From assembly GCF_040047665.1 (NCBI RefSeq), contig NZ_CP157355.1:62001-126000 (forward strand): a stretch of 64,000 bases of DNA, in the 5' to 3' direction. The notes beneath the pieces are model-generated. The model was not told the DNA's origin. It made no database searches and worked only from the letters and a program-made list of their open reading frames with translations. Positions 1 through 64,000 of the stretch are shown here, piece after piece. The stretch's first letter is position 1; every line of letters begins with the position of its first letter. Source of the DNA: Chitinibacter sp. FCG-7 (lineage in GTDB: Bacteria; Pseudomonadota; Gammaproteobacteria; Burkholderiales; Chitinibacteraceae). The position numbers and the translations under genes were made by a program.

Positions 1-690
1 GGCGTAAGCCATCCGGCGCTGAATGATGGCGCTTTTTCGCAGCAAGCGGCGATCATTGCGGTGCGTATCGTAGTAACGCGGATTGGTCACCATCGCCGCC
101 ATTTTGGCCGCTTGCGCGCGGCCAAGCCGCTGGGCGCTGGTTTTATAGTAGTGACGCGCCGCAGCTTCTGCACCAAAAACGCCGTCACCCCATTCGATGA
201 CATTTAAGTACACCTCAAAAATCCGGCGCTTATCCCATGCGGTCTCGATCATCACGGTAAGGATCGCCTCTTCCACCTTGCGTAAGGGGTTGCGGCTGCC
301 GGATAGAAACAGATTTTTGGCCAATTGCTGACTGATCGTCGAGCCACCGGCGACAATTCGCCCTTTCTTGATGTTTTTTTCCCACGCCGTTTGCATGCCT
401 TCCCAGTCAAAGCCTTCGTGATCGAGAAATTTGGCGTCTTCAGAGGCGACCAGCGCGCGTTTCAAATTGGGCGAAATTTTGTCGTAATCGACCCACTCGA
501 ATTTCAATTGCGCTTCGGGATTGGTCTCTTGCAAACGTTCAAGCTGGACATTCATAAATGCGGTGTCGCTCGGATTAATCCAGCGCCACGCAATAATATG
601 CAGCAACATCCACAGATTCCAGGCCAGAAACAGCGCCAGCAGCAGCAAGACGCCGCGCCCTATCCAGCCAGCCATACTGATATTTTTCAT
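1..690 (-). CDS. mtgA: Monofunctional biosynthetic peptidoglycan transglycosylase (C-terminus cut by window edge)
   Basis: This is a glycosyltransferase family 51 enzyme that polymerises lipid II into glycan strands at the outer face of the inner membrane, without a transpeptidase domain. The visible 230 residues show one N-terminal membrane anchor (about 13-33), the catalytic SEDAKFLDHEGFDW motif (83-96, Glu84), GGSTISQQLAKNLFL (115-129) and the later RKVEEA and YLNVIEWG motifs. The reading frame is open to base 1, so only the last few residues of a usual 230-245 residue protein should be missing. ATG at 690 is used; an in-frame ATG at 675 is possible. It lies 77 bp downstream of aroE on the same strand, separated by a 49-bp inverted element. 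Confidence 0.95.
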   Translation of the reverse strand, partial: MKNISMAGWIGRGVLLLLALFLAWNLWMLLHIIAWRWINPSDTAFMNVQLERLQETNPEAQLKFEWVDYDKISPNLKRALVASEDAKFLDHEGFDWEGMQTAWEKNIKKGRIVAGGSTISQQLAKNLFLSGSRNPLRKVEEAILTVMIETAWDKRRIFEVYLNVIEWGDGVFGAEAAARHYYKTSAQRLGRAQAAKMAAMVTNPRYYDTHRNDRRLLRKSAIIQRRMAYA

Positions 691-703
691 CTTAAACCAA
701 CAG

Positions 704-752
704 GGGTATTACCCCAAAAAGCAATTAATACAAGACCTACAGAGCAATACCC
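704..752. repeat. 49-bp paired inverted element, copy 1 (GGGTATT / AATACCC)
   Basis: Perfect 7-bp inverted arms GGGTATT (704-710) and AATACCC (746-752) lie 42 bp apart in the aroE-mtgA gap. The right arm is part of CTACAGAGCAATACCC (737-752), identical to the arm of the copy at 43276-43324. Confidence 0.8.
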
Positions 753-767
753 ATTGTAGCCATGGAG

Positions 768-1604
768 TTACAGCTGGGTGCGCATCCAGTCCAGCACGGG
801 CGCGACATCAGGGCGCAGGCCAGTCCACACATGAAACGCCTCGGCTGCCTGCCCCACCAGCATGCCCAGACCATCAACGCGCTGCGTCACGCCCGCCTCG
901 CGCACCTGAGCCAGAAACGGCGTTTCATCCTTGCCATACATCATGTCGTAAGCGAGGGCACCCGGCGCAAAGACTGAATCGGCAATCGGCAAGCGCTCGC
1001 CGCCAAGACTGGCGGAGGTGGCGTTGATGATCAGATCAAACTGGCCGGAAATCGCGGTGTATTCACAAGCTTGCAAAGGAATCGGCGTATTGCGTTGAAA
1101 ATGCTCAATCAGATTTTGCGCCTTACTCAAGGTACGGTTCGCCAGCGTCAGACTTGCGGGGGGTTGCGCCAGCAAGGGGAGTATCACGCCACGCGCCGCG
1201 CCGCCTGCGCCCAGCAGCAAGATACGCCTACCCCGTATATCGGTATGGCGCAGGACATCGGCCACCAGACCTGCTCCGTCGGTATTGTCACCCAGCCAGC
1301 TACCATCGCTTTGCAGTTGCAAGGTATTGACCGCTCCTGCGGCTTGGGCTCGTTCGCTCAAAGTGCTTGCCAGACGAAAAGCTTCTTCTTTAAAAGGCAC
1401 CGTTACATTCGCGCCACGCCCGCCTGCGGCGGCAAAGTCATTCACACTGACCGCAAAGCCATCCAGCGGCGCGAGCAGTCGCTCGTATGAAAAGCCCTCA
1501 ACGACAGGATGACCCGCAAACTGCGCTGCAAATGCAGCGTGAATCTGGGGCGATTTGGAATGGGCAATCGGGTTGCCGATCACAACATAAGTTGCTTGGG
1601 TCAT
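768..1604 (-). CDS. aroE: Shikimate dehydrogenase (NADP+)
   Basis: AroE reduces 3-dehydroshikimate to shikimate with NADPH in the chorismate pathway, in the cytosol. The 278 residues match the family length. Visible motifs are the shikimate-binding NPIAHSKSP (11-19), NVTVPFKE with the catalytic Lys72, NTDG with the catalytic Asp109, and the NADP-binding glycine-rich GAGGAARG (132-139). It is the middle gene of a leftward run, 80 bp after a rhodanese gene and 77 bp before mtgA. ATG at 1604 places [10 protein letters not shown] at the start of the Rossmann-like N-terminal domain, which fits the family. Confidence 0.97.
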
Positions 1605-1630
1605 GGGTTAGATCGCGGCACAAATAAAAA

Positions 1631-1660
1631 GTGAGGCGTAGTTTACACTGCACGCCTCAC
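1631..1660. other. Inverted repeat between the rhodanese gene and aroE
   Basis: Arms GTGAGGCGT (1631-1639) and ACGCCTCAC (1652-1660) are perfectly complementary with a 12-bp loop. No T-run follows on the minus strand, so this is a weak terminator at best. The words GCCTCAC and TTACACC just here recur in the ntrC/STAS gap near 16672-16690. Confidence 0.5.
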
Positions 1661-1684
1661 GCCTTACACCTTTGCCGTCACAAA

Positions 1685-2137
1685 TTAGCCTTGTTTCCAT
1701 GGCAAGCCAGCGGCTTGCCAGCCGTTTTTGTGGCCGCGCTGCTCGTTTTCGTCCTTGTCGCCCTCAAAGCCTTCCAGAATATTCATCGCCGCGGCATAGC
1801 CATGCTGCGTGGCCAGAATGGCGGCATCGTGCGAGCGCGCACCAGAGCGGCACAAAAACATCACTACCGCTTCCGGGTCGACCTTGGTTTTAAGCTGCGT
1901 CAGGAAATTGGGATTACTGGCCATGCCCGGATACGATTTCCACTCAATCAGCTCGGCCTGCGGCACCACGCCCACCCATTGCCATTCCGCATGCGTGCGC
2001 ACATCAACAATATGCACGGCAGGCAAAGACTGCACTAAAGCCCAGGCCTCGGCGGGCGTAACGGCACCGGCATAGGGCAAACCGGCGCTCTGGGCGCGGG
2101 CACGGGCGGTTTGGAGAATTTCATTGGCTTGACTCAT
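1685..2137 (-). CDS. Rhodanese-like domain protein
   Basis: A single rhodanese domain protein of 150 residues, probably a sulfur- or thiosulfate-transferase in the cytosol. The active-site loop CRSGARS begins at Cys96, and the domain opener IVDVRTHAEW lies at about 43-52. It has no signal peptide. It is divergent from glnA and heads the rhodanese-aroE-mtgA leftward run. The sulfur donor and acceptor cannot be told from sequence; a housekeeping sulfur-relay role is inference. Confidence 0.9.
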   Translation of the reverse strand: MSQANEILQTARARAQSAGLPYAGAVTPAEAWALVQSLPAVHIVDVRTHAEWQWVGVVPQAELIEWKSYPGMASNPNFLTQLKTKVDPEAVVMFLCRSGARSHDAAILATQHGYAAAMNILEGFEGDKDENEQRGHKNGWQAAGLPWKQG

Positions 2138-2284
2138 ACATCACCTTTCTATGGATTGACTCGCAAGCAGGGCTTGATCGGCCTCCATTCTATGGCGCGA
2201 GCAGCTGATGCGCCAAGCAATCAACACCACCCTGCAAGGACAAATGTGCCGACAAGGGCTACCAAGAGCACCGTGCAATTAAAA

Positions 2285-2301
2285 TGCACCATAACAGTGC
2301 A
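2285..2301 (+). promoter_or_regulatory. NtrC (NRI) enhancer site
   Basis: TGCACCATAACAGTGCA matches the palindromic NtrC consensus TGCAC-N7-GTGCA in both halves. Its centre lies about 130 bp upstream of the start site predicted from the sigma-54 promoter, the usual enhancer distance. A neighbouring weaker TGCACC half-site at 2315-2320 could be a second binding position. Confidence 0.85.
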
Positions 2302-2395
2302 AAAATCAGCTCAATGCACCACGATTTATCACCAACAAGAAGCATGCGCGAACGCAAATACTTGTGGCACAATAGCTGGTAGCTGTTTTACCGCT

Positions 2396-2411
2396 TGGCA
2401 CGGTTTGTGCT
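2396..2411 (+). promoter_or_regulatory. Sigma-54 promoter of glnA
   Basis: TGGCAC-N5-GTGCT carries the invariant -24 GG (2397-2398) and -12 GC (2409-2410) with the correct 12-bp register of the RpoN consensus TGGCAC-N5-TTGCW. Transcription should start near 2422, leaving a leader of about 100 nt before glnA. Confidence 0.85.
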
Positions 2412-2523
2412 TGTAGTAACGCCGTCCAGTGCGCAGCAGCGCACACGCAGCAAAATGACGCGCAACAGCGCACATGCAATATCCCATTTCCTGTTTTCAC
2501 TTGTCCCAACTAGGAGCGACAAC

Positions 2524-3933
2524 ATGGCTGTAGCCGACGTTCTCAAGCTTATTAAAGATAACGACATCCGTTTCGTTGATCTGCGCTTCACCGACACCAT
2601 CGGTAAAGAGCAACACGTAACTGTTCCTTCACACGTCGTTGATGAAGAATGGTTCGAAACTGGCCACGCATTCGATGGTTCATCGATCGCCGGCTGGAAA
2701 GGTATTCAAGCTTCAGACATGTTGCTGATGCCAGATGCATCAACTGCTAAAATCGACCCGTTCTTTGACGAACCAACTGTGTTCATCACTTGTGACGTTC
2801 TCGAGCCAGCAACTGGTAAAGGTTACGATCGTGACCCACGCTCTTTGGCTAAACGCGCTGAAGCCTACCTGAAAACTTCAGGCATTGGTGATACTGCATT
2901 CTTCGGTCCAGAGCCAGAATTCTTCATTTTCGACAACATCCGTTGGAACACTGACTTGTCAGGTACTTTCGTTAAGATCGGCTCTGACGAAGGCGCTTGG
3001 GCTACTGCTGACGAACCAGCAGGCGGCAACCTGGGTCACCGTCCACGCGTTAAAGGCGGCTACTTCCCAGTTCCTCCAGTAGACAGCCACCAAGACATCC
3101 GCGCAACGATGGTGATCGTGCTGGAAGAATTGGGCGTGCCAGTTGAAGTATTCCACCATGAAGTAGCGAATGCCGGTCAAAATGAGATCGGTACTAAATT
3201 CTCTACTTTGACTCAACGTGCTGACTGGACTCAGATCCTGAAATACGTTGTGCATAACGTGGCTCACCAGTACGGCAAAACTGCAACGTTCATGCCAAAA
3301 CCAGTCGTTGGCGACAATGGCTCAGGCATGCACGTTCACCAGTCTATCTGGAAAGACGGCAAAAACTTGTTCGCAGGTAACGGCTACGCTGGCCTGTCTG
3401 AAACTGCCCTGTTCTACATCGGCGGTATCATCAAGCACGCTAAAGCACTGAACGCGATCACCAACCCAGGTACTAACTCGTACCGTCGTTTGGTTCCTCA
3501 CTTCGAAGCGCCAGTTAAATTGGCTTACTCTGCGAAGAACCGTTCTGCTTCAATCCGTATTCCTCACGTTTCTAGCGACAAAGGTCGTCGTATCGAAGCG
3601 CGTTTCCCAGATCCATTGGCTAACCCATACCTGTGCTTCGCAGCATTGCTGATGGCCGGTTTGGATGGTATCCAGAACAAGATCCATCCAGGCGATCCAG
3701 CTGACAAGAACTTGTACGACTTGCCACCAGAAGAAGACAAACTGATCCCTACCGTTTGCGCGTCTCTGGACGAAGCACTGGCAGCACTCGATGCAGACCG
3801 CGAGTTCTTGACTCGTGGCGGCGTATTCACTGATGAGTGGATCGATAGCTACATCGAACTGAAAATGAACGACGTAACTCGTTCACGTATGAACGTGCAC
3901 CCAGTTGAGTTCGATATGTACTATTCTCTGTAA
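2524..3933 (+). CDS. glnA: Glutamine synthetase type I
   Basis: GlnA condenses glutamate and ammonia with ATP to make glutamine, the main ammonia assimilation step. The ATG at 2524 has a strong AGGAG eight bases upstream and begins [13 protein letters not shown], giving 469 residues, the usual GSI length. Visible motifs are DGSSIAGW near 50, the GSGMHVHQS nucleotide-binding segment, NPTNSYKRLVP-type [12 protein letters not shown], and [10 protein letters not shown] with the adenylylation Tyr398, which marks the beta subtype controlled by GlnE. The codon choice looks more regular than in its neighbours, as expected for a highly expressed gene. Control by NtrC and sigma-54 is read from the upstream sites. 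Confidence 0.98.
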
Positions 3934-3940
3934 TCAACTT

Positions 3941-4010
3941 CAGCCTGCGCTTGCGCAGGCTGATTGATACACAAAACCCGCATCCAGCCTGGCTGGTGCG
4001 GGTTTTTTAT
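3941..4010 (+). terminator. glnA terminator region (two hairpins)
   Basis: A first hairpin AGCCTGCGC-ttg-GCGCAGGCT (3942-3962) is followed by a second, AACCCGCA...TGCGGGTT, running into TTTTTTAT (about 3975-4010). The second is a standard Rho-independent terminator. Confidence 0.85.
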
Positions 4011-4021
4011 TGCTCAGTGTT

Positions 4022-4348
4022 TCAGTTATTTATGGCCATTGGTGCACCATTCACCACCCGCCATGGCAGTGCGGGGTCGGGGGTACGGGTCATTAGTTGC
4101 AGGTGATGCTCAACGACGCTTTTCAGTATTTCCAGTTGCGCCTCCTCCTGCGCACAGAGGCGGAAACACAGCTGGTTTTCGCTGGCGGCCAGCTGCAACT
4201 CGCCAAAGTCAAAATAGGCCACGCCATGCTCGGCATCAAAATCGACGCGGATTTTGCGGGCAAAGTGTTTGCACAGCTTAAAGAGGTATTGCTTTGCAAG
4301 GCTTGTATCTACTTGGGTTTCAACCATTACCATATCTGGGTATCTCAT
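4022..4348 (-). CDS. DUF2218 domain protein
   Basis: About 108 residues matching the DUF2218 pattern: KQYLFKLCKHFARKIRVDFD, then a short FGELQLAA strand and an LEILKSVVEHHLQL helix. The function of DUF2218 is not established, but the family often sits beside siderophore or heme uptake genes, as here, where it is the last gene of a leftward ABC-uptake run. The ATG at 4348 lies directly after the ATPase stop codon; starts at 4333 and 4327 are also possible. A long upstream extension into the ATPase gene is unlikely. Confidence 0.75.
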   Translation of the reverse strand: MRYPDMVMVETQVDTSLAKQYLFKLCKHFARKIRVDFDAEHGVAYFDFGELQLAASENQLCFRLCAQEEAQLEILKSVVEHHLQLMTRTPDPALPWRVVNGAPMAINN

Positions 4349-4350
4349 TA

Positions 4351-5121
4351 TTAAGCCCGAACCAATTGGTCGAGCACGAAAATCGGGCGGCCTTGCGAGC
4401 ATTGCTCGACCCGGCCACTAATGTCATACACTTGCGCGAGCAAATCCGGCGTCAGCACTGCCAGCGGCGCACCATCGGCGGCGCATTGGCCGTGGTGCAG
4501 CACGATGATCCGGTCGCAGCAGCGCAGCGCCAGATTCAGGTCGTGCAGCGCCAGCAGTGCAATACTGTTGCGCTCGCGCACATCGCGGCGGATGGCTTCC
4601 ACCAGCGCCAGCTGCCAGTGCAGATCGAGCGCGCTATTGGGCTCATCCAGCAGCATGAGCTCGGGCTGGCGAGCCAGCAATTGCGCCAGCGCCACCATCT
4701 GCCGCTGCCCGCCTGACAAGGTAGCGAGCGGGCGCATTGCCAGCGTACTGAGCTGCAATTGCGCCAGATAGCTGGCAATCCGCGCTTCAGCCTCGCGCCG
4801 GGGCAAACCCAAGGTCAGCAAGCCGCCCAGCAGCAGCTCGTACACCGTGAGTCCAGCTGCCTGCGGCAAGCTCTGTGGCAGCAAGGCGATACGGCGGCAG
4901 CGCTCGTCGTGTGATAGCGCGGCTATGGCCTGCCCGTGCAAGCTGATCTGCCCTTGCGCACGCAATAGCCCAGCAATGGCATGAATCAGCGTCGATTTGC
5001 CCGCGCCATTAGGGCCGATCAGCGCCGTCACGCTGCCGGGCGCTAAAGGCGCAAGACTCAAGCCGGGAATAACAGGGGTATTACCTCGCAATACCTTGAT
5101 ACTATTGATGTGCAGACTCAT
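4351..5121 (-). CDS. Iron/siderophore- or heme-type ABC transporter ATPase (FecE/BtuD family)
   Basis: The 256-residue nucleotide-binding subunit of an importer. Walker A GPNGAGKST is at 36-44, the signature LSGGQRQM near 135, Walker B LMLLDEP near 155 with an unusual Asn in DEPNSALD where Thr is common, and a switch His in LALHDLNLA. It is 3 bp downstream of a FecCD permease and co-directional with its binding protein, so the three form one complete importer. The family cannot separate ferric siderophore, heme and cobalamin; the Fur-like box upstream of the run favours iron. Confidence 0.9.
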   Translation of the reverse strand: MSLHINSIKVLRGNTPVIPGLSLAPLAPGSVTALIGPNGAGKSTLIHAIAGLLRAQGQISLHGQAIAALSHDERCRRIALLPQSLPQAAGLTVYELLLGGLLTLGLPRREAEARIASYLAQLQLSTLAMRPLATLSGGQRQMVALAQLLARQPELMLLDEPNSALDLHWQLALVEAIRRDVRERNSIALLALHDLNLALRCCDRIIVLHHGQCAADGAPLAVLTPDLLAQVYDISGRVEQCSQGRPIFVLDQLVRA

Positions 5122-5124
5122 ACT

Positions 5125-6207
5125 CTAGGCTCTCCGTTTCAAAATCAGCGCAATCAGCACCGGCACACCCACCAACGCGGTGACAATGCCAATCGGGATC
5201 AGCAGCCCCGGCACCAGCGTTTTGCTGGCAATCGACGCTAGCGAGAGCATCAGCGCGCCACATAGCATGCTGGCAGGCAGGAAAAAACGATGTTGCTCGC
5301 CCACCAGCAGGCGCGCGATATGTGGGCCAACCAGTCCGACAAAACCAATCGTGCCGACAAAAGCCAGCGCTACCGCGGTGAGCAGGCTCACTTCGATCAG
5401 CACCCGCCAGCTAAGCCGCTCCACCTGCACGCCCAGACTGGCGGCGTGCATAGCGCCTCCGCGCAATAAGGTGAGCGCCCAGGCGCGGCGCATCGCCAGC
5501 ACAAAGCACAGCAGCAGCACTGCCGACACAATCGCCACATGCAGCAAAGTGGCACGCCCCAGATTGCCCATCGACCAGAACACAATCTGCTCCAGCGCAT
5601 TGGCGTCGGCCAGAAATTGCAGCAGCCAGACCAGCGCCTCCAGCGCAAACAGCAAGGCGATACCAAACAGCACCAGCGTATCGCTGCCGCCGCCGTGGGC
5701 GCGGCTCAGCAGCAAAATCAGCCCGGTAGCGGCCAAAGCCAGCGCAAAGGCCCCCAAGGGCAGCAAGATTTCGTGCGGCAATGCAAAGCTCAGGTGATGC
5801 TCAAACACAATCACCAGCGAAGCGCCCAAAGTTGCAGCGGCGGCGACGCCCAGCGTAAACGGGCTGGCCAGCGGATTATTCAGCACCGTTTGCAGCTGCG
5901 CGCCACCCAGCCCCAGCGCACCGCCGACCACCAGCGCCATTAGCGCGTACGGCAAACGCACGTCAAAAATCACCACGCGCAAGCTATCGTCCATCGACGC
6001 CGGATTAAGCACCCCCGCCAGCACGACAGACAATGGAAAACTCGCGCTACCGCTGGCCAGATCGGCGGCCAGACTCAGCACCAGCAGCAAGAGCAAACCC
6101 AGCAGGCACAGCACCCGCCAGCGATTTTGCTGGCGGTATTGCCGCGCCAACACGCCCTGCTCTGCATCAACGTGTGCATCCAGCACTGTGGCATGTATCG
6201 CACTCAT
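5125..6207 (-). CDS. FecCD-family ABC transporter permease
   Basis: A polytopic inner-membrane protein of 360 residues in the BtuC/FecCD family, with about ten hydrophobic segments. Family signatures seen are LRLPYALMALVVGGALGLGG near 104, NPLASPFTLGV, and the C-terminal GFVGLVGPHIARLLVGEQHR coupling segment followed by GIVTALVGVPVLIALI. The gene overlaps the binding-protein gene by 4 bp and precedes the ATPase by 3 bp, so translation is probably coupled. Confidence 0.93.
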   Translation of the reverse strand: MSAIHATVLDAHVDAEQGVLARQYRQQNRWRVLCLLGLLLLLVLSLAADLASGSASFPLSVVLAGVLNPASMDDSLRVVIFDVRLPYALMALVVGGALGLGGAQLQTVLNNPLASPFTLGVAAAATLGASLVIVFEHHLSFALPHEILLPLGAFALALAATGLILLLSRAHGGGSDTLVLFGIALLFALEALVWLLQFLADANALEQIVFWSMGNLGRATLLHVAIVSAVLLLCFVLAMRRAWALTLLRGGAMHAASLGVQVERLSWRVLIEVSLLTAVALAFVGTIGFVGLVGPHIARLLVGEQHRFFLPASMLCGALMLSLASIASKTLVPGLLIPIGIVTALVGVPVLIALILKRRA

Positions 6208-7325
6208 AAGCCTGCCTCAACCCAGAAGGTGCCAGCCAGCGGTACCGGCTGAAAGCGTTGGTAAAACTGCTGCAGGCTGGCTTGCGGGTTTAAATGGGCA
6301 AATTGCTGCGGGTACAGCCATTTGGCCATCACCTGCACGGCAATCACATTGGCGGCACTGTAATTAAACTGATGCGACAGCGCGTAGGCGCGGCCACTTT
6401 GCACAGCCTTGAGCTGGGCAAACCCCGTGCGGCTCAGGGCGCGCCGCAAGCTGGCCTGCGCAGTAGCGCGATCAATGCCCGCGCCCAGCGCAATGCGCGG
6501 ACTGCGCGGGTCGCGCGCAGTGTTCGGATTGCCAATGCCGGTGCCGATATACACTTCGGGCTGTTGCTGCAGCAAAAACTCCAGGCTCACCGTGCCATGC
6601 GCACCGGGGACGATGGCGTTGGCGATATTGTCGCCGCCCGCCGCGACAACAAAAGTGCCGAGCATGCCGTGCGTCAGCGTTTCGCAGCAGCTATTACCCA
6701 GCCCGACGCGGCTTTCCAGAAACACCGTGGTTTTGCGCGGCAGCTTGGTCAGCCCTGCGGTGACCTTGGCCATTTCGCCACGATAAAATGCGAGGTATTG
6801 CTCTGCAGCCTTCTGCCTACCTAGCACCTGGCCTAATACCTCGATGCTTTTTTCTGTATTGCGCAGCGGGTCTTTATTAAAATCCACATACACCACCGCA
6901 ATACCTGCTTTGGACAAACGCTGCATCGTGGCTTGATCGTTCAGATCCGGCCCATGCCCGCCCAGACTGAAAATTGCCAGTTGCGGCTTGAGCGCAATCG
7001 CTTCTTCAACGCTAAAGCTCTGGCTACTGCGCCCCAGCCGGGTAATCTGATCCAGATTCGGATAGGCCTTGCGGTATTGCGCATAGCTGCCAGGATCAAG
7101 CTGCTCAAAATCACCCAGCATGCCAACCACCCGCTTGGCGGGTAATTCCCGATCCAGAATCGCCAGACTCGACAGCATGCGCCCTTCGCCCAGAATAATC
7201 CGCTCGACCTTGGCCGGAATCGGCACCGTGCGCCCCGCCAGATCGACCACCGTGGCGGCCTGCGCAATCGTCGCAGTGAGTAATAGGCTGGCCAATGCCA
7301 GCCAGCTTTCTAGTTTTAATTTCAT
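6204..7325 (-). CDS. Periplasmic substrate-binding protein of the iron/heme-type importer
   Basis: A 373-residue class III (PBP-II helical backbone) binding protein. The signal peptide is clear, with cleavage likely after AQA near residue 23. The mature protein starts ATVVDLAGRTVPIPAKVERIILG, typical of FecB/BtuF-type proteins, and has ALKPQLAIFSLGG in the first lobe. It is larger than usual BtuF. It lies 86 bp downstream of a TonB receptor with an attenuator-like hairpin between, and overlaps the permease by 4 bp. The ligand is unknown; ferric siderophore or heme is inferred from context. Confidence 0.9.
   Translation of the reverse strand: MKLKLESWLALASLLLTATIAQAATVVDLAGRTVPIPAKVERIILGEGRMLSSLAILDRELPAKRVVGMLGDFEQLDPGSYAQYRKAYPNLDQITRLGRSSQSFSVEEAIALKPQLAIFSLGGHGPDLNDQATMQRLSKAGIAVVYVDFNKDPLRNTEKSIEVLGQVLGRQKAAEQYLAFYRGEMAKVTAGLTKLPRKTTVFLESRVGLGNSCCETLTHGMLGTFVVAAGGDNIANAIVPGAHGTVSLEFLLQQQPEVYIGTGIGNPNTARDPRSPRIALGAGIDRATAQASLRRALSRTGFAQLKAVQSGRAYALSHQFNYSAANVIAVQVMAKWLYPQQFAHLNPQASLQQFYQRFQPVPLAGTFWVEAGL
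6793..6841. repeat. 49-bp paired inverted element, copy 2 (AGGTATT / AATACCT)
   Basis: Perfectly complementary 7-bp arms with the 42-bp offset, wholly inside the binding-protein gene. The left arm continues as GCTCTGCAG, close to the GCTCTGTAG of the 43276 copy. Confidence 0.7.
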
Positions 7326-7367
7326 TTTCTTTAGATCCCCAAATAGGTCAATGCCACAAACAGGAAA

Positions 7368-7387
7368 GCCACCGGCGCACCGGTGGC
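7368..7387 (-). terminator. Hairpin between the TonB receptor and the binding-protein gene
   Basis: GCCACCGG and CCGGTGGC form an 8-bp stem with a 4-nt loop, followed on the minus strand by TTTCCTGTTT. This is a weak Rho-independent terminator or attenuator that would leave receptor transcripts more abundant than transporter transcripts. Confidence 0.55.
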
Positions 7388-7411
7388 ATTTGCTCAGTTT
7401 TAAACCTTCAT

Positions 7412-9388
7412 TTAGAACTGCCAGCTCGCTTCAAGACGTACATCACGCCCCGGCTCGGCGTAGCCCAGCACCTTGCCCTGCCAGCCGTTGTAGGCGTAAG
7501 TGGCCTGATCGTAGTAATGCTGATCAAACAGATTTTTTACCGTCAGATTCAGGCGCAATGTGTCCTTGGCCAGCGGTTTCCAGCTAACAAAGACATCGTG
7601 CACGCCGTAACCAGCCTTGGTTTGCTCGCGCTGAGCGCCCACCGGCAGGTAAGGCATAGACTCGACGAATCGCCCCAGCCAGCCTAGCTCGACGCGCTGC
7701 GCGGGCAGCTGATACGCCACTTTGCTCACCCAGGTACGCCCGGTGCGTGTACCCAAGCCCAGATCGGCGTCGCTGAATTTGCGGCCATCAAGCTCGGGGC
7801 GGCTATCGGCCACGCTTAATCCCAGCGTGAGATCGCCCCACTGGTAGCCCGCCGCCAGCTCATAGCCATCAATCGTGGCTTGCCCCAGATTGCCGCGGCA
7901 GCCGCCGCGTGCGCTGGCGCAACTAAACGTTGTAATAAAGTTGTCGATCACCTGGCGGTACACATTCCCGCTCACACTCAGGCCACCCTGCCGGTAGGCA
8001 AAGCCCAGCTCGGCGTTATCGGCTTCTTCGGCCTTGATATTGGGCAGATTTTTCCACTGCGCAATATCGAGCATAAAGGCCTCCTTCAAACCCACACCAC
8101 GCAAGGCTTTGGCGTAGCCTGCCCGCAATTGCAGCGCATCGCTCGCCTGCCAGCGCAAGCCTACGCTGGGGCTCAGGCCATCACTGGCAAATTGCTGCAG
8201 ATGATTGTCGGTGTACTGGTAATCGTCGTAGCGCACGCCACCGGTGAGCGTGAGCGTATTGAAATTGAGCTCACCTTCGACATAGCCACCCCAGACGCGC
8301 ATGTTTTCGCGTCCGTTTCCAGTCAGGCCATACGGATTGGCGATACGCTGTGCGGCCGATTTTTCCTCGCGCCAGTTCACGCCGTATTTGAGCAGATGCT
8401 CGCCCAAGGCTTGCTTGAGCTGCAGATCGGCGCCGGTGGTGGTGAGCGTTTCGCCCCAGTTGCGGCCTTTTTTATTGGTGCGCTCGCTATCGACTTGCGA
8501 GCGATACACGGTGGCATTGAGCGCATCAATCCAGCCCAGCTGCTGCGCCTGATAATTGAGCGTGGCGGTATCGCGATCCAGACTTTGCGGGATGGCGTCA
8601 TTGGGCAGCACCGGATGCGCAAAGCCGACCATATTGGCACGCGCCGTGCGTACACCTTCGTCGCTGCTGCGCTGGAAACTGGCGACCAGACGCTGCTGCT
8701 CGCTCAATTGCAGCCCCAGTTTGGCCAGATAATTGGCTTGCTCGGTGGCCGAGTTGGCGACAGTCTGGCCATTGCCAGCCTGATAGTCTTGCGTGCGCAT
8801 CGTGGTGGCTGCCAAAAGCGCATCGACCTTGCCCACTTTGCCATACACATTGGCGCTACTGCGCCAGCCTTCATTGCTAAACACACTGGCAGTGACGCTG
8901 CCGCCCACTTGCTGACCGGGGCGCAGCATATCGAGTGCCGAGACAGTTTCGTAGCGGATGGCGCCACCCAAAGCACCGGGCCCGGCGCTGGCCGAGGCTG
9001 TGCCTTTTTCGACTTCAACACGCTTGATCAACTGCGGATCCAGAATCAGTGCAGTCTGGTGGTGATACACCTTGCTATTGATCTGCGCGCCATCAACGCT
9101 CAGATTGAGCAAAGATTCTTCCATGCTGCGGATATACATTTTCTGCGCAATCGGATTGCCACCGCCACCGACGCTGATTTCGGCATCAGCCTTAAACACA
9201 TCGCTCAGATTTTGCGCCTGCTGTTCAATCAGTGCCTGCCGAAGCAGCGTGTCATCTTGCGTCGGCGTGCTGGCACTCACCTCCACCGGAGCCAGCTGGG
9301 CTTCATCCTGCGCCCAGCCCGGTGCGGCCAAACCCAGTGCAATGGCCAGAGTCAGCAAATGGCGGGGGAACGGCGGTTTTTGCGGCAT
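7412..9388 (-). CDS. TonB-dependent outer-membrane receptor (iron/heme type)
   Basis: A 658-residue receptor with a signal peptide ending near GWAQ, a TonB-box-like APVEVSAS just after, a plug domain (about 50-165, with VEVEKGTASASAGPGALGG) and a beta-barrel ending in a terminal Phe (SWQF). The plug segment YHHQTALILDPQLIKRVEVEKG and an NLPNI stretch resemble heme and siderophore receptors. A Cys pair occurs in the segment FSCASARGGC. A Fur-like box (9438-9456) lies just upstream, and the downstream ABC importer completes an outer-to-inner membrane route. The ligand is not decided by sequence. Confidence 0.9.
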   Translation of the reverse strand: MPQKPPFPRHLLTLAIALGLAAPGWAQDEAQLAPVEVSASTPTQDDTLLRQALIEQQAQNLSDVFKADAEISVGGGGNPIAQKMYIRSMEESLLNLSVDGAQINSKVYHHQTALILDPQLIKRVEVEKGTASASAGPGALGGAIRYETVSALDMLRPGQQVGGSVTASVFSNEGWRSSANVYGKVGKVDALLAATTMRTQDYQAGNGQTVANSATEQANYLAKLGLQLSEQQRLVASFQRSSDEGVRTARANMVGFAHPVLPNDAIPQSLDRDTATLNYQAQQLGWIDALNATVYRSQVDSERTNKKGRNWGETLTTTGADLQLKQALGEHLLKYGVNWREEKSAAQRIANPYGLTGNGRENMRVWGGYVEGELNFNTLTLTGGVRYDDYQYTDNHLQQFASDGLSPSVGLRWQASDALQLRAGYAKALRGVGLKEAFMLDIAQWKNLPNIKAEEADNAELGFAYRQGGLSVSGNVYRQVIDNFITTFSCASARGGCRGNLGQATIDGYELAAGYQWGDLTLGLSVADSRPELDGRKFSDADLGLGTRTGRTWVSKVAYQLPAQRVELGWLGRFVESMPYLPVGAQREQTKAGYGVHDVFVSWKPLAKDTLRLNLTVKNLFDQHYYDQATYAYNGWQGKVLGYAEPGRDVRLEASWQF

Positions 9389-9437
9389 ATCAAGTCTTCC
9401 TAAAAAAACGGGGTATTACGGCTAACCCGACTATCAG

Positions 9438-9456
9438 TTGAGAATAATTATCAATA
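9438..9456 (-). promoter_or_regulatory. Fur box-like operator
   Basis: TTGAGAATAATTATCAATA contains the GATAAT-like hexamer array typical of Fur boxes (consensus GATAATGATAATCATTATC) and sits 50-68 bp upstream of the TonB receptor start. It could also serve the divergent AraC-type regulator. This is a partial match only. Confidence 0.65.
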
Positions 9457-9549
9457 CAATGGCGTCATTGTCGCAATTCCGAAAACCGCGCGCTTTTGCG
9501 AACGACAATTTTTTGTTTGCAAATTGTTTAGATAAAGATCAAGCAGCTC

Positions 9550-10491
9550 ATGGGAAAACGAGAAGACGTATTGGATGCCGCCAATCTGCGCTGGCATCAA
9601 CAGGAGCACCGCTATTCGGTGTGGCATGAGAAAGAAGCCGTAATGGAAGGCACTATCATTGAGCAGGAATTGCGGCCCGGCTTATGGCTGCACGGCACCG
9701 AAGTGGATTTTCATCGCAAAATGAGCGGTGGCGGCCAGATCAACCCGGGCTTGAAGCTGATCATCATGTTGCAAGGCCAGGTCGAGGCGCATTTCGACCG
9801 GCGAGCGGTGCAGCTGGGTGGCGCGCAGAGTAATTGCGTTTTGCTCAATACCGGCCACTCAGCCCTACCCTACGAGCGTGTAACAACAAATACCGGACTG
9901 CACCGGCAACTGGTGCTCACGTTCAGCCCGCAGTGGCTGGCTCAGTCCGGGCTGGACAATATTGCCGACGCGACTGATTTACAAGCCTGGCCGCACAGCA
10001 TGCTGGCTAGCCGCAGCACGGCCGCATCTCCGCAAATGCTGGCTTTGGCCGCGCAACTGATCGACTCGGGCGCAGAAAAACAGCCTTTACTGCAACTAGA
10101 GCGGGAAAATCAGGCGCTGTCGCTGTTGCTGGCGGTATTGCACAATAATACTGGCGCACAGCGAAAACTGGCGCCGCGCGCCCAGCACAGGATCACCCAG
10201 TTGCTGGAGCTGCTGCACGCCGATCTGGCGCAGGAATGGAGTCTGTCGCAGCTGGCGCAAACGCTGGGCAGCAATCCGACCACATTGCAGCAACAGTTTC
10301 GTCTGGTCACCGGGCACAGCATTGCCAGCTATATCCGGCGTCAGCGCATGGAGCAAGCCTGCGAGCAGTTGCGCGCTGGGATGTCGGTGACCGATGCGGC
10401 GCTGAACGCGGGCTATAATTCACCCGCCAATTTTGCCACTGCGTTCAAGCGCCAGTTTGGCTTTAATCCCAGCCAGATTCGTAAAGGCTGA
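9550..10491 (+). CDS. AraC-family transcriptional regulator (PchR-like)
   Basis: A 313-residue regulator with a variable N-terminal sensor half and a C-terminal double HTH (about 215-312): the SLSQLAQTLGSNPTTLQQQFRL helix pair, then the family signature NAGYNSPANFATAFKRQFGFNP. Divergent position next to a receptor with a Fur-like box is typical of PchR-type activators, which sense the imported siderophore. The start ATG at 9550 has a poor ribosome binding site; an internal ATG at 9632 or 9643 would drop about 30 residues. Specificity for this locus is inferred from position. Confidence 0.88.
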   Translation: MGKREDVLDAANLRWHQQEHRYSVWHEKEAVMEGTIIEQELRPGLWLHGTEVDFHRKMSGGGQINPGLKLIIMLQGQVEAHFDRRAVQLGGAQSNCVLLNTGHSALPYERVTTNTGLHRQLVLTFSPQWLAQSGLDNIADATDLQAWPHSMLASRSTAASPQMLALAAQLIDSGAEKQPLLQLERENQALSLLLAVLHNNTGAQRKLAPRAQHRITQLLELLHADLAQEWSLSQLAQTLGSNPTTLQQQFRLVTGHSIASYIRRQRMEQACEQLRAGMSVTDAALNAGYNSPANFATAFKRQFGFNPSQIRKG

Positions 10492-10694
10492 GTGCCACTC
10501 TCCGCCATGTCTTGCCAAATCAGGCTTGCGCTGGGGCAAAAAACCAACAATCGCCACAGCCGCCACAAGACAAAGCGGACTCTCCCTTCTAGTATGACAA
10601 TGAAGAGCCACCCCAATACCATCCAAACGGGCGCTCCATCTTGCGACAAGCCCGGACCGATAGTGACACCTACCCGGCAAAACACTGGCCAACC

Positions 10695-12206
10695 ATGAAC
10701 TTCATTCACTCCATTCGCACTGCGCTCATCCTGATGCTGATGTACATCGGCGCAGGCTTGTGGAGCATTCAGCTGGGCAGCCTGAACGGCGGCAATCTGG
10801 CCGTGATGTGGCTGGCCTCGGGAATTGGCCTGATTATCATGATACATATGGGGCGTATTGCTCCCTACCTCGTATTTTTATCCAGCTTTGCAGTCAATAC
10901 CCCATTTTATATTGGCAAGGCCGGATTGGATGCCCACGCGGTATTGCTGATCGGGCTGGCAACGGCGCTGATCGATATGTCGCAATCGCTGATCGCCCGC
11001 AACTATTACCAGCAATTTGCCCAGAGTTACCCGCAAGAAAACGCCATCCCGGCCACCGTACTGCCGCGCTACTGGCTGCAGATCAGCCTGATTCCAGCGG
11101 CGTTCACTTCGCCGCTGCTGGTGCTACTACAGCATCACACCGGCTTGATGCACCACGCAGGGGTGCTGGAGCTAGGGCAAAGCATGCTCTCGCTAACGCT
11201 GAGCGACACAGCGGGCATTCTGCTGCTGGTGCCGGTGTACCAAAGCTGGCTGGCAAAACGCCTCATCAGCACCCTCAAACAGGCCTGGCTACCCCTACTG
11301 GGGCTCACCCTGTTTCTGCTGCTGGCCTTGTGGCTGCGCGCTTTAATGATTTTGGTACTACCCATCATGCTGTATATCGCCGTGCGCTATCTGCAAGCGG
11401 GCGTAGGTCTGGCGCTATTGCTGATGTCGCAGCTGTGCGTCATTGGCACCGCACAAGGCTACGGGCAGTTTGCGAGCGGCTCTACCAGCTGGGCTTTTTT
11501 CAATTTGCAGATTTTCATCTTTGCCACAATGCTGACGCTGCAATACCTGGCCAGCATGCAACTGGAACTCAAGCAGCGCTATCAGGCGCTGGAATATGAA
11601 ATTGCCCTGCGCACCGAAGCGCTGACCGAAGCGAATGGCCGCCTGCTGGAGCAAGCCACCACCGACGAGCTGACGCAAGTACCCAACCGGCGCGAATGGC
11701 AACGGCGCTGCGCGGAAGCGATTGTGCGCAGTCGGCGCTACAAGGACCCGCTCTCGATCATCATGCTCGATATTGATCACTTCAAGCGCATCAACGACGA
11801 GCATGGCCATTTGGCCGGCGATCTGCTGCTGAAATGCCTTAGCCAGCGCTGCAGCAAAAATTTGCGGGAAATCGATACCTTCGCCCGCTGGGGCGGTGAA
11901 GAATTTGTCATTCTGTTACCGGAAACCGACGAAGCGCACGCGCTGATCGTGGCCGAAAAACTGCGCCATGCCGTCGGCACCGAGCCGATACTGAGCGAGG
12001 GGCAAACGCCAATCTCGATTACGATCAGCCTAGGCGTCACCTCGCTGAGCATGATTGATCTGACACTGGACGATCTGCTGCGCCGCGCCGATGAAGCGCT
12101 GTATGCGGCCAAATCGGCCGGTCGCAATTGCGCCATCAGCTACGCCCAGCTGCGCACGCATTTTCTGCACGCCGACCCGGACGCAGACCCAAATCCAGAG
12201 GCATAA
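10695..12206 (+). CDS. Membrane-bound diguanylate cyclase (MASE-like sensor plus GGDEF)
   Basis: About 503 residues. Residues 1-305 hold roughly eight hydrophobic segments resembling a MASE1-type integral membrane sensor. A short linker helix follows, then a GGDEF domain. The active-site GGEEF is intact at 400-404, and the inhibitory I-site RxxD (REID, 391-394) lies exactly five residues before it. It should make cyclic di-GMP from two GTP and be product-inhibited. No EAL domain is present. ATG at 10695 is chosen because MNFIHSIRTALILML starts the first membrane segment; a longer frame starts at 10641. The signal sensed is unknown. Confidence 0.9.
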   Translation: MNFIHSIRTALILMLMYIGAGLWSIQLGSLNGGNLAVMWLASGIGLIIMIHMGRIAPYLVFLSSFAVNTPFYIGKAGLDAHAVLLIGLATALIDMSQSLIARNYYQQFAQSYPQENAIPATVLPRYWLQISLIPAAFTSPLLVLLQHHTGLMHHAGVLELGQSMLSLTLSDTAGILLLVPVYQSWLAKRLISTLKQAWLPLLGLTLFLLLALWLRALMILVLPIMLYIAVRYLQAGVGLALLLMSQLCVIGTAQGYGQFASGSTSWAFFNLQIFIFATMLTLQYLASMQLELKQRYQALEYEIALRTEALTEANGRLLEQATTDELTQVPNRREWQRRCAEAIVRSRRYKDPLSIIMLDIDHFKRINDEHGHLAGDLLLKCLSQRCSKNLREIDTFARWGGEEFVILLPETDEAHALIVAEKLRHAVGTEPILSEGQTPISITISLGVTSLSMIDLTLDDLLRRADEALYAAKSAGRNCAISYAQLRTHFLHADPDADPNPEA

Positions 12207-12374
12207 AATCGATAAGAATCGCTTCCGTCGGCAAGCGTTTTAGCAGCACCCAGCCCGCGACGCAAAGCCTCAGGCCACACCCATTACACCAGCGCCGCAA
12301 GGCATGAAAACGAAGTGTGAAAACTTTTGCCTTTGCACTTAGAATCGTGGTTTTCATTTGCCTAGGCTCAGAGC

Positions 12375-12995
12375 ATGCAAGCGATTATTGTGTTCGATTT
12401 TGGCGGTGTACTGTTTGACTGGAACCCGGATTACCTTTATCAAAGCCTGATACCCGACGAGGCCGAGCGCGCAAGGTTTCTGGAGCATGTGTGCAATCCG
12501 GCGTGGAATATCGAGCAGGATAGAGGCCGCCCGATTGCCGAGGCGATTGCGATCAAGGCTACCGAATATCCACACTACGCCGAGCAGATCGCCGCTTTTT
12601 ACCAGCGCTGGCCCGAAACATTACGCGGCCTGCTGCCCGAGGGCATGGCGCTGTATCAGGCACTTAAACAGGCGGGCTATCCGATTTTCGGCCTGACCAA
12701 CTGGTCCGATGAAACGTTTCCCTACGCCTGGGAGAATTATCCATTTCTGCATGAGATCACCGACATCGTGGTATCTGGCCGTATCGGTTTAATCAAGCCG
12801 GATCCAGCGATATACCACACCATGTATCAACGTATCCTACAGCACTACCCGGAGGCCAAACCCGAGCAGCTGATTTTTATCGACGATGCCGCGCACAATG
12901 CGCAAGGCGCACGCAATGTGGGCTGGCAGGCCATTCACCACACCAGCGCAGGCGAAACGGCCGCACGTCTTCGCGAACTGGGTTTGGCGTTTTAA
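12375..12995 (+). CDS. HAD-superfamily hydrolase (YihX-like phosphatase)
   Basis: A 206-residue HAD-family hydrolase. Motif I is DFGGVLFDW, with nucleophile Asp8 and Gly in place of the second Asp, as in the YihX/epoxide-hydrolase-like branch. Motif II is LTNWS, motif III the Lys in LIKPDPAIYH, and motif IV FIDDAAHNAQGA. It probably dephosphorylates a small metabolite; the substrate cannot be named. It is followed 25 bp later by a SelW-like gene on the same strand. A 49-bp inverted element falls inside it at 12769-12817. Confidence 0.88.
   Translation: MQAIIVFDFGGVLFDWNPDYLYQSLIPDEAERARFLEHVCNPAWNIEQDRGRPIAEAIAIKATEYPHYAEQIAAFYQRWPETLRGLLPEGMALYQALKQAGYPIFGLTNWSDETFPYAWENYPFLHEITDIVVSGRIGLIKPDPAIYHTMYQRILQHYPEAKPEQLIFIDDAAHNAQGARNVGWQAIHHTSAGETAARLRELGLAF
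12769..12817. repeat. 49-bp paired inverted element, copy 3 (TGGTATC / TATACCA)
   Basis: GGTAT and ATACC at the 42-bp offset, flanked by T and A that extend the complementarity, inside the HAD hydrolase gene over the codons around LIKPDPAIY. Confidence 0.6.
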
Positions 12996-13020
12996 TCAAC
13001 ACAGGAGCTGGAGTTTTAGA

Positions 13021-13320
13021 ATGTCGAGCGAACACATCAACAAAGCACGCATCACCATTCACTACTGCACACAGTGCAACTGGATGCTGCGCAGCGCCTG
13101 GCTGGCACAGGAACTTTTGCACACCTTTGCCTTCGAAATCGGTGAAGTGGCTCTGCAACCGGGCACTGGCGGCATTTTTGTCATCCATTGCGACGGGCAA
13201 CTGATCTGGGACAGAAAAATCGACGGTGGCTTTCCCGAGGCCAAGATACTAAAACAACGTGTGCGAGATCACATTGCCCCTGATAAACCATTGGGTCATT
13301 CAGACAGTGTGCCGCAGTAA
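13021..13320 (+). CDS. SelT/SelW/SelH (Rdx) family redox protein
   Basis: A 99-residue thioredoxin-like protein with the Rdx family start ITIHYCTQCNW. The redox motif CxxC uses Cys16 and Cys19, where eukaryotic SelW has CxxU. The second half has the family GTGGIFVI and a basic helix (FPEAKILKQRVRD). A thiol-redox role is likely but no substrate is established for the bacterial proteins. It lies between the HAD hydrolase and a DUF4124 gene on the same strand. Confidence 0.88.
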   Translation: MSSEHINKARITIHYCTQCNWMLRSAWLAQELLHTFAFEIGEVALQPGTGGIFVIHCDGQLIWDRKIDGGFPEAKILKQRVRDHIAPDKPLGHSDSVPQ

Positions 13321-13357
13321 TTTCAAACTCCCCTCCAGACTGTGATACCTTACGGGC

Positions 13358-13849
13358 ATGTACGCAAAATCGCTTTTTACCCTGTTGATCGCCTGTGCCA
13401 GCCTGCCAAGCTGGGCCGACATATACAAATATGTCGATGAAAACGGCCATGTCACCTTTACCAATACACCGATCAAAGGTGCGGTGCGCATCATGTCCGA
13501 GCCCAGCGCACCACGTCGCAGCAGTAGCGAAACCACGGTGCGCTCAAGCCAGCCGCGATCACCGTCGGTGTCAGTGCCCTCACCTGTTAATTTCCCCCGC
13601 GTAGACGCGGCCACTCAAAGAAGCCGCGACAGCAACCGCAAACAGATTCTGAACGACGAGCTGGCCAGCGAGCAGGCTTCGCTCAATGCCGCGCGCAAGG
13701 CGCTGCAGGAAGCCGATAGCAATCGCAGCGCAGAAGAAAAAAGCAATCCCAAACTCTATCTGGAACGAATTGGCCGCCTGCGCGAAACCATCGTCATGCA
13801 CGAAAAAAATACCGCAGCCTTGCAGGCAGAGCTATCGCGAATGCGCTAA
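13358..13849 (+). CDS. DUF4124 domain protein, secreted
   Basis: A 163-residue protein with an N-terminal signal peptide (cleavage after SWA near 21) followed by the DUF4124 signature DIYKYVDENGHVTFTNTP. A Ser/Pro-rich linker (about 50-85) leads to a charged helical tail from about residue 90 (DELASEQASLNAARKALQEA), probably a coiled coil. It is periplasmic by inference. The family is common in proteobacteria and lacks a defined function. A good terminator follows. Confidence 0.85.
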   Translation: MYAKSLFTLLIACASLPSWADIYKYVDENGHVTFTNTPIKGAVRIMSEPSAPRRSSSETTVRSSQPRSPSVSVPSPVNFPRVDAATQRSRDSNRKQILNDELASEQASLNAARKALQEADSNRSAEEKSNPKLYLERIGRLRETIVMHEKNTAALQAELSRMR

Positions 13850-13868
13850 AGCAACACAAGCCAAAACA

Positions 13869-13895
13869 AAACGCACCTTTATGGTGCGTTTTTTG
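13869..13895 (+). terminator. Rho-independent terminator after the DUF4124 gene
   Basis: AACGCACC-tttat-GGTGCGTT followed by TTTTTG. It closes the HAD-SelW-DUF4124 run. Confidence 0.85.
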
Positions 13896-14082
13896 TATGC
13901 TTAAGTGCTGTCGCCGTGCATTTGAAGCATCAAGTGGTAGCGAATTTTGCACTCAATGCAATTGCAAGCAGCGCCACGCAAAACTGCACAGCACGTTCAT
14001 ACAGAAATTCGCTATCAAAGCAGTAACTTAAGGGCCAATCGCCATAACAAAGCCAAGCCGGCTCATTCGCGTGCAAAATAGT

Positions 14083-14098
14083 TGGCCTGACTTTTGCT
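14083..14098 (+). promoter_or_regulatory. Sigma-54 promoter of ntrBC
   Basis: TGGCCT-N5-TTGCT matches the RpoN -24/-12 consensus with GG at 14084-14085 and GC at 14096-14097, 49-64 bp before the ntrB start. No full NtrC palindrome was found in the 297 bp gap, only TGCAC-like half-sites near 13948 and 13989, so the activator site is uncertain. Confidence 0.75.
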
Positions 14099-14146
14099 AA
14101 TAAAAATCAACTGCACACTCACCCCCATTCTGCCGTGGAGCCTCCC

Positions 14147-15196
14147 ATGAGCCACCCTGCTTTTGCCGGCCTGGATTTTATCGATGCTGCCGTGATCGCG
14201 ATTGATCAGGATTGCCTCGTTTGCTACGCCAATTCAAGCGCGAAAAGCCTGTTCAATCTACGCAGCGTTGAAGGCAATCACCTAGTGCACTATTTTGGCC
14301 ACGACAGCGCAATCAGCACCGCGGCGCAAGCTGCGCTGCAACAGAATATCTCGATTATCGAGCACGAACTGATCGTCTTTGGTGCCGAGGGTGAAATGTA
14401 TGTCACGCTCGAGGCCAGCCCGATCGAGTCACCCGCAGCCGCCTTGCTGCTGGAAATCCGCCGCATTGATCAGCAGCGCCGCATTGTGAACGAAGAGCGG
14501 CTGCAAGCGCAGCAACAAGCTAACCGCGAGCTGATTCGCAATCTGGCCCATGAAATCAAAAATCCGCTTGGCGGCATACGCGGCGCGGCGCAATTGCTGG
14601 CGCACGAGCTGCCTGACCCGCAGCTCAAGGAATACACGCAAGTGATCGTCGATGAAGCCGTGCGCCTGCAAAGCCTGCTTGATCGCCTGCTCACGCCGCA
14701 TCGCTTGCCGCAGCTTAACCCGCTCAATATTCATGAAGTGCTCGAGCGCGTACGCAGCCTGGTGCTGGCAGAAACACCCAACGGCCTGGCCGTGCGGCGT
14801 GATTACGACACCAGCCTGCCCGATCTGATTGCCGATAAAGAGCAGCTGATCCAGTCGGTGCTCAATATCACCCGCAACGCCATTCAGGCCATGAGCGGAA
14901 TTGGCGAAATCATCCTGCGCACCCGAATTGCCCGGCAGGTGACACTCAATCGCCGTCGCTACCCATTGGCGCTGCGCGTTGAAATTGTCGATAACGGGCC
15001 GGGCATTCCCGATCATTTGAAAGAAACGCTGTTTTATCCGCTGGTTTCCGGCCGTCCGGGTGGCACCGGCATCGGGCTACATCTGGCCCACACCTATGTC
15101 GCGCAACACCACGGCACGATTGAATTTGACAGCCGAGCCGGCCAGACCACTTTTACGATTATTCTGCCGCTTAACGCCTGGCAAAAACACGATTAA
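14147..15196 (+). CDS. ntrB: Nitrogen regulation sensor kinase NtrB (NRII)
   Basis: NtrB phosphorylates and dephosphorylates NtrC according to nitrogen status relayed by PII. The 349 residues have a cytosolic PAS domain (about 5-115), no membrane segment, then the HisKA box LAHEIKNPLGG with phospho-acceptor His135, and an HATPase domain with NITRNAIQAM (N box), VDNGPGIP (G1) and GRPGGTGIGL (G2). ATG at 14147 has GGAG six bases upstream; a Met four codons earlier is less likely. It is followed by ntrC after 17 bp, and a sigma-54 promoter precedes it. Confidence 0.96.
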   Translation: MSHPAFAGLDFIDAAVIAIDQDCLVCYANSSAKSLFNLRSVEGNHLVHYFGHDSAISTAAQAALQQNISIIEHELIVFGAEGEMYVTLEASPIESPAAALLLEIRRIDQQRRIVNEERLQAQQQANRELIRNLAHEIKNPLGGIRGAAQLLAHELPDPQLKEYTQVIVDEAVRLQSLLDRLLTPHRLPQLNPLNIHEVLERVRSLVLAETPNGLAVRRDYDTSLPDLIADKEQLIQSVLNITRNAIQAMSGIGEIILRTRIARQVTLNRRRYPLALRVEIVDNGPGIPDHLKETLFYPLVSGRPGGTGIGLHLAHTYVAQHHGTIEFDSRAGQTTFTIILPLNAWQKHD

Positions 15197-15213
15197 GAAC
15201 GGAATACACCACC

Positions 15214-16608
15214 ATGAATACAGTCTGGGTTATTGACGACGACCGCTCGATTCGCTGGGTTTTTGAAAAAGCCTTAAGCCGCGAGCAAATTGCGCACGCC
15301 ACCTTCCCTTCAGCGACCGAAGCGCTAAACCGCCTATCGGTAGAACAACCGCAAGTGATTGTCAGCGATATCCGCATGCCGGGCGAATCCGGCTTGGCCT
15401 TGCTGGAGATGGTTAAACGCGACTGGCCACAGATTCCGGTCATTATCATGACTGCGCACTCGGATCTGGATAGCGCCGTATCGGCTTTTCAAGGCGGTGC
15501 TTTTGAATACCTGCCCAAGCCTTTTGACGTCGATCAGGCCATTGCACTGATCCGCCGCGCGCTGCAGGAGAGCGAACAGCTGAGCGAGCAGAGCGAACCC
15601 ACGGCCAATGTGCCTGAGATGCTGGGGCAGGCTCCAGCGATGCAGGAGGTATTTCGCGCCATTGGCCGCCTGAGCCAATCAGCGGCCACGGTGATGATTA
15701 CTGGCGAATCAGGCAGCGGCAAGGAGCTGGTTGCCCGCGCCCTGCATCGCCATAGCCAGCGCGCCAACAAGCCCTTTGTTGCAATCAATAGCGCGGCCAT
15801 TCCGAAAGACCTGCTGGAATCCGAGCTCTTTGGTCACGAGCGCGGCGCATTTACCGGCGCCGATGCGCGCCGCGTCGGGCGTTTCGAGCAGGCCGAGGGC
15901 GGCACGCTGTTTCTGGATGAAATTGGCGATATGCCGCTTGATCTGCAAACGCGGCTGCTGCGCGTACTGTCCGACGGCTTTTTCTACCGGGTTGGCGGCC
16001 ACCAACCAATCAAGGCCAATGTGCGCGTCATCGCCGCCACGCACCAGAACCTGGAAGACCGCGTCAAAGCCGGGCAGTTTCGCGAAGACCTATTTCACCG
16101 CCTCAATGTCATCCGCCTGCGCCTGCCTGCACTGCGCGAGCGCAGCCAGGACATTCCCTTGCTCGCCAAACATTTTTTGCAAAAATCGGCGCAGGAGCTG
16201 GGTGTGGAGAGCAAACGGCTTTCGGATGCTGCGATGGCCTGGCTGGCGAGCTTCCCTTTTCCGGGCAATGTGCGCCAACTGGAAAACGTCTGCCACTGGA
16301 TTACCGTGATGGCGCCGGGGCAAGTGGTCGAAGCGGCCGATTTGCCACCCGAGCTAATCCAGACCGAAGGACACATTAATCTGCCGCTGGGCGATTGGCG
16401 ACAAGCACTGAGTCAAGAGCTGACGTTACGCCTTACGCGAGGCGACGCGCGCATTCTGGATGAAATCATGCCTGCTTTTGAACGAACCGTGATCGAAGCA
16501 GCCCTGATACATACCGGGGGTAAACGTATAGAGGCCGCAGAGCTATTGGGCTGGGGTCGCAATACCCTTACTCGAAAAATTCAGGAGCTGGGCATGGATG
16601 AGGTGTGA
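15214..16608 (+). CDS. ntrC: Nitrogen regulation response regulator NtrC (NRI)
   Basis: A 464-residue sigma-54 enhancer-binding protein. The receiver domain has the phospho-acceptor Asp52 in SDIRMPG. The AAA+ domain has Walker A GESGSGKE (164-171), the sigma-54 contact loop GAFTGA (211-216) and Walker [11 protein letters not shown] Fis-type HTH ([22 protein letters not shown]) closes the protein. It should activate glnA through the site at 2285-2301. The last codons GAG GTG TGA are the first copy and a third of a nine-copy heptamer repeat, so the stop codon lies inside a tandem array. Confidence 0.97.
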
Positions 16609-16662
16609 GGTGTGAGGTGTGAGGTGTGAGGTGTGAGGTGTGAGGTGTGAGGTGTGAGGTGT
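16600..16662. repeat. Nine perfect tandem copies of the heptamer GAGGTGT
   Basis: Exact units start at 16600, 16607, 16614, 16621, 16628, 16635, 16642, 16649 and 16656. The first unit and the start of the second encode the last two codons and the stop of ntrC, so copy number changes leave the protein unchanged. The array lies between convergent ntrC and the STAS gene, and its last units pair with TTTTACACCT at 16671-16680. Confidence 0.97.
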
Positions 16663-16709
16663 GCAGGATTTTACACCTAACGCCTCACCCCTCTCGTCTT
16701 ACCATTAAC

Positions 16710-17009
16710 TCAGCGAATCTCGAAGATCTTGCCAAAGTTGGCAATATCGAGCACCGATTTCACCGTACCCTTGCAATTGATCAAGGTGACTTTGCGGCCA
16801 CTGGCGCGCTCGTTCAGCAGCAGCAACATACCCAATGCAGCCGAGTCCATGTATTCAACGGCGTCGAAGTCGAGTTCAACCTCGGCCACACCTTCGTGCT
16901 CCAGCACGGTCGTCGTCGCCTGTTTGAATTCGCGATGAGACTCAAAAGTAAAATTACCAATCATCGCAATCCGGCCACGACCCTGGTCAAAACTGATTTC
17001 TGTTTGCAT
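16710..17009 (-). CDS. STAS-domain protein (anti-sigma factor antagonist type)
   Basis: A 99-residue single STAS domain. The phospho-acceptor Ser56 sits in the conserved EYMDSAALGMLL, and LDFDAVE precedes it as in SpoIIAA/RsbV proteins. Such proteins are switched by serine phosphorylation from a partner kinase/anti-sigma factor; no partner kinase is encoded in this window. ATG at 17009 begins MQTEISFD; the frame runs upstream to 17075 but the extension does not resemble the family. Convergent with ntrC. Confidence 0.85.
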   Translation of the reverse strand: MQTEISFDQGRGRIAMIGNFTFESHREFKQATTTVLEHEGVAEVELDFDAVEYMDSAALGMLLLLNERASGRKVTLINCKGTVKSVLDIANFGKIFEIR

Positions 17010-17139
17010 TGCTTGCCCCACTGACCCAAATATTCCGCAGAGTGAAAGTCTAGACACGCCCGCTTGCAAGCGCAAACTCTATTGCATTGCGGGCACAAGC
17101 GTACAACAGAGCTGCGCTTGAGCGAGCGATCTCTGGGGT

Positions 17140-17916
17140 CTATTTCTCGACAAAAGCGCGTTCGATCACATAATCACCTGGCTCACCAATCCGTTTGGAG
17201 ACCTGAAAGCCGCGGGCGTCGAGCATCTTGCACGTGTCTTCCAGCATCGCCGGGCTGCCGCACAGCATGGCGCGGTCGGTTTCCGGGTTCAGCGGCGGCA
17301 AGCCGATGTCGTCGGTGAGCTTGCCCGACTCAAACAAATCGGTCAGTCGACCCTGATTGCGAAACGGCTCGCGCGTCACGGTGGGGTAATAAATCAGTTT
17401 TTCGCGCACCATATCACCGAAAAACTCATTATTCGGCAATTCGTGCTCGATGTAGTGCGAGTAAGCCAGCTCGCTCACCGTGCGCACGCCGTGCACCAGA
17501 ATGATCTTGTCAAAACGCTCGTACGCTTCCGGGTCTTTGATCAGGCTCATAAATGGCGCCAAACCGGTACCCGTGCTGAGGTAATACAGATTTTTACCCG
17601 GCTTTAAATCCGACAGCACCAACGTGCCGGTAGGCTTGCGGCTCACCAGCAGTTTATCGCCCTCCTGCAAATGCTGCAGGCGAGAGGTTAGCGGGCCATT
17701 GGGCACTTTAATACTGAAAAACTCCAGGTTTTCTTCGTAATTGGCGCTGGCAATCGAGTAAGCACGCACCAGCGGCTTGTCGTCAACTTCGAGGCCAATC
17801 ATGACAAACTGACCATTTTCAAAGCGCAGCGATTCATCGCGCGTAGTGGTGAAGCTAAATAGCGAGTCATTCCAGTGACGCACACTCAGAATGGTTTCAT
17901 GGGCAAATTTGGACAT
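17140..17916 (-). CDS. fpr: Ferredoxin--NADP+ reductase
   Basis: A 258-residue bacterial FPR, which exchanges electrons between NADPH and ferredoxin or flavodoxin. FAD binding is shown by RAYSIAS (51-57), the NADP-binding segment by STGTGLAPFMS near 115-124 and the LCGSPAML motif near 225. The C-terminal tail ends FVEK, in the bacterial class with a short C-terminus. It lies 19 bp downstream of etfA, an uncommon but sensible pairing of electron-transfer genes. Confidence 0.93.
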   Translation of the reverse strand: MSKFAHETILSVRHWNDSLFSFTTTRDESLRFENGQFVMIGLEVDDKPLVRAYSIASANYEENLEFFSIKVPNGPLTSRLQHLQEGDKLLVSRKPTGTLVLSDLKPGKNLYYLSTGTGLAPFMSLIKDPEAYERFDKIILVHGVRTVSELAYSHYIEHELPNNEFFGDMVREKLIYYPTVTREPFRNQGRLTDLFESGKLTDDIGLPPLNPETDRAMLCGSPAMLEDTCKMLDARGFQVSKRIGEPGDYVIERAFVEK

Positions 17917-17935
17917 GGTCTTAACCTTGGGTAAT

Positions 17936-18874
17936 TTATTGTTTTAAGGCGGCACTGAGTTCGGGTACAACGTCAAACAGATCGGCCACCAGACCGTAAT
18001 CGGCCACTTTGAAAATCGGCGCTTCAGCATCATGATTCACCGCCACAATCACTTTGGCGTCCTTGATCCCGCCAACGTGCTGGGCTGCGCCCGAGACGCC
18101 AAAAGCAATATACAAATCAGGCGCAATCACCGTGCCGGTCTGCCCGACTTGCGCGTCATTCGGCGCCATGCCGCTGTCCACGGCCGCGCGCGTTGCGCCG
18201 ATGGCCGCGCCCAATTGCGCCGCCAGTGGCTCTAAGGTGTCGTGGAATATTTCCTTGCTACCCAGTGAGCGACCACCTGAGATCACCACTTTGGCGCTCG
18301 CTAGCTCGGGGCGATCTGAAACGGCCAGTTCACGGGAAATAAATTGCGCTTTACCCGCGTCACCCGTCGCTGCGATCGACTCCACTGCCCCATCACCGCC
18401 CGTTTCCGCCACGGCTTCAAATACCGTCTGGCGAATGGTGATCAGCGCCAGCCCGGCGGGCGCGGTCACCGTCGCGTTCAGGTTGCCGGCATAAATCGGG
18501 CGGACAAAAGTGCGCTCGCCGATGATTTGGGTGACTTCCGACACCATCGCTGCGTCAAGCAAGGCCGCTGCGCGTGGCAGCAGGTTTTTGCCAAAGCTCG
18601 TTGCTGCCGCCAGCACCGTGCTGTAGCCGGGCGCCAGTTTGACCAGCAGCGGGGTGAGATTTTCGGCGATGCCGTTGGCGTACTCGGCCGCATCAGCGAC
18701 TAGTATCTTGCTCAAGCCCTTGATAGATTTGGCTTGCAGAGCAATACCTTCAAGATCACTTCCTGCCAACAATAAATGTACGTCGCCCCCCAGTTGGCCC
18801 GCCGCCGTAATGGCAGAACGCGTTGCGGCCTTGATGCCGTGGCTATCGATTTCAGCAATCACAAGAATACTCAT
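17936..18874 (-). CDS. etfA: Electron transfer flavoprotein alpha subunit
   Basis: EtfA holds the FAD of the ETF heterodimer, which collects electrons from acyl-CoA and other flavoprotein dehydrogenases. The 312 residues show the C-terminal FAD domain: VISGGRSLGS near 210, then GQTGTVIAPDLYIAFGVSGA and QHVGGIKDAKVIVAVN. The gene overlaps etfB by 4 bp, giving 1:1 translation. The partner quinone oxidoreductase is encoded divergently 150 bp beyond etfB. Confidence 0.97.
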   Translation of the reverse strand: MSILVIAEIDSHGIKAATRSAITAAGQLGGDVHLLLAGSDLEGIALQAKSIKGLSKILVADAAEYANGIAENLTPLLVKLAPGYSTVLAAATSFGKNLLPRAAALLDAAMVSEVTQIIGERTFVRPIYAGNLNATVTAPAGLALITIRQTVFEAVAETGGDGAVESIAATGDAGKAQFISRELAVSDRPELASAKVVISGGRSLGSKEIFHDTLEPLAAQLGAAIGATRAAVDSGMAPNDAQVGQTGTVIAPDLYIAFGVSGAAQHVGGIKDAKVIVAVNHDAEAPIFKVADYGLVADLFDVVPELSAALKQ

Positions 18875-19620
18875 GGCAGCACCTTCTCTGCGCGCAAGGC
18901 AGCAACTAATTCAGCAACATTATTCAAAATCCGTCCGGCTTTGCGCGGTGGCGGCTCAGCCACATTCAGCAAGGTCAGACTTGGCGCGGCGGTATCACCC
19001 AGCTCGGCCAGGGCGATATTTTCCAGCAGTTTTTTCTTGGCCATCATCAGCGCGGGCAACTTAATAAAGCGTGGCTCGTTTAGACGCAAATCGGCGCTGA
19101 TCACCGCAGGCAAAGCCAGTTGCAAGGTTTCCTGACCACCGTCGATTTCGCGCACTACTGTCGCTTTGCCATCGCTAATCTGCACGCTCGAAGCAAATGT
19201 CGCTTGTGGCCAGGCCAGCAAGGCGGCCAGCATTTGCGCGGTTTCTGCCGCATCATCATCAATCGCCTGTTTGCCAGTCATCACCAGCTGTGGCGCTTCG
19301 CGTTCAACCAGTGCGCGGTAGATTTTGGCCGTTTGCAAAGGCTGCACCACAGCATCGGTTTCCACCAGCAGCGCCCGATCTGCGCCCATCGCCAGCGCGT
19401 GACGCAGTACATCCTGATTAGCCGCGCTGCCAATGGCCACCGCCAGCACTTCTGTCGCTACGCCAGCTTCTTTCAAACGCACCGCCGCTTCCAACGCATT
19501 TTCATCAAAAGGGTTGATACTCATTTTGACGCCTGCAGTTTCAACGCCCTTGCCATCGGCAGCGGGTCTGACCGTGACCTGATAATCCACAACCCGTTTA
19601 ATACCGACCAATATTTTCAT
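18871..19620 (-). CDS. etfB: Electron transfer flavoprotein beta subunit
   Basis: EtfB is the AMP-binding subunit of ETF. It starts MKILVGIKRVVDYQVTVRP, as in the family, is 249 residues long, and has the signature VREIDGGQETLQLALPAVISADLRLNEPRFIKLPALM spread over 155-192. It is the first gene of a leftward etfB-etfA-fpr run, divergent from ETF-QO. Two copies of TCTATATAGG lie in the shared promoter region. Confidence 0.97.
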   Translation of the reverse strand: MKILVGIKRVVDYQVTVRPAADGKGVETAGVKMSINPFDENALEAAVRLKEAGVATEVLAVAIGSAANQDVLRHALAMGADRALLVETDAVVQPLQTAKIYRALVEREAPQLVMTGKQAIDDDAAETAQMLAALLAWPQATFASSVQISDGKATVVREIDGGQETLQLALPAVISADLRLNEPRFIKLPALMMAKKKLLENIALAELGDTAAPSLTLLNVAEPPPRKAGRILNNVAELVAALRAEKVLP

Positions 19621-19697
19621 TTTCGCCTCTCAGGCTGTCCTAGGCTGGCTGAATCAAGCAGCCGCAGCAGAACAGTGTGTTTAAACTTTGCAAGGAT

Positions 19698-19766
19698 TCT
19701 ATATAGGCGTAGAATATCTGTAAATCAGATTAATTAAATTAAATATATCCATTAAATCTATATAGG
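19698..19766. promoter_or_regulatory. etfBA / ETF-QO divergent promoter region with repeated TCTATATAGG
   Basis: The decamer TCTATATAGG, with palindromic core CTATATAG, occurs at 19698-19707 and 19757-19766 in the AT-rich 153-bp gap between divergent etfB and the ETF-QO gene. The second copy is 8 bp before the ETF-QO start. Spacing and symmetry suit a regulator binding twice; the regulator is unknown. Confidence 0.45.
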
Positions 19767-19773
19767 ATCAATC

Positions 19774-21408
19774 ATGAGCAATCGCGATCAAATGCAATAC
19801 GATGTCGTCATTGTTGGTGCAGGGCCAGCCGGTTTGTCGGCCGCCATCCGGCTCAAGCAGCTCAATAGCGAACTGAGCGTCTGCATTCTGGAAAAAGGCG
19901 CGCAAGTTGGCGCGCACATTATGTCGGGCGCGGTGATTGACCCTATTGGTTTAAATCAATTACTCCCCGACTGGCAAAACCGCCAACCGCAACTGGCAAC
20001 ACCCGTGAGCGCTGATGAATTTCTGGTGCTCGACGAAGATGCCAGCTACCGCCTGCCGCATGCCTTACTGCCACCACCACTACGCAATGACGGCTGTTTC
20101 ATCGTGCGCCTAGGCGAAGTGTGCGCCTTTCTGGCGCAAGAGGCGGAAAAGCTCGGCGTTGAAATCTACCCCGGCTTTGCCGCCAGCGAGGTTTTATACA
20201 ATGAGCTAGGCGCGGTATGCGGCATAGCCAGCGGCGATATGGGCATTGCCAAGGACGGCAGCTACAAAGCCGACTACACGCGTGGCATTGAAATTCTGGC
20301 CAAATACACCCTGATCGGCGAAGGTGCGCGCGGCTCGCTGACCGGCGAGCTGGAAACGCATTTCGGCCTGCGCAGCCAAAGCGATCCGCAACACTACGGG
20401 CTGGGCATTAAAGAAGTCTGGCAGATCGCGCCCGAGCAGCACCAGCTGGGCAAAGTGCAGCACGCGCTGGGCTGGCCACTCGATAGCGACGCGCAAGGCG
20501 GCGCATTTATCTATCATTTGCCCAATAATCTGGTCGCAGTCGGTTATGTGGTCCACCTCAATTACCGCAACCCAACGCTATCGCCATTTGATGAATTGCA
20601 GCGTTTTAAAACTCATCCCAGCATTCGCCCGTTATTCAAAGGCGGCAAACGCATCGCCTATGGCGCACGCGCAATTGCCGAGGGCGGCTGGCAATCACTA
20701 CCGCAGCTCTCCTTCCCCGGCGGCCTACTGATGGGCTGTGCGGCGGGCCTGCTGAATTTTCCGCGCATCAAGGGCGTGCACAACGCCATGCTATCGGGCA
20801 TGGCGGCTGCGCAGGCGGTGAACGCAGCAATCAGCGCCGGGCGCGAAAACGACAAACTGGCCGACTACCAGACGCAGCTCGACAGCAGCGGCGTGCTGCC
20901 CGAGCTGCACAGCGTGCGCAACATCAAGCCTGCGCTGGCCAAACTGGGCACACTGACTGGCACGATGTACGCTGGTACCGAGCTGTGGCTAGCCCGTTTC
21001 GGCGTAAAACTGCCATGGACGCTGCGCAGCAAACTACCCGATCATGCCTATCTCAAAGCGGACTGTACCCCGATCAAATACCCCAAACCGGATGGCATAC
21101 TGACCTTTGGCAAGCTGGACTCGCTCACCCTCGCAAATGTCTCGCACGAGCACGATCAGCCCGTACATATGCAGCTACGCAACGCAGAGCTAATTACACC
21201 GGTGCATTTAAGCCATGAAATCAAGGCCGAATGCCATTATTGCCCGGCAGGCGTGTATGAAATTGTCGAGTTGGCCGGACAGAAAAAATACCAGATCAAC
21301 GCGCAAAACTGCCTACACTGCAAAACCTGTGACATCAAGGACAGCGCGCAAAATATCCACTGGGTCACCCCCGAAGGCGGTGGCGGCCCCATGTATACAG
21401 GCATGTAG
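19774..21408 (+). CDS. etfD: Electron transfer flavoprotein-ubiquinone oxidoreductase
   Basis: ETF-QO passes electrons from reduced ETF to ubiquinone at the inner membrane. The 544 residues begin with a FAD Rossmann motif VVIVGAGPAGLSAA (11-24). The C-terminus has the [4Fe-4S] ligands in CPAGVYE and CLHCKTCDIKD. A GMAAAQAV segment and the monotopic hydrophobic stretch are consistent with the family. It is divergent from etfBA, so all three ETF pathway genes are together. Highly conserved in Proteobacteria, so the call is firm. Confidence 0.97.
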   Translation: MSNRDQMQYDVVIVGAGPAGLSAAIRLKQLNSELSVCILEKGAQVGAHIMSGAVIDPIGLNQLLPDWQNRQPQLATPVSADEFLVLDEDASYRLPHALLPPPLRNDGCFIVRLGEVCAFLAQEAEKLGVEIYPGFAASEVLYNELGAVCGIASGDMGIAKDGSYKADYTRGIEILAKYTLIGEGARGSLTGELETHFGLRSQSDPQHYGLGIKEVWQIAPEQHQLGKVQHALGWPLDSDAQGGAFIYHLPNNLVAVGYVVHLNYRNPTLSPFDELQRFKTHPSIRPLFKGGKRIAYGARAIAEGGWQSLPQLSFPGGLLMGCAAGLLNFPRIKGVHNAMLSGMAAAQAVNAAISAGRENDKLADYQTQLDSSGVLPELHSVRNIKPALAKLGTLTGTMYAGTELWLARFGVKLPWTLRSKLPDHAYLKADCTPIKYPKPDGILTFGKLDSLTLANVSHEHDQPVHMQLRNAELITPVHLSHEIKAECHYCPAGVYEIVELAGQKKYQINAQNCLHCKTCDIKDSAQNIHWVTPEGGGGPMYTGM

Positions 21409-21458
21409 TATCTGCTTGTAGACTTTATTAAATATGCCCTACAAGGCTATACTCTATA

Positions 21459-21478
21459 GCTCGTCATGATTGACGAGC
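21459..21478. repeat. 20-bp palindrome GCTCGTCA-tgat-TGACGAGC, copy 1
   Basis: Identical to 21642-21661. This copy is 50 bp after the ETF-QO stop and lacks a following T-run, being followed by GCAGGCTGC. Confidence 0.9.
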
Positions 21479-21485
21479 GCAGGCT

Positions 21486-21539
21486 GCTGACAAAGTGGAA
21501 AATCACGATTTTTAAGTCTCGGTAAAACCGAGCCTTAGA
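21486..21539 (+). repeat. Dispersed intergenic repeat, copy A
   Basis: Starts GCTGAC, contains GATTTTTAAGTCTCGG and the hairpin CTCGG-taaaa-CCGAG, and matches 40681-40732 over about 53 bp with a few substitutions and two single-base gaps. No gene overlaps it. Confidence 0.8.
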
Positions 21540-21640
21540 AACAAGGCACTGAATCTGCAGCCTTGATGTTTTATTCCCGCCCCTCCCGTCCCCTCATTGA
21601 GGGGAGCCTCGCTTCGCGAGTAGGGTTGGTCATCAATCTG

Positions 21641-21668
21641 AGCTCGTCATGATTGACGAGCTTTTTCT
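21641..21668 (+). terminator. Palindrome copy 2 with T-run: probable terminator
   Basis: AGCTCGTCA-tgat-TGACGAGCT followed by TTTTC forms a classical Rho-independent terminator, probably the original end of the ETF-QO transcript. Confidence 0.75.
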
Positions 21669-21799
21669 TGCCTCGGAAAAATGCTGTCTGTTTTTGCCAC
21701 CCCGTCTTGCAAGGTGGCATTGAGGCGCAACTTTTGCTCAGTGACTTGTGTAATTTCAGTCAATAATGGGTTTACAAACCGTCATGCCGGGAACATGCC

Positions 21800-22030
21800 A
21801 TGATTAGCGAAAAACAAACGGTGAAAATCCGCCGCGACCGGATGCAAATTTATCCTGCCGCCACTGGCAGGCTACTCGATGGCCGCAAAGGCCGCGTTCT
21901 TGAAGTGTATGTGCCGCTGGGTGCCAAAGAAGCCGTGGTAAAAGTGCGCTGGTTTGCCCGTCGCCCCAGCGAAACCGACGTCACCATGGAACACCCGATG
22001 AGCGATCTGGAAGTCATCCCCAACCCGTAA
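21800..22030 (+). CDS. Small basic protein of unknown function
   Basis: A 76-residue open frame, MISEKQTVKIRRDRMQIYP onward, with alternating hydrophobic and charged residues that suggest a small beta-barrel (GRLLDGRKGRVLEVYVPLG, AVVKVRWFARRP). I do not recognise the family. It lies 17 bp before the DUF3616 gene on the same strand, so it may be its operon partner. Start ATG at 21800; no strong ribosome binding site is obvious. Confidence 0.6.
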   Translation: MISEKQTVKIRRDRMQIYPAATGRLLDGRKGRVLEVYVPLGAKEAVVKVRWFARRPSETDVTMEHPMSDLEVIPNP

Positions 22031-22047
22031 ACCACACTGAGTCCACC

Positions 22048-23139
22048 ATGAAAACCCAGCTTGAGCCTCACGCAGTACGCCTTGAATTTGATGAAGAATT
22101 GCTAGTCCACGCCAATCTGTCCGGCGCGGCCTTTGTCGGGAATGAGCTCTGGGTCGCTGGCGATGAAGCCTGCGGTCTTGATCGCCTGCAAGCACTACCC
22201 CAGCTGGGTGCAGAACAATTGCGCTTTGGTCAGGGCATTCACTTTCCGCTGGCTGACTATCTGGATTTACCCGACGCCGCCGACATCGAAGCGGACATTG
22301 AAGGGCTGGATTTTCACGGCGGCTATCTGTGGCTGGTTGGCTCGCACGGACTGAAGCGGAAAGCGCCGCGTGCGGGCTATAGCGAGAAGAAAAATCTGGA
22401 GCGCTTAGCCACGGTCAGCAGCGACGGCAATCGCTGCCTGCTGGCGCGCATTCCGGTGATTGCAGTGCAAGATGGAAATACCCTCAGCAAGCATACGCCT
22501 GAAGGGCTCTCTGCGGCTAGGCTACGCGGCAATACCCTTGAGAATGACTTAAGCAAACTACTAAAAAAAGATCGCCACTACGGCGCTTATCTGGCCATTC
22601 CGGGCAAAGACAATGGTTTTGATATTGAAGGGCTGGCGGTGTGCGACGAGCGGATTTTGCTCGGTTTGCGCGGCCCTGTGTTGCGCGGCTGGGCCGGACT
22701 GCTGGAAATCCGCAGCAGGGAACAAAAGGGTGAATTACGGCTGGACGACATTGCGCAGTCGGACGAAAAACTGCGCAAGCATTTTCTGAATCTGGCCGGG
22801 CTGGGCATCCGCGATTTGCACTGGTCGGGCGATGATTTGATCATTCTGGCTGGCCCAACAATGGCGCTGGACGGAGCGATTCGGGTGTTTCGTTGGCCGG
22901 ACGCAGCGCAAGCGATGGCCAATGTCGACCCCAGCGCGAGTGAAGTACTCTGGGAGACAGGCCCGATCGAAATGCTGAGCCTGCCTTATGGTGCCGGGCA
23001 AGATCGGGCCGAGGCCATCACCGCCCTACCCTCAGGCCAAGAGCAGCAATGGCTGGTGCTGTACGACGCGCCATCAGCACAGCGCAAGCTGAGCGAGCAA
23101 ACCGTGCTGGGTGATCTGATTACATTCAAACAGGATTGA
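22048..23139 (+). CDS. DUF3616 domain protein
   Basis: A 363-residue protein with the DUF3616 pattern: LSGAAFVGNELWVAGDEACGLDRL at 24-47, DIEGLDFHGGYLWLVGSHGLKRK at 87-109, and FDIEGLAVCDERILLGLRGPVLRGWAGL at about 190-217. The repeated strand-turn blocks suggest a beta-propeller fold. No signal peptide is present. The function is not established. Confidence 0.8.
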   Translation: MKTQLEPHAVRLEFDEELLVHANLSGAAFVGNELWVAGDEACGLDRLQALPQLGAEQLRFGQGIHFPLADYLDLPDAADIEADIEGLDFHGGYLWLVGSHGLKRKAPRAGYSEKKNLERLATVSSDGNRCLLARIPVIAVQDGNTLSKHTPEGLSAARLRGNTLENDLSKLLKKDRHYGAYLAIPGKDNGFDIEGLAVCDERILLGLRGPVLRGWAGLLEIRSREQKGELRLDDIAQSDEKLRKHFLNLAGLGIRDLHWSGDDLIILAGPTMALDGAIRVFRWPDAAQAMANVDPSASEVLWETGPIEMLSLPYGAGQDRAEAITALPSGQEQQWLVLYDAPSAQRKLSEQTVLGDLITFKQD

Positions 23140-23171
23140 TTAATCAGCCACTCGCCCCCCATTCATTTGCC

Positions 23172-23405
23172 TTAGCGATCTCGCGCCAGCCACGGTGGTG
23201 GCAAGCCCCGGCTGGCCCAGTGCTGCTCCAGCCGCTGCCAGATGATTTCTTTTTGCTCGGCGGGCAAAGCCACCCACATCGCCACTTCCTGCATGCTGCG
23301 TCCGCAGCCACGACAAACCTCATCACCCAGCGCCGTTGAGCACACGGCGATGCAGGGTGAATCCGGACGATTACCCGGATTGCTTTGATTACTTGTTATC
23401 GCCAT
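23172..23405 (-). CDS. DUF1289 domain protein (Fe-S or Zn type, small)
   Basis: A 77-residue protein with the DUF1289 signature SPCIAVCSTALGDEVCRGCGRS, whose four cysteines (in CIAVC and CRGC) probably bind a metal, followed by the helix VAMWVALPAEQKEIIWQRL. Function is unknown across the family. It is convergent with the DUF3616 gene and divergent from the phosphoesterase gene. Confidence 0.88.
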   Translation of the reverse strand: MAITSNQSNPGNRPDSPCIAVCSTALGDEVCRGCGRSMQEVAMWVALPAEQKEIIWQRLEQHWASRGLPPPWLARDR

Positions 23406-23517
23406 TGTTGTTCCGCCAATTAAAAATCAAGGGTTGTCATATTTCATTCATTTTTCAGTCGCACTACTGTCATGTGACAGCGGCAAGATGGTTTTACACC
23501 CTCGACGGAGTGCGATT

Positions 23518-24348
23518 ATGGCTAATGAATTACGCTTTCGCAGCATCTGGATTTCCGATGTCCACTTGGGCACTTCGGGCTGCCAGGCCGAGTATTTGCT
23601 GGATTTTCTCAAGCACACCGAATGTGATCATCTGTATCTGGTCGGCGACATTATCGACGGCTGGGCTTTAAAAAGAAACTGGTACTGGCACCAGAGCCAT
23701 AACGATGTGATCCAGAAAGTGTTGCGTAAAGCACGCAAAGGCACCCAGGTTACGTTTATTCCCGGCAACCACGATGAAGCCGCCCGTCAGTTTATTGGCC
23801 TGATGTTTGGCGAAATCAAAATCGAAGACGAAGTCATCCACACCACGGCCAATGGCAAGCGCTATCTGGTGCTGCATGGCGATCAATTCGACGCAGTGGT
23901 GCAGTGCGCCAAGTGGCTGGCCATTGTCGGTGATCGGGCGTATGGCATCACACTCAAGCTAAATCATTGGTTTAACCGCGCCCGCGCCCGCATGGGGCTG
24001 GGCTACTGGTCGCTGTCGCAATACCTGAAACACAAAGTCAAAAAAGCCGTCAATTTTGTCACCGACTTCGAAGAAGCCGTCGCCGCCGAGGCCAAAAACC
24101 GCGGGCTTGATGGCGTGATCTGCGGCCATATCCACAAAGCCGAAATGCGCGAAATCAACGGCGTGATGTATTGCAACGACGGCGACTGGGTGGAGAGCCT
24201 GACCGCACTGATTGAGCTGCCCAATGGCGAACTCAAAATTATTAACTGGCAAAAGCTTTACGGTGAGCAAGCTGAACAATTAGCAGCTTTATTGCCGAGC
24301 CCATCTTTAACTCCTGTCCTTCAATTGAACAAAGGAAATGCGGCATGA
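23518..24348 (+). CDS. LpxH-like metallophosphoesterase (UDP-2,3-diacylglucosamine pyrophosphatase family)
   Basis: A 276-residue calcineurin-like phosphatase. Metal ligands are in SDVHLG (13-18), GDIIDG (43-48), GNHDE near 78 and GHIHKAE near 205. It is longer than E. coli LpxH and closer to the paralogous group found next to glycosyltransferases, so a lipid-linked substrate is plausible but true LpxH activity is not assured. ATG at 23518 has GGAG seven bases upstream; a longer frame from 23434 is not family-like. It overlaps the glycosyltransferase gene by 4 bp. Confidence 0.85.
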   Translation: MANELRFRSIWISDVHLGTSGCQAEYLLDFLKHTECDHLYLVGDIIDGWALKRNWYWHQSHNDVIQKVLRKARKGTQVTFIPGNHDEAARQFIGLMFGEIKIEDEVIHTTANGKRYLVLHGDQFDAVVQCAKWLAIVGDRAYGITLKLNHWFNRARARMGLGYWSLSQYLKHKVKKAVNFVTDFEEAVAAEAKNRGLDGVICGHIHKAEMREINGVMYCNDGDWVESLTALIELPNGELKIINWQKLYGEQAEQLAALLPSPSLTPVLQLNKGNAA

Positions 24349-25403
24349 AGATTTTGATCGTTACCGACGCTTGGGAACCCCAAGTCAATGGTGTGGTACG
24401 CACTCTCAAACAAACGCGCGCCGAACTACAAAAAATGGGCCACACCGTGGACTTGCTCACGCCACTGGAATTCAAGACCGTCCCTTGCCCGACCTACCCT
24501 GATATTCGCCTGTCCATTCTGCCGGGCAGCAAGGTCAAGCAGCGCATCAGCGAATTTGCCCCCGATGCAATCCACATCGCCACCGAAGGCCCGCTGGGCT
24601 TGGCTGCACGCAAATATTGCCTGAAACACAAACTGCCCTACACCACGGCCTACCACTCGCGCTTCCCGGAGTATGTGCAGCTGCGCTTTGGTATTCCTTT
24701 ATCGTGGACCTATGCCTGGCTGGCGCGTTTTCACAACTCCGCACAAGCCGTCATGGCGCCGACACGCGTGGTGGTGGAAGACCTGGAAAAACGCGGCATC
24801 AAGAATGTTGTACTGTGGTCGCGTGGCGTTGACCTGGAAGTGTTCAAACCCGGACGGCGCGACAAACTGGCCTCGCGCTCACCGATTTTTGTGTATGTCG
24901 GCCGCGTGGCGGTGGAAAAAAACGTGCAGGCATTTCTGGAGCTCGATTTGCCCGGCAGCAAATGGATCGTCGGCGATGGCCCGGCCGCAGCGGGGCTCAA
25001 AGCACAATACAAGGATATGCCCAATATTCACTGGCTGGGCGTGCTCAATCAAACCGAGCTGGCCGAAGTGTATAGCAGCGCTGATGTGTTTGTTTTCCCG
25101 AGCAAGACCGATACTTTTGGCCTGGTATTGCTCGAAGCAATGGCCTGCGGTTGCCCTGTAGCGGCATACCCTGTCACCGGCCCGATTGATGTCATCGGTC
25201 AGGATGGTCCGGGCTCGCTCAATGAAGACCTGCGCGAAGCGTGTATTGGTGCGCTGCATATTGATCGCGACGAAGTACGCCGCTTTGCCGAGCGCTACTC
25301 ATGGGCCGCTGCCAGCCGCCAGTTTGCCTCACACCTGCATCCATTCACCCCGCACGCACAGCAAGAATTGCGTCTGGCCGAGCAAGGTGCGGGCGGCGAA
25401 TAA
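24345..25403 (+). CDS. GT4-family glycosyltransferase
   Basis: A 352-residue GT-B glycosyltransferase. The N-terminal lobe opens MKILIVTDAWEPQVNGVVRTLKQT; the C-terminal lobe has FVYVGRVAVEKN near 185 and the E-x7-E motif in FGLVLLEAMACGCPVAAYPV near 262. Related proteins transfer mannose, glucose or galactose to diacylglycerol or phosphatidylinositol-like lipids. Pairing with an LpxH-like phosphatase supports a membrane-lipid role, as inference. A 49-bp inverted element lies over the conserved EAMACG codons. Confidence 0.9.
   Translation: MKILIVTDAWEPQVNGVVRTLKQTRAELQKMGHTVDLLTPLEFKTVPCPTYPDIRLSILPGSKVKQRISEFAPDAIHIATEGPLGLAARKYCLKHKLPYTTAYHSRFPEYVQLRFGIPLSWTYAWLARFHNSAQAVMAPTRVVVEDLEKRGIKNVVLWSRGVDLEVFKPGRRDKLASRSPIFVYVGRVAVEKNVQAFLELDLPGSKWIVGDGPAAAGLKAQYKDMPNIHWLGVLNQTELAEVYSSADVFVFPSKTDTFGLVLLEAMACGCPVAAYPVTGPIDVIGQDGPGSLNEDLREACIGALHIDRDEVRRFAERYSWAAASRQFASHLHPFTPHAQQELRLAEQGAGGE
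25123..25171. repeat. 49-bp paired inverted element, copy 4 (TGGTATT / CATACCC)
   Basis: GGTAT and ATACC at the 42-bp offset within the glycosyltransferase gene. The left arm extends as TGGTATTGCTC, close to the consensus GGGTATTGCTC. Confidence 0.6.
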
Positions 25404-25443
25404 TCTGGCCCTGTCTTTATCCGGGCCTGTCGCTACCAAGCGC

Positions 25444-25484
25444 AAGGCCACACCCGCCACGATTTTGTGGCGGCGTGTGGCCTT
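25444..25484. terminator. Bidirectional hairpin between convergent genes
   Basis: AAGGCCACACCCGCCAC pairs with GTGGCGGCGTGTGGCCTT apart from a bulge, loop GATTTT. It separates the glycosyltransferase gene from the convergent LysM/LytM gene. Confidence 0.75.
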
Positions 25485-25510
25485 ATTCGATTGTTAGATC
25501 AAACGGGCGA

Positions 25511-26215
25511 TCAGCGCTCCGGCAGCTGCGCCAGCGGATTGGTCGGCTGGCCTTTGAAGCGCAATTCAAAATGCAGCTTCACCGCATCAGTACCGCTTTT
25601 GCCCATTCTGGCAATCGGCTGCCCTTGGCGCACTTGCGCGCCCTCAGCCACCAGCAGCGCCTGATTATGCGCATACGTTGTCAGATACTCGCCGGCATGG
25701 CGCACAATCACCATATTGCCGTAGGCGCGGATGCCATCGCCCGCGTACACCACCTTGCCGTCGGCGGCAGCCAACACCGGGTCGCCCTCTTTACCGGCAA
25801 TATCAATCCCTTTATTGCGCGGTGGCGCATATTTGCCGACCAGATTGCCTGCGTGCGGCCAGACCAGCGACAAGCTGACCTTGGGTACGGGGGTTGCACT
25901 CGCGGCGGGTTTGCTCGCAGGCGACTTGGTGCTTGCTGGGGCTGGCGGCTTGCTTGCGCCATCGGCGCGGACACGCAAAAGCTGACCAACCGCAATATGG
26001 TTATCGCTCAACTGATTCCAGCTTTTAATATTGGCAACAGACTGATTGTGGGCCTTGGCAATCCGGTACAGCGTATCACCGGTCTGCACCCGGTAAAAAC
26101 CCGGCGCAACGCGGGTATTTCCAGCCACCGAGCCAGAATTCGTGCTGCTACAGCCCGACAAGCCGAAACCCAGCAATATCAAGGCCATAAAACAGCTGAG
26201 AAGTCGGGCAGACAT
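25511..26215 (-). CDS. LysM/LytM lipoprotein (NlpD-like, degenerate M23)
   Basis: About 234 residues: a lipoprotein signal with lipobox LSGC, a LysM domain (YRVQTGDTLYRIAKAHNQ) that binds peptidoglycan, a Pro/Ala/Ser linker, and a C-terminal LytM domain. Catalytic M23 enzymes have an HxxxD and an HxH; here the first His is Asn (NKGID) and the last motif reads KLHFELR, so one His of HxH is missing. That points to an amidase activator like NlpD or EnvC rather than an active peptidase. ATG at 26215 is preferred over a TTG at 26227. Confidence 0.85.
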   Translation of the reverse strand: MSARLLSCFMALILLGFGLSGCSSTNSGSVAGNTRVAPGFYRVQTGDTLYRIAKAHNQSVANIKSWNQLSDNHIAVGQLLRVRADGASKPPAPASTKSPASKPAASATPVPKVSLSLVWPHAGNLVGKYAPPRNKGIDIAGKEGDPVLAAADGKVVYAGDGIRAYGNMVIVRHAGEYLTTYAHNQALLVAEGAQVRQGQPIARMGKSGTDAVKLHFELRFKGQPTNPLAQLPER

Positions 26216-26223
26216 CAGCACGC

Positions 26224-26775
26224 TCAAGCCTTGCCTTGCGACAAGCCCAGCGCCAGCCAGCCACTTAGGCCGATTTTTTCCAGTGTGGCGATATTGCGCT
26301 CGAAAATGCTTTCCGGATTGGGAAAGGCCGCAACCGCCTTGGCGATACTGTCTTCGCGCAGCAAGTGCAAAATCGGAAACGGTGCCCGATTGGTGTAATT
26401 GCCGATGTCACCCGGCTCGGTATCGGCAAACTGAAAATCTGGATGAAAGCTAGCAATTTGCAGTATGCCTTCCAGCTCGTGTTCGGCCACCACTTCGTCG
26501 GCAATGGTCAGAAAATCGTTGAAGACGTCAAAGTCAGGAAACAGCGTTGGATGAATCAGCAGCGTGGTATCGACTTCATCAGCGCTAACGCCAGCCAGAA
26601 AATCCAGCTCGCGATCCAGATCGTCCAGAAAACCATCCAGATGCCGGGCGTGCGAGACGACAAAACGGATCTGGTTTTTCACATACACCGCTTTGGCAAA
26701 CGGACACAAATTAAGCCCGATGACTGCCTGCTCCAGCCAGTGCCGCGTTTTTTCGATGACCAGTTCGTCCGACAT
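26224..26775 (-). CDS. DUF1415 domain protein
   Basis: A 183-residue protein with the DUF1415 hallmarks: WLEQAVIGLNLCPFAKAV near 13-30, TTLLIHP near 70, and LEGILQIASFHPDFQF near 100, ending with the NRAPFPILHLLRE stretch. The conserved Cys and His suggest a metal or redox site, but no function is known. It stands just ahead of the LysM/LytM lipoprotein gene. Confidence 0.9.
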   Translation of the reverse strand: MSDELVIEKTRHWLEQAVIGLNLCPFAKAVYVKNQIRFVVSHARHLDGFLDDLDRELDFLAGVSADEVDTTLLIHPTLFPDFDVFNDFLTIADEVVAEHELEGILQIASFHPDFQFADTEPGDIGNYTNRAPFPILHLLREDSIAKAVAAFPNPESIFERNIATLEKIGLSGWLALGLSQGKA

Positions 26776-26897
26776 GCCTTTTACCTTGTTGATATTGCCA
26801 ATAGCGCGATTTTACCGGGCTTTGGGCGCAAGGCGCAGCGTCAAGACAAGAAATAACGCGCATACCGGGTGGTAAAACTGCCACTGCGACGCAGAAA

Positions 26898-27392
26898 TTA
26901 ACGTGCGGGCAGTTTTTCCAGCTCAGCCACCACCAGCTTGGCCATGTCTTGCAGCATTTCAACTTCAAATGGCGCAAGGCTTCTGGGCTGACGATCTATC
27001 AGGCACAGCGTACCGACGTTGCAGCCATTGGCAGCCTGCAGCGGCGCGCCCGCATAAAAGCGGATTTGCGGCTCACCAGTGACCAGCGGATTGTCGGCAA
27101 AGCGACTATCCAGCAAGGCATTTTCAACAATCATGACGTCGTTTTGCAAAATAGCATGCCCGCAAAACGAAATATCGCGCGCGGTCTCGCTGGCATCAAG
27201 ACCGCAGGCCGATTTAAACCACTGCCGGTTCACGTCCACCAAGCTGATCAGCGCTATCGGCACGCGAAAAAAACTTGCCGCAACGCGGGTTAAATTATCA
27301 AAACGCTCCTCGGGTGGCGTATCAAGGATTAAAAAATTGCGCAAGGTGGCAATGCGTAGCGCTTCATCACTGGCGACTGCGGGTGCTTTCAT
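26898..27392 (-). CDS. Stand-alone GAF domain protein
   Basis: A 164-residue single GAF domain: RFDNLTRVAASFFRVPIALISLVDVNRQWFKSACGL near 30-65, CGHAILQNDVMIVENALLDSRF, and a C-terminal GTLCLIDRQPRSLAPFEVEMLQDMA. Such domains usually precede a histidine kinase or GGDEF domain; here the frame stops right after the domain, so it is either a free ligand-binding protein or a partner of another sensor. The ligand is unknown. Confidence 0.85.
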   Translation of the reverse strand: MKAPAVASDEALRIATLRNFLILDTPPEERFDNLTRVAASFFRVPIALISLVDVNRQWFKSACGLDASETARDISFCGHAILQNDVMIVENALLDSRFADNPLVTGEPQIRFYAGAPLQAANGCNVGTLCLIDRQPRSLAPFEVEMLQDMAKLVVAELEKLPAR

Positions 27393-27453
27393 TCTGGGTC
27401 AGCCCTCTCTTTGAGTTCTGATTATAGATAGAGATAGCCCCGCAGTGCAGCAA

Positions 27454-29847
27454 CTAGTTGCAGGCGCAGCTGCCAGTGTGCGCTGGAGTGAATACGCGTG
27501 TGGCATCAATCACAATGCGCTGCCCCTGGGCAAGTGCCGCGCGTGCTGCATGCGTGGCGGTCAGCATATTGGCCAGCGCCGCTTCGGTTTCCGGCCAACC
27601 GCGTGTTTTCAGGCCGCAATCGGGATTGATCCACAGTTGCTCAGCCGGAACGACTTCGAGCGCTTTGGCGATCAGCCGCAACATCTCATTCACCTGCGGC
27701 ACGCGCGGGCTGTGAATATCGTAAACGCCGGGGCCGATTTCATTTGGATAGCTGAAATGGCCGAAAGCTTCGAGCAATTCCATATCCGAACGGCTGGTTT
27801 CAATCGTGATCACATCGGCGTCCATCGCCGCAATCGCGGGCAGAATGTCGTTAAATTCCGAATAGCACATATGCGTGTGAATCTGCGTGTCATTGGCAAC
27901 GCCCGAGGCCGAAATCCGGAAAGCACGCCCAGCCCAAGCCAGATAGTCTGCCCAATCGGCTTGTTTCAATGGCAAACCTTCGCGGAAAGCTGGTTCGTCA
28001 ATCTGGATAATGCCGATGCCAGCGGCCTCCAGATCACACACCTCATCACGAATCGCCAGCGCGATCTGATCGCAAGTGGTCGAGCGCGGCTGATCGTCAC
28101 GTACGAATGACCATTGCAAAATCGTCACCGGCCCGGTCAGCATGCCTTTCATCGGCTTTGTAGTCAGGCTTTGCGCGTAGCTCGACCAAGCCACGGTCAT
28201 TGGCTTATTTCGTGACACGTCACCGAACAAGATCGGCGGTTTAACGCAGCGACTGCCATAGCTTTGCACCCAGCCAAATTGCGTAAATGCAAAGCCCGCC
28301 AGCTGCTCGCCAAAATACTCAACCATATCGTTGCGCTCGGCTTCGCCGTGCACCGGCACATCAATGCCTAATTGGTCCTGCTTTTGCACCACCAGCGCGA
28401 TCTCGGCCTTCATTGCTGCTTCGTACTGCTCAACCGAAATTTCACCGCGTTTAAATGCCGCCCGCGCAGCGCGAATTTCCTTGGTTTGCGGGAACGAGCC
28501 TATCGTCGTCGTTGGCAGCACTGGCAGATTAAAGCGTGCGCGCTGCGCTGCCTGACGCGTCACAAACGGTGCCAGACGCTGATCGATCTGCCCATCCAGA
28601 TTGGCCAGCCTTACCGCCACCGCCGGATTATGAATCCGCTGGGAGGTGCGACGTGCATGCTGCGCGGCCTGGTTTGTTGCCAGCTCGGCGCTGACATCCT
28701 GCCCGTTGAGCGCTTGTTTCAGAATGCTCAATTCAGCCAGTTTTTGCTTGGCAAATGCCAGCCACGATTTCAACTCGCTATCAAGCTGCGCCTCCTTCGT
28801 TTCTTGTTCCAGATCAACCGGCGTATGCAGCAATGAGCAGCTAGGCGCAATCCACAGCGCAGCTCCCAGGCTGGCGTGCACAGCTTGCAATTTTCTCAGT
28901 GCCTGCCCCAGATCTGCAGCCCAGATATTGCGGCCATCAATGATGCCAACCGACAGTATTTTTGGCGTTTTTTGCGCAGCCCAGACATCGGCAAACGGCG
29001 AGAGCTGGTCTGGCGCACGCACTGCATCAATATGCACGCCAGCCAGCGGCAAATCGGCCAGCAATTGAGCGTGCTCGGCAACCGAATCAAAATACGTCGC
29101 CAGCAAGATGGGCACGCCCGCACAAGCCAGCGTGCGATAAACTGGCTCAAATGCACTCACCCACTCAGCAGGTAGCGACAAAGCCAGAATCGGCTCGTCA
29201 AGCTGCAGATGCGCCACGCCCAGACTCGCCAGCTGACCAACAACACGGGTATAGGCTGCAACAATAGCGGGAATAAGCTCTAGCTTGCTATACCCATCCT
29301 GCTTGCATTTGGACAACCACAAGAAAGTCAAAGGCCCCGGCAGCACCACTTTAGCCTGATGGCCTTGCGCCAGCGCGTCTGCTACCTCGTCAAACAACCA
29401 GTTCACCCCCCCGTCAAAGCGGGTTTGGCGACTGAGCTCGGGCACCAGATAGTGGTAGTTGGTATCGAAATACTTGGTCATTTCCATCGCAAACTGCTCG
29501 GTATTACCGCGAGCGAGTTCGAAATATTGCGGCAGGCTCAGGGCCTGGGCGTCAAAGCCGAAACGCGGTGGAATCGCGCCAAGTAGTGCCGCCGTATTCA
29601 GTATCTGGTCGTACCAGGCAAAATCGCCCACGGTGACAAAATCCAGCCCTGCTGCGGCCTGCCAATCCCAGTGACGACGGCGCAGCGTCTGGCCGGTTTG
29701 CGCTAACTCGGCCTCACCGATTTCGCCACGCCAGAATTTTTCCAGCGCAAATTTGAGCTCGCGCTGCGCACCGATGCGCGGAAAGCCCAGAATATGCGCC
29801 TTCACGCCCAGATCATTCACGCCACTTAATGCATTAATCGTACTCAT
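27454..29847 (-). CDS. metE: Cobalamin-independent methionine synthase
   Basis: MetE methylates homocysteine with methyltetrahydropteroyl-triglutamate in the last step of methionine synthesis, without B12. The 797 residues include both barrels; the zinc and homocysteine site appears in HTHMCYSEF and in [11 protein letters not shown] near the C-terminus, which is intact. ATG at 29847 has GAGGTG upstream; a frame five codons longer is less likely. It is divergent from a MetR-like regulator. Having MetE fits an organism whose B12 supply varies, given the cobalamin cluster downstream. Confidence 0.97.
29247..29295. repeat. 49-bp paired inverted element, copy 5 (GGGTATA / TATACCC)
   Basis: Perfectly complementary 7-bp arms with the 42-bp offset, inside metE. 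On the coding strand the arms fall on GGG TAT and TAT ACC, using an uncommon glycine codon. Confidence 0.7.
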
Positions 29848-29959
29848 TACAAAACACCTCATCCATGAAAGTGATTTGCATAGTACGCCGCACAGCGATA
29901 TGATTACAGCTCATTATTTTTGCAATCAACGTGAAAATAACTAATCAATCGGAATAAGC

Positions 29960-30880
29960 ATGCAATCCCTACTCGAACTTCGCCACCTGAAAACCATTAC
30001 CGCCATTAGCGAAGCAGGCAGCCTGACGCGCGCCGCAGAACGCCTGCACCTAACGCAATCGGCGCTCTCGCATCAGGTACGCCTACTAGAAGATCACTAC
30101 GGGCTGCCACTGTTTGCACGCAAATCCAGCCCGCTCAAGCTCACCGCAGCAGGCGAAAAACTCGCGGCACTGGCACAGGAAGTACTGCCCGCGATTGCCG
30201 CCACCGAACGCGATATTGCGCGGCTGCGCGAGGGGCAAGCAGGCCAGCTGCGCATTGCGGTGGAATGCCACACCTGTTTTGACTGGCTGATGCCGGCGAT
30301 GGATCAGTTTCGCCATCACTGGCCGGAAGTGGAGCTGGATATTGTGTCGGGCTTTCACGCCGACCCAGTGCAGCTGCTGTACGAAGATCGCGCCGATATT
30401 GCAATTGTGTCCGAAGTCGAGGCACAGCCCGAGCTGACGCATCTGCCACTCTTTAGCTACGATATGGTCGCGCTGCTGGCACTTGACCACACGCTGGCGG
30501 CCAAGCCATATCTGGAAGCTGCCGATTTTGCCAGCGACACGCTGATTACCTATCCGGTGCCCGACGAGATGCTTGATCTGCTGCGCAAAGTACTGAAACC
30601 CGCTGGCATCAACCCCAAACGCCGCCCCACCGAGCTAACAGTCGCCATGCTGCAACTGGTCGCCAGCCGCCGTGGCATCGCCGCGCTACCGCGCTGGAGT
30701 GTGCAATCGTATCTGGATCGCGGCTATGTACTGGCCAAACCGATTACCGCGCAAGGACTGAAAAGCGAGCTGCACGCCGCGCTACACAGCGAACGCAAAC
30801 AGGCCGCCTATCTGCTGGATTTTGTGGAAACCATGCGCCAGGTCAGCGTACAGAATCTGCCGGATGTGGTGTTGCTATGA
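29960..30880 (+). CDS. metR: LysR-family regulator MetR
   Basis: A 306-residue LysR-type regulator. The N-terminal winged HTH (RHLKTITAISEAGSLTRAAERLHLTQSALSHQV) and the effector domain with VECHTCFDWLMPAMDQFR match MetR, which activates metE with homocysteine as co-effector. Divergent placement 112 bp from metE is the classic arrangement. I could not find a convincing TGAA-N5-TTCA box in the gap, so the site remains unassigned. Confidence 0.94.
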   Translation: MQSLLELRHLKTITAISEAGSLTRAAERLHLTQSALSHQVRLLEDHYGLPLFARKSSPLKLTAAGEKLAALAQEVLPAIAATERDIARLREGQAGQLRIAVECHTCFDWLMPAMDQFRHHWPEVELDIVSGFHADPVQLLYEDRADIAIVSEVEAQPELTHLPLFSYDMVALLALDHTLAAKPYLEAADFASDTLITYPVPDEMLDLLRKVLKPAGINPKRRPTELTVAMLQLVASRRGIAALPRWSVQSYLDRGYVLAKPITAQGLKSELHAALHSERKQAAYLLDFVETMRQVSVQNLPDVVLL

Positions 30881-30910
30881 GTGATGCGGCAGGTTAGCGA
30901 TCATGACAGC

Positions 30911-31384
30911 TCACACAGAATCCGCCATGCATTTTTCCATGAAAACTTCTGCGACGGGATTGTCATTGTATTTGGGAATTTCATAAAAGCCATGCTTCCT
31001 AAATATGGCCAATGCAGCCGTTGACTGCTTCATGCTGTCCAGTCTGATCTTTTTGAGGCCGGATAATTTTGCAAAACCAATCGCATGAGCTATCAATGCA
31101 CCACCAAGCCCTTGGCGCTGGTGCGATGGCAAGACGAAATAGCGTTTTATCTCACCAACACATGCGTTCTGGTCAATAATCCTGACAGCAATACAACCAA
31201 TGATGGATGCATTTTCCAGTAGCAGCCAGAAATCCCCGCCGTCATGCTGATAGCTTGCCTGAATATGCTTAATATCTGCGGGTAAATTAGCCCGATCAAG
31301 CGTGCACCCTCGATGAGCCTGCACAAATTGCAGGAATTCTTCTACCTTATTCTGCAATTCAGGCCGAAATGAGATCAAATTCAT
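30911..31384 (-). CDS. GNAT-family N-acetyltransferase
   Basis: A 157-residue GNAT protein. Acetyl-CoA binding motif A is visible as EIKRYFVLPSHQRQGLGGALIAHAIGFA, and the C-terminal part has ALAIFRKHGFYEIPKYN. The substrate is unknown. It overlaps the upstream MscS-type gene by 4 bp. Its DNA looks less GC-rich than the surroundings, a weak hint of recent acquisition. Confidence 0.87.
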   Translation of the reverse strand: MNLISFRPELQNKVEEFLQFVQAHRGCTLDRANLPADIKHIQASYQHDGGDFWLLLENASIIGCIAVRIIDQNACVGEIKRYFVLPSHQRQGLGGALIAHAIGFAKLSGLKKIRLDSMKQSTAALAIFRKHGFYEIPKYNDNPVAEVFMEKCMADSV

Positions 31385-32274
31385 CGAGACTCCGAAAGCG
31401 GTTCAGGCTGAGTAATTCCAGCCGATTGCGGAGACTGCTGTCGTAAAAACTCGCGCAAGACGGCCTGCTCGACTTTGGCGCGCTGGCCTAGCGGTACTGG
31501 CAATTGCAACTGGAAGGCAATCGAGTCGAGCTCTTCCAGATCGATTCTGACGCGGGGCTCAAGCACTAGGGCATTGAGCACCTGCATGTTTTGCTGCTCT
31601 TGCGCGTGCAAGGCCAGCTCCTGCTCGTAGCTCACAATGGCCTGCTGGCCAGCTGCAAGCAAAACGGATTCGGCTGCCTGCCAGTCGTCATCGCGGGCAA
31701 TACGCACATGGACGGTGTGCATCACAAACTGCCCCAACCGCGTTTCATTAAACACCGGATTGGCCAGCAACAGACTATTGGGGATCGTCACCACGCGCCC
31801 CACAGTACCCTGCTGGGCGCTGGCATAGCTTGATTCGGCCACCGTAAACGACAGCACATTGGTATCGACCACCTGCCCCTTGAGTTTATTAAACTCGATG
31901 CGATCGCCCACGCTAAACGCGTGCGTGCTGGTGCGGTAGATCGAGCCCATCAGACACATAATCATTTCTTTGGTGGCCAGCACCAGCGCGGCGGCAATGG
32001 CGACCAGCGACACGGCTAGCGTTTGCAGCTCGCGCCCCCAGATAAACAGCAAACCGGCCAGAAACAGCAGCAGCCACATATTGCGCAAAGTCACCAGCCA
32101 GCGGCGTTTAACCTCAACGCTCAGATCGGTACGTCTCAGTACCGAGCGCTTGACCAGGGCTCGCGCAATCACCAGCAAGACCATAAAAATCAGCGTGGCG
32201 GCCACATCGTGCTGCGTGGGTTTATCCACCGCCGAGGGCAATAAATCATTCAACCATTGTGGCGGAAAGTACAT
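31381..32274 (-). CDS. MscS-family mechanosensitive channel protein
   Basis: A 297-residue membrane protein with hydrophobic segments at about 20-45, 62-80 and 85-110. The pore and beta domain follow: LVAIAAALVLATKEMIMCLMGSIYRTSTHAFSVGDRIEFNKLKGQVVDTNVLSFTVAE spread over 90-148. A cytosolic alpha/beta domain ends the protein. It would release solutes on hypo-osmotic shock; close homologues are sometimes regulated by other signals. Confidence 0.88.
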   Translation of the reverse strand: MYFPPQWLNDLLPSAVDKPTQHDVAATLIFMVLLVIARALVKRSVLRRTDLSVEVKRRWLVTLRNMWLLLFLAGLLFIWGRELQTLAVSLVAIAAALVLATKEMIMCLMGSIYRTSTHAFSVGDRIEFNKLKGQVVDTNVLSFTVAESSYASAQQGTVGRVVTIPNSLLLANPVFNETRLGQFVMHTVHVRIARDDDWQAAESVLLAAGQQAIVSYEQELALHAQEQQNMQVLNALVLEPRVRIDLEELDSIAFQLQLPVPLGQRAKVEQAVLREFLRQQSPQSAGITQPEPLSESR

Positions 32275-32311
32275 CGATTTTTCTCCCGAATCAGCTCAGA
32301 AAGCAGTCTCG

Positions 32312-32341
32312 CCGATAAAAAAGCCCTGCAGTGCAGGGCTT
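32312..32341 (-). terminator. Terminator after the 56-residue gene
   Basis: On the minus strand AAGCCCTGCA and TGCAGGGCTT form a 10-bp stem running straight into TTTTTTATC. It ends the leftward transcript of the short gene at 32372-32542. Confidence 0.8.
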
Positions 32342-32371
32342 GGGCGGGCACCAATCTGGATTGCCGACGGA

Positions 32372-32542
32372 TTATGACTTGATCAGAATCTCGTTGTAAC
32401 GCACCGACACCGCTTGCTCCAACTGCTCGGCGCTAGGCAGAGATTTATTGGCAATCAGCAGATTTTGCAAGACTTTTTCGGCTTCGCGCAGCAGGTAACG
32501 TTTTTGCTGACGTTTGCTCAGGCGTTTGATTTTAGCGTTCAT
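32372..32542 (-). CDS. Small basic protein of 56 residues
   Basis: A short open frame beginning MNAKIKRLSKRQQKRYLLRE and ending YNEILIKS. The first half is strongly basic, the second a charged helix (EAEKVLQNLLIANKSL). GAGG lies seven bases before the ATG, and a textbook terminator sits 30 bp past the stop, so it is very probably expressed. The family is not recognised; a nucleic-acid or ribosome-associated role would be a guess from charge alone. Confidence 0.7.
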   Translation of the reverse strand: MNAKIKRLSKRQQKRYLLREAEKVLQNLLIANKSLPSAEQLEQAVSVRYNEILIKS

Positions 32543-32572
32543 GGTAAACCTCGGTGGACTGTGTAGCTGCGA

Positions 32573-33280
32573 TTATACATTGATCTCTTGTGATTCAGCC
32601 TGCTTGTGCTGGGGCACCATCACCGGCTGGCCCTGCGCCATTTTCGCCAGATTCGGCGGTGGCGTAATGCCCATCGAAACATAAATGCTGGTCAGCTTAT
32701 CGACGCCAATATTGGCCGGGCGTATCCATTCCTTGGGCACATAGAGCAAACCACCGCCAATCGGTACGGGCGCGGTGGGCACCAGTATCACCTGATATTC
32801 ACGCCCTTCAATATCCACCGGCTCGGGGTTGGGCATCAGCGCCAGCACGGCAATACCGTCGCCACCAAAGACACACCACACCGGGCTCATCGCACCAATA
32901 TCGGCATCCTGCTTTTGATCGAGCAGGCCGACAAAGCGATCCGCCAGATTATACAAACTGCCAATCACCGGGATGCGGCGCACCGTGCGATCAACCAATC
33001 CGGCCAGCGGCTTTTTGAGCCTGGATTGCACCACAATGCCCAGCAGATAAATCGCGCCAATCAGCAGCAAAGTCCCCGCCAGATATTGCAAGACCGGGTT
33101 TTTGACAAACGATTGACCAAAAAATGCAAACAAGCGCCCCACCAGACTACTCGGGCCGATATAGCTATTGAGCAGATTCAGCGCCCAGGCCAGTAGCGAC
33201 ACGGTCACCATTAACGGTAACAGCGCCAATAATCCGGCCAGCCAGGTACTCAATACACTTTTCAAACTGCGTTTAACCAT
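32573..33280 (-). CDS. DUF502 family membrane protein
   Basis: A 235-residue protein with two N-terminal membrane segments (about 12-38 and 62-85), then the DUF502 core RIPVIGSLYNLADRFVGLL and VLVPTAPVPIGGGLLYVPKEWI near 165-188. The family is widespread in Proteobacteria and plants, where relatives affect membrane trafficking; the bacterial function is not established. It is followed 30 bp later by the 56-residue gene. Confidence 0.92.
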   Translation of the reverse strand: MVKRSLKSVLSTWLAGLLALLPLMVTVSLLAWALNLLNSYIGPSSLVGRLFAFFGQSFVKNPVLQYLAGTLLLIGAIYLLGIVVQSRLKKPLAGLVDRTVRRIPVIGSLYNLADRFVGLLDQKQDADIGAMSPVWCVFGGDGIAVLALMPNPEPVDIEGREYQVILVPTAPVPIGGGLLYVPKEWIRPANIGVDKLTSIYVSMGITPPPNLAKMAQGQPVMVPQHKQAESQEINV

Positions 33281-33303
33281 ACATCCCCTTTATATATATA
33301 CCA

Positions 33304-33352
33304 CGGTATAGCGCTACAGAGCAGACCAACATTACTCCTGAAAGCAATACCC
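33304..33352. repeat. 49-bp paired inverted element, copy 6 (CGGTATA / AATACCC)
   Basis: GGTAT and ATACC at the 42-bp offset in the gap upstream of the DUF502 gene. The interior holds CTACAGAGCA (33314-33323), a word shared with the copies at 704 and 43276. Just to the right, GGTG...CACC around 33356-33388 makes another short inverted repeat. Confidence 0.65.
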
Positions 33353-33423
33353 ATTAGGTGAAATTCGCTACGCTCAGTGCACCCTACACAACTTTCAATC
33401 GGGCTCCAATTGCGCAGCGCAGA

Positions 33424-33957
33424 TTAAATCGCATCTCGATATTTGCTCATCAGCCGCACATAATGCGCTGCTGAGTAATTAAAGTGTGCGATTTCTTCTG
33501 CCGTCAGTGCGCGCACTTCCTTGGCCGGACGCCCCATATACAGATGGCCGGATTTAAGTACTTTACCGGGAGGCACCAGCGATCCGGCACCGATCATCAC
33601 ATGATCTTCAATCACGACACGATCGAGCACAATCGTTCCCATCCCGATCAGGCATTCATTGCCAATCGTACAGCCGTGCAGCATCACGCCATGACCAATC
33701 GTGACGCGCTCGCCAATCACCAGCGGCGCACCTAGCGGATCGTCGGCGCGTTTGTGCGTGGTGTGCAGCACGCTGCAATCCTGCACATTCGAATCGGCGC
33801 CGATATGGATATGATTCACGTCGCCACGCAGCACCGCACCCGGCCAGATCGACACATTGCTGCCGAGTTTCACTTCGCCAATCACACTCGCCTGTGCGTG
33901 CACCCAGGCACCATCGCCGATTTGTGGCGCAATGCCGTCGAATTGTTCAATTGCCAT
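33424..33957 (-). CDS. Gamma-class carbonic anhydrase-like protein (YrdA family)
   Basis: A 177-residue left-handed beta-helix protein with repeated hexapeptides (IGEVKLGSNVSIWPGAVLRGD). The three zinc-binding His of the class are seen in HTTHKR and GHGVMLHGC. YrdA-type proteins bind metal, but carbonic anhydrase activity is often absent, so the enzymatic role is uncertain. ATG at 33957 begins MAIEQFDGI; the frame extends to 33999 without family similarity. Divergent from prlC. Confidence 0.92.
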   Translation of the reverse strand: MAIEQFDGIAPQIGDGAWVHAQASVIGEVKLGSNVSIWPGAVLRGDVNHIHIGADSNVQDCSVLHTTHKRADDPLGAPLVIGERVTIGHGVMLHGCTIGNECLIGMGTIVLDRVVIEDHVMIGAGSLVPPGKVLKSGHLYMGRPAKEVRALTAEEIAHFNYSAAHYVRLMSKYRDAI

Positions 33958-34041
33958 AATCTGTCTCGCTACCTTGAAATTAGTCGCGCAAGCGCCCATT
34001 TAAATTGCATCTGATCAATGCGATTCTACCTGAGAGCAACC

Positions 34042-36099
34042 ATGACCACGACCACAGAAAACAATCCGCTGCTCGACTTTTCTACCCTACCCCAGTATGC
34101 GGCAGTAAAGCCCGAGCACATTAACCCAGCGCTCGATACCCTACTGGAAAACGCCGCGGCCGCGATTGCAGCGGCCGAGCAGATCAGCGAACCAAGCTGG
34201 GATGCGCTTGCCGTACTCGAAGAGCCGCTCGAACATCTGGGCCGCGCCTGGGGCGTGATTGGTCATCTGGAGTCGGTGGTGAATACGCCTGAGTTGCGTG
34301 ATGCATATAACAGCAACATCCCGCGCATTTCCAACTTCTTTACCGAGCTGGGGCAGAACGAGAAACTGTATGCGCTGTACAAAGCGGTGAAAGAGCGCGA
34401 ATACGCGCAGCTCAATCCAACGCGCAAAGTGATTATCGACGACGCGATTCGCGGCTTTGTGCTCTCGGGTGCCGAATTACCAGCGGAGCAGAAACAGCGC
34501 TTCAAGGAAATTGAAGAAAAATTGTCCGAGTTAACGACGCGGTTCTCACAGAACGTTCTGGATGCCACCGATGATTTCGCGCTGTATGTGAGCGGCGATG
34601 AGTTGGCAGGGCTGCCCGACGACAATCTGGCCGCCGCAGCGGCGCAAGCGGCCGCTGATGGTGAAGAAGGCCAATATAAAATCACGCTTAAAATGCCAAG
34701 TTATTTGCCGGTGATGCAATACGTACAAAACCGCGCGCTGCGCGAGCAATTGTATAAAGCCTATTCAACGCGAGCGTCCGAGTTTGGCAAAACCGAGTGG
34801 GACAACGGCGTGCTGATTCCCGAAATCCTCGCCTTGCGCCAGGAAAGCGCCACGCTGCTTGGCCATGCAAATTTTGGTGAAACGTCATTGATCACCAAAA
34901 TGGCCGATAGCCCCGAGCAAGTGATCACCTTTCTCAAAGATCTGGCCGAGCGCGCCAAGCCGTTTATGTTGGAAGACCGTGCCGAGCTGGCAAGCTTTGC
35001 CAAGGCCGAATTTGGCATTGAAAAGCTTGAAGCGTGGGACGTTGCACTGGTGTCGGAGCGCCTGCGCGAGCAGAAATACTCGTTTAGCGAGCAGGAAGTG
35101 AAGCAATATTTCACCGAGCCGACGGTACTCAAAGGCCTGTTCAAGCTGATTTCCGAGCTGTATGGTCTGCAATTTGTCCCTGCGCAAGCGCCAGTCTGGC
35201 ACGATGATGTGCAATATTTCGAGCTAAAAAATAATGACGGTTCGCTGGTTGGCGGCCTGTATATGGACTTGCACGCGCGCGAAGGCAAGCAAGGCGGTGC
35301 ATGGATGAACGATGTGCGCGGCCGCAAGCTGCGCGCCGATGGTTCTGTACAAACGCCGGTGGCGCTGATTGTGTGCAACTTCGCCAGCGGCGTCGATGGC
35401 AAAGACGCCATGCTGCCGCACGACGATGTGATTACCTTGTTCCATGAAATAGGCCACGCGCTGCATCACTTGCTGACCGAAGTCGATGAATTGGAAGTTT
35501 CTGGCATCAGCGGCGTCGAGTGGGATGCAGTTGAATTGCCTAGCCAGTTTATGGAGAACTTCTGCTGGGAATGGCAGGTATTGCCCGCTTTGACTAAGCA
35601 CATCGAGACCTCCTTGTCCTTACCCCGTAGTCTGTTCGACAAAATGCTGGCAGCGAAAAACTTCCACAGCGGCTCGGGCCTGCAACGCCAGCTGTATTTC
35701 TCGATTTTCGACATGGCGCTGCATCAGAAATCCGAAGCGATTTCTGCAGGCGATCTGACGGCCTTTGCGCAAGCGGTGCAGCAAGAATTGGCGCTGCCTT
35801 TGCCGCCGGAATACAACCGTTTCCCGCAATCGTTTAGCCATATTTTTGCTGGCGGCTATGCGGCGGGCTACTACAGCTATAAATGGGCCGAAGTGCTAAG
35901 CGCCGACGCTTACGCAGCATTTGAAGAAGCGGCAGACCAAACAGGCAGCAGCGTTGTTAATCCGGCCGTGGGTGCGCGTTTCCGCAAGGAAATCCTCGCT
36001 GTCGGTGGCTCACGCCCGGCGGCCGAATCGTTCGCCGCCTTCCGTGGCCGCGCGCCAGCGATCGACGCGCTGCTGCGCCATAATGGACTGAGTGCGTAA
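34042..36099 (+). CDS. prlC: Oligopeptidase A (M3 metallopeptidase)
   Basis: A 685-residue cytosolic zinc peptidase that degrades short peptides, including cleaved signal peptides. The zinc motif HEIGH is at 468-472, in TLFHEIGHALHHLLT, with the third ligand Glu in the following VEWDAVELPSQFMENF stretch. The C-terminus HIFAGGYAAGYYSYKWAEVLSADAY is diagnostic of the OpdA/PrlC subfamily. ATG at 34042 has GAGAG upstream; a frame start at 34018 is less likely. A terminator follows. Confidence 0.97.
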   Translation: MTTTTENNPLLDFSTLPQYAAVKPEHINPALDTLLENAAAAIAAAEQISEPSWDALAVLEEPLEHLGRAWGVIGHLESVVNTPELRDAYNSNIPRISNFFTELGQNEKLYALYKAVKEREYAQLNPTRKVIIDDAIRGFVLSGAELPAEQKQRFKEIEEKLSELTTRFSQNVLDATDDFALYVSGDELAGLPDDNLAAAAAQAAADGEEGQYKITLKMPSYLPVMQYVQNRALREQLYKAYSTRASEFGKTEWDNGVLIPEILALRQESATLLGHANFGETSLITKMADSPEQVITFLKDLAERAKPFMLEDRAELASFAKAEFGIEKLEAWDVALVSERLREQKYSFSEQEVKQYFTEPTVLKGLFKLISELYGLQFVPAQAPVWHDDVQYFELKNNDGSLVGGLYMDLHAREGKQGGAWMNDVRGRKLRADGSVQTPVALIVCNFASGVDGKDAMLPHDDVITLFHEIGHALHHLLTEVDELEVSGISGVEWDAVELPSQFMENFCWEWQVLPALTKHIETSLSLPRSLFDKMLAAKNFHSGSGLQRQLYFSIFDMALHQKSEAISAGDLTAFAQAVQQELALPLPPEYNRFPQSFSHIFAGGYAAGYYSYKWAEVLSADAYAAFEEAADQTGSSVVNPAVGARFRKEILAVGGSRPAAESFAAFRGRAPAIDALLRHNGLSA

Positions 36100-36120
36100 T
36101 TCAAGCGCTATCGAGCTTTC

Positions 36121-36147
36121 AAACCCTGCTTCGGCAGGGTTTTTTTA
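36121..36147 (+). terminator. prlC terminator
   Basis: AAACCCTGC-ttcg-GCAGGGTTT running into TTTT: a compact stem with a stable UUCG loop. Confidence 0.9.
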
Positions 36148-36235
36148 TGACCTTTTATCAACCCATCGATCAATGAGGTATTGCGCAATCCACACGCAAA
36201 CTTAGGCTTAAACCTCTCTAAGCAGGAGTTGCGCC

Positions 36236-36784
36236 ATGATCAAACCTCTTTGCCTTTCATTGTTTATCGTGTTGTTGGGTGGATGTACAACCCAGAGCGG
36301 CAGTCATTCCATGGACATGATGGAGCATGGGCCCAAATACGGTACGCATTTTAAATCGGCTCAAGATCAGCAAGTCATGGGCATGTTGATGGTGCATCAA
36401 ATGGATGGCCATCTGATGCTCAAGGGCAAGATTTCCGGGCTCAAACCCAATAGCGAACACGGTTTTCACATTCATGAAACCGGCGACTGCAGCAAAAGCG
36501 ACTTTAGCAGTGCCGGCGGGCATTTTAACCCGGGCAAAATGAGGCATGGCCAGCATGATGGCGAGCATCATCTGGGTGATCTGGCCAACCTGAAAACCGA
36601 TGCCAAAGGTCAGGTAAAGGTAGAAATGATGCTAATGGATTTTAGCCTTGACCCGGAAACAGACCATTCCATCATTGGGCGGGCTGTTGTCATCCACGCC
36701 AACCCAGACGATTACACGAGCCAGCCAGCAGGTAATTCCGGGCCACGCATTGCCTGTGGCGTGATGACCGAAATGATGAAGTAA
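36236..36784 (+). CDS. sodC: Cu/Zn superoxide dismutase, predicted lipoprotein
   Basis: SodC dismutates superoxide in the envelope. The 182 residues start with a lipoprotein signal (LLGGC lipobox), then a Met/His-rich stretch, then copper ligands in GFHIHETGDC, zinc ligands in GGHFNPGKMRHG and HHLGDLAN, the copper His in VVIHANPDDY, and the disulfide Cys and active-site Arg in SGPRIACGV. All key residues are present. Lipid anchoring is inferred from the lipobox. Confidence 0.95.
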   Translation: MIKPLCLSLFIVLLGGCTTQSGSHSMDMMEHGPKYGTHFKSAQDQQVMGMLMVHQMDGHLMLKGKISGLKPNSEHGFHIHETGDCSKSDFSSAGGHFNPGKMRHGQHDGEHHLGDLANLKTDAKGQVKVEMMLMDFSLDPETDHSIIGRAVVIHANPDDYTSQPAGNSGPRIACGVMTEMMK

Positions 36785-36822
36785 AAAATGCCATGCCCTG
36801 AATATCAGGGACGTGGCATTTT
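36785..36822. terminator. Bidirectional terminator between convergent sodC and livF
   Basis: AATGCCA-TG-CCCTGA and TCAGGG-AC-GTGGCATT pair with a small internal mismatch, with A and T runs on both sides. Confidence 0.8.
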
Positions 36823-36836
36823 GCTCGTCGGTGCCT

Positions 36837-37550
36837 TTACTCGCCCAGATAGGCTTGCTGCACTTTTTCGTTCGCCAGCAGGGCCGAGGCTTTGTCACTA
36901 AAGGTGACTTTGCCCGACTCCATCACATAGCCGCGATCTGCGGTTTGCAAAGCCAACTTGGCATTTTGCTCGACCAGCAGCATGGTAACGCCTTCGGCAG
37001 CGATCATTTTGATGATTTCAAAAATCTTCTGCACGATAATCGGCGCCAGACCCATAGATGGCTCGTCCAGCAAGAGCAATTTGGGGCGGCTCAGCATGGC
37101 GCGGCCAATGGCCACCATTTGCTGCTCGCCACCAGAGAGCGTACCAGCCAGCTGTTTGTAGCGCTCTTTTAAGCGCGGAAACAGGTGATAAACGCGTTCC
37201 ATATCGTGCAGGATGTCAGCTTTGTCGTTCCGGCTGTAGGCACCCATCAGCAGATTTTCTTCTACCGTCAGGCGGCTAAAAATACCACGCCCTTCTGGCA
37301 CCATCACCAGGCCCTGCTTCACATAATCGTGCGCAGCCAGCTTGGCCGTAGATTTGCCATCAAAGACAATGTCGCCACCAGCGGGCTTGACCATGCCCAT
37401 CAGCGTTTTCAGCGTGGTGGTTTTGCCAGCACCATTGGCCCCGATCAGCGCCACCAGCTCGCCTTGCTTCACTTCCAGATCAATGCCTTTGACTGCATGA
37501 ATGCCACCGTAGGCAACTTTCAGATCTTTAACTTCCAATAAGGTACTCAT
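36837..37550 (-). CDS. livF: Branched-chain amino acid ABC transporter ATPase LivF
   Basis: A 237-residue ATPase of the LivFG type. Walker A GANGAGKT is at 37-44, the signature LSGGEQQM near 138 and Walker B LLLLDEPSMGLAP near 157, the SMGLAP being LivF-typical. It is the last gene of livH-livM-livG-livF and overlaps livG by 4 bp. Substrates are Leu/Ile/Val or related amino acids or amides; the binding protein that would decide this is not in the window. Confidence 0.95.
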   Translation of the reverse strand: MSTLLEVKDLKVAYGGIHAVKGIDLEVKQGELVALIGANGAGKTTTLKTLMGMVKPAGGDIVFDGKSTAKLAAHDYVKQGLVMVPEGRGIFSRLTVEENLLMGAYSRNDKADILHDMERVYHLFPRLKERYKQLAGTLSGGEQQMVAIGRAMLSRPKLLLLDEPSMGLAPIIVQKIFEIIKMIAAEGVTMLLVEQNAKLALQTADRGYVMESGKVTFSDKASALLANEKVQQAYLGE

Positions 37551-38317
37551 TCGGGCGCAACTCCAAGGTAGGCTTCGATCACGCGGGGATCATTTTTCAC
37601 TTGCTCTGGCACGCCTTCGGCGATTTTCTTGCCGTAATCGAGCACCGCAATCCGGTCACACAAGCCCATCATCAATTTGACATCGTGCTCGATCAGCAAA
37701 ATGGTCACGCCATCGGCGCGGATTTTTTCCATCAGCTTTTTCAAGTCGTCCGTTTCTTTCGGATTCATCCCGGCCGCAGGCTCGTCCAGCGCCAACAGCG
37801 TCGGATTGGTGGCCAGCGCCCGGGCGATTTCCAGGCGGCGCTGATCACCATACGACAGATTGCGCGCCAGCTCTTCAGCGCGGTCGGCAATGCCAACATA
37901 GGCCAGCAGACCTTCGGATTTAAGACGAATCGCCTCCTCTTCAGCCTTGGCTTTCGGATGGCGCAGCACCGCGCCCAGCACGCCAGTTTTGGTGCGGACA
38001 TGCTGGCCAACCATTACGTTTTCCAGCGCGCTCATATTGGCAAACAGGCGAATATTCTGGAATGTCCGCGCAATCCCCGACTCGACCACTACATTGGGTT
38101 TTTTGCGGAACAGATCTTTGCCCTGAAAAGTAAATTTGCCCTCGTCCGGCTGATAAAGCCCGGTCAGCACATTAAACAGCGTCGTTTTGCCCGCCCCATT
38201 GGGGCCGATCAGGCCATAAATTTCACCTTTATTGATCGTCAGCCCCACGCCGCTCAGTGCGTGCAGGCCACCAAAACGCTTGTTGATCCCTTCAATACTT
38301 AACAACACTTCAGTCAT
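37547..38317 (-). CDS. livG: Branched-chain amino acid ABC transporter ATPase LivG
   Basis: The second ATPase, 256 residues from the ATG at 38317. Walker A GPNGAGKT (38-45), the LivG-type ARTFQNIRLFANMSALENVMVG insertion, signature LSYGDQRRLEIARAL and Walker B LLALDEPAAGMNPKE. ATG at 38317 overlaps the livM stop by 8 bp, as usual in this operon; the frame runs upstream to 38362 inside livM but that part is not family-like. Confidence 0.95.
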   Translation of the reverse strand: MTEVLLSIEGINKRFGGLHALSGVGLTINKGEIYGLIGPNGAGKTTLFNVLTGLYQPDEGKFTFQGKDLFRKKPNVVVESGIARTFQNIRLFANMSALENVMVGQHVRTKTGVLGAVLRHPKAKAEEEAIRLKSEGLLAYVGIADRAEELARNLSYGDQRRLEIARALATNPTLLALDEPAAGMNPKETDDLKKLMEKIRADGVTILLIEHDVKLMMGLCDRIAVLDYGKKIAEGVPEQVKNDPRVIEAYLGVAPE

Positions 38318-39464
38318 GATTGCGCTCCGCATCTTGCAAGCTGTCTTTTTCTTGCAGGGCAATGTCTTTAGTCTTCGGTTTCAGTTCGGCACGGCGGCGC
38401 TTGGACGGCCACAGGCCTGCCGGGCGCACCAGCATAATGACAATCATCGCCAGACCGAAAATCAGCATGCGCAGGTTTTCCGGATCAACAACCCGCTTGC
38501 CAGCAATCGCCATTTGCAACGGATTGATAATATCGCGCAGCAATTCGGGGGTAATCGACACAATAATCGCGCCCAGAATCACGCCGGGGATATTACCCAT
38601 CCCGCCGAGCACGACCATGCACAAGACCATGATCGACTCCATTAGCACAAACGATTCAGGCGATACAAAGCCCTGGAAGCTGGCAAACAGCGCGCCGGAT
38701 ACACCGCCAAAGCTGGCACCCATCGCGAATGCCAGCAGTTTGACATTGCGCGTATTGATACCCATGGCATTGGCAGCAATTTCATCCTCGCGGATGGCCA
38801 CCCAGGCCCGGCCGATTCGTGAATTTTGCAAACGGACCGAAACAAAGATGATCAGCACGCAAAACGCCAGAATCAGATAGTAATACAGATGGATTTTTTC
38901 AAAAGTCAGGCCCAGAAACTCGATTGGACGACCAAAGTCATAACCGCCAATCTGCACTGGATCGATATTATTGATACCTTGCGGGCCATTGGTGATATTG
39001 ACCGGGCGATCCAGATTGTTCATAAAAATACGTACGATTTCGCCAAAACCCAGCGTGACAATCGCCAGATAATCACCACGCAGTTTCAGCGTGGGCGAAC
39101 CGAGTAGCACACCAAAAATCCCGGCAACCACCGCCGCCAGAATCATCATCACCAGAAATGGCGGATGACTCAGCCAGGCGGGCAATACCGCCTGCAAGTG
39201 TGGCGAATTAAGGATGGCAAACAGGTAAGCACCAACCGCATAAAACGCGATATAGCCCAGATCGAGCAAACCGGCGTAGCCAACAACGATATTAAGCCCC
39301 AGCGCCAGCATGATATAGAGCAAGGCAAAATCGACCGCGCGCAGCCATGAATTGCCGTTTTCAAAAAAACCACCCAGCGCCCAAGGCAGCACCGCCAGCA
39401 CAACGGCCAATACCGCCAGCAAGATGGTGTTTTTGCGATTGTTTTCCATCAGTAATGCATTCAT
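38310..39464 (-). CDS. livM: Branched-chain amino acid ABC transporter permease LivM
   Basis: A 384-residue inner-membrane permease with eight to ten hydrophobic segments. The LivM signature is seen in LNIVVGYAGLLDLGYIAFYAVGAY and in RVAIREDE-type WVAIREDEIAANAMGIN, and GGMGNIPGVILGAIIV near the C-terminus. A cytosolic Lys/Arg-rich tail ends the protein. It lies 15 bp after livH. Confidence 0.95.
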   Translation of the reverse strand: MNALLMENNRKNTILLAVLAVVLAVLPWALGGFFENGNSWLRAVDFALLYIMLALGLNIVVGYAGLLDLGYIAFYAVGAYLFAILNSPHLQAVLPAWLSHPPFLVMMILAAVVAGIFGVLLGSPTLKLRGDYLAIVTLGFGEIVRIFMNNLDRPVNITNGPQGINNIDPVQIGGYDFGRPIEFLGLTFEKIHLYYYLILAFCVLIIFVSVRLQNSRIGRAWVAIREDEIAANAMGINTRNVKLLAFAMGASFGGVSGALFASFQGFVSPESFVLMESIMVLCMVVLGGMGNIPGVILGAIIVSITPELLRDIINPLQMAIAGKRVVDPENLRMLIFGLAMIVIMLVRPAGLWPSKRRRAELKPKTKDIALQEKDSLQDAERNHD

Positions 39465-39479
39465 TGTCGTGATCTCCGG

Positions 39480-40418
39480 TTAAGCGCGTTCAGCCACACG
39501 CTCGCCCAGCAAGCCGGACGGACGGAATACCAGAACAATAATCAGCACAACAAAGGCAAAAATGTCTTTGTAATGGCTGCCCAAAACACCGCCAGTCAAA
39601 TCACCCAGGTAACCCGACCCCAGGCTTTCGATAATACCGAGCAAAATACCGCCCAGTACCGCACCACCGATATTGCCAATCCCGCCCAGTACCGCCGCCG
39701 TAAACGCTTTCAGCCCGATCATAAAGCCCATATACGCGTGGGCCTGATCATAATTGGCTGCGACCATCACACCGGCCATCGCACCGAGCGCCGAGCCAAT
39801 CACAAAGGTCATCGACACAATGGTATTGACGTTCACGCCCATCAGTTTGGCCACTTCCGGGTTTTGCGACGTCGCGCGCATGGCACGACCGAGTTTGGTT
39901 TTCTCGATCATAAAAAACAGACCGCCCATCAGCAGCAGCGCCAGCACGATAATGGCGATCTGCAAATCGGTAATCGCCGCGCCGCCGATAATATGCACTT
40001 CAGACGGTAGAATCGGCGGAAACGGACGGTAATTGCGGCCCCAGATCAGCATTGCCGCCTGTTGCAGCACAATCGACACGCCAATTGCGGTAATCAGCGG
40101 CGCAAGACGTGGCGCTTTGCGCAAAGGCTGGTAAGCAATCTTTTCGATTGAGTAGCCCAGAAACATCGACACCGGAATCGCCATCATCAGGCCAGCCAGC
40201 AGCAAAGCCGGGCCGGGTAATTGCACGCCAGCGCCGACGAGCAAATTAATGCAGGTAATCGTCACCATGGCACCAATCATCACAATTTCGCCGTGGGCAA
40301 AATTGATCAGCTGCATAATGCCGTACACCATCGTATAGCCCAGTGCAATCAGCGCATAAATGCTGCCGACCACCAGGCCATTAATCAGTTGTTGTAAAAA
40401 GATATCCACGCTAGCCAC
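39480..40418 (-). CDS. livH: Branched-chain amino acid ABC transporter permease LivH
   Basis: A 312-residue permease, the first gene of the leftward liv run. It begins with LQQLINGLVVGSIYALIALGYTMVYG and has GGIGNIGGAVLGGILLGIIESL near 255-276, both typical of LivH. The expected periplasmic binding protein (LivK/LivJ) is not upstream; the 317-bp gap to argD holds none. Confidence 0.95.
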   Translation of the reverse strand: MASVDIFLQQLINGLVVGSIYALIALGYTMVYGIMQLINFAHGEIVMIGAMVTITCINLLVGAGVQLPGPALLLAGLMMAIPVSMFLGYSIEKIAYQPLRKAPRLAPLITAIGVSIVLQQAAMLIWGRNYRPFPPILPSEVHIIGGAAITDLQIAIIVLALLLMGGLFFMIEKTKLGRAMRATSQNPEVAKLMGVNVNTIVSMTFVIGSALGAMAGVMVAANYDQAHAYMGFMIGLKAFTAAVLGGIGNIGGAVLGGILLGIIESLGSGYLGDLTGGVLGSHYKDIFAFVVLIIVLVFRPSGLLGERVAERA

Positions 40419-40647
40419 CCTTGAGGAGGTTTATAAGTACGATTCAGCCCTAACATGTGTTCGTGCTGACCGTTTTATGTGCAATCCATATCAGATCGAT
40501 GTGAATTTTACCGTTACAGTTCGGTATTCACGCAAATTACCTGTTTGCTGTTGCGCGGAACACTGTGTTTTTCCCTTACGTGGAAAACCCTTATTGAACT
40601 GTCTACCTCAAGATGCATTCGCTGCGCAGCAAAATCTGCCACAAGTT

Positions 40648-40674
40648 ATAAAAAACCCGCCATTAAGGCGGGTT
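40648..40674 (-). terminator. argD terminator
   Basis: On the minus strand AACCCGCC-ttaat-GGCGGGTT runs into TTTTATAAC. It follows repeat copy B and should end the argD transcript. Confidence 0.85.
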
Positions 40675-40680
40675 CAGGGT

Positions 40681-40732
40681 GCTGACTAGGTGAAAATCAG
40701 GATTTTTAAGTCTCGGCAAAGCCGAGCCTAGA
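40681..40732 (+). repeat. Dispersed intergenic repeat, copy B
   Basis: Matches 21486-21539 in the same orientation: GCTGAC start, GATTTTTAAGTCTCGG core and the hairpin CTCGG-caaag-CCGAG with a compensatory change in the stem/loop relative to copy A. It abuts the argD stop codon. Confidence 0.8.
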
Positions 40733-40735
40733 CAT

Positions 40736-41941
<1,206 letters not shown>

Positions 41942-42102
41942 TTATCCTTCAAAGTCAAGAAACAGGGACTCAACAACAGCCCCATCTTAGCAGTTTGCTT
42001 TGTGCACAATAAATACCGAAGTGGCGAACTAATTGTTCGCCAATAAAAACAATGCGCCGCAAAACCTGGTTTGCATAAATCGCAGTAAACCCAAACAAAT
42101 AG

Positions 42103-42151
42103 GGGTATATCACCCCAGGGCAATCTAGCATTGGCCTGCATAAATATACCC
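42103..42151. repeat. 49-bp paired inverted element, copy 7 (GGGTATA / TATACCC)
   Basis: Perfectly complementary 7-bp arms with the 42-bp offset, intergenic, upstream of argD and downstream of the four-TM protein gene. Confidence 0.75.
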
Positions 42152-42185
42152 TTTAAATATTAAAATCCGACATCAGCACTAAGGA

Positions 42186-42566
42186 TTATTCATCCAGACG
42201 TGGCCGTGATTCTCTGTCTCGCTGCTCGCGCTGCCACGGCTTTTCTGGCGCCGGGCGAATCAGATCCGAGCGCGCCAGCAGCATCAGCACGCCGCACAGA
42301 ATCAGCAAAATCGGGATTTGCACCGAGCGTGCCAGATCATATTGCTGCTGGATAAACGTCGTTACGCCACCGGCGATCAGCATGGGGCCAATCACCACCG
42401 TTGATTTATTAATGCCTTCAAGCAATAAAACCGCCACACCGGAGACCAGCAAGGCCAGAATCACGATCCAGTTCACGCTAGGGAAAATATCCAGCCGGTG
42501 CATCAACCAGCCCGAACCAATCACAATCAAAGCCACAGGCAACCAAATACCGGGACGCTGCTTCAT
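42186..42566 (-). CDS. Small four-TM membrane protein (LiaF/DUF5668-like)
   Basis: A 126-residue protein with four hydrophobic segments (about 8-22, 31-48, 57-70 and 84-97) and a charged, Arg/Glu-rich cytosolic tail. The arrangement resembles the membrane part of LiaF-type proteins, but the C-terminal LiaF domain is absent. Function unknown. It lies 22 bp downstream of a site-2 protease-like gene, so the two are probably cotranscribed. Confidence 0.7.
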   Translation of the reverse strand: MKQRPGIWLPVALIVIGSGWLMHRLDIFPSVNWIVILALLVSGVAVLLLEGINKSTVVIGPMLIAGGVTTFIQQQYDLARSVQIPILLILCGVLMLLARSDLIRPAPEKPWQREQRDRESRPRLDE

Positions 42567-42588
42567 CAGAATAATCTCCTTGCGCGCT

Positions 42589-43233
42589 TTATAAAATCAG
42601 CCCGATCAGCTGCATAACCAGATGCATCAGGGGCGCCAGAATCTGCCCCAGCAAACCGCTGACCAACAGACCGATCAGGATCAGAAAGCCATACGGCTCG
42701 ATACGCGACACCTGCGCAGCCTGCTGATTGGGCAACAGGGAAACCAGAATCCGCCCGCCATCGAGCGGCGGCAAAGGCAGCAGATTGAGCACCATCAGAA
42801 TCACATTGATCTGTATCCCGGCCTCGGCCATCAAAGCCAGCGGCAGCTGGAACGAGTTGCCTTCAAGACCTGAGAGCGCAAAGCGGTAGATCAGCGCCCA
42901 GAGCATGGCCATCACCAGATTGGCCAGTGGCCCGGCCGCCGCCACCCAGCGCATATCACGCTTGGGATTACGCAGCGCATTAAAATTAACCGGCACCGGT
43001 TTGGCATAGCCAAATAGAAAACCGCCGGGCATCAGCAGGCAAATCAGCGGCAGCACAATGGTGCCAACCGGATCAATGTGCTTGAGCGGGTTAAACGTCA
43101 TACGCCCAAGCAAAAACGCCGTGGGATCACCCAGCTTTTTCGCCGCATACGCATGCGCGGCTTCGTGCGCAGTAATCGCAAACAGCACCGGCAAAGCCCA
43201 GACGGCGATTTGCTGAATCAGAGTGAGTTCCAT
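42589..43233 (-). CDS. Site-2 protease family membrane metalloprotease (M50)
   Basis: A 214-residue M50 peptidase. The zinc motif HEAAH is in ITAHEAAHAYAAKKLGDPTA near 22-41, and the second motif NLLPLPPLDGGRI near 155-167 supplies the Asp ligand. Six hydrophobic segments are visible. It lacks the PDZ domain of RseP, so it belongs to the short YwhC-like group whose substrates are mostly unknown. Confidence 0.92.
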   Translation of the reverse strand: MELTLIQQIAVWALPVLFAITAHEAAHAYAAKKLGDPTAFLLGRMTFNPLKHIDPVGTIVLPLICLLMPGGFLFGYAKPVPVNFNALRNPKRDMRWVAAAGPLANLVMAMLWALIYRFALSGLEGNSFQLPLALMAEAGIQINVILMVLNLLPLPPLDGGRILVSLLPNQQAAQVSRIEPYGFLILIGLLVSGLLGQILAPLMHLVMQLIGLIL

Positions 43234-43275
43234 TTTTTCCTTTTAGCGACCGCAACCACAGCAACAAGATCATCA

Positions 43276-43324
43276 GGGTATTGCTCTGTAGGCAATGTTA
43301 AATCTAATCTACAGAGCAATACCC
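43276..43324. repeat. 49-bp paired inverted element, copy 8 (perfect 16-bp arms)
   Basis: The best copy: GGGTATTGCTCTGTAG (43276-43291) and CTACAGAGCAATACCC (43309-43324) are perfectly complementary with a 17-bp loop, and can form a long hairpin. It lies between yciO and the site-2 protease gene, both leftward. Confidence 0.9.
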
Positions 43325-43326
43325 CA

Positions 43327-43950
43327 TTACAAACCAAACGGCGTCAACACGCCCTTGCCTTCGCGCAGCACTTGCGGGTAATCATCGGACAAATCGACCA
43401 CCGTCGTCGGCTCGGTGCCGCAATAACCGCCTTCAATCACCAGATCGACCTCGCGTTCAAGCCGATCACGAATCTCCCACGCGTCGGTCATCGGGTATTC
43501 CTCGCCCGGCAAGAGCAGCGTGGTCGACAGCATCGGCTCGCCCAACTCCTCCAGCAGCGCCAGCGCAATCGGATGATCCGGCACGCGCAGACCCACGGTC
43601 TGCTTTTTCGGATGCCAGACGCGGCGCGGCACTTCCTTGGTGGCCTGCAAAATAAAGGTGTAGCTGCCCGGCGTCGCCGCCTTGAGCATGCGGAAAGTGC
43701 GGTTATCCACTTTGGCGTAGCTGCCCAATTGCGACAAATCGCTACAGGCCAGCGTGAAATGATGCTTGTCGTCGAGCGAGCGAATGCGGCGAATCCGCTC
43801 CAGCCCATCCTTATTATCGAGCGAGCAACCGAGCGCGTAGCATGAATCGGTCGGGTAAACGACCAGGCCACCGCTGCGAATAATATCGGCCGCCTGCTTG
43901 ATCAAGCGCGCTTGCGGCGTTTCGGCGTGAATCGAGAAAAATTGCGACAT
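43327..43950 (-). CDS. yciO: YciO/YrdC (Sua5) domain protein, threonylcarbamoyl-AMP synthase family
   Basis: A 207-residue single YrdC-like domain: GGLVVYPTDSCYALGC near 28-43 and KHHFTLACSDLSQL near 62-75. The length and the ending LREGKGVLTPFGL match YciO rather than TsaC. TsaC makes the threonylcarbamoyl-adenylate used for tRNA t6A; YciO is reported to have weak or different activity, so the tRNA role is uncertain. It precedes, 2 bp after a 49-bp element, the gap to the protease gene and follows the RNase AM gene by 19 bp. Confidence 0.9.
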   Translation of the reverse strand: MSQFFSIHAETPQARLIKQAADIIRSGGLVVYPTDSCYALGCSLDNKDGLERIRRIRSLDDKHHFTLACSDLSQLGSYAKVDNRTFRMLKAATPGSYTFILQATKEVPRRVWHPKKQTVGLRVPDHPIALALLEELGEPMLSTTLLLPGEEYPMTDAWEIRDRLEREVDLVIEGGYCGTEPTTVVDLSDDYPQVLREGKGVLTPFGL

Positions 43951-43969
43951 GGTTTCTTCTGTTGTTGAT

Positions 43970-44833
43970 TTAAGTAGCGGCAGTAATCGGTTTCAAATCG
44001 GGCGCCCAGCGCGTCCAGACCGGCTCACAACCGATTGGCAAATCGGCATTCAAGCCCGGTTCGCGCGCGCCCTCGCCGGTGGCGTGGTAATCGCTGCCGC
44101 TCGAACACAGATAACCGAACTCTTTGGCTAGATGATTAAATCGCCCGACATCAGCATGGCCGTGGCTGCCGGATACGACTTCGATCGCTTCACCGCCAAG
44201 GCGTTTGAATTCGGTCAGCAGCACGCGCATGGTTTCGTTGCCCATATCGTAACGCCCCGGATGCGCGAGCACGGCCACGCCGCCTGCGCCGCGGATCCAG
44301 GCTATCGCATCGTGCAAGCGCGCCCATTCGTGCTCGACAAAGCCGGGCTTGCCGCGCACCATGAATTTTTTGAACACCGATTTCATATCTTTGCAGCGGC
44401 CCGTTTCGATCAGAAAGCGCGCAAAGTGCGAGCGGCTGATCATTTCTGGGTTGTCCGCGTGGCGACGTGCGCCTTCCAGAATACCTTCAATGCCGAGTTT
44501 TTCCAGCGCCGCCGCCATGCGTTCGGCGCGCTCAATTCGGCCTGATCTGACGTAGGCCAAACCTTCAAGCAGCGCCGGATTTTCGGCGTCAAAACCCAGC
44601 CCGACGACGTGCAATGTATGCTTGCCCCAGCTGACCGAGATTTCAACGCCATTGATGAAGGCCATGCCCAGCTCGTCGGCGGTCGCTTTGGCCAACGCCA
44701 GCCCGCGCGTGTCGTCGTGATCGGTTAGCGCAAACAGCTGGCAGCCGCGCGCGTGCGCCTTGCGAACGACTTCGTCGGGCGGCAACAGACCATCGGAAAT
44801 ATTGGAATGACAATGCAGGTCAACGGGCGTCAT
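43970..44833 (-). CDS. rnm: PHP-domain 5'-3' exoribonuclease (RNase AM / YciV / TrpH family)
   Basis: A 287-residue PHP-family metalloenzyme. Metal ligands are seen in VDLHCHSNISDG (4-15), ALTDHDD (35-41), VLAHPGRYD near 193 and the closing SGSDYHA near 246. The E. coli homologue matures the 5' ends of 5S and other rRNAs and degrades 3'-phospho-AMP-type nucleotides. It overlaps the SemiSWEET gene by 4 bp and adjoins yciO, the arrangement common in Proteobacteria. Confidence 0.92.
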   Translation of the reverse strand: MTPVDLHCHSNISDGLLPPDEVVRKAHARGCQLFALTDHDDTRGLALAKATADELGMAFINGVEISVSWGKHTLHVVGLGFDAENPALLEGLAYVRSGRIERAERMAAALEKLGIEGILEGARRHADNPEMISRSHFARFLIETGRCKDMKSVFKKFMVRGKPGFVEHEWARLHDAIAWIRGAGGVAVLAHPGRYDMGNETMRVLLTEFKRLGGEAIEVVSGSHGHADVGRFNHLAKEFGYLCSSGSDYHATGEGAREPGLNADLPIGCEPVWTRWAPDLKPITAAT

Positions 44834-45126
44834 TGCTTATCCTGCGCAGGTTTACGCCGCTCGCGGCGATCAAAAATCACTTTCATCACTAGCACCGCAC
44901 CGGCCAGAATCAAAGTGACGGTATTGGCCAGATACACAGGTGCAGAGCCGACTAGCAGCCCATACCCCAGCCACATGGCAACACCGGCGACAAATATCGC
45001 ATACATGCCCAGCGAAATATCCTTGGCCGATTTGCTTTTCCACACCTGCCAGACTTGCGGCACAAATGAAATCGTCGTCAAGGTGCCGGCCAGCAGGCCA
45101 AGCAATTCAATGGCGGCCGGGCTCAT
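44830..45126 (-). CDS. SemiSWEET family PQ-loop transporter
   Basis: A 98-residue protein with three membrane segments and the PQ-loop signature TISFVPQVWQVWKSKSAKDIS (18-38). Half-SWEET proteins work as dimers to move sugars or related small molecules. It overlaps cysM and the RNase AM gene by 4 bp each, so it is translationally coupled within an otherwise unrelated run. The substrate is unknown. A 49-bp inverted element lies inside it. Confidence 0.9.
   Translation of the reverse strand: MSPAAIELLGLLAGTLTTISFVPQVWQVWKSKSAKDISLGMYAIFVAGVAMWLGYGLLVGSAPVYLANTVTLILAGAVLVMKVIFDRRERRKPAQDKQ
44919..44967. repeat. 49-bp paired inverted element, copy 9 (CGGTATT / CATACCC)
   Basis: GGTAT and ATACC at the 42-bp offset within the SemiSWEET gene; on the coding strand the arms are GGG TAT and AAT ACC. 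Confidence 0.6.
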
Positions 45127-46001
45127 GCGGGAAACACCCCGGTAGACAGGTAGCGATCGCCCCGATCGCAGACAATACTGACAATCACCGCGTTTTCCAG
45201 CGTGCTGGATAAGTGCAGCGCGGCAGCCAATGCGCCACCCGATGAAATACCGGCAAAAATACCTTCCTCGCGCGCCAGACGGCGGGTCATGTCTTCAGCC
45301 TCGGCCTGCCCCACTTCCAGCACCTGATCAATCAGCGAGAAATCGCAAATTTTGGGCACATACTCGGCTGGCCATTTGCGGATACCCGGAATTTGCGCGC
45401 CATCGCCGGGCTGAACGCCGACGATCTGAATGGCCGGATTTTGCTCTTTCAGATAGCGGCGCGTACCCATGATCGTGCCAGTGGTGCCCATGCTGGAGAC
45501 AAAATGCGTAATCGTTCCCGCAGTATCGCGCCAGATTTCCGGGCCGGTGGTTTCATAATGCGCCAGCGGATTATCGGGGTTGGCAAACTGGTCCAGAATC
45601 AGCCCCTGCCCGGCCTTGGCCATCGCTTCGGCCTGGTCACGGGCTTGTTCCATCCCCTCGGTCAGGATCACCTGCGCGCCGTAGGCTTTCATCGTCTGAA
45701 TGCGCTCGATGCTGGAGTTTTTGGGGAGCAACAGCACCATGCGGTAGCCCATCATGGCCGCAGCCATCGCTAGCGCAATGCCGGTATTGCCGCTGGTGGC
45801 TTCAATCAGCGTATCACCAGGCTTGATGGTGCCGCGACGCTCGGCATGCGTAATCATCGACAATGCGGGACGATCTTTCACCGAACCGGCCGGATTATTG
45901 CCTTCAAGCTTGAGCAAAATGGTATTCGAGGTATGGCCGGGCAAGCGCTTGAGCTTGACCAGCGGGGTATTTCCGACAAAATCTTCCAGATACTTGTACA
46001 T
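45123..46001 (-). CDS. cysM: Cysteine synthase B
   Basis: A 292-residue PLP enzyme that makes cysteine from O-acetylserine and sulfide or thiosulfate. PLP Lys42 is in NPAGSVKDRPA, the substrate loop is EATSGNTGIALA near 68-79, and the phosphate-cradle loop GTTGTIMGT near 175. NPAGSVKDR together with the RY-type C-terminus indicates CysM rather than CysK. First gene of the leftward cysM-SemiSWEET-rnm-yciO run. Confidence 0.95.
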   Translation of the reverse strand: MYKYLEDFVGNTPLVKLKRLPGHTSNTILLKLEGNNPAGSVKDRPALSMITHAERRGTIKPGDTLIEATSGNTGIALAMAAAMMGYRMVLLLPKNSSIERIQTMKAYGAQVILTEGMEQARDQAEAMAKAGQGLILDQFANPDNPLAHYETTGPEIWRDTAGTITHFVSSMGTTGTIMGTRRYLKEQNPAIQIVGVQPGDGAQIPGIRKWPAEYVPKICDFSLIDQVLEVGQAEAEDMTRRLAREEGIFAGISSGGALAAALHLSSTLENAVIVSIVCDRGDRYLSTGVFPA

Positions 46002-46092
46002 GCAGCAATCACTCCCTAGGTCGCATGATTATACGCATCCGCGACCAGTTCGGCGCTGCCGAACCGGGGATTTGCAGTGATTTCTTGCTGCG

Positions 46093-46347
46093 CTATTTGC
46101 CGCGCAACAATCTGGCAACCGAAATAATGACCCCAAGCAGCTTCAGGCTTTTGACCGCCCGCGATAGCGTTGGCGATAAATGGGACAGCACCGCCAGCAG
46201 CGTGGACACCGAGCGCCAGCGGGCAAACACACCGCCAGCCTGCGGCTGTGTCGATTCGCGCAAGGCAGTTTCTAGCTGCATGCGGTGCAGCTGCGAGCGA
46301 TACAGCAGATGCAGCTTTTTCTGCTCGCGCGAATGATTAATCAGCAT
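46093..46347 (-). CDS. YqjK-like small protein
   Basis: About 84 residues, basic, beginning MLINHSREQKKLHLLYRSQL and ending SVARLLRGK. It is the third gene of a yqjD-yqjE-yqjK-like set: the start lies inside the end of the YqjE-like gene (11-bp overlap). The assignment rests mainly on position, size and charge; function is unknown. Confidence 0.65.
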   Translation of the reverse strand: MLINHSREQKKLHLLYRSQLHRMQLETALRESTQPQAGGVFARWRSVSTLLAVLSHLSPTLSRAVKSLKLLGVIISVARLLRGK

Positions 46348-46726
46348 CAGGGGCTCCAGATGATTTGAGTTTGGCCAGCGCCAGCTCCAGCAATTGCTTA
46401 TCCTGTGCAAACTCTGCTGCGGTCAGCGCAAACGGGTCACTGGCCATTTCCAGCAACTGGCGCGCCTTGCGCCAAGCCAGCCAGCCCACCAGTGCAAACA
46501 TCAGCGCCACCAGCAAACACACCCAGATGCGGTACGCCCAAAAACCGAATAGCAGCGACAGACTCAGAAAGCTCATCGCCATCAGCACAGCAAAAGCTAC
46601 CGTTATCGCCAGACCAGCCAGCAGCGCAGCGCGATCCACCTCGTCGCGCAACTCCAGGCCGATCAAAGCAAAGCGGGCGGCAATCAAGCCACCCACCGCT
46701 TCACGCAAAGAATGAGCCAAAGCCAT
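46337..46726 (-). CDS. YqjE-like membrane protein (phage holin superfamily III)
   Basis: A 129-residue protein with an amphipathic N-terminus (SLREAVGGLIAARFALIGLELRDE) and two membrane segments near 38-60 and 65-88, then a charged tail. This is the PF07332 pattern shared with E. coli YqjE. ATG at 46726 overlaps the stop of the YqjD-like gene by one base (TAATG). The role is unestablished; the set is often stationary-phase controlled. Confidence 0.8.
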   Translation of the reverse strand: MALAHSLREAVGGLIAARFALIGLELRDEVDRAALLAGLAITVAFAVLMAMSFLSLSLLFGFWAYRIWVCLLVALMFALVGWLAWRKARQLLEMASDPFALTAAEFAQDKQLLELALAKLKSSGAPDAD

Positions 46727-47028
46727 TAGCGGCGCGCCACCAGAAAGCCCACCAGCAAGCCCACCGCCGCACCAATTCCGACCGCCTGCCACGGATGATT
46801 ATGCACATATTCATCGGTTTGTTTGGCCGCCACTTTGGCTTTCTCCAGCGCATTGCCTTCAAGCTCGAGCAAACGGTGCTTGGCACCACGCAGGCGATCA
46901 GCGATTTTGGCATACAGCACCTTGGCCTCTTCACCCTGCGCATTGGCCGCCGCCTCGATCAGCTGTGCGGTTTCTTTCAGTGCATCTTTGGTTTCATCGA
47001 TCAGTACGGAATCCAGTTTTTCAGACAT
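46726..47028 (-). CDS. ElaB/YqjD-like (DUF883) membrane-anchored protein
   Basis: A 100-residue protein with a long charged helix (DALKETAQLIEAAANAQGEE onward) and a C-terminal membrane anchor PWQAVGIGAAVGLLVGFLVARR, the DUF883 hallmark. E. coli homologues bind ribosomes at the inner membrane in stationary phase; that role is inferred here from similarity. First gene of the three-gene set. Confidence 0.92.
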   Translation of the reverse strand: MSEKLDSVLIDETKDALKETAQLIEAAANAQGEEAKVLYAKIADRLRGAKHRLLELEGNALEKAKVAAKQTDEYVHNHPWQAVGIGAAVGLLVGFLVARR

Positions 47029-47182
47029 CTTGTCGCCCCTCAGGATTGGAAAGAATGGAAAATCTCAGACCCATGTCAGCGATGCGACATGCAAGTTGAA
47101 ATTCATCTTATCAATACATGCTGCACTTGCACAGTAAATATGCCACAACCTTACAGAAATAGCCTTACCATTCGATGACGAT

Positions 47183-47977
47183 CTAAACCGGAACAAATTG
47201 CAGAACAGCCTCATCAAATAGCTCTGCAGCCTGTATTTTGCAAAAAAAACCACCAGCTTCGGCGGTTTGACCCACTTCAAAGCGCCAGTTGGCGGTAATC
47301 GAGTACCCCACATTAAACACAATCTGACAAGCTTCCTGCGGAGTAATCAGGCTGTTTTCAACATACAGATTCTGGTGACTGAAGTGCTCCAGCCCCGTAG
47401 ACCACGCTTTGATCAGATTGCCATCTCGAATGCAAAAAACGCCGAATGCAAGAGAAGGAGCAAACTGCCCACCTTCTTCAGATTGGGTGTTGGCATAGCT
47501 GGTATATTCTGCCAAATCTTCCCGACCAATCAGAACACCAGTTTGGTGCGCCCACACTGCGTTAATCGGGCACACCTGGAAAATACCTAATAAAACAGCT
47601 GCCCATTCATTGTGAGCAACCCGCGGCTGATCTTCATCTTTGACAACACGAAATAACAGCTCGGACTGAAAAAGCGAGCCTTGAAAACCCTCAAGCGCTG
47701 CCCTGGGATTGATTAGATAAGTTTTGTCAAAATCAATATCTGTCTGTGCATTTTCTGGGTAGTGATCGGGCAATTCGTCGATCTGGATGGGACTCGGCTT
47801 TTGCAAATGAACAAAGGTGCCACCTCGGAAGCCTCGAAAAAAATCGAGCCGAGGATCAAATTCTTCGCTCAATTCACAGGTGTAACCTTCAAGCCCCCAA
47901 GCCTCAATAAGCGCCTGAGTTGTTACTTTGGGCGAATCCGAATAAAAAAGAGTTGCAGTAAACTGTGTTATTTCCAC
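47183..47977 (-). CDS. Unrecognised AT-rich cytosolic protein
   Basis: A 264-residue protein, MEITQFTATLFYSDSPKVTTQ onward, with no signal peptide or membrane segment, rich in aromatic and acidic residues. I do not recognise the family with confidence; the texture is like DUF4261 or Sufu-type immunity proteins, but that is a guess. The DNA is visibly more AT-rich than the flanks and the gene stands alone between a yqjDEK-like set and btuD, both signs of horizontal transfer. Confidence 0.6.
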   Translation of the reverse strand: MEITQFTATLFYSDSPKVTTQALIEAWGLEGYTCELSEEFDPRLDFFRGFRGGTFVHLQKPSPIQIDELPDHYPENAQTDIDFDKTYLINPRAALEGFQGSLFQSELLFRVVKDEDQPRVAHNEWAAVLLGIFQVCPINAVWAHQTGVLIGREDLAEYTSYANTQSEEGGQFAPSLAFGVFCIRDGNLIKAWSTGLEHFSHQNLYVENSLITPQEACQIVFNVGYSITANWRFEVGQTAEAGGFFCKIQAAELFDEAVLQFVPV

Positions 47978-48180
47978 TGAGTTTCCTTTAGCAAAAAACG
48001 TAAGCCTACAGCATAATTACCATCCATGAAATACAACGCCTTAATACCAAAAGGCCTTTTATTTTGACCAACTGAGCGCTCGGTGTGCTAGCTACCGCAG
48101 GGGCCTGCTCCAAACGTTGAGTAGAGACCAAGATAGGCACATTGCTGCTTCACGTCGAATACACCCTACATTTTTGGCCA

Positions 48181-48948
48181 TCACCCCACTGGGACAAACC
48201 AACACTTCCCATCCTGCTCAATTGCAGATACAGGATGATGGTATAGCCTGCTAAGACAATCTGTATTTAGCACATCAGCCAATACCCCTGCCTGCCATTG
48301 TCCATTACCAAATAGCAGCAAGGCGTGCGTCGCGAATTGGGTGGCGTGGTTGGGGTCGTGGCTGACCATCACGATACTGCGGCCAGCGGCGCACTCTTCG
48401 CGCAGCACTTGCAAGGCTTGTTGCTGATGGCGCAGGTCGAGCTGCGATAGCGGCTCGTCGAGCAGCATCAGCGGCGCTTGTTGCGTCAGCGCGGTGGCCA
48501 GCGCGACACGGCGGCGTTCACCACCGGATAGGCTGGCCAGATCGCGCTCGTCAAAGCCGCACAAATCGAGCAGCGTCAATTGCTCGCGCGCCAGCGCCAG
48601 ATCGGCAGCGCTTTCCCATTGCCAGCGGCTCAGGTGCGGGTGGCGGCCGGTGAGTGTTTTTTCCAGTACGGTCAGCGGAAACGGGCATTCGTCGTGCTGC
48701 GTTTGCCACGCCACAGACTTGGCGCGCTGCGCAGGCGCAACTTCAGTCAAGGGTTGGCCGTTGAGCAGTATTTGTCCGTGCAGCGGCTTAAACCAGCCAG
48801 CCAAGGCTGCAAGCAGCGTGCTTTTGCCGCAGCCGTTTTCGCCAAGCACAATCCACGCCTCGCCCGAGTTGATCTCAAAGCTTAAATCGTCGATTAACAG
48901 CCGCTCGCCCTGCTGAAGGCTGAGATTTTGTACTTGCATTAAACTCAT
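48181..48948 (-). CDS. btuD: Cobalamin ABC transporter ATPase
   Basis: A 255-residue ATPase. Walker A GENGCGKST (36-44), signature LASLSGGERRRVALA near 136-150, Walker B LMLLDEP near 160 and switch His in MVSHDPNHA. ATG at 48948 overlaps the permease stop by 4 bp; the frame extends 85 codons upstream inside the permease gene, which is an artefact. Last gene of cbiA-btuF-btuC-btuD, which together with the btuB run assigns it to cobalamin or a cobinamide rather than iron. Confidence 0.9.
   Translation of the reverse strand: MSLMQVQNLSLQQGERLLIDDLSFEINSGEAWIVLGENGCGKSTLLAALAGWFKPLHGQILLNGQPLTEVAPAQRAKSVAWQTQHDECPFPLTVLEKTLTGRHPHLSRWQWESAADLALAREQLTLLDLCGFDERDLASLSGGERRRVALATALTQQAPLMLLDEPLSQLDLRHQQQALQVLREECAAGRSIVMVSHDPNHATQFATHALLLFGNGQWQAGVLADVLNTDCLSRLYHHPVSAIEQDGKCWFVPVG
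48239..48287. repeat. 49-bp paired inverted element, copy 10 (TGGTATA / AATACCC)
   Basis: GGTAT and ATACC at the 42-bp offset near the 3' end of btuD. The codon phase differs from the metE and cydB copies. Confidence 0.6.
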
Positions 48949-49955
48949 CGGCGACCTCGGTGCGACAGTAAATATAGAAACACCGGCACGCCGAGCAGCG
49001 CCATCACGACACCAACTGGCAATTGCTGCGGCGCAATCAGTGTGCGCGCCAGAATATCGGCCAGCAGCAGCACAATGCCGCCCGCCAATGCCGCCGCAGG
49101 CAAGAGCAAACGCAAATCCTGCCCGATCATCAGCCGCAGCGCGTGCGGCACAATCAGGCCAACAAAGCCGATCATGCCAGCGGTCGTCACCGCCAGCGCA
49201 CACGCCAGCGCGGCGGCAAAATATAAAATCCAGCGCAGGGTATGATGGTTTAAGCCTAATGAATACGCAGCCTCCGAGCTCATACCCATGATGTTAAGCT
49301 CCCGCGCCAAGGGCCAAAGCAATAACAGCAATATCGCCAGCAGGGCCAAAGCACTGTGCCAGTGCGCGCCCGCCAGATCGCCCATCAGCCAGAAAATCAT
49401 GCCACGCAGCAAGCCATCAGGCGCCATGCTCAGCAGCAAAGACGACAGCGCGCCGCAAAATGCCGCCAGCGCCACGCCAGTCAGCAGCAAACGAGTTTGC
49501 GTACTGGAGTGATCGCTGCCTGCCAGCAGAAATACGATGATGATACTGATCAGCGCACCACTGCCCGCCGCCAGATTGACACCCAAAGTACCCACCCCCA
49601 GTAATAGCGCCAACAGCGCACCCACACTGGCGCCGCCGGAAGTACCCAGGATGTAGGGGTCGGCCAGCGGGTTGCGCAACAGCACTTGTTGTAGCGTACC
49701 CGCCAGCGCGAGCAAGCCGCCGACGGCAATCGCCGCGAATGTGCGCGGCAGGCGCAGCTCAAGCACCACATCGCGCGCCAGCGCGGCTTCATCGGCGCTA
49801 CCCCAGAGTTGCCACGGGCGATAATTGGTCGAGCCAAAACACAGGCTGGCGGCCACCGCGAGCAGCAGCAAGAGCGCAAGTACGCCCATGGTGGCAGCCA
49901 CTTTGCCGGGCGTTAATCGGGCGGAGCTGACTACTGATGAATTCGCTGCGCTCAT
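48945..49955 (-). CDS. btuC: Cobalamin ABC transporter permease
   Basis: A 336-residue FecCD/BtuC permease with about ten membrane segments. LRLPRTFAAIAVGGLLALAG near 70, NPLADPYILGTSGGA near 100, and GFVGLIVPHALRLMIGQDLR near 255 are family motifs. ATG at 49955 overlaps the btuF stop by 4 bp; nine more codons upstream are possible but poor. Both ends overlap neighbours, so btuF, btuC and btuD are coupled. Confidence 0.92.
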   Translation of the reverse strand: MSAANSSVVSSARLTPGKVAATMGVLALLLLLAVAASLCFGSTNYRPWQLWGSADEAALARDVVLELRLPRTFAAIAVGGLLALAGTLQQVLLRNPLADPYILGTSGGASVGALLALLLGVGTLGVNLAAGSGALISIIIVFLLAGSDHSSTQTRLLLTGVALAAFCGALSSLLLSMAPDGLLRGMIFWLMGDLAGAHWHSALALLAILLLLLWPLARELNIMGMSSEAAYSLGLNHHTLRWILYFAAALACALAVTTAGMIGFVGLIVPHALRLMIGQDLRLLLPAAALAGGIVLLLADILARTLIAPQQLPVGVVMALLGVPVFLYLLSHRGRR

Positions 49956-50824
49956 TGCCGCGCCTTGTCCAGCGCTTCGCACATCGCTTTGCCACCGTCA
50001 ACCAAACGTGGCCCCATGCGATTCACGCTGTCTTTCGGCAGAATATAAAACTGGTTTTTCTGCGCGGCTTTGAGGTTTTTCCATTTCTTCCACGGAGCCA
50101 GCCAATCGGTTTTCATGCCGGGCTCGCCGCTGGTCATGATCACATCGGGGTTGGCGGCCAATACGGCCTCCACATCGACTTTGGGCGTCAAATCGCTTTG
50201 CGTGCCAAACACGTTCACACCGCCGCAAATGCGCATCACGTCCGAGATGATTTGCGTGTTATTAATCGTCATCAGCGGTCTATCCCAGATCTGGTAGAAC
50301 ACGCGCACCGGCTTGCGTCCGGCGTAGTTTTTTTCCAGTTGCGCCAATTGCTCGCGATAGCGCATGGCCGCTTTATTGGCGCTCAGCTGCAGCGCGGTCA
50401 TCTCGCCCATGCGCTCCAGCACGGTTGGCACATCGGCCATTTTTTTGGAAAAAGTCAGAAACACCGGAAAGCCCAAACCCTTGATCTGATCAAGCTGGCG
50501 CTCGGGGTTGCCCGTAGCCCAGCCGATAATCAAGTCGGGCTTGAGCGCACGGATGCGCTCCAGATCAAAACCGTTGTAGCCGCCGATGCGCTCGATTTTA
50601 TTCGCCTCGGGCGGGTAATCGCTGTAGTTCACCGCGCCGACAATCAGCTTGCCCGCACCAATGGCGAATAGATCTTCGGTCACATGCGGCGCCAAGCTAA
50701 TGATGCGCTTGGCGGGCTGCGCCAAGGTGATCGTGTTGCCAACGTCGTCTTTGACGGTGATCGTGGCCTGCGCGGCGGCGCTGGCCAGCAGTACACCAGC
50801 AGCAAAAATATGGGACAACTTCAT
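49952..50824 (-). CDS. btuF: Periplasmic cobalamin-binding protein
   Basis: A 290-residue helical-backbone binding protein. The signal peptide ends AAAQA near residue 20; the mature part has ITLAQPAKRIISLAPHVTEDLFAIGAG and PDLIIGW, both BtuF-like, and a conserved RICGGVNVFG. It overlaps cbiA by 4 bp. Import of cobalamin or cobinamide fits the neighbouring cbiA, cbiB, cobC, cobO and riboswitch-controlled btuB. Confidence 0.92.
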   Translation of the reverse strand: MKLSHIFAAGVLLASAAAQATITVKDDVGNTITLAQPAKRIISLAPHVTEDLFAIGAGKLIVGAVNYSDYPPEANKIERIGGYNGFDLERIRALKPDLIIGWATGNPERQLDQIKGLGFPVFLTFSKKMADVPTVLERMGEMTALQLSANKAAMRYREQLAQLEKNYAGRKPVRVFYQIWDRPLMTINNTQIISDVMRICGGVNVFGTQSDLTPKVDVEAVLAANPDVIMTSGEPGMKTDWLAPWKKWKNLKAAQKNQFYILPKDSVNRMGPRLVDGGKAMCEALDKARQ

Positions 50825-52251
50825 ACAGCAACTCCAAACAGGGCGGCAGTCGCCACCGGATTACTCATAAACCAAGCGTGGATATACGAAGCCCGAATAT
50901 ACCCATACTTGTATAGTGCTTCACCACTAGACCCCAAGCGGCATGGCGAGCCATACCCCACAGGATTTATTTCAGTGGCTAAGGTCGAATAATGGAAGGT
51001 ATGGCCGCGAATCTCACCGTCGCAGCCTGATCCGAAGTTCATGCTTTGCGAGCCCAGCGCGGCCAAGCGCGCTTGCATGGTGGCGCGCGCGGGCAGCAAG
51101 CCCCACATCGGTTTGACACTGCCATCGACCAAAGTCAGCGACTCGCCCAGTGCCAGCATCCCGCCGCATTCAGCCCAGATTGGCTTGCTCGCAGCCAGAT
51201 GCGCGGCCAAGTCGGCGCGAATACTCGGGTATGCAGCGAGCGTATCGGCATACAACTCAGGGTAGCCACCAGGCAAGTAAATCGCGTCGCACTCGGGCAA
51301 GGCTTCGTGCGCCACTGGCGAGAAGAAAACCAGCTCAGCACCGAGCAATTCAAGGCAACGTAAATTGGCCGGGTAAATAAAGCAAAACGCCGCGTCGCAT
51401 GCGATGGCAATGCGCTTGCCTGCCAGCAGGGGCTTGATTTCGGTTTGCGCAGGCACGGCAAGTGCTATCGTTTTGCTTAAGTTAGCAATCGGCTGGCTCG
51501 CCAGTGCGTCGGCAATTGCATCAAGCTTGGCCGCCAAATCAGGGATTTCTTCGGGCAGCGCCAAGCCAAGGTGGCGCTCGGGTAGCGGTTCGACTCTCCC
51601 GACCCAACCCATCCAAATGGAACGCGATCCCGCTACTGCACCATTCGCTGGCGACGTCAAATCCTCGCTCAAACCTCGCTGTACGTCTTGTACTATCTCG
51701 CTTTTCGCTGCGGATTTTTCTTGCCCGCAAACGGCTCGCAACGCGGCCTCGCGTTCCTTGCTCTGGGGCTGTATTGACTCTTGCAGCATCTGCGCATGGC
51801 GTTCACCCGCCACTTTATTGGCCAGCACGCCATAAAACGGCAAATCGGCGCGGTAATGCGCTAGGCCAAACGCCAGCGCGCCAAAGGTCTGCGCCATTGC
51901 GCCCGCGTCGATCACCGCCAGCACCGGCAGGCCAAACTTCACCGCCAGATCAGCCGTGCTTGGTTCGCCATCAAACAAGCCCATCACCGATTCGATCAAG
52001 ACCACATCGTAATCGCGCGCCGCTTGCGCCAGCATCTGGCGACACAAATCCTCGCCGACCAACCATAAATCGAGGTTATCAACGGGCGAACCGCTGGCAA
52101 AACCCAGCAATAGCGGGTCCAGAAAATCCGGCCCGCATTTAAACACTTTGACGCGCTTGCCTTGGCGGCGATAGAGCCACGCCAGACCGGCGGTGATGGT
52201 AGTTTTGCCCGAGCCCGATGAAGGGGCGGCGATAAGAAGTACCGTTGCCAA
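50821..52251 (-). CDS. cbiA: Cobyrinate a,c-diamide synthase with an in-frame insertion
   Basis: CbiA amidates the a and c side chains of cobyrinate using glutamine and ATP. The 476 residues contain the P-loop APSSGSGKTT (9-18), DAGAMAQTFGALAFGL near 115-130, and a type 1 glutamine amidotransferase half with YLPGGYPE and nucleophile Cys in WAECGGML near 360. Between MLQESIQ and WMGWVGR (about 160-212) lies a stretch of some 47 residues not expected in the family, encoded by a DNA segment with perfect inverted ends. The start is TTG at 52251, directly after the NYN gene stop, with AAGGA upstream. Confidence 0.9.
   Translation of the reverse strand: MATVLLIAAPSSGSGKTTITAGLAWLYRRQGKRVKVFKCGPDFLDPLLLGFASGSPVDNLDLWLVGEDLCRQMLAQAARDYDVVLIESVMGLFDGEPSTADLAVKFGLPVLAVIDAGAMAQTFGALAFGLAHYRADLPFYGVLANKVAGERHAQMLQESIQPQSKEREAALRAVCGQEKSAAKSEIVQDVQRGLSEDLTSPANGAVAGSRSIWMGWVGRVEPLPERHLGLALPEEIPDLAAKLDAIADALASQPIANLSKTIALAVPAQTEIKPLLAGKRIAIACDAAFCFIYPANLRCLELLGAELVFFSPVAHEALPECDAIYLPGGYPELYADTLAAYPSIRADLAAHLAASKPIWAECGGMLALGESLTLVDGSVKPMWGLLPARATMQARLAALGSQSMNFGSGCDGEIRGHTFHYSTLATEINPVGYGSPCRLGSSGEALYKYGYIRASYIHAWFMSNPVATAALFGVAV
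51619..51757. repeat. Palindrome-ended insertion inside cbiA
   Basis: The 139-bp segment is bounded by GGAACGCGA (51619-51627) and its perfect inverse TCGCGTTCC (51749-51757). It encodes about 46-47 residues including EKSAAKSEIVQDVQRGLSED, absent from normal cobyrinate synthases, without breaking the frame. It resembles intergenic palindromic repeats of the kind that occasionally enter coding sequence. No second copy is seen in this window. Confidence 0.7.
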
Positions 52252-53097
52252 TTACTTTCCTTTATTTTTTACGTATAAGACTTTTGGGCTTCCAACTCTA
52301 ATCTCACGCTCTTCAATTAAAAATTTACTTGCATGAGCTTTAATTAAATCACTTAGTTTTTTATGTCCATATTTACGTGAATCAAAATCAGGTTGCTGGC
52401 GTGTTAGATATGAACCAATATCGGACACACGTGTAAACCCTTGATCATCTGAAATTTCATCGACTGCAGATTTAAGCAAAGCAACAATATCTGGATTTAT
52501 TTGGACAGGAACCGGCAGAGCAGGAACTATTTCTTCTTTAACATTAACTTGCTCTTTCTTTAATGGTGGCTTATCTACAGCCTTAACGTCTTTAGACAAA
52601 TCAACCTCAGCATCTGTATCCGCAGCTAAGTAATCAGTCTCAATAAACTTGTCGCATGCTGCCTTGAATGGTGTCGGAGTTGTTGCACGTCCAATTCCAT
52701 ATACTGTCAGACCTGACTCACGAATTCTTGCCGCTAGCCTTGTAAAATCACTATCACTAGAAACAAGACAAAACGCATCAAATCGCCCTGTATGCAGCAG
52801 ATCCATGGCGTCAATAATTAATGCACTATCAGTGGCATTTTTACCTGTTGTGTATGCATATTGCTGCATAGGTAAAATCGAATGTTCCAAGAGAACAGTT
52901 TTCCAAGAGTTCAAATTCGGTTTTGTAAAGTCTCCGTAAATTCGCTTTACAGTAGCAACACCAAATTTACCAATTTCAGCCAAAATTGGCCTAACCAATT
53001 TGGCTTGCGCATTATCGGCATCAATCAATACCGCAATTCTTTGGTGATTATTTTCTGGTTCAAATTTGAATTCAAACTTCGGATTTAGTTTGCTCAT
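52252..53097 (-). CDS. NYN-domain protein with C-terminal OST-HTH/LOTUS domain
   Basis: A 281-residue LabA-like protein. The N-terminal NYN (PIN-like nuclease) fold has RIAVLIDADNAQAKL (20-34), TDSALIIDAMDLLHTGRFD near 88-107 and SSDSDFTRLA near 113-122, with the acidic residues of the active site kept. A charged linker leads to an OST-HTH domain (LLKSAVDEISDDQGFTRVSD), which binds RNA in other proteins. RNA cleavage or RNA-directed control is likely; the target is unknown. The gene is strikingly AT-rich beside its neighbours and its stop abuts the TTG start of cbiA. Confidence 0.9.
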   Translation of the reverse strand: MSKLNPKFEFKFEPENNHQRIAVLIDADNAQAKLVRPILAEIGKFGVATVKRIYGDFTKPNLNSWKTVLLEHSILPMQQYAYTTGKNATDSALIIDAMDLLHTGRFDAFCLVSSDSDFTRLAARIRESGLTVYGIGRATTPTPFKAACDKFIETDYLAADTDAEVDLSKDVKAVDKPPLKKEQVNVKEEIVPALPVPVQINPDIVALLKSAVDEISDDQGFTRVSDIGSYLTRQQPDFDSRKYGHKKLSDLIKAHASKFLIEEREIRVGSPKVLYVKNKGK

Positions 53098-53450
53098 TTC
53101 TCATCACTTTTATGTTAATCGTGGATCACATAATACCCGCGAAACTTCACCGCCACACCGTGTTGCGTAACGATCTGCACATCCAGCGAATTCGCCCACG
53201 ACCTTTGCGGCTATTTAAGTGCCTTTGGCACAGCTATTTTCAGTCGCAATCCGCGACGTGGACTTCCTTTCTTTGCTTCGCCAAAGAAAGGAAGCAAAGA
53301 AAGGCGACCCGGGCGAAAAGCGCTCCGCGCTGCCCTTGCCGCGTCGCGAGCCAAACGATGAAACTGTTTGTCTCTCTCCTTGCTGCGGTTTTCGCTACAC
53401 GGGAGAGGAAGCCCCAAATCAGCCAGCGCACTTCGAATTGAAGTGTATTC
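53098..53450. other. Intergenic region between cobO and the NYN gene
   Basis: 353 bp with no supported gene. It contains a perfect 13-bp hairpin CTTCCTTTCTTTG/CAAAGAAAGGAAG (53263-53294) followed by GAAAGGCGACCCGGGCG and GC-rich palindromic DNA, a texture seen in intergenic repeats. No B12 box was found, so the NYN-cbiA-btuFCD run has no visible riboswitch. Confidence 0.6.
53263..53294. repeat. Perfect 13-bp stem-loop
   Basis: CTTCCTTTCTTTG (53263-53275), loop cttcgc, CAAAGAAAGGAAG (53282-53294). No T-run follows on either strand, so it is not a standard terminator. It lies past the 3' end of cobO. Confidence 0.75.
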
Positions 53451-54053
53451 TCACCACTCCAAACCTTTTTGAGCACGAATGCCAGACTTGTAAGCGTGCT
53501 TTTCGTCGTTCAATTCGGTAATCGTGTCGGCAATCTCGCGCAATTCGCTTACTGCCGCGCGGCCGGTGACGACGACGTGTTGCATTTCGGGGCGCGATTC
53601 TAGATCGCGCACGATGGTGGCTTTGTCCAGATAGCCGTAGGACAGGCAATAGGTCAGCTCGTCGAGTACGACCACGTCGTAGGAAGGATCATTGAGCATG
53701 CTGGCAGCCAGCGCCCAGGCTTGTTCCGATTTGGCTTTGTCGGCTTCAAAGTTTTGCGTTTCCCACGTAAACCCGTCGCCCATTACATGCCAGTCGCAGT
53801 ACTTGCCCAGCAAGGCTTCTTCGCCGGTGTCGGTGCGGTTTTTGATAAATTGCACGACGCCCACTTTCATGCCGTGGCCAATGCTGCGCGCGACCATGCC
53901 AAAGGCCGACGATGATTTACCCTTGCCATTGCCGGTGAGCAAAATCATAATGCCGGTGTCGATATTGGCCTCGGCGATATGGGCGTCGATAATGGCTTTT
54001 TTGCGTGCCATGCGCGCGGCATGGCGTTCGTTGCGGGTGGTTTCTTGGCTCAT
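53451..54053 (-). CDS. cobO: Cob(I)yrinic acid a,c-diamide adenosyltransferase
   Basis: CobO/BtuR adds the 5'-deoxyadenosyl group from ATP to reduced corrinoids. The 200 residues have the unusual P-loop GNGKGKSS (41-48), VVQFIKNR near 66, VVVLDELTYCLSYGYL near 128 and VVVTGRAA near 159, all typical of the CobA/CobO class. It is the last gene of the btuB run and overlaps the preceding binding-protein gene by 4 bp. Confidence 0.96.
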   Translation of the reverse strand: MSQETTRNERHAARMARKKAIIDAHIAEANIDTGIMILLTGNGKGKSSSAFGMVARSIGHGMKVGVVQFIKNRTDTGEEALLGKYCDWHVMGDGFTWETQNFEADKAKSEQAWALAASMLNDPSYDVVVLDELTYCLSYGYLDKATIVRDLESRPEMQHVVVTGRAAVSELREIADTITELNDEKHAYKSGIRAQKGLEW

Positions 54054-54847
54054 AGCATTACATTCCGGTTATACGTTTGGATAAATGACTGGATCAGCGG
54101 CAGCCCCCGCGTAATCGCGGTGATGCCGGGCACCAGCAGATCTTCGCTGGCGATTTCAAAAACCTGGCGCTGCGCGATGGCGGGAATAGCTTGCCAGCCT
54201 TCGCGTTGCAGCACGGCTTGCGTGTCAAACTTCTGCCCGCACCAGCTACCCAGAATCAGCTCCGGCGCGGCGGCGATTACTTGTTCAGGCGTCACAGTGC
54301 GATCTTTGGCACGCGGTGCGTGTGAAATATCATCAAAGACATTAATCCCGCCCGCAATGGCAATCAGTTCGGAGACCCAGCGGATGCCGGTATACAGCGG
54401 CGTATGCCATTCTTCGAAATACACTTTGGGGCGGTGCGTGAATGTTGCGGCAATCTCGCGCACTGCGTCGAGCTGGCTTTGCAGCTCGGCGATCAAAGCT
54501 TGCGCGCGCTCGCTGCAATCAAGAAGCAAGCCCAGCGTGCTGATCATATTGAAAATGCCAGCGATGGATTTCTGATTGAAAAAATACACCTCAAAACCGG
54601 CCAGAATGCACTCTTTGACCATCTCGCCCTGCAAGCTTGAATACGCCAGAATCAGATCGGGCTCAACGGCGAAGATTTTCTCGGCTTTGGCGCTTGAAAA
54701 GCCGCAAATAATCGGGTGATTTTTGGTCACGCCCACCGGATGGCGCGCAAAGGCGGTGATGCCAGCGATGCGATGCTGCTGCCCCAACGCATACAGCACT
54801 TCGACGGTTTCACTACTCAAACAGGCAATACGTTGCGGGCCTTTCAT
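54050..54847 (-). CDS. BtuF-like cobalamin-binding protein without signal peptide
   Basis: A 265-residue protein with the helical-backbone binding-protein fold: RIACLSSETVEVLYALGQQHRIAG, then VEPDLILAYSSLQGEM and VTPEQVIAAAPELILGSW. It starts directly at the mature domain with no signal peptide or lipobox, unlike BtuF at 49952. Such proteins occur in B12 operons and are often named cobalamin-binding, but a cytosolic role is not established. ATG at 54847 is preferred to a GTG at 54853, given AAGGAA upstream. It overlaps cobO by 4 bp. Confidence 0.8.
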   Translation of the reverse strand: MKGPQRIACLSSETVEVLYALGQQHRIAGITAFARHPVGVTKNHPIICGFSSAKAEKIFAVEPDLILAYSSLQGEMVKECILAGFEVYFFNQKSIAGIFNMISTLGLLLDCSERAQALIAELQSQLDAVREIAATFTHRPKVYFEEWHTPLYTGIRWVSELIAIAGGINVFDDISHAPRAKDRTVTPEQVIAAAPELILGSWCGQKFDTQAVLQREGWQAIPAIAQRQVFEIASEDLLVPGITAITRGLPLIQSFIQTYNRNVML

Positions 54848-54864
54848 TGACACTTCCTTGTGAT

Positions 54865-55884
54865 TTAGGCGACCTGCCTGGCGGCAAAGCGCAGGCGTTG
54901 TTCAAACGTCGTGCGTTGCTCAACTGCAAGCGCGCCAAAGCGAATGGCATCAATACCAATATCAAGGGTATTGAATGGGCGGGCATATATTCTATTGCAC
55001 GCCAGCGCATACCCCCATTGATCGATATTTTTCACTGGGCAAAACTGCATCAACGGATGGCTACCGCGTGGCGGCAAGCCGACATCGGTGAGCAAAGCGG
55101 CCAGCCAGGTGCCATCGGCGGCCAGACGCTCGCGTTGCGCCGCTTGCCAGCAGCGCTCGGCCAACGCCAATTGCCCCGCCCACAGCGCCGGGCCGCTGAC
55201 ATTCCACGGCCCGATCTGCTGCGCCAATCGTTCACGCAGCGCGGCTTGCGCAAAGACAAAGCCAAGCCGCACCCCAGCGAGGCCAAAAAATTTGCCCACC
55301 GAGCGCAGCACAATCAGCCCCTCCCGCTCAGCATCTGCGCACAAGCTGTTCGCTCCTGAGCCATCAATTGCATCGATAAAGGCTTCGTCGATCATCAACC
55401 AGCCACCGCGCGCGGCCAAGGTTTGGTGCAAGGCCAATAAAGTCTCGCGTGACCAGATCAGGCCATCGGGATTATTCGGATTCACCAGCACCAGCACATC
55501 CAGATGCTGCGCGGCGTATGCAATTTCATCCGGGTTGAGCGTGATCACCGTATGCCCGGCCAATTGCCAGCGCCAGGCGTGCTCGGCGTATGAGGTGCGC
55601 AGCACGCCGACTTTGCCTGCGCGGCGCAACATCGGTAATGAAGCAATCGCCGCTTGCGAGCCAGCGACCGGCAAAAATGCGCTGCTACCGTAATAGCTGG
55701 CGACGACGTCTTCAAACTCGGCGCTCGGGTGTGGCAGGCGCTGCGCCACTTCAACGGGCATGCTGGGCAGCGGGTAGCTATATGGCGCGATGCCGGTCGA
55801 GCAGTCGATCCAGTCGGCCAGTGTGCCGCCAAAATTGGCCATCAAAGTGCGTAAATTGCCGCCGTGTCGTGGTGCGCTATGCAT
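54865..55884 (-). CDS. cobC: L-threonine-O-3-phosphate decarboxylase (CobC/CobD type aminotransferase fold)
   Basis: A 339-residue PLP enzyme. RHGGNLRTLMANFGG opens the protein, NPNNPDGLIWSRETL near 135 and the PLP lysine in LRSVGKFFGLAGVRLGF near 205 place it in the family that makes aminopropanol phosphate for the nucleotide loop, called CobD in Salmonella and CobC in Pseudomonas. It is 15 bp after cbiB, its functional partner. GGGAAAT precedes the ATG. Confidence 0.92.
   Translation of the reverse strand: MHSAPRHGGNLRTLMANFGGTLADWIDCSTGIAPYSYPLPSMPVEVAQRLPHPSAEFEDVVASYYGSSAFLPVAGSQAAIASLPMLRRAGKVGVLRTSYAEHAWRWQLAGHTVITLNPDEIAYAAQHLDVLVLVNPNNPDGLIWSRETLLALHQTLAARGGWLMIDEAFIDAIDGSGANSLCADAEREGLIVLRSVGKFFGLAGVRLGFVFAQAALRERLAQQIGPWNVSGPALWAGQLALAERCWQAAQRERLAADGTWLAALLTDVGLPPRGSHPLMQFCPVKNIDQWGYALACNRIYARPFNTLDIGIDAIRFGALAVEQRTTFEQRLRFAARQVA
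54966..55014. repeat. 49-bp paired inverted element, copy 11 (GGGTATT / CATACCC)
   Basis: GGTAT and ATACC at the 42-bp offset inside cobC. The left flank also holds CAATACCAAT (54952-54961), a further partial arm. Confidence 0.65.
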
Positions 55885-55899
55885 GAATTTCCCTTTCCA

Positions 55900-56907
55900 T
55901 CAGCTGATCGCATGGGCGATGAGCAGCAAGGCTACGCAAGATAGCAGCCACAAGGCCAGCGTTTTTTTCACCAGCACGATGCTACGGGCAATATCGGCTG
56001 CTTGCGGTGCAGGCCCGGCGCCCAGCGCGGTGCGTTGCTCAATCTGCCCGTGATACATGGCATTGCCACCCAGCGTAATGCCTAATGCGCCCGCCCCGGC
56101 GGCCATCACTGGCCCGGCATTCGGGCTATCCCAGCGTGGCGCCTGACTGCACCAGCATTGCCATGCCGTGCGAGTCTGGCCTAGCACGGTGTAGGACAAA
56201 GCGGTTAATCGCGCCGGAATAAAATTGAGCACATCATCAAGCCGCGCGGCGCAGCGGCCAAAACAATTCAAGCGTGGCGTGCGATAACCCCACATGGCGT
56301 CGAGAGTATTGGCCAGTCGATGCAAAATTGCGCCCACACCGCCGAGCAGCACAAACCAGAATAAGGTGGAAAAAATCGCATCCGCGCCGTTTTCCAGATT
56401 GGACTCGATCGCGCCTTTGGCGATCTCGGTGTCACTGAGCTGGCTGCAATCGCGGCTCACAATCATGCTCAGCGCGATGCGCGCAGCGGGTAAATCATTG
56501 GCGAGCAGTGGCGTCGCAATCGCGCGCACATGCACCAGCAGGCTATTGGCCCCCAGCGCAAACCACAGCGCCGCGCCATTGAGCAGCACGAGACTGATTA
56601 AATTGGCGCTCAAGGTAGCAGTCTCGCTGCCGAGTAAATGCGGCTGAACATACTGCAAGTACAGAGCATGGATACCCCAATACAAACCACAGGGTATTGC
56701 CAGCAAGAGCAGTACAGACAGAGCCCCCATGGCAATACCCGTCACCGTATTGTATCGGCAGGGAGGATTTAGGCGCTGTTCCAGCCATTTTGCCCACCGG
56801 CCAAAACCCACCAGTGGGTGAAAACGGCGCGGCTCGCCGACGCACCACTCCAGCGCCAACCCGAAGGCCAGCGCCAGCAGCAGTATCAGTGGCGAGTGCA
56901 GCAGCAT
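55900..56907 (-). CDS. cbiB: Adenosylcobinamide-phosphate synthase
   Basis: CbiB joins aminopropanol (phosphate) to adenosylcobyric acid at the membrane. The 335 residues have several hydrophobic segments and the family motifs EWCVGEPRRFHPLVGFGRWA near 21-40, DCSQLSDTEIAKGAIESNLENGADA near 155-179 and the conserved DAMWGYRTPR near 205. It is 3 bp after btuB and 15 bp before cobC. One of the three perfect 49-bp elements lies in its coding sequence. Confidence 0.95.
   Translation of the reverse strand: MLLHSPLILLLALAFGLALEWCVGEPRRFHPLVGFGRWAKWLEQRLNPPCRYNTVTGIAMGALSVLLLLAIPCGLYWGIHALYLQYVQPHLLGSETATLSANLISLVLLNGAALWFALGANSLLVHVRAIATPLLANDLPAARIALSMIVSRDCSQLSDTEIAKGAIESNLENGADAIFSTLFWFVLLGGVGAILHRLANTLDAMWGYRTPRLNCFGRCAARLDDVLNFIPARLTALSYTVLGQTRTAWQCWCSQAPRWDSPNAGPVMAAGAGALGITLGGNAMYHGQIEQRTALGAGPAPQAADIARSIVLVKKTLALWLLSCVALLLIAHAIS
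56692..56740. repeat. 49-bp paired inverted element, copy 12 (GGGTATT / AATACCC)
   Basis: Perfect arms, extended to GGGTATTGCC / GGCAATACCC (10 bp, fully complementary), inside cbiB. The codon phase differs from every other coding copy (third base of a codon at the arm start). Confidence 0.75.
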
Positions 56908-56910
56908 GGT

Positions 56911-58740
56911 TTACTTGGGCGACCAGCGTACATTGAGCATGCCGTTCACGCCCAAAGTGCCATAGTCGTGCACCTGCGTGTACGCTTTATCAAAGACATT
57001 GTTGACCCGTGCAGCAACAGTCCAGTCTTTGCTGAGCTGGTATTCGGCCAGCAGATTGGTCAGCGCATAGCCGCCCAAAGTGACACGACCCACGCCGTAC
57101 ACATCGTCATAACGCTGGCCTTGCAGCTGAACCTCGGCGCGCACCCGCCACGCCGACTGGCTGAAGCCCGCGTAAATCAGGCCACTCTGACGCGCACGCA
57201 GCTCAAGCTGGCGATCGGCTTTCTGATCCAGCGCATCCAGATAGTCAAAGCTCAAGCCTGCCTCAAGACCGTTGCTGGCCCAGTCGGCCGTCAGCGTCAG
57301 GCCGGAGAGCTTGACCTTATCAACGTTTGAAACCGCGTTTTTCTGGTTCAGGATGAAATTTTTCACCTGATTGCGATACAGCGTGGCGCCCAGCTGCAGG
57401 TTGTTGGTCTGGTAACGGGCAAACAATTCGCCACCAGCCGATTCCTGCGGCTTCAGATACGGATTGCTCCAGCCGGGGTAGTACAGCTGATTAAAAGTCG
57501 GTGCCTGATAGCCCGTGCCGTAGCTGCCGCCCAGCTGCAGGCCGTGATTCACCTGCCATGACGCGCCCAGCGTGCCGGTGGTCTGGCGACCGAATTGCGA
57601 ATTGTCATCGCTGCGCATATTGGCTTGCAGCGTTACCGCGCCCAGATTGGCCAGATAGCCGCCCAGCACACTATTGATGCGGCGCTGCGTCACGTCATAT
57701 TTGGTCGTGCCCGAGACATCTTGCGCCAGCGTTTCCAGCGCCAGCGTCAGCACGCCGGGGCCAGCCTGCAGATTGTTCTGCCATGAAAACTGGGTTTGCC
57801 GCGTTTTAAAGCGGCTCTCTTCCTGCGCCCAAGCGCTAGGCGGCTGATAGCTGTAGCTGTCGTCGATACTGCTACCGGCCAGCAGTTTGCTCTGCCAGGC
57901 GTCGGTCAACTGATGCTCGCTCCAGACGCTGGCGGCCAGATTGGTGCCGTGATCGCGGTAATTGTAATATTTGCTGGTTGAGGTGTTGTCGTACTGATTG
58001 GCCACTTTGGCGTACAGCAGGCTGGCGCCAAAGGCATGGGCGGCATTGAGCTGATGGCTGGCGCTCAATGACAGGCTGTTATTTTCATAGCCGTCGTCGT
58101 CGGCATTGAATTTCTGGTATTTGGGCAAGACCAGCGCGCTCTCGCCGTCGGTTTTGCTGTGTGCCAAACCAATTGAGAAGCGCGTTTGCTCGTTGCCGCC
58201 AGAGAGGCTGGCGCTGGCTTCAACGCTGTTTTGCGTGCCATAGCCCACGGCAATACTCGGCGTAAAGCCTTTGCCGCCGCGCTTGGTGAAAATCTGGATC
58301 ACGCCGCCGATGGCGTCAGCACCGTACAAGCTGGCCGCCGGGCCGCGCAGAATCTCGATCCGGTCTACTTGTGCCAGCGGAATATGCTGCAGTGCAGCGC
58401 CGCCCGAAGTAGCCGAGCCATAGCGCACGCCGTCGATCAGCACCACGGTCTGGCTGGAGTTGGCACCCCGGATAAACACGGCCATATTTTTGCCCGCGCC
58501 GCCGTTACTCATCATTTGCAAACCGGGCTGTCTGGCCAGCAATTCGGGCAGGCTGGCGCTGGCTTGGGTTTCAATCTGCGCACGCTCGATCACAGTGACA
58601 TCGCCCACGACTTCACGGGCGGGCTGCGCAATGCGGGCTGCGGTGACAACAATTTCGTCGAGCTGAGTGATTTCGGCATGCGCCATGGCCGAAAGAGCCG
58701 ACAAACAGAGCAGGTATAGCTTGGAAAAACGCGTATTCAT
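56911..58740 (-). CDS. btuB: TonB-dependent vitamin B12 receptor
   Basis: A 609-residue outer-membrane receptor. The signal peptide ends AMAHA; the TonB box is DEIVVTAAR; the plug (about 35-150) has RQPGLQMMSNGGAGKNMAVFIRGANSSQTVVLIDGVR and the LYGADAIGGVIQI motif; the barrel follows. ATG at 58740 has GGAGG nine bases upstream; the frame runs to 58779 across a hairpin but is not signal-like there. The upstream cobalamin riboswitch makes the B12 assignment firm. It is the first gene of the btuB-cbiB-cobC-binding protein-cobO run. Confidence 0.95.
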   Translation of the reverse strand: MNTRFSKLYLLCLSALSAMAHAEITQLDEIVVTAARIAQPAREVVGDVTVIERAQIETQASASLPELLARQPGLQMMSNGGAGKNMAVFIRGANSSQTVVLIDGVRYGSATSGGAALQHIPLAQVDRIEILRGPAASLYGADAIGGVIQIFTKRGGKGFTPSIAVGYGTQNSVEASASLSGGNEQTRFSIGLAHSKTDGESALVLPKYQKFNADDDGYENNSLSLSASHQLNAAHAFGASLLYAKVANQYDNTSTSKYYNYRDHGTNLAASVWSEHQLTDAWQSKLLAGSSIDDSYSYQPPSAWAQEESRFKTRQTQFSWQNNLQAGPGVLTLALETLAQDVSGTTKYDVTQRRINSVLGGYLANLGAVTLQANMRSDDNSQFGRQTTGTLGASWQVNHGLQLGGSYGTGYQAPTFNQLYYPGWSNPYLKPQESAGGELFARYQTNNLQLGATLYRNQVKNFILNQKNAVSNVDKVKLSGLTLTADWASNGLEAGLSFDYLDALDQKADRQLELRARQSGLIYAGFSQSAWRVRAEVQLQGQRYDDVYGVGRVTLGGYALTNLLAEYQLSKDWTVAARVNNVFDKAYTQVHDYGTLGVNGMLNVRWSPK

Positions 58741-58751
58741 TAGAGCCTCCG

Positions 58752-58774
58752 GCAATACACCCTCAGTGTATTGC
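58752..58774 (-). promoter_or_regulatory. Hairpin adjoining the btuB ribosome binding site
   Basis: On the minus strand GCAATACAC-tgagg-GTGTATTGC forms a perfect 9-bp stem ending one base before CGGAGG. There is no T-run, so translational rather than transcriptional control by the upstream riboswitch is likely. Confidence 0.55.
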
Positions 58775-58899
58775 ATCAATAAAACGGCAGGAGACTCGAT
58801 GAAAAAGGAAACAGCAGGCAGGCCGTGCGGCCACCGGATCTGTCGCCACGGTCACCCTGCCGCAGGAATCCGCCACGCACCCATAGGCAGGCGCTGACG

Positions 58900-59125
58900 A
58901 GCAAGGCCGGTATCCGGACTGATCAGTGGCCAAAGCGGCACCGCTAAGTGGTGCTAATTTGGCCGATCATTCGCCTTCCCATCTCACCGCCTTAAATAGG
59001 CCGAAACAGTGGCTGCGCCTAATACACGCAGGAATGATCTTGACTGACTTACCGTTGCAGGGGCAGTACAGGTTTTTCACCTGTTTCCCGTTTAAAGGTG
59101 CCGAAAGTCATACTTTCGCGCTACC
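58900..59125 (-). promoter_or_regulatory. Cobalamin (AdoCbl) riboswitch
   Basis: Read on the minus strand, the conserved core appears in order: TTCGGCACC, AAACGGGAAACAGGTG, CTGCCCCTGCAACGGTAAG, the B12 box AGCCACTG, GATGGGAAGGCGAATGAT and CAGTCCGGATACCGGCC. This is the class I cobalamin aptamer. It lies 160-385 bp upstream of btuB and should lower expression of the whole btuB-cobO run when adenosylcobalamin is bound. The exact 5' edge is uncertain by several bases. Confidence 0.95.
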
Positions 59126-59324
59126 TCACCATTGCTGGCGCGCATTGTAGCCCAAAGCCCGCGCCGATACCTGTCTTGAATATGACACAGGACATAGTCA
59201 ACGATTTAGGTTTTCTCTATCGAGCACATAGCCAAATACAATCAGCCCTGCCCATTGCGGGCCATCAGTAGTAAGAATATGATCCATATCAAATTTCATA
59301 AATTACTGAAAATTCAAAACCTCC
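59126..59324. other. Promoter gap between the riboswitch and the GbsR/MarR gene
   Basis: A 199-bp divergent gap. It should contain the promoter of the btuB leader on the left and of the regulator-cydAB run on the right. It is AT-rich near 59200-59310; no clear operator could be assigned. Confidence 0.5.
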
Positions 59325-59909
59325 ATGAACCTCACACCACTGATTCAATCTTTTGTGCTGCACTTTGGCGAAATGGGCAGCCATTGGGGCATTAACCGCA
59401 CCGTTGGCCAGATGTATGCGCTGCTGTTTGTCAGCGAAAAGCCGCTGAACGCCGATGAAATGGCCGAAGCACTGGGCTTTTCGCGCTCGAATATCTCGAT
59501 GGGACTGAAAGAGCTGGTGTCGTGGCGACTAGTGAAACTGCAGCACCTGCCGGGTGATCGGCGCGAATACTATTCAACGCCCGACGATGTGTGGGTGATT
59601 TTTCAAACGCTGGCCGAAGAGCGCAAAAAACGCGAAGTCGACCCGACGCTGACCATGCTGCGCGGCGCATTGCTCGAAACGCCTAGCAACGACGCCGACA
59701 AACACGCCCAAGCGCGGATGGCGCAAATGCACGATCTGATCGATTTGACCACCAGCTGGTTTAGCGATATTCAGCGCCTGGACGTCGAAACCTTGCAAAA
59801 GCTGATGAAGCTGGGCGCGCAGGTGCAGAAATTTCTCGAACTCAAGCAAAAGCTGCCCGCTTTTCTGGGCGGTACCGATTCCAGTAACAGCCCAGAGAGC
59901 AAGGACTAA
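59325..59909 (+). CDS. GbsR/MarR-family transcriptional regulator
   Basis: A 194-residue winged-helix regulator of the GbsR group. HFGEMGSHWGINRTVGQMYALLF (13-35) leads into the HTH LNADEMAEALGFSRSNISMGLKELVSWRLV (43-72) and the wing LPGDRREYYSTP; a helical dimerisation tail follows. It stops 2 bp before cydA, so it probably controls the bd oxidase genes; this association is frequent in Proteobacteria. The signal is unknown. Confidence 0.9.
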   Translation: MNLTPLIQSFVLHFGEMGSHWGINRTVGQMYALLFVSEKPLNADEMAEALGFSRSNISMGLKELVSWRLVKLQHLPGDRREYYSTPDDVWVIFQTLAEERKKREVDPTLTMLRGALLETPSNDADKHAQARMAQMHDLIDLTTSWFSDIQRLDVETLQKLMKLGAQVQKFLELKQKLPAFLGGTDSSNSPESKD

Positions 59910-59911
59910 TC

Positions 59912-61243
59912 ATGTCGCCCGATGCTTTAACCCTACTTGACCCTGTCGTGCTGGCGCGCATTCAGTTTGCCGCCAATATCACCTTTCATATTTTATTCCC
60001 GACCATCAGCATTGCCATGGGCTGGGTGCTGCTGTTTTTCAAGCTGCGCTTTAACGCCACGGGTGACGAGAAATGGATGGCAGCGTATGGCTTCTGGGTG
60101 AAAATTTTTGCGCTGACCTTTGCGCTGGGCGTGGTCAGCGGCATTACGATGAGTTTTCAGTTCGGAACCAACTGGCCCGGCTATATGAAAACGGTGGGCA
60201 ATATTGCCGGGCCGCTCTTGGCCTATGAAGTGCTGACCGCGTTTTTCCTTGAGGCGACCTTTCTTGGCATTATGCTGTTCGGCCAGAAAAAGGTGAGCAA
60301 CCGGATGCACACACTGGCCACCGTGCTGGTCGCTGGCGGCACGACGCTGTCGGCATTCTGGATTATTGTGCTCAATTCCTGGATGCAAACGCCAACCGGC
60401 TTTGAAATGATCAATGGCCAGGCGCACGTTACCAGCTGGCTGGCGGTGATTTTCAACCCGTCTATGCCGTATCGCCTCACGCATATGCTACTCGCCTCTG
60501 GCCTGACCGTAGCGTTTCTGATTGCCGGCATCTCGGCGTTTCAATGGCTCAAAGGCCAGCGCCAGGCAGGCGTGCAGGCGGCGCTGAAAACCGGCGTTTT
60601 TCTGGCCGCCACGCTGATTCCGCTGCAAATCTTGGTTGGCGATATGCATGGCTTGAACACTCTGCAACATCAGCCTGCCAAACTGGCGGCCATTGAAGGT
60701 GTATGGGAAACCGAGCGCGGCGCGCCGCTGCTGCTGTTTGCACTGCCCAATAGCGATACGCGCAGCAATGACTACGCCATCAGCATTCCCAAAGTCGCCA
60801 GCCTGATTCTGACGCACGAACTGGAGGGCGAAATCAAAGGGCTGAACGAGTTTGCCGAGCACCCGCCCGTCGCCAAAGTATTCTGGGCCTTCCGCGTAAT
60901 GGTGGGGGTGGGTATGTTGATGCTGCTGGCGAGCTGGCTGGCCGCGTGGCAGATACGTCGCAATGGCGAACCACAGCCACTGGTGGGCAAACTGCTGATC
61001 GGCATGACCTTTAGCGGCTGGATTGCCACCGTGGCCGGTTGGTATGTCACCGAAATCGGCCGCCAGCCGTGGCTGGTGCAAGGTGTGCTGAAAACCGCCG
61101 ATGCAATATCCAGTGTGCCCAGCGGTATGGTGCTAAGCACCTTGCTGATGTATCTGGCGCTGTATGTATTCTTGCTGGCGTCCTATATCTCGGTCGTCTT
61201 TTATCTAGCCAAAAAAGCTGGCCAGCCAGCTGGGGAGCATTAA
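59912..61243 (+). CDS. cydA: Cytochrome bd ubiquinol oxidase subunit I
   Basis: CydA carries hemes b558, b595 and d of the bd oxidase, which reduces oxygen with quinol without pumping protons. The 443 residues have nine hydrophobic segments. Heme ligand His26 is in NITFHILFP, the second His in YRLTHMLLASG near 190, and GPLLAYEVLTAFFLEATFLG near 92-111 carries the conserved acidic residues. GRQPW is intact near 390. The quinol-binding loop is short, as in the CIO-like subfamily, which is often cyanide-tolerant. Confidence 0.96.
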   Translation: MSPDALTLLDPVVLARIQFAANITFHILFPTISIAMGWVLLFFKLRFNATGDEKWMAAYGFWVKIFALTFALGVVSGITMSFQFGTNWPGYMKTVGNIAGPLLAYEVLTAFFLEATFLGIMLFGQKKVSNRMHTLATVLVAGGTTLSAFWIIVLNSWMQTPTGFEMINGQAHVTSWLAVIFNPSMPYRLTHMLLASGLTVAFLIAGISAFQWLKGQRQAGVQAALKTGVFLAATLIPLQILVGDMHGLNTLQHQPAKLAAIEGVWETERGAPLLLFALPNSDTRSNDYAISIPKVASLILTHELEGEIKGLNEFAEHPPVAKVFWAFRVMVGVGMLMLLASWLAAWQIRRNGEPQPLVGKLLIGMTFSGWIATVAGWYVTEIGRQPWLVQGVLKTADAISSVPSGMVLSTLLMYLALYVFLLASYISVVFYLAKKAGQPAGEH

Positions 61244-61245
61244 TC

Positions 61246-62271
61246 ATGCTAACAACCATTGATCTGGCCTACTGGCTACCCGTAATTTTTGCCGCGCTAA
61301 TGGTGATCTCGATGTTCGCCTATGTCATCCTCGACGGGTATGACCTTGGCGTCGGCATTTTGCTTGAGCTAGAGAGCAATACCCACGAAAAAGACAAAAT
61401 GATCGCCGCCATTGGCCCCTTCTGGGATGCCAACGAGACCTGGCTGGTGCTCGGCGTCGGCCTGCTGCTGGTGGCTTTTCCAATGGCGCATGGCGTGATT
61501 CTCACGGCGCTCTATCTGCCGGTGGCGCTGATGCTGCTGGGGCTGATTTTGCGCGGCGTGGCGTTTGATTTTCGCGTCAAAGCGCAAGCGCATCACCAGC
61601 CACTGTGGAATCGACTCTTTTTTGTCGGCTCGCTACTGGCGACTGTTTCGCAAGGCGTGATGCTGGGGCGTTACCTCACCGGCTTCGCTCCCGGCTGGGG
61701 CGCGTGGGGCTTTGCGCTGCTGGTGGGTGCGAGCTTGGTCGCTGCGTATGCGCTGATCGGCGCGAGCTGGCTGATTATGAAATCGACCGGCGCGCTGCAA
61801 CAACGCGCAGTCGTCTGGGCACAACGCAGCGTGTGGTTTGCTGCCTTGGCGGCGGTGCTAGTGTCGATTGCCACACCGTGGGTCAGCCCACGCGTATTTG
61901 ATTTGTGGTTTTCTCTGCCCAATGTCTTCCTACTCGCGCCCGTGCCGATCATGAGCGCCGCGCTATTTGGCGTGATCGCCTATTCGCTGCCGAAACTTGC
62001 GCAACGTCAGCGCAACGGCAATGATAACTTCTGCTGGATCCCCTTCGCCGCCACCGTCAGCATTGTGCTGCTGTCGTTCTTTGGCTTGGTCTACAGCATC
62101 TTCCCGCATTTGGTGATTGACCAGCTCACCATCTGGCAAGCTGCCAGCAGCACCGAGGCATTACAGATCATGTTCTTTGGCGCAGCACTGGTACTCCCCA
62201 CCATCATCGGCTACACGATTTATTCGTATCGGGTGTTCTGGGGTAAGGCGGGAGAACTGAGTTATCAGTAA
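61246..62271 (+). CDS. cydB: Cytochrome bd ubiquinol oxidase subunit II
   Basis: CydB is the second membrane subunit of the bd oxidase. ATG at 61246 has GGGGAG upstream and follows cydA by 2 bp; the frame runs back to 61039 inside cydA but is not CydB-like there. The 341 residues include the conserved ILDGYDLGVGILLELE near 25-40 and IGPFWDANETWLVLGVG near 54-70. No CydX-like micro-gene was found downstream. Confidence 0.96.
   Translation: MLTTIDLAYWLPVIFAALMVISMFAYVILDGYDLGVGILLELESNTHEKDKMIAAIGPFWDANETWLVLGVGLLLVAFPMAHGVILTALYLPVALMLLGLILRGVAFDFRVKAQAHHQPLWNRLFFVGSLLATVSQGVMLGRYLTGFAPGWGAWGFALLVGASLVAAYALIGASWLIMKSTGALQQRAVVWAQRSVWFAALAAVLVSIATPWVSPRVFDLWFSLPNVFLLAPVPIMSAALFGVIAYSLPKLAQRQRNGNDNFCWIPFAATVSIVLLSFFGLVYSIFPHLVIDQLTIWQAASSTEALQIMFFGAALVLPTIIGYTIYSYRVFWGKAGELSYQ
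61336..61384. repeat. 49-bp paired inverted element, copy 13 (GGGTATG / AATACCC)
   Basis: GGTAT and ATACC at the 42-bp offset inside cydB, the left arm on the codons of the invariant DGYD. The right arm is AGAGAGCAATACCC, sharing AGAGCAATACCC with the intergenic copies at 704 and 43276. Confidence 0.65.
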
Positions 62272-62433
62272 TGAGAACAACAAGCACTGCAAGGGCGGCC
62301 GTTCCGCGTCGCCAATGCAGTGCTAGGCAACCCCATACTTTCTGACAAGTTGCGCACATGAGACGACATCGGCGCGTAACCATCCTCACACCTAGCAGGC
62401 TGGTATGATGCGGTTTTCCCGTACGCCTGAACG

Positions 62434-62916
62434 ATGATGGATCGCGACATTACTCTGAATATCCAGCAGCAGCATCCCGATATGCGGGTGCGGTTTTTAT
62501 TGTCAAAAATTCTCAAGCACCAGAGCTATTCGGAGCGAAAAAGTCGGCGTCTTAAGCGCACGACTTATGTACTGAAGTTTTCCATGCTGGCGCTGGCGGC
62601 GGCGTCCACGGTGGTGCTGGGGCTAGATGCGGCGATTTTGCTGCCGTATGCCAAAAATATTGCGCTGGTACTGGGCGCGATCATGACTTTGCTGGGCGGG
62701 ATTGCCAGCTTTTTGAATATAGAAGAATACTGGATGCGCAATAATGCGATTCACTTGCGGCTTAAGGGATTGCGTGACCGGCTGGTGTATCTGTCGGCGG
62801 ATCTGCAGCGCATTGAAGAGGACGCACTGCAAAGCCTGATCAATGATTATCAGGCGATTACCGAGAGCAATATCAACTACTGGCATGAAGCGATTGCCGA
62901 ACGCAATGTGGCGTAA
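62434..62916 (+). CDS. Two-TM SLATT-like domain protein
   Basis: A 160-residue protein with a basic cytosolic N-terminus (KHQSYSERKSRRLKR), membrane segments near 48-68 and 73-93, then an amphipathic helical tail with a conserved-looking NIEEYWMRNNAIHLRLKGLRDRL. This layout fits the SLATT superfamily, predicted pore-forming effectors associated with nucleotide- or ligand-triggered defence systems, but here no SLOG, SMODS or nucleotide-sensing partner is adjacent. The family call is moderate. It is followed 6 bp later by a DUF1353 gene. Confidence 0.6.
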   Translation: MMDRDITLNIQQQHPDMRVRFLLSKILKHQSYSERKSRRLKRTTYVLKFSMLALAAASTVVLGLDAAILLPYAKNIALVLGAIMTLLGGIASFLNIEEYWMRNNAIHLRLKGLRDRLVYLSADLQRIEEDALQSLINDYQAITESNINYWHEAIAERNVA

Positions 62917-62922
62917 TCCGGG

Positions 62923-63378
62923 ATGACAGCGATTTATTACCAGCCGCGCCGCCATTATCACTACACTCTGGCGCAGCCTTGCGAATTTGATCTGGGCTGG
63001 CCGTTGCCGCAGCCGATTGAATCGCCCTTTATTTGCCTTAGTTGCGATGGCAGGCTGCGTCTGGCCGAGCGCTACGCTTGGGACGGGGCGAGCGGGCCTA
63101 TGCCTGACTTGCCCAGCATTATGCGGGCTTCATTGCTGCACGACGCGCTGTATCAGCTGATGCGCGAGGGCCATCTGGATCGCCAGCGTTTTCGCCGGCC
63201 GGCCGATCAATTGCTGCTACAGGCGTGCCGGGCTGACGGGATGAATGTGCTGCTGGCCTATTGGGTATATGCCTGCGTACGGCTGTTTGGCGAGCGCCAT
63301 GCACGCAGCAATGTGAAGACTCTCAGCAACCCGCCGCTGCACAATATCCAACAGGGTATTGCCTCAAAGAACAATTGA
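62923..63378 (+). CDS. DUF1353-like protein
   Basis: A 151-residue protein. The core YAWDGASGPMPDLPSIMRASLLHDALYQLMREGHL and the later RRPADQLLLQACRADGM match the phage-associated DUF1353 pattern, which carries a conserved HD pair. No phage genes are nearby. It probably forms an operon with the preceding SLATT-like gene. The 3' end overlaps a 49-bp inverted element. Confidence 0.75.
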   Translation: MTAIYYQPRRHYHYTLAQPCEFDLGWPLPQPIESPFICLSCDGRLRLAERYAWDGASGPMPDLPSIMRASLLHDALYQLMREGHLDRQRFRRPADQLLLQACRADGMNVLLAYWVYACVRLFGERHARSNVKTLSNPPLHNIQQGIASKNN

Positions 63379-63402
63379 TAATTAGCCTACAAACATATAC
63401 CC
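63354..63402. repeat. 49-bp paired inverted element, copy 14 (GGGTATT / TATACCC)
   Basis: GGTAT and ATACC at the 42-bp offset, straddling the stop codon of the DUF1353 gene and the gap to the convergent methyltransferase gene. The left arm extends to CAGGGTATTGCC. Confidence 0.7.
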
Positions 63403-63415
63403 AACAGAAAAAATA

Positions 63416-64000
63416 TCAGCGCCGTTGGCGCACGATTTCGTAAAGACAGATCGCTGCGGCGTGCCCCACATTGAGCGACTCGATCCCCACCTGCATCGGA
63501 ATCAGGATTTTAGTGTCGGCCAGCTGCGCCATCTGCGGCGAAACACCAAGACCTTCCGAGCCCATAACCAGCGCCAGATCGCCCCGCAAATCGCTGGCGT
63601 ATAAATCCTGCGCCGCCTCATCAAGCAGGCTGGCCGCAATCTTGCCGCGAAATTGCTGCGCCAGCGTGGGCAAATCGGCGTTTTCAATACAGGGCAAAAC
63701 CACCTGCGCCCCCATGCCCGCGCGCAGCACTTTGGGCGACCAGATATCGGCGCAAGCGGCCGACAACCAGACCTGATCAACGCCTGCGGCATGGGCGGTA
63801 CGCAAAATGGCGCCGACATTGCCGGGGTCTTGCACCCCGTCGAGCAAGAGGCACAGGCCATCGTGCCGTGGCACTTGCTGCGCGGGTATGGCCACCAGCG
63901 CCAGAATGCCACTGTGGCTGGGCAATTCGCTTAAGGATTCAAACAGCGCATCAGCCAGTACAAGACATTTGACACCTTGAGATTCACAGCGCGATAGTAG
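63416..64000 (-). CDS. TrmH/SpoU-family RNA 2'-O-methyltransferase (N-terminus cut by window edge)
   Basis: The visible 194 residues are the C-terminal SPOUT domain of a TrmH-type methyltransferase that methylates the ribose of rRNA or tRNA with SAM. Motif 1 is GVQDPGNVGAILRTAHAAG, motif 2 LVMGSEGLGVSP and motif 3 IPMQVGIESLNVGHAAAICLYE. The frame stays open to base 64000 (reading LLSRCESQGVKCLVLADALF upstream), so an apparent start at 63925 (TTG) is not the real one and the N-terminal substrate-binding domain lies beyond the window. The precise RNA target is unknown. Confidence 0.93.
   Translation of the reverse strand, partial: LLSRCESQGVKCLVLADALFESLSELPSHSGILALVAIPAQQVPRHDGLCLLLDGVQDPGNVGAILRTAHAAGVDQVWLSAACADIWSPKVLRAGMGAQVVLPCIENADLPTLAQQFRGKIAASLLDEAAQDLYASDLRGDLALVMGSEGLGVSPQMAQLADTKILIPMQVGIESLNVGHAAAICLYEIVRQRR

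What the first reader, a model, noticed from the sequence alone, without database searches (positions are those of the whole stretch)
704..63402. Dispersed DNA element: inverted GGTAT/ATACC halves always 42 bp apart, in 14 exact copies
Seen directly: GGTAT followed by ATACC with starts exactly 42 bp apart occurs at 704, 6793, 12769, 25123, 29247, 33304, 42103, 43276, 44919, 48239, 54966, 56692, 61336 and 63354 (outer-edge starts; each spans 49 bp). With equal base frequencies about 64000/4^10, or 0.06, is expected. Most copies extend to GGGTATT(GC)...(GC)AATACCC. At least nine lie wholly inside genes (binding protein, HAD hydrolase, glycosyltransferase, metE, SemiSWEET, btuD, cobC, cbiB, cydB), in all three codon phases, and the proteins show no insertion there, so selection is on DNA. 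42 bp is four turns of B-DNA, placing both halves on the same face. This suggests a binding site for an abundant multimeric protein that bridges or wraps DNA, about one site per 4.6 kb. I know no described Neisseriales element of this form (it is not a DNA uptake sequence, parS, matS or SlmA site).
Basis: partly seen in the sequence, partly recalled or inferred. Interest (0 to 1): 0.92.

Follow-up and report, generated by a model that had tools for sequence, protein, structure and literature searches.

The report
Evenly spaced two-part chromosomal DNA sites
About a thousand copies of one long, symmetric DNA signal are spread at unusually even distances over the chromosomes of three related bacterial genera, inside genes as well as between them, which points to a chromosome-wide DNA-binding system whose protein is still unknown.

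Summary
GGTAT-N37-ATACC occurs 542 times in this 3.58-Mb genome against 1 for the reversed control; a profile finds 251 sites in 864 kb, about one per 3.4 kb. Of 43 genomes of the family, the 15 of three genera carry 259-542 exact copies, the 28 of eight other genera 0-8; no genome outside the family exceeds 8 among 399 of the order. Copies inside genes exceed synonymous-codon shuffles 46 to 1.6, and their boxes are 95-100% identical between congeners where flanks are 74-78%. Gaps are far more even than random (CV 0.69 vs 0.99). New here: 36% of sites in this genome have a third box 12-13 bp outside one end, almost never both. Low-GC regions and plasmid-like contigs nearly lack sites. Best reading: sites of an intracellular, symmetric DNA-binding protein that organises the chromosome. 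A motif spread by biased DNA uptake is the main rival. The binder is unproven; an HU-family paralog occurs in all 15 site-bearing genomes but also in one site-less genus.

The parts
705..751 (.). site, both boxes exact, intergenic, 42.5 bits; a profile site lies at the corresponding place in G006
4285..4331 (.). weaker site, one box with 1 mismatch, outer third box on the right
6794..6840 (.). exact site inside periplasmic binding protein gene; conserved in congener G006
12770..12816 (.). exact site inside HAD hydrolase gene; conserved in G006
18702..18748 (.). site with 1 mismatch inside a gene; conserved in G006
21407..21453 (.). site with 2 mismatches at a gene end, 34.6 bits
22490..22536 (.). 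weaker site inside a gene, outer box on the left
24670..24716 (.). weak profile hit (11.2 bits) in the glycosyltransferase gene; near threshold
25124..25170 (.). exact site inside glycosyltransferase gene; exact in 8 of the 12 aligned genomes of genera g1 and g7, absent from the 2 of g4 and the 16 aligned site-less genomes
29248..29294 (.). exact site inside metE; conserved in G006
33305..33351 (.). exact intergenic site; a profile site lies at the corresponding place in G006
34094..34140 (.). weak profile hit (11.8 bits) inside a gene, outer box on the left; near threshold
42104..42150 (.). exact intergenic site; no counterpart in G005
43277..43323 (.). exact intergenic site, strongest in the window (46.8 bits); no counterpart in G005
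48240..48286 (.). exact site inside ABC-transporter ATPase gene
56693..56739 (.). exact site inside cbiB
58713..58759 (.). weaker site inside a gene, outer box on the right
63355..63401 (.). exact site overlapping a gene end, outer box on the left

Best explanation
The repeats are about 1,000 chromosomal binding sites for an intracellular, sequence-specific homodimer or dimer of dimers. SHOWN: each site has two inverted boxes, GGGTAT and ATACCC, with box starts 42 bp apart; a second conserved zone (T11 G12 N A14 G15) 10 bp inside each box; and an A/T-rich dyad. About a third of sites in this genome have a third, outward box 12-13 bp beyond one end, and the neighbouring inner box is then relaxed. 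Genic sites stay at the same codons between species while the sequence around them changes, and sites are spaced more evenly than chance all along the chromosome. INFERRED: a protein binds; its subunits sit on one face of the DNA and bend or wrap the dyad; and the sites anchor a chromosome-wide architectural or maintenance function in which one site per few kb is enough and a second nearby adds little. The binder is unknown; the leading candidate found is a clade-specific HU-family paralog.
For: Fixed spacing and near-perfect dyad. Strong unpaired halves are few: 27, against 12 strong halves in the shuffle and 297 in all. Synonymous-shuffle excess 46 vs 1.6. Box identity 0.95-1.00 vs flanks 0.74-0.78 within the genus and 0.80-0.85 vs 0.60-0.61 to genus g7. 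Orthologous genic sites kept in G006 (6 of 6 and 10 of 11), G005 (3 of 3 each way) and G017 (5 of 7 and 4 of 6), and 0 of 12 comparisons with site-less genera. Even spacing in the five genomes sampled. Flat density in the four quarters of the chromosome. Third box, used on one side only. A phage contig carries two profile sites (32.6 and 18.8 bits), 8 and 0 bp after stop codons, as many host sites do, which suggests a function inside the cell. Genus g8, next to g1+g7 in a one-gene tree (support 91/86), lacks the sites (0 in 80 kb) and has no close match to the HU paralog.
Against: No protein is shown to bind. Genus g9 has the HU paralog in 7 of 9 genomes (plus one partial match) without these sites and, in the one genome sampled (420 kb), without a visible dialect, so that protein alone is not sufficient. 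The contigs that look like plasmids carry almost no sites, so the function is not needed by every replicon. A/T-rich, foreign-looking regions lack sites, which uptake-driven accumulation also predicts. G000 boxes are not conserved in genus g4 (78 of 130 vs flanks 0.67). The polarity of the third box with the G-rich strand (105 of 155) is only modestly above background: p = 0.004 against 57%, 0.02 against 60% for exact six-base matches.
Confidence: 0.5

Rival explanations
1. An uptake-signal-like motif: a surface DNA receptor prefers DNA with the site, and transformation plus recombination drives the motif to about 1,000 copies without an intracellular role.
For: Abundance, even spacing, enrichment between genes, and near absence from plasmid-like and low-GC DNA are what uptake sequences would show; PMC1939737 (passages) reports that others saw significant even spacing of the H. 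influenzae and Neisseria sequences, though its author judges them not as even as compaction sites should be. ComEC is present in 43 of 43 genomes.
Against: Known uptake sequences have 9-12-nt cores (USS reaches 32 nt with A/T tracts) and are not palindromes (passages of PMC12616744 and PMC1939737); here two inverted boxes at a fixed distance define the element. A phage carries two sites. ComEC does not discriminate, being present in site-less genera too. No receptor was found or tested.
Confidence: 0.22
2. A gene-end element acting in transcription, for example a roadblock that stops or insulates RNA polymerase after genes.
For: 83 of 137 exact copies are intergenic where 15% of random positions are; 63 of 141 intergenic site-to-stop distances are 15 bp or less, against 19 of 111 site-to-start distances; copies are rare between divergent genes.
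Against: 89 of 233 profile sites are wholly inside genes; 13 of the 45 copies listed near a stop are followed by a same-strand gene within 50 bp; copies in or at the edge of genes show no pairing constraint.
Confidence: 0.1
3. A mobile palindromic repeat (MITE or REP-like) that spread by copying.
For: In the six g1 genomes the gap before hisG holds a site; in all seven g7 genomes it does not, and among site-less relatives with the same upstream gene end the gap can be as short as 4-5 bp.
Against: Genic copies align without visible insertion to relatives lacking the site; interiors differ between copies and between orthologues; spacing is regular. The 27 unpaired strong halves (12 in the shuffle) were not checked for flanking a transposase.
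Confidence: 0.04
4. Chance or compositional artefact.
For: None found.
Against: Reversed-pattern, dinucleotide-shuffle, codon-shuffle and other-genome controls do not produce it.
Confidence: 0.01

Closest known systems
DNA uptake sequences (DUS of Neisseriaceae, USS of Pasteurellaceae)
   Same: Many hundreds to thousands of dispersed copies, in genes and between them, evenly spread, restricted to clades
   Different: Those have 9-12-nt non-palindromic cores; here two inverted boxes in a 47-bp dyad, sequence unrelated. PMC3630211 (passages) reports no obvious DUS in five genomes such as Chromobacterium and Laribacter; Chitinibacter, Deefgea and Iodobacter do not occur in its main text
Chromosome-organising sites matS, NBS (Noc), SlmA sites, KOPS (recalled, no call)
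   Same: Dispersed palindromic or polar sites read by a dedicated protein
   Different: Recalled as shorter sites, fewer or confined to chromosome regions or strand-polar; here about 1,000 long sites at flat density
REP/BIME and Correia-type repeats (recalled, no call)
   Same: Palindromic, hundreds of copies, near gene ends
   Different: Recalled as inserted copies of one sequence, largely intergenic; here many sites lie in genes without insertion
HU/IHF-bound sites (recalled, no call)
   Same: A/T-rich dyad, long footprint, possible wrapping
   Different: HU is not known to me to read a strict box pair 42 bp apart; no binding shown here

Membership tests
DNA uptake sequence (DUS/USS) | genome-wide over-representation restricted to a clade | tested here: met
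DNA uptake sequence (DUS/USS) | known DUS core GCCGTCTGAA or USS core AAGTGCGGT inside the element | tested here: not met
   by reading the consensus, which contains neither core
DNA uptake sequence (DUS/USS) | raises uptake of DNA by competent cells | not testable with these tools
   needs an uptake assay
DNA uptake sequence (DUS/USS) | competence machinery present | tested here: met
   ComEC in 43 of 43 genomes, also in site-less ones, so not discriminating; other competence genes not tested
MukBEF/MatP-type organisation | MukB present in site-bearing genomes | tested here: not met
   marginal hits only (best 24.3 bits, cut-off 23) in 14 of 43 genomes, not matching site presence; MatP not tested
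Mobile palindromic repeat (MITE/REP) | copies are insertions relative to empty relatives | tested here: not met
   genic copies compared; intergenic copies inconclusive
Structured RNA element | compensatory base pairing between the halves | tested here: not met
   copies in or at gene edges 0.31 paired vs 0.31 expected; intergenic 0.45 vs 0.42, with the excess at positions 6-9; the one Rfam match in the window is not at a site
HU-paralog binding site | protein present wherever sites are | tested here: met
   15 of 15 site-bearing genomes of the family
HU-paralog binding site | sites present wherever the protein is | tested here: not met
   genus g9: protein in 7 of 9 (one more partial), no excess of sites, no dialect in the one genome sampled

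The most novel reading that the evidence does not exclude
A chromosome-wide ruler: an HU-family paralog that gained sequence specificity in one clade wraps a two-box, sometimes three-box, site every 3 kb and divides the whole chromosome into small units, with selection having written about 1,000 long sites into genes and gaps.
Probability: 0.12. Interest if true: 0.95.

Novelty: new variant of a known kind. Interest (0 to 1): 0.86.

Why it matters
If the sites are intracellular, this is a bacterial chromosome-organising code of unusual density, readable from sequence alone and testable by mapping occupancy and contacts. If they are uptake signals, they would be a lineage beyond the two families that PMC12616744 (passages) calls the only ones known to discriminate homologous DNA at this step, and palindromic ones. 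Either way, about 1,000 long sites per genome, a site-less neighbouring genus (g8) and strong in-gene conservation make the forces that create and space such sites directly measurable.

Tried and rejected
Ends of an insertion sequence: unpaired strong halves number 27 against 12 in the shuffle; I did not check them for flanking transposases. Structured RNA or terminator: no covariation in copies in or at gene edges, no Rfam match at the window's sites. Condensin MukB and plasmid NAP KfrA (in 5 of 15 site-bearing and 11 of 28 site-less genomes): rejected as binder. Binder sought near the GC-skew switch at 1.75-1.8 Mb and among genes with a site upstream: nothing decisive. Independent origin in genus g4 was considered after (0 of 5 shared) and weakened: 2 of 13 shared, one of them just after a stop codon (lysS by my reading) and so not truly genic. 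A first reading by eye gave intergenic sites as mostly not conserved; the profile raised this to four of seven. Dialect search in one g9 genome: none. Replication polarity of the third box: weak after background correction. Within-half palindrome (inverted repeat inside the strongest halves): no supporting covariation. Literature: the listings showed nothing describing this element and one search returned no paper; only open-licence PMC text was searched. I saw passages of PMC1939737, PMC3630211 and PMC12616744, otherwise listings. (codon-adaptation ranking) failed because its reference set was empty; its output was not used. (DUS yardstick) used handles that proved not to be DUS-rich genomes, so no spacing yardstick was obtained. 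Viral contigs: six pattern scans (two of them, 30 and 38, found nothing); of 22 contigs with a match only L171 (32.6 bits) and L198 (28.2) exceed 25 bits, L196 and L199 (one sequence) score 22.1 and the other 18 at most 16.0.
Full report
OBSERVATION. Offset 42 stands alone: 14 in the window with no other offset above 1; 137 in 864 kb against a mean of 0.9 per other offset, with 8 at offset 43. In the whole genome 542 exact pairs face 1 for the reversed pattern. A profile trained on exact copies finds 251 sites in 864 kb at a threshold set for about one false hit, of which 137 have both boxes exact.

WHO HAS IT. The window is bases 62001-126000 of a single 3.58-Mb contig. Named relatives of a window protein suggest the family Chitinibacteraceae: a Deefgea MAG carries three exact copies in 10.8 kb, one of them at the same codons of the glycosyltransferase gene; Andreprevotia, Jeongeupia and Amantichitinum loci carry no exact copy, and Andreprevotia one near-threshold profile hit of 10.0 bits. 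The family name is my inference from these names. Of 43 genomes of the family, 15 (genus g1 6, g4 2, g7 7) have 259-542 exact copies and 28 (eight genera) have 0-8, with control counts of 0-5. Among 399 genomes of the order, none outside the family exceeds 8, the highest being 8 against a control of 0. Among 398 of the phylum, searched with a pattern one base longer, G000 has 409 and the next genomes 4-5.

ANATOMY. Consensus of one half, from position 0: G G G T A T W K S C C T G N A G N N C W W T T T, with the dyad at position 24. Neighbouring positions 19-20-21 covary strongly (0.55 and 0.29 bits); positions paired by symmetry hardly do, as expected of a DNA-binding site rather than a hairpin. 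A third box, GTAT at position 55 or 56, occurs at 108 of 496 ends in G000 against about 1 expected per position, and at 37 of 118 ends in G010 (35 at position 55); in G017 it is rare, 6 of 154. With a 5-of-6 match to GGGTAT, 88 of 248 G000 sites have one outer box and 1 has two; G005, G006, G017 and G010 have 16, 16, 7 and 25 with one and none with two. Over 480 sites, 155 have one and 1 has two, where independence would give about 13 (my arithmetic). The inner box next to the outer box is exact in 31 of 88 sites, the far one in 76 of 88, and boxes of the other sites in 264 of 326. The outer box points along the G-rich strand in 105 of 155 cases, in the same sense in all six genomes, but similar words elsewhere do so in 57%, exact ones in 60%, leaving p = 0.004 or 0.02. 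I treat that polarity as unsettled.

SELECTION ON DNA. In genes, 46 exact copies face 1.6 (max 4 of 100) in shuffles that keep protein and codon usage. In orthologous genes, box bases are 59 of 60 and 105 of 110 identical to G006 (the two directions), 30 of 30 to G005, and 56 of 70 and 51 of 60 to G017 of another genus, while flanks are 0.74-0.77, 0.78 and 0.60-0.61. Towards genomes outside g1 and g7 there is no such excess: G000 boxes against g4 78 of 130 (flanks 0.67), against site-less genera 66 of 130 (flanks 0.66), and G006 boxes against site-less genera 47 of 70 (flanks 0.64). Orthologous genic sites persist in 6 of 6 and 10 of 11 (G006), 3 of 3 each way (G005), 5 of 7 and 4 of 6 (G017), 2 of 13 and 1 of 3 (g4) and 0 of 12 (site-less) comparisons. 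At the glycosyltransferase site, 8 of 12 aligned g1 and g7 genomes have the exact pair, three more differ in the first G and one has lost it; the 18 others (two g4, sixteen site-less) lack it and show no indel there. Of seven exact intergenic sites next to aligned congener DNA, four have a profile site at the corresponding place. All six g1 genomes keep a site in the gap before hisG, with diverged interiors; none of the seven g7 genomes has one there.

DISTRIBUTION. 129 of 233 profile sites are intergenic, 89 in genes and 15 across gene ends; gene calls are my own simple hexamer model covering 82% of bases. Of intergenic site-to-gene distances, 63 of 141 to a stop codon are 15 bp or less, against 19 of 111 to a start. 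Gaps between neighbours have CV 0.69 against 0.99 +/- 0.05 in 300 random placements that respect gene and intergenic location; 19 gaps are under 1 kb against 60 +/- 6, lowest 41. The other four genomes give CV 0.63-0.72. Density is 0.13-0.18 exact copies per kb in each quarter of the chromosome, from stretches covering 864 kb. Five-kb bins with GC at or below 0.50 (12 of 172) hold 3 sites in all, against 1.1-1.9 per bin elsewhere. Small contigs of site-bearing genomes, of which G005:C2, G018:C2 and G018:C3 look like plasmids (KfrA hits) and G005:C3 was assumed to be one, carry one weak site in the 95.6 kb examined; a further small contig, G005:C4, carries five in 20 kb and may be chromosomal. 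A phage contig has two profile sites in 14.7 kb, 8 and 0 bp after stop codons.

BINDER. An HU-family paralog of 104 residues (L001:13070-13384, minus strand; PF00216), whose gene lies next to lysS by my reading of the sequence, has orthologue-like matches in all 15 site-bearing genomes at 88-100 (g1), 77-80 (g7) and 51-52% (g4) identity. Of the 28 site-less genomes it is found at 62-63% in 7 of the 9 of genus g9 (G029 partial, G031 not found); in the rest the best hit is another HU-family protein at 40-46%, with G013 (51% over part of the protein) ambiguous. Genus g8, which a single-gene tree places next to g1+g7 (support 91/86), lacks it and has no site in 80 kb. In one g9 genome no dispersed dialect is visible in 420 kb by a scan that finds the element at once in G000, G017 and G010. 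The A/T steps at 19-20 and 28-29 are 9 bp apart, which I recall as the spacing of HU/IHF kinks; that is a lead, not a test. I keep the protein as a candidate only. Other binders could not be screened, because whole proteomes were not available.

WEIGHING. Dyad symmetry, the one-sided third box and the phage sites speak for an intracellular multimer. Even spacing and near absence from foreign-looking DNA are shared with uptake sequences, and I cannot exclude that rival. The function of either kind, and the protein, remain to be shown.

Noticed in passing
window 58888-59149 (-): Cobalamin riboswitch (71.2 bits), near the cobalamin genes.
   Followed up: no
L001:13070-13417 and L277-L298: Clade-specific HU-family paralog with a promoter-like CTGCGGCATAAT in most g1 and g7 genomes; a site lies 47-98 bp after its stop in all 7 g7 and 3 of 6 g1 genomes.
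   Followed up: partly
L176:4803-4849 and L001:12928-12974: A site directly after the same gene's stop codon (lysS by my reading) in both genus g4 and genus g1, suggesting shared ancestry of the two sets.
   Followed up: partly
G521 (same phylum, other class): A different dispersed palindrome, GGGTATCCACGACTT...AAGTCGTGGATACC, 4-5 matches and none in the control; looks like a hairpin repeat.
   Followed up: no
L198 (IMGVR_UViG_2524614555_000002) 1174-1220: Viral contig piece of 64% GC with one strong site (28.2 bits); host unknown.
   Followed up: partly
G005:C2 5236, 18769, 32271: Three KfrA matches of equal score about 13.5 kb apart on a 43-kb contig: a plasmid multimer or an assembly duplicate.
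   Followed up: no
G000:C1:345838-349792: Four sites about 1.3 kb apart with similar interiors, perhaps tandem gene duplicates that carried the site along.
   Followed up: no
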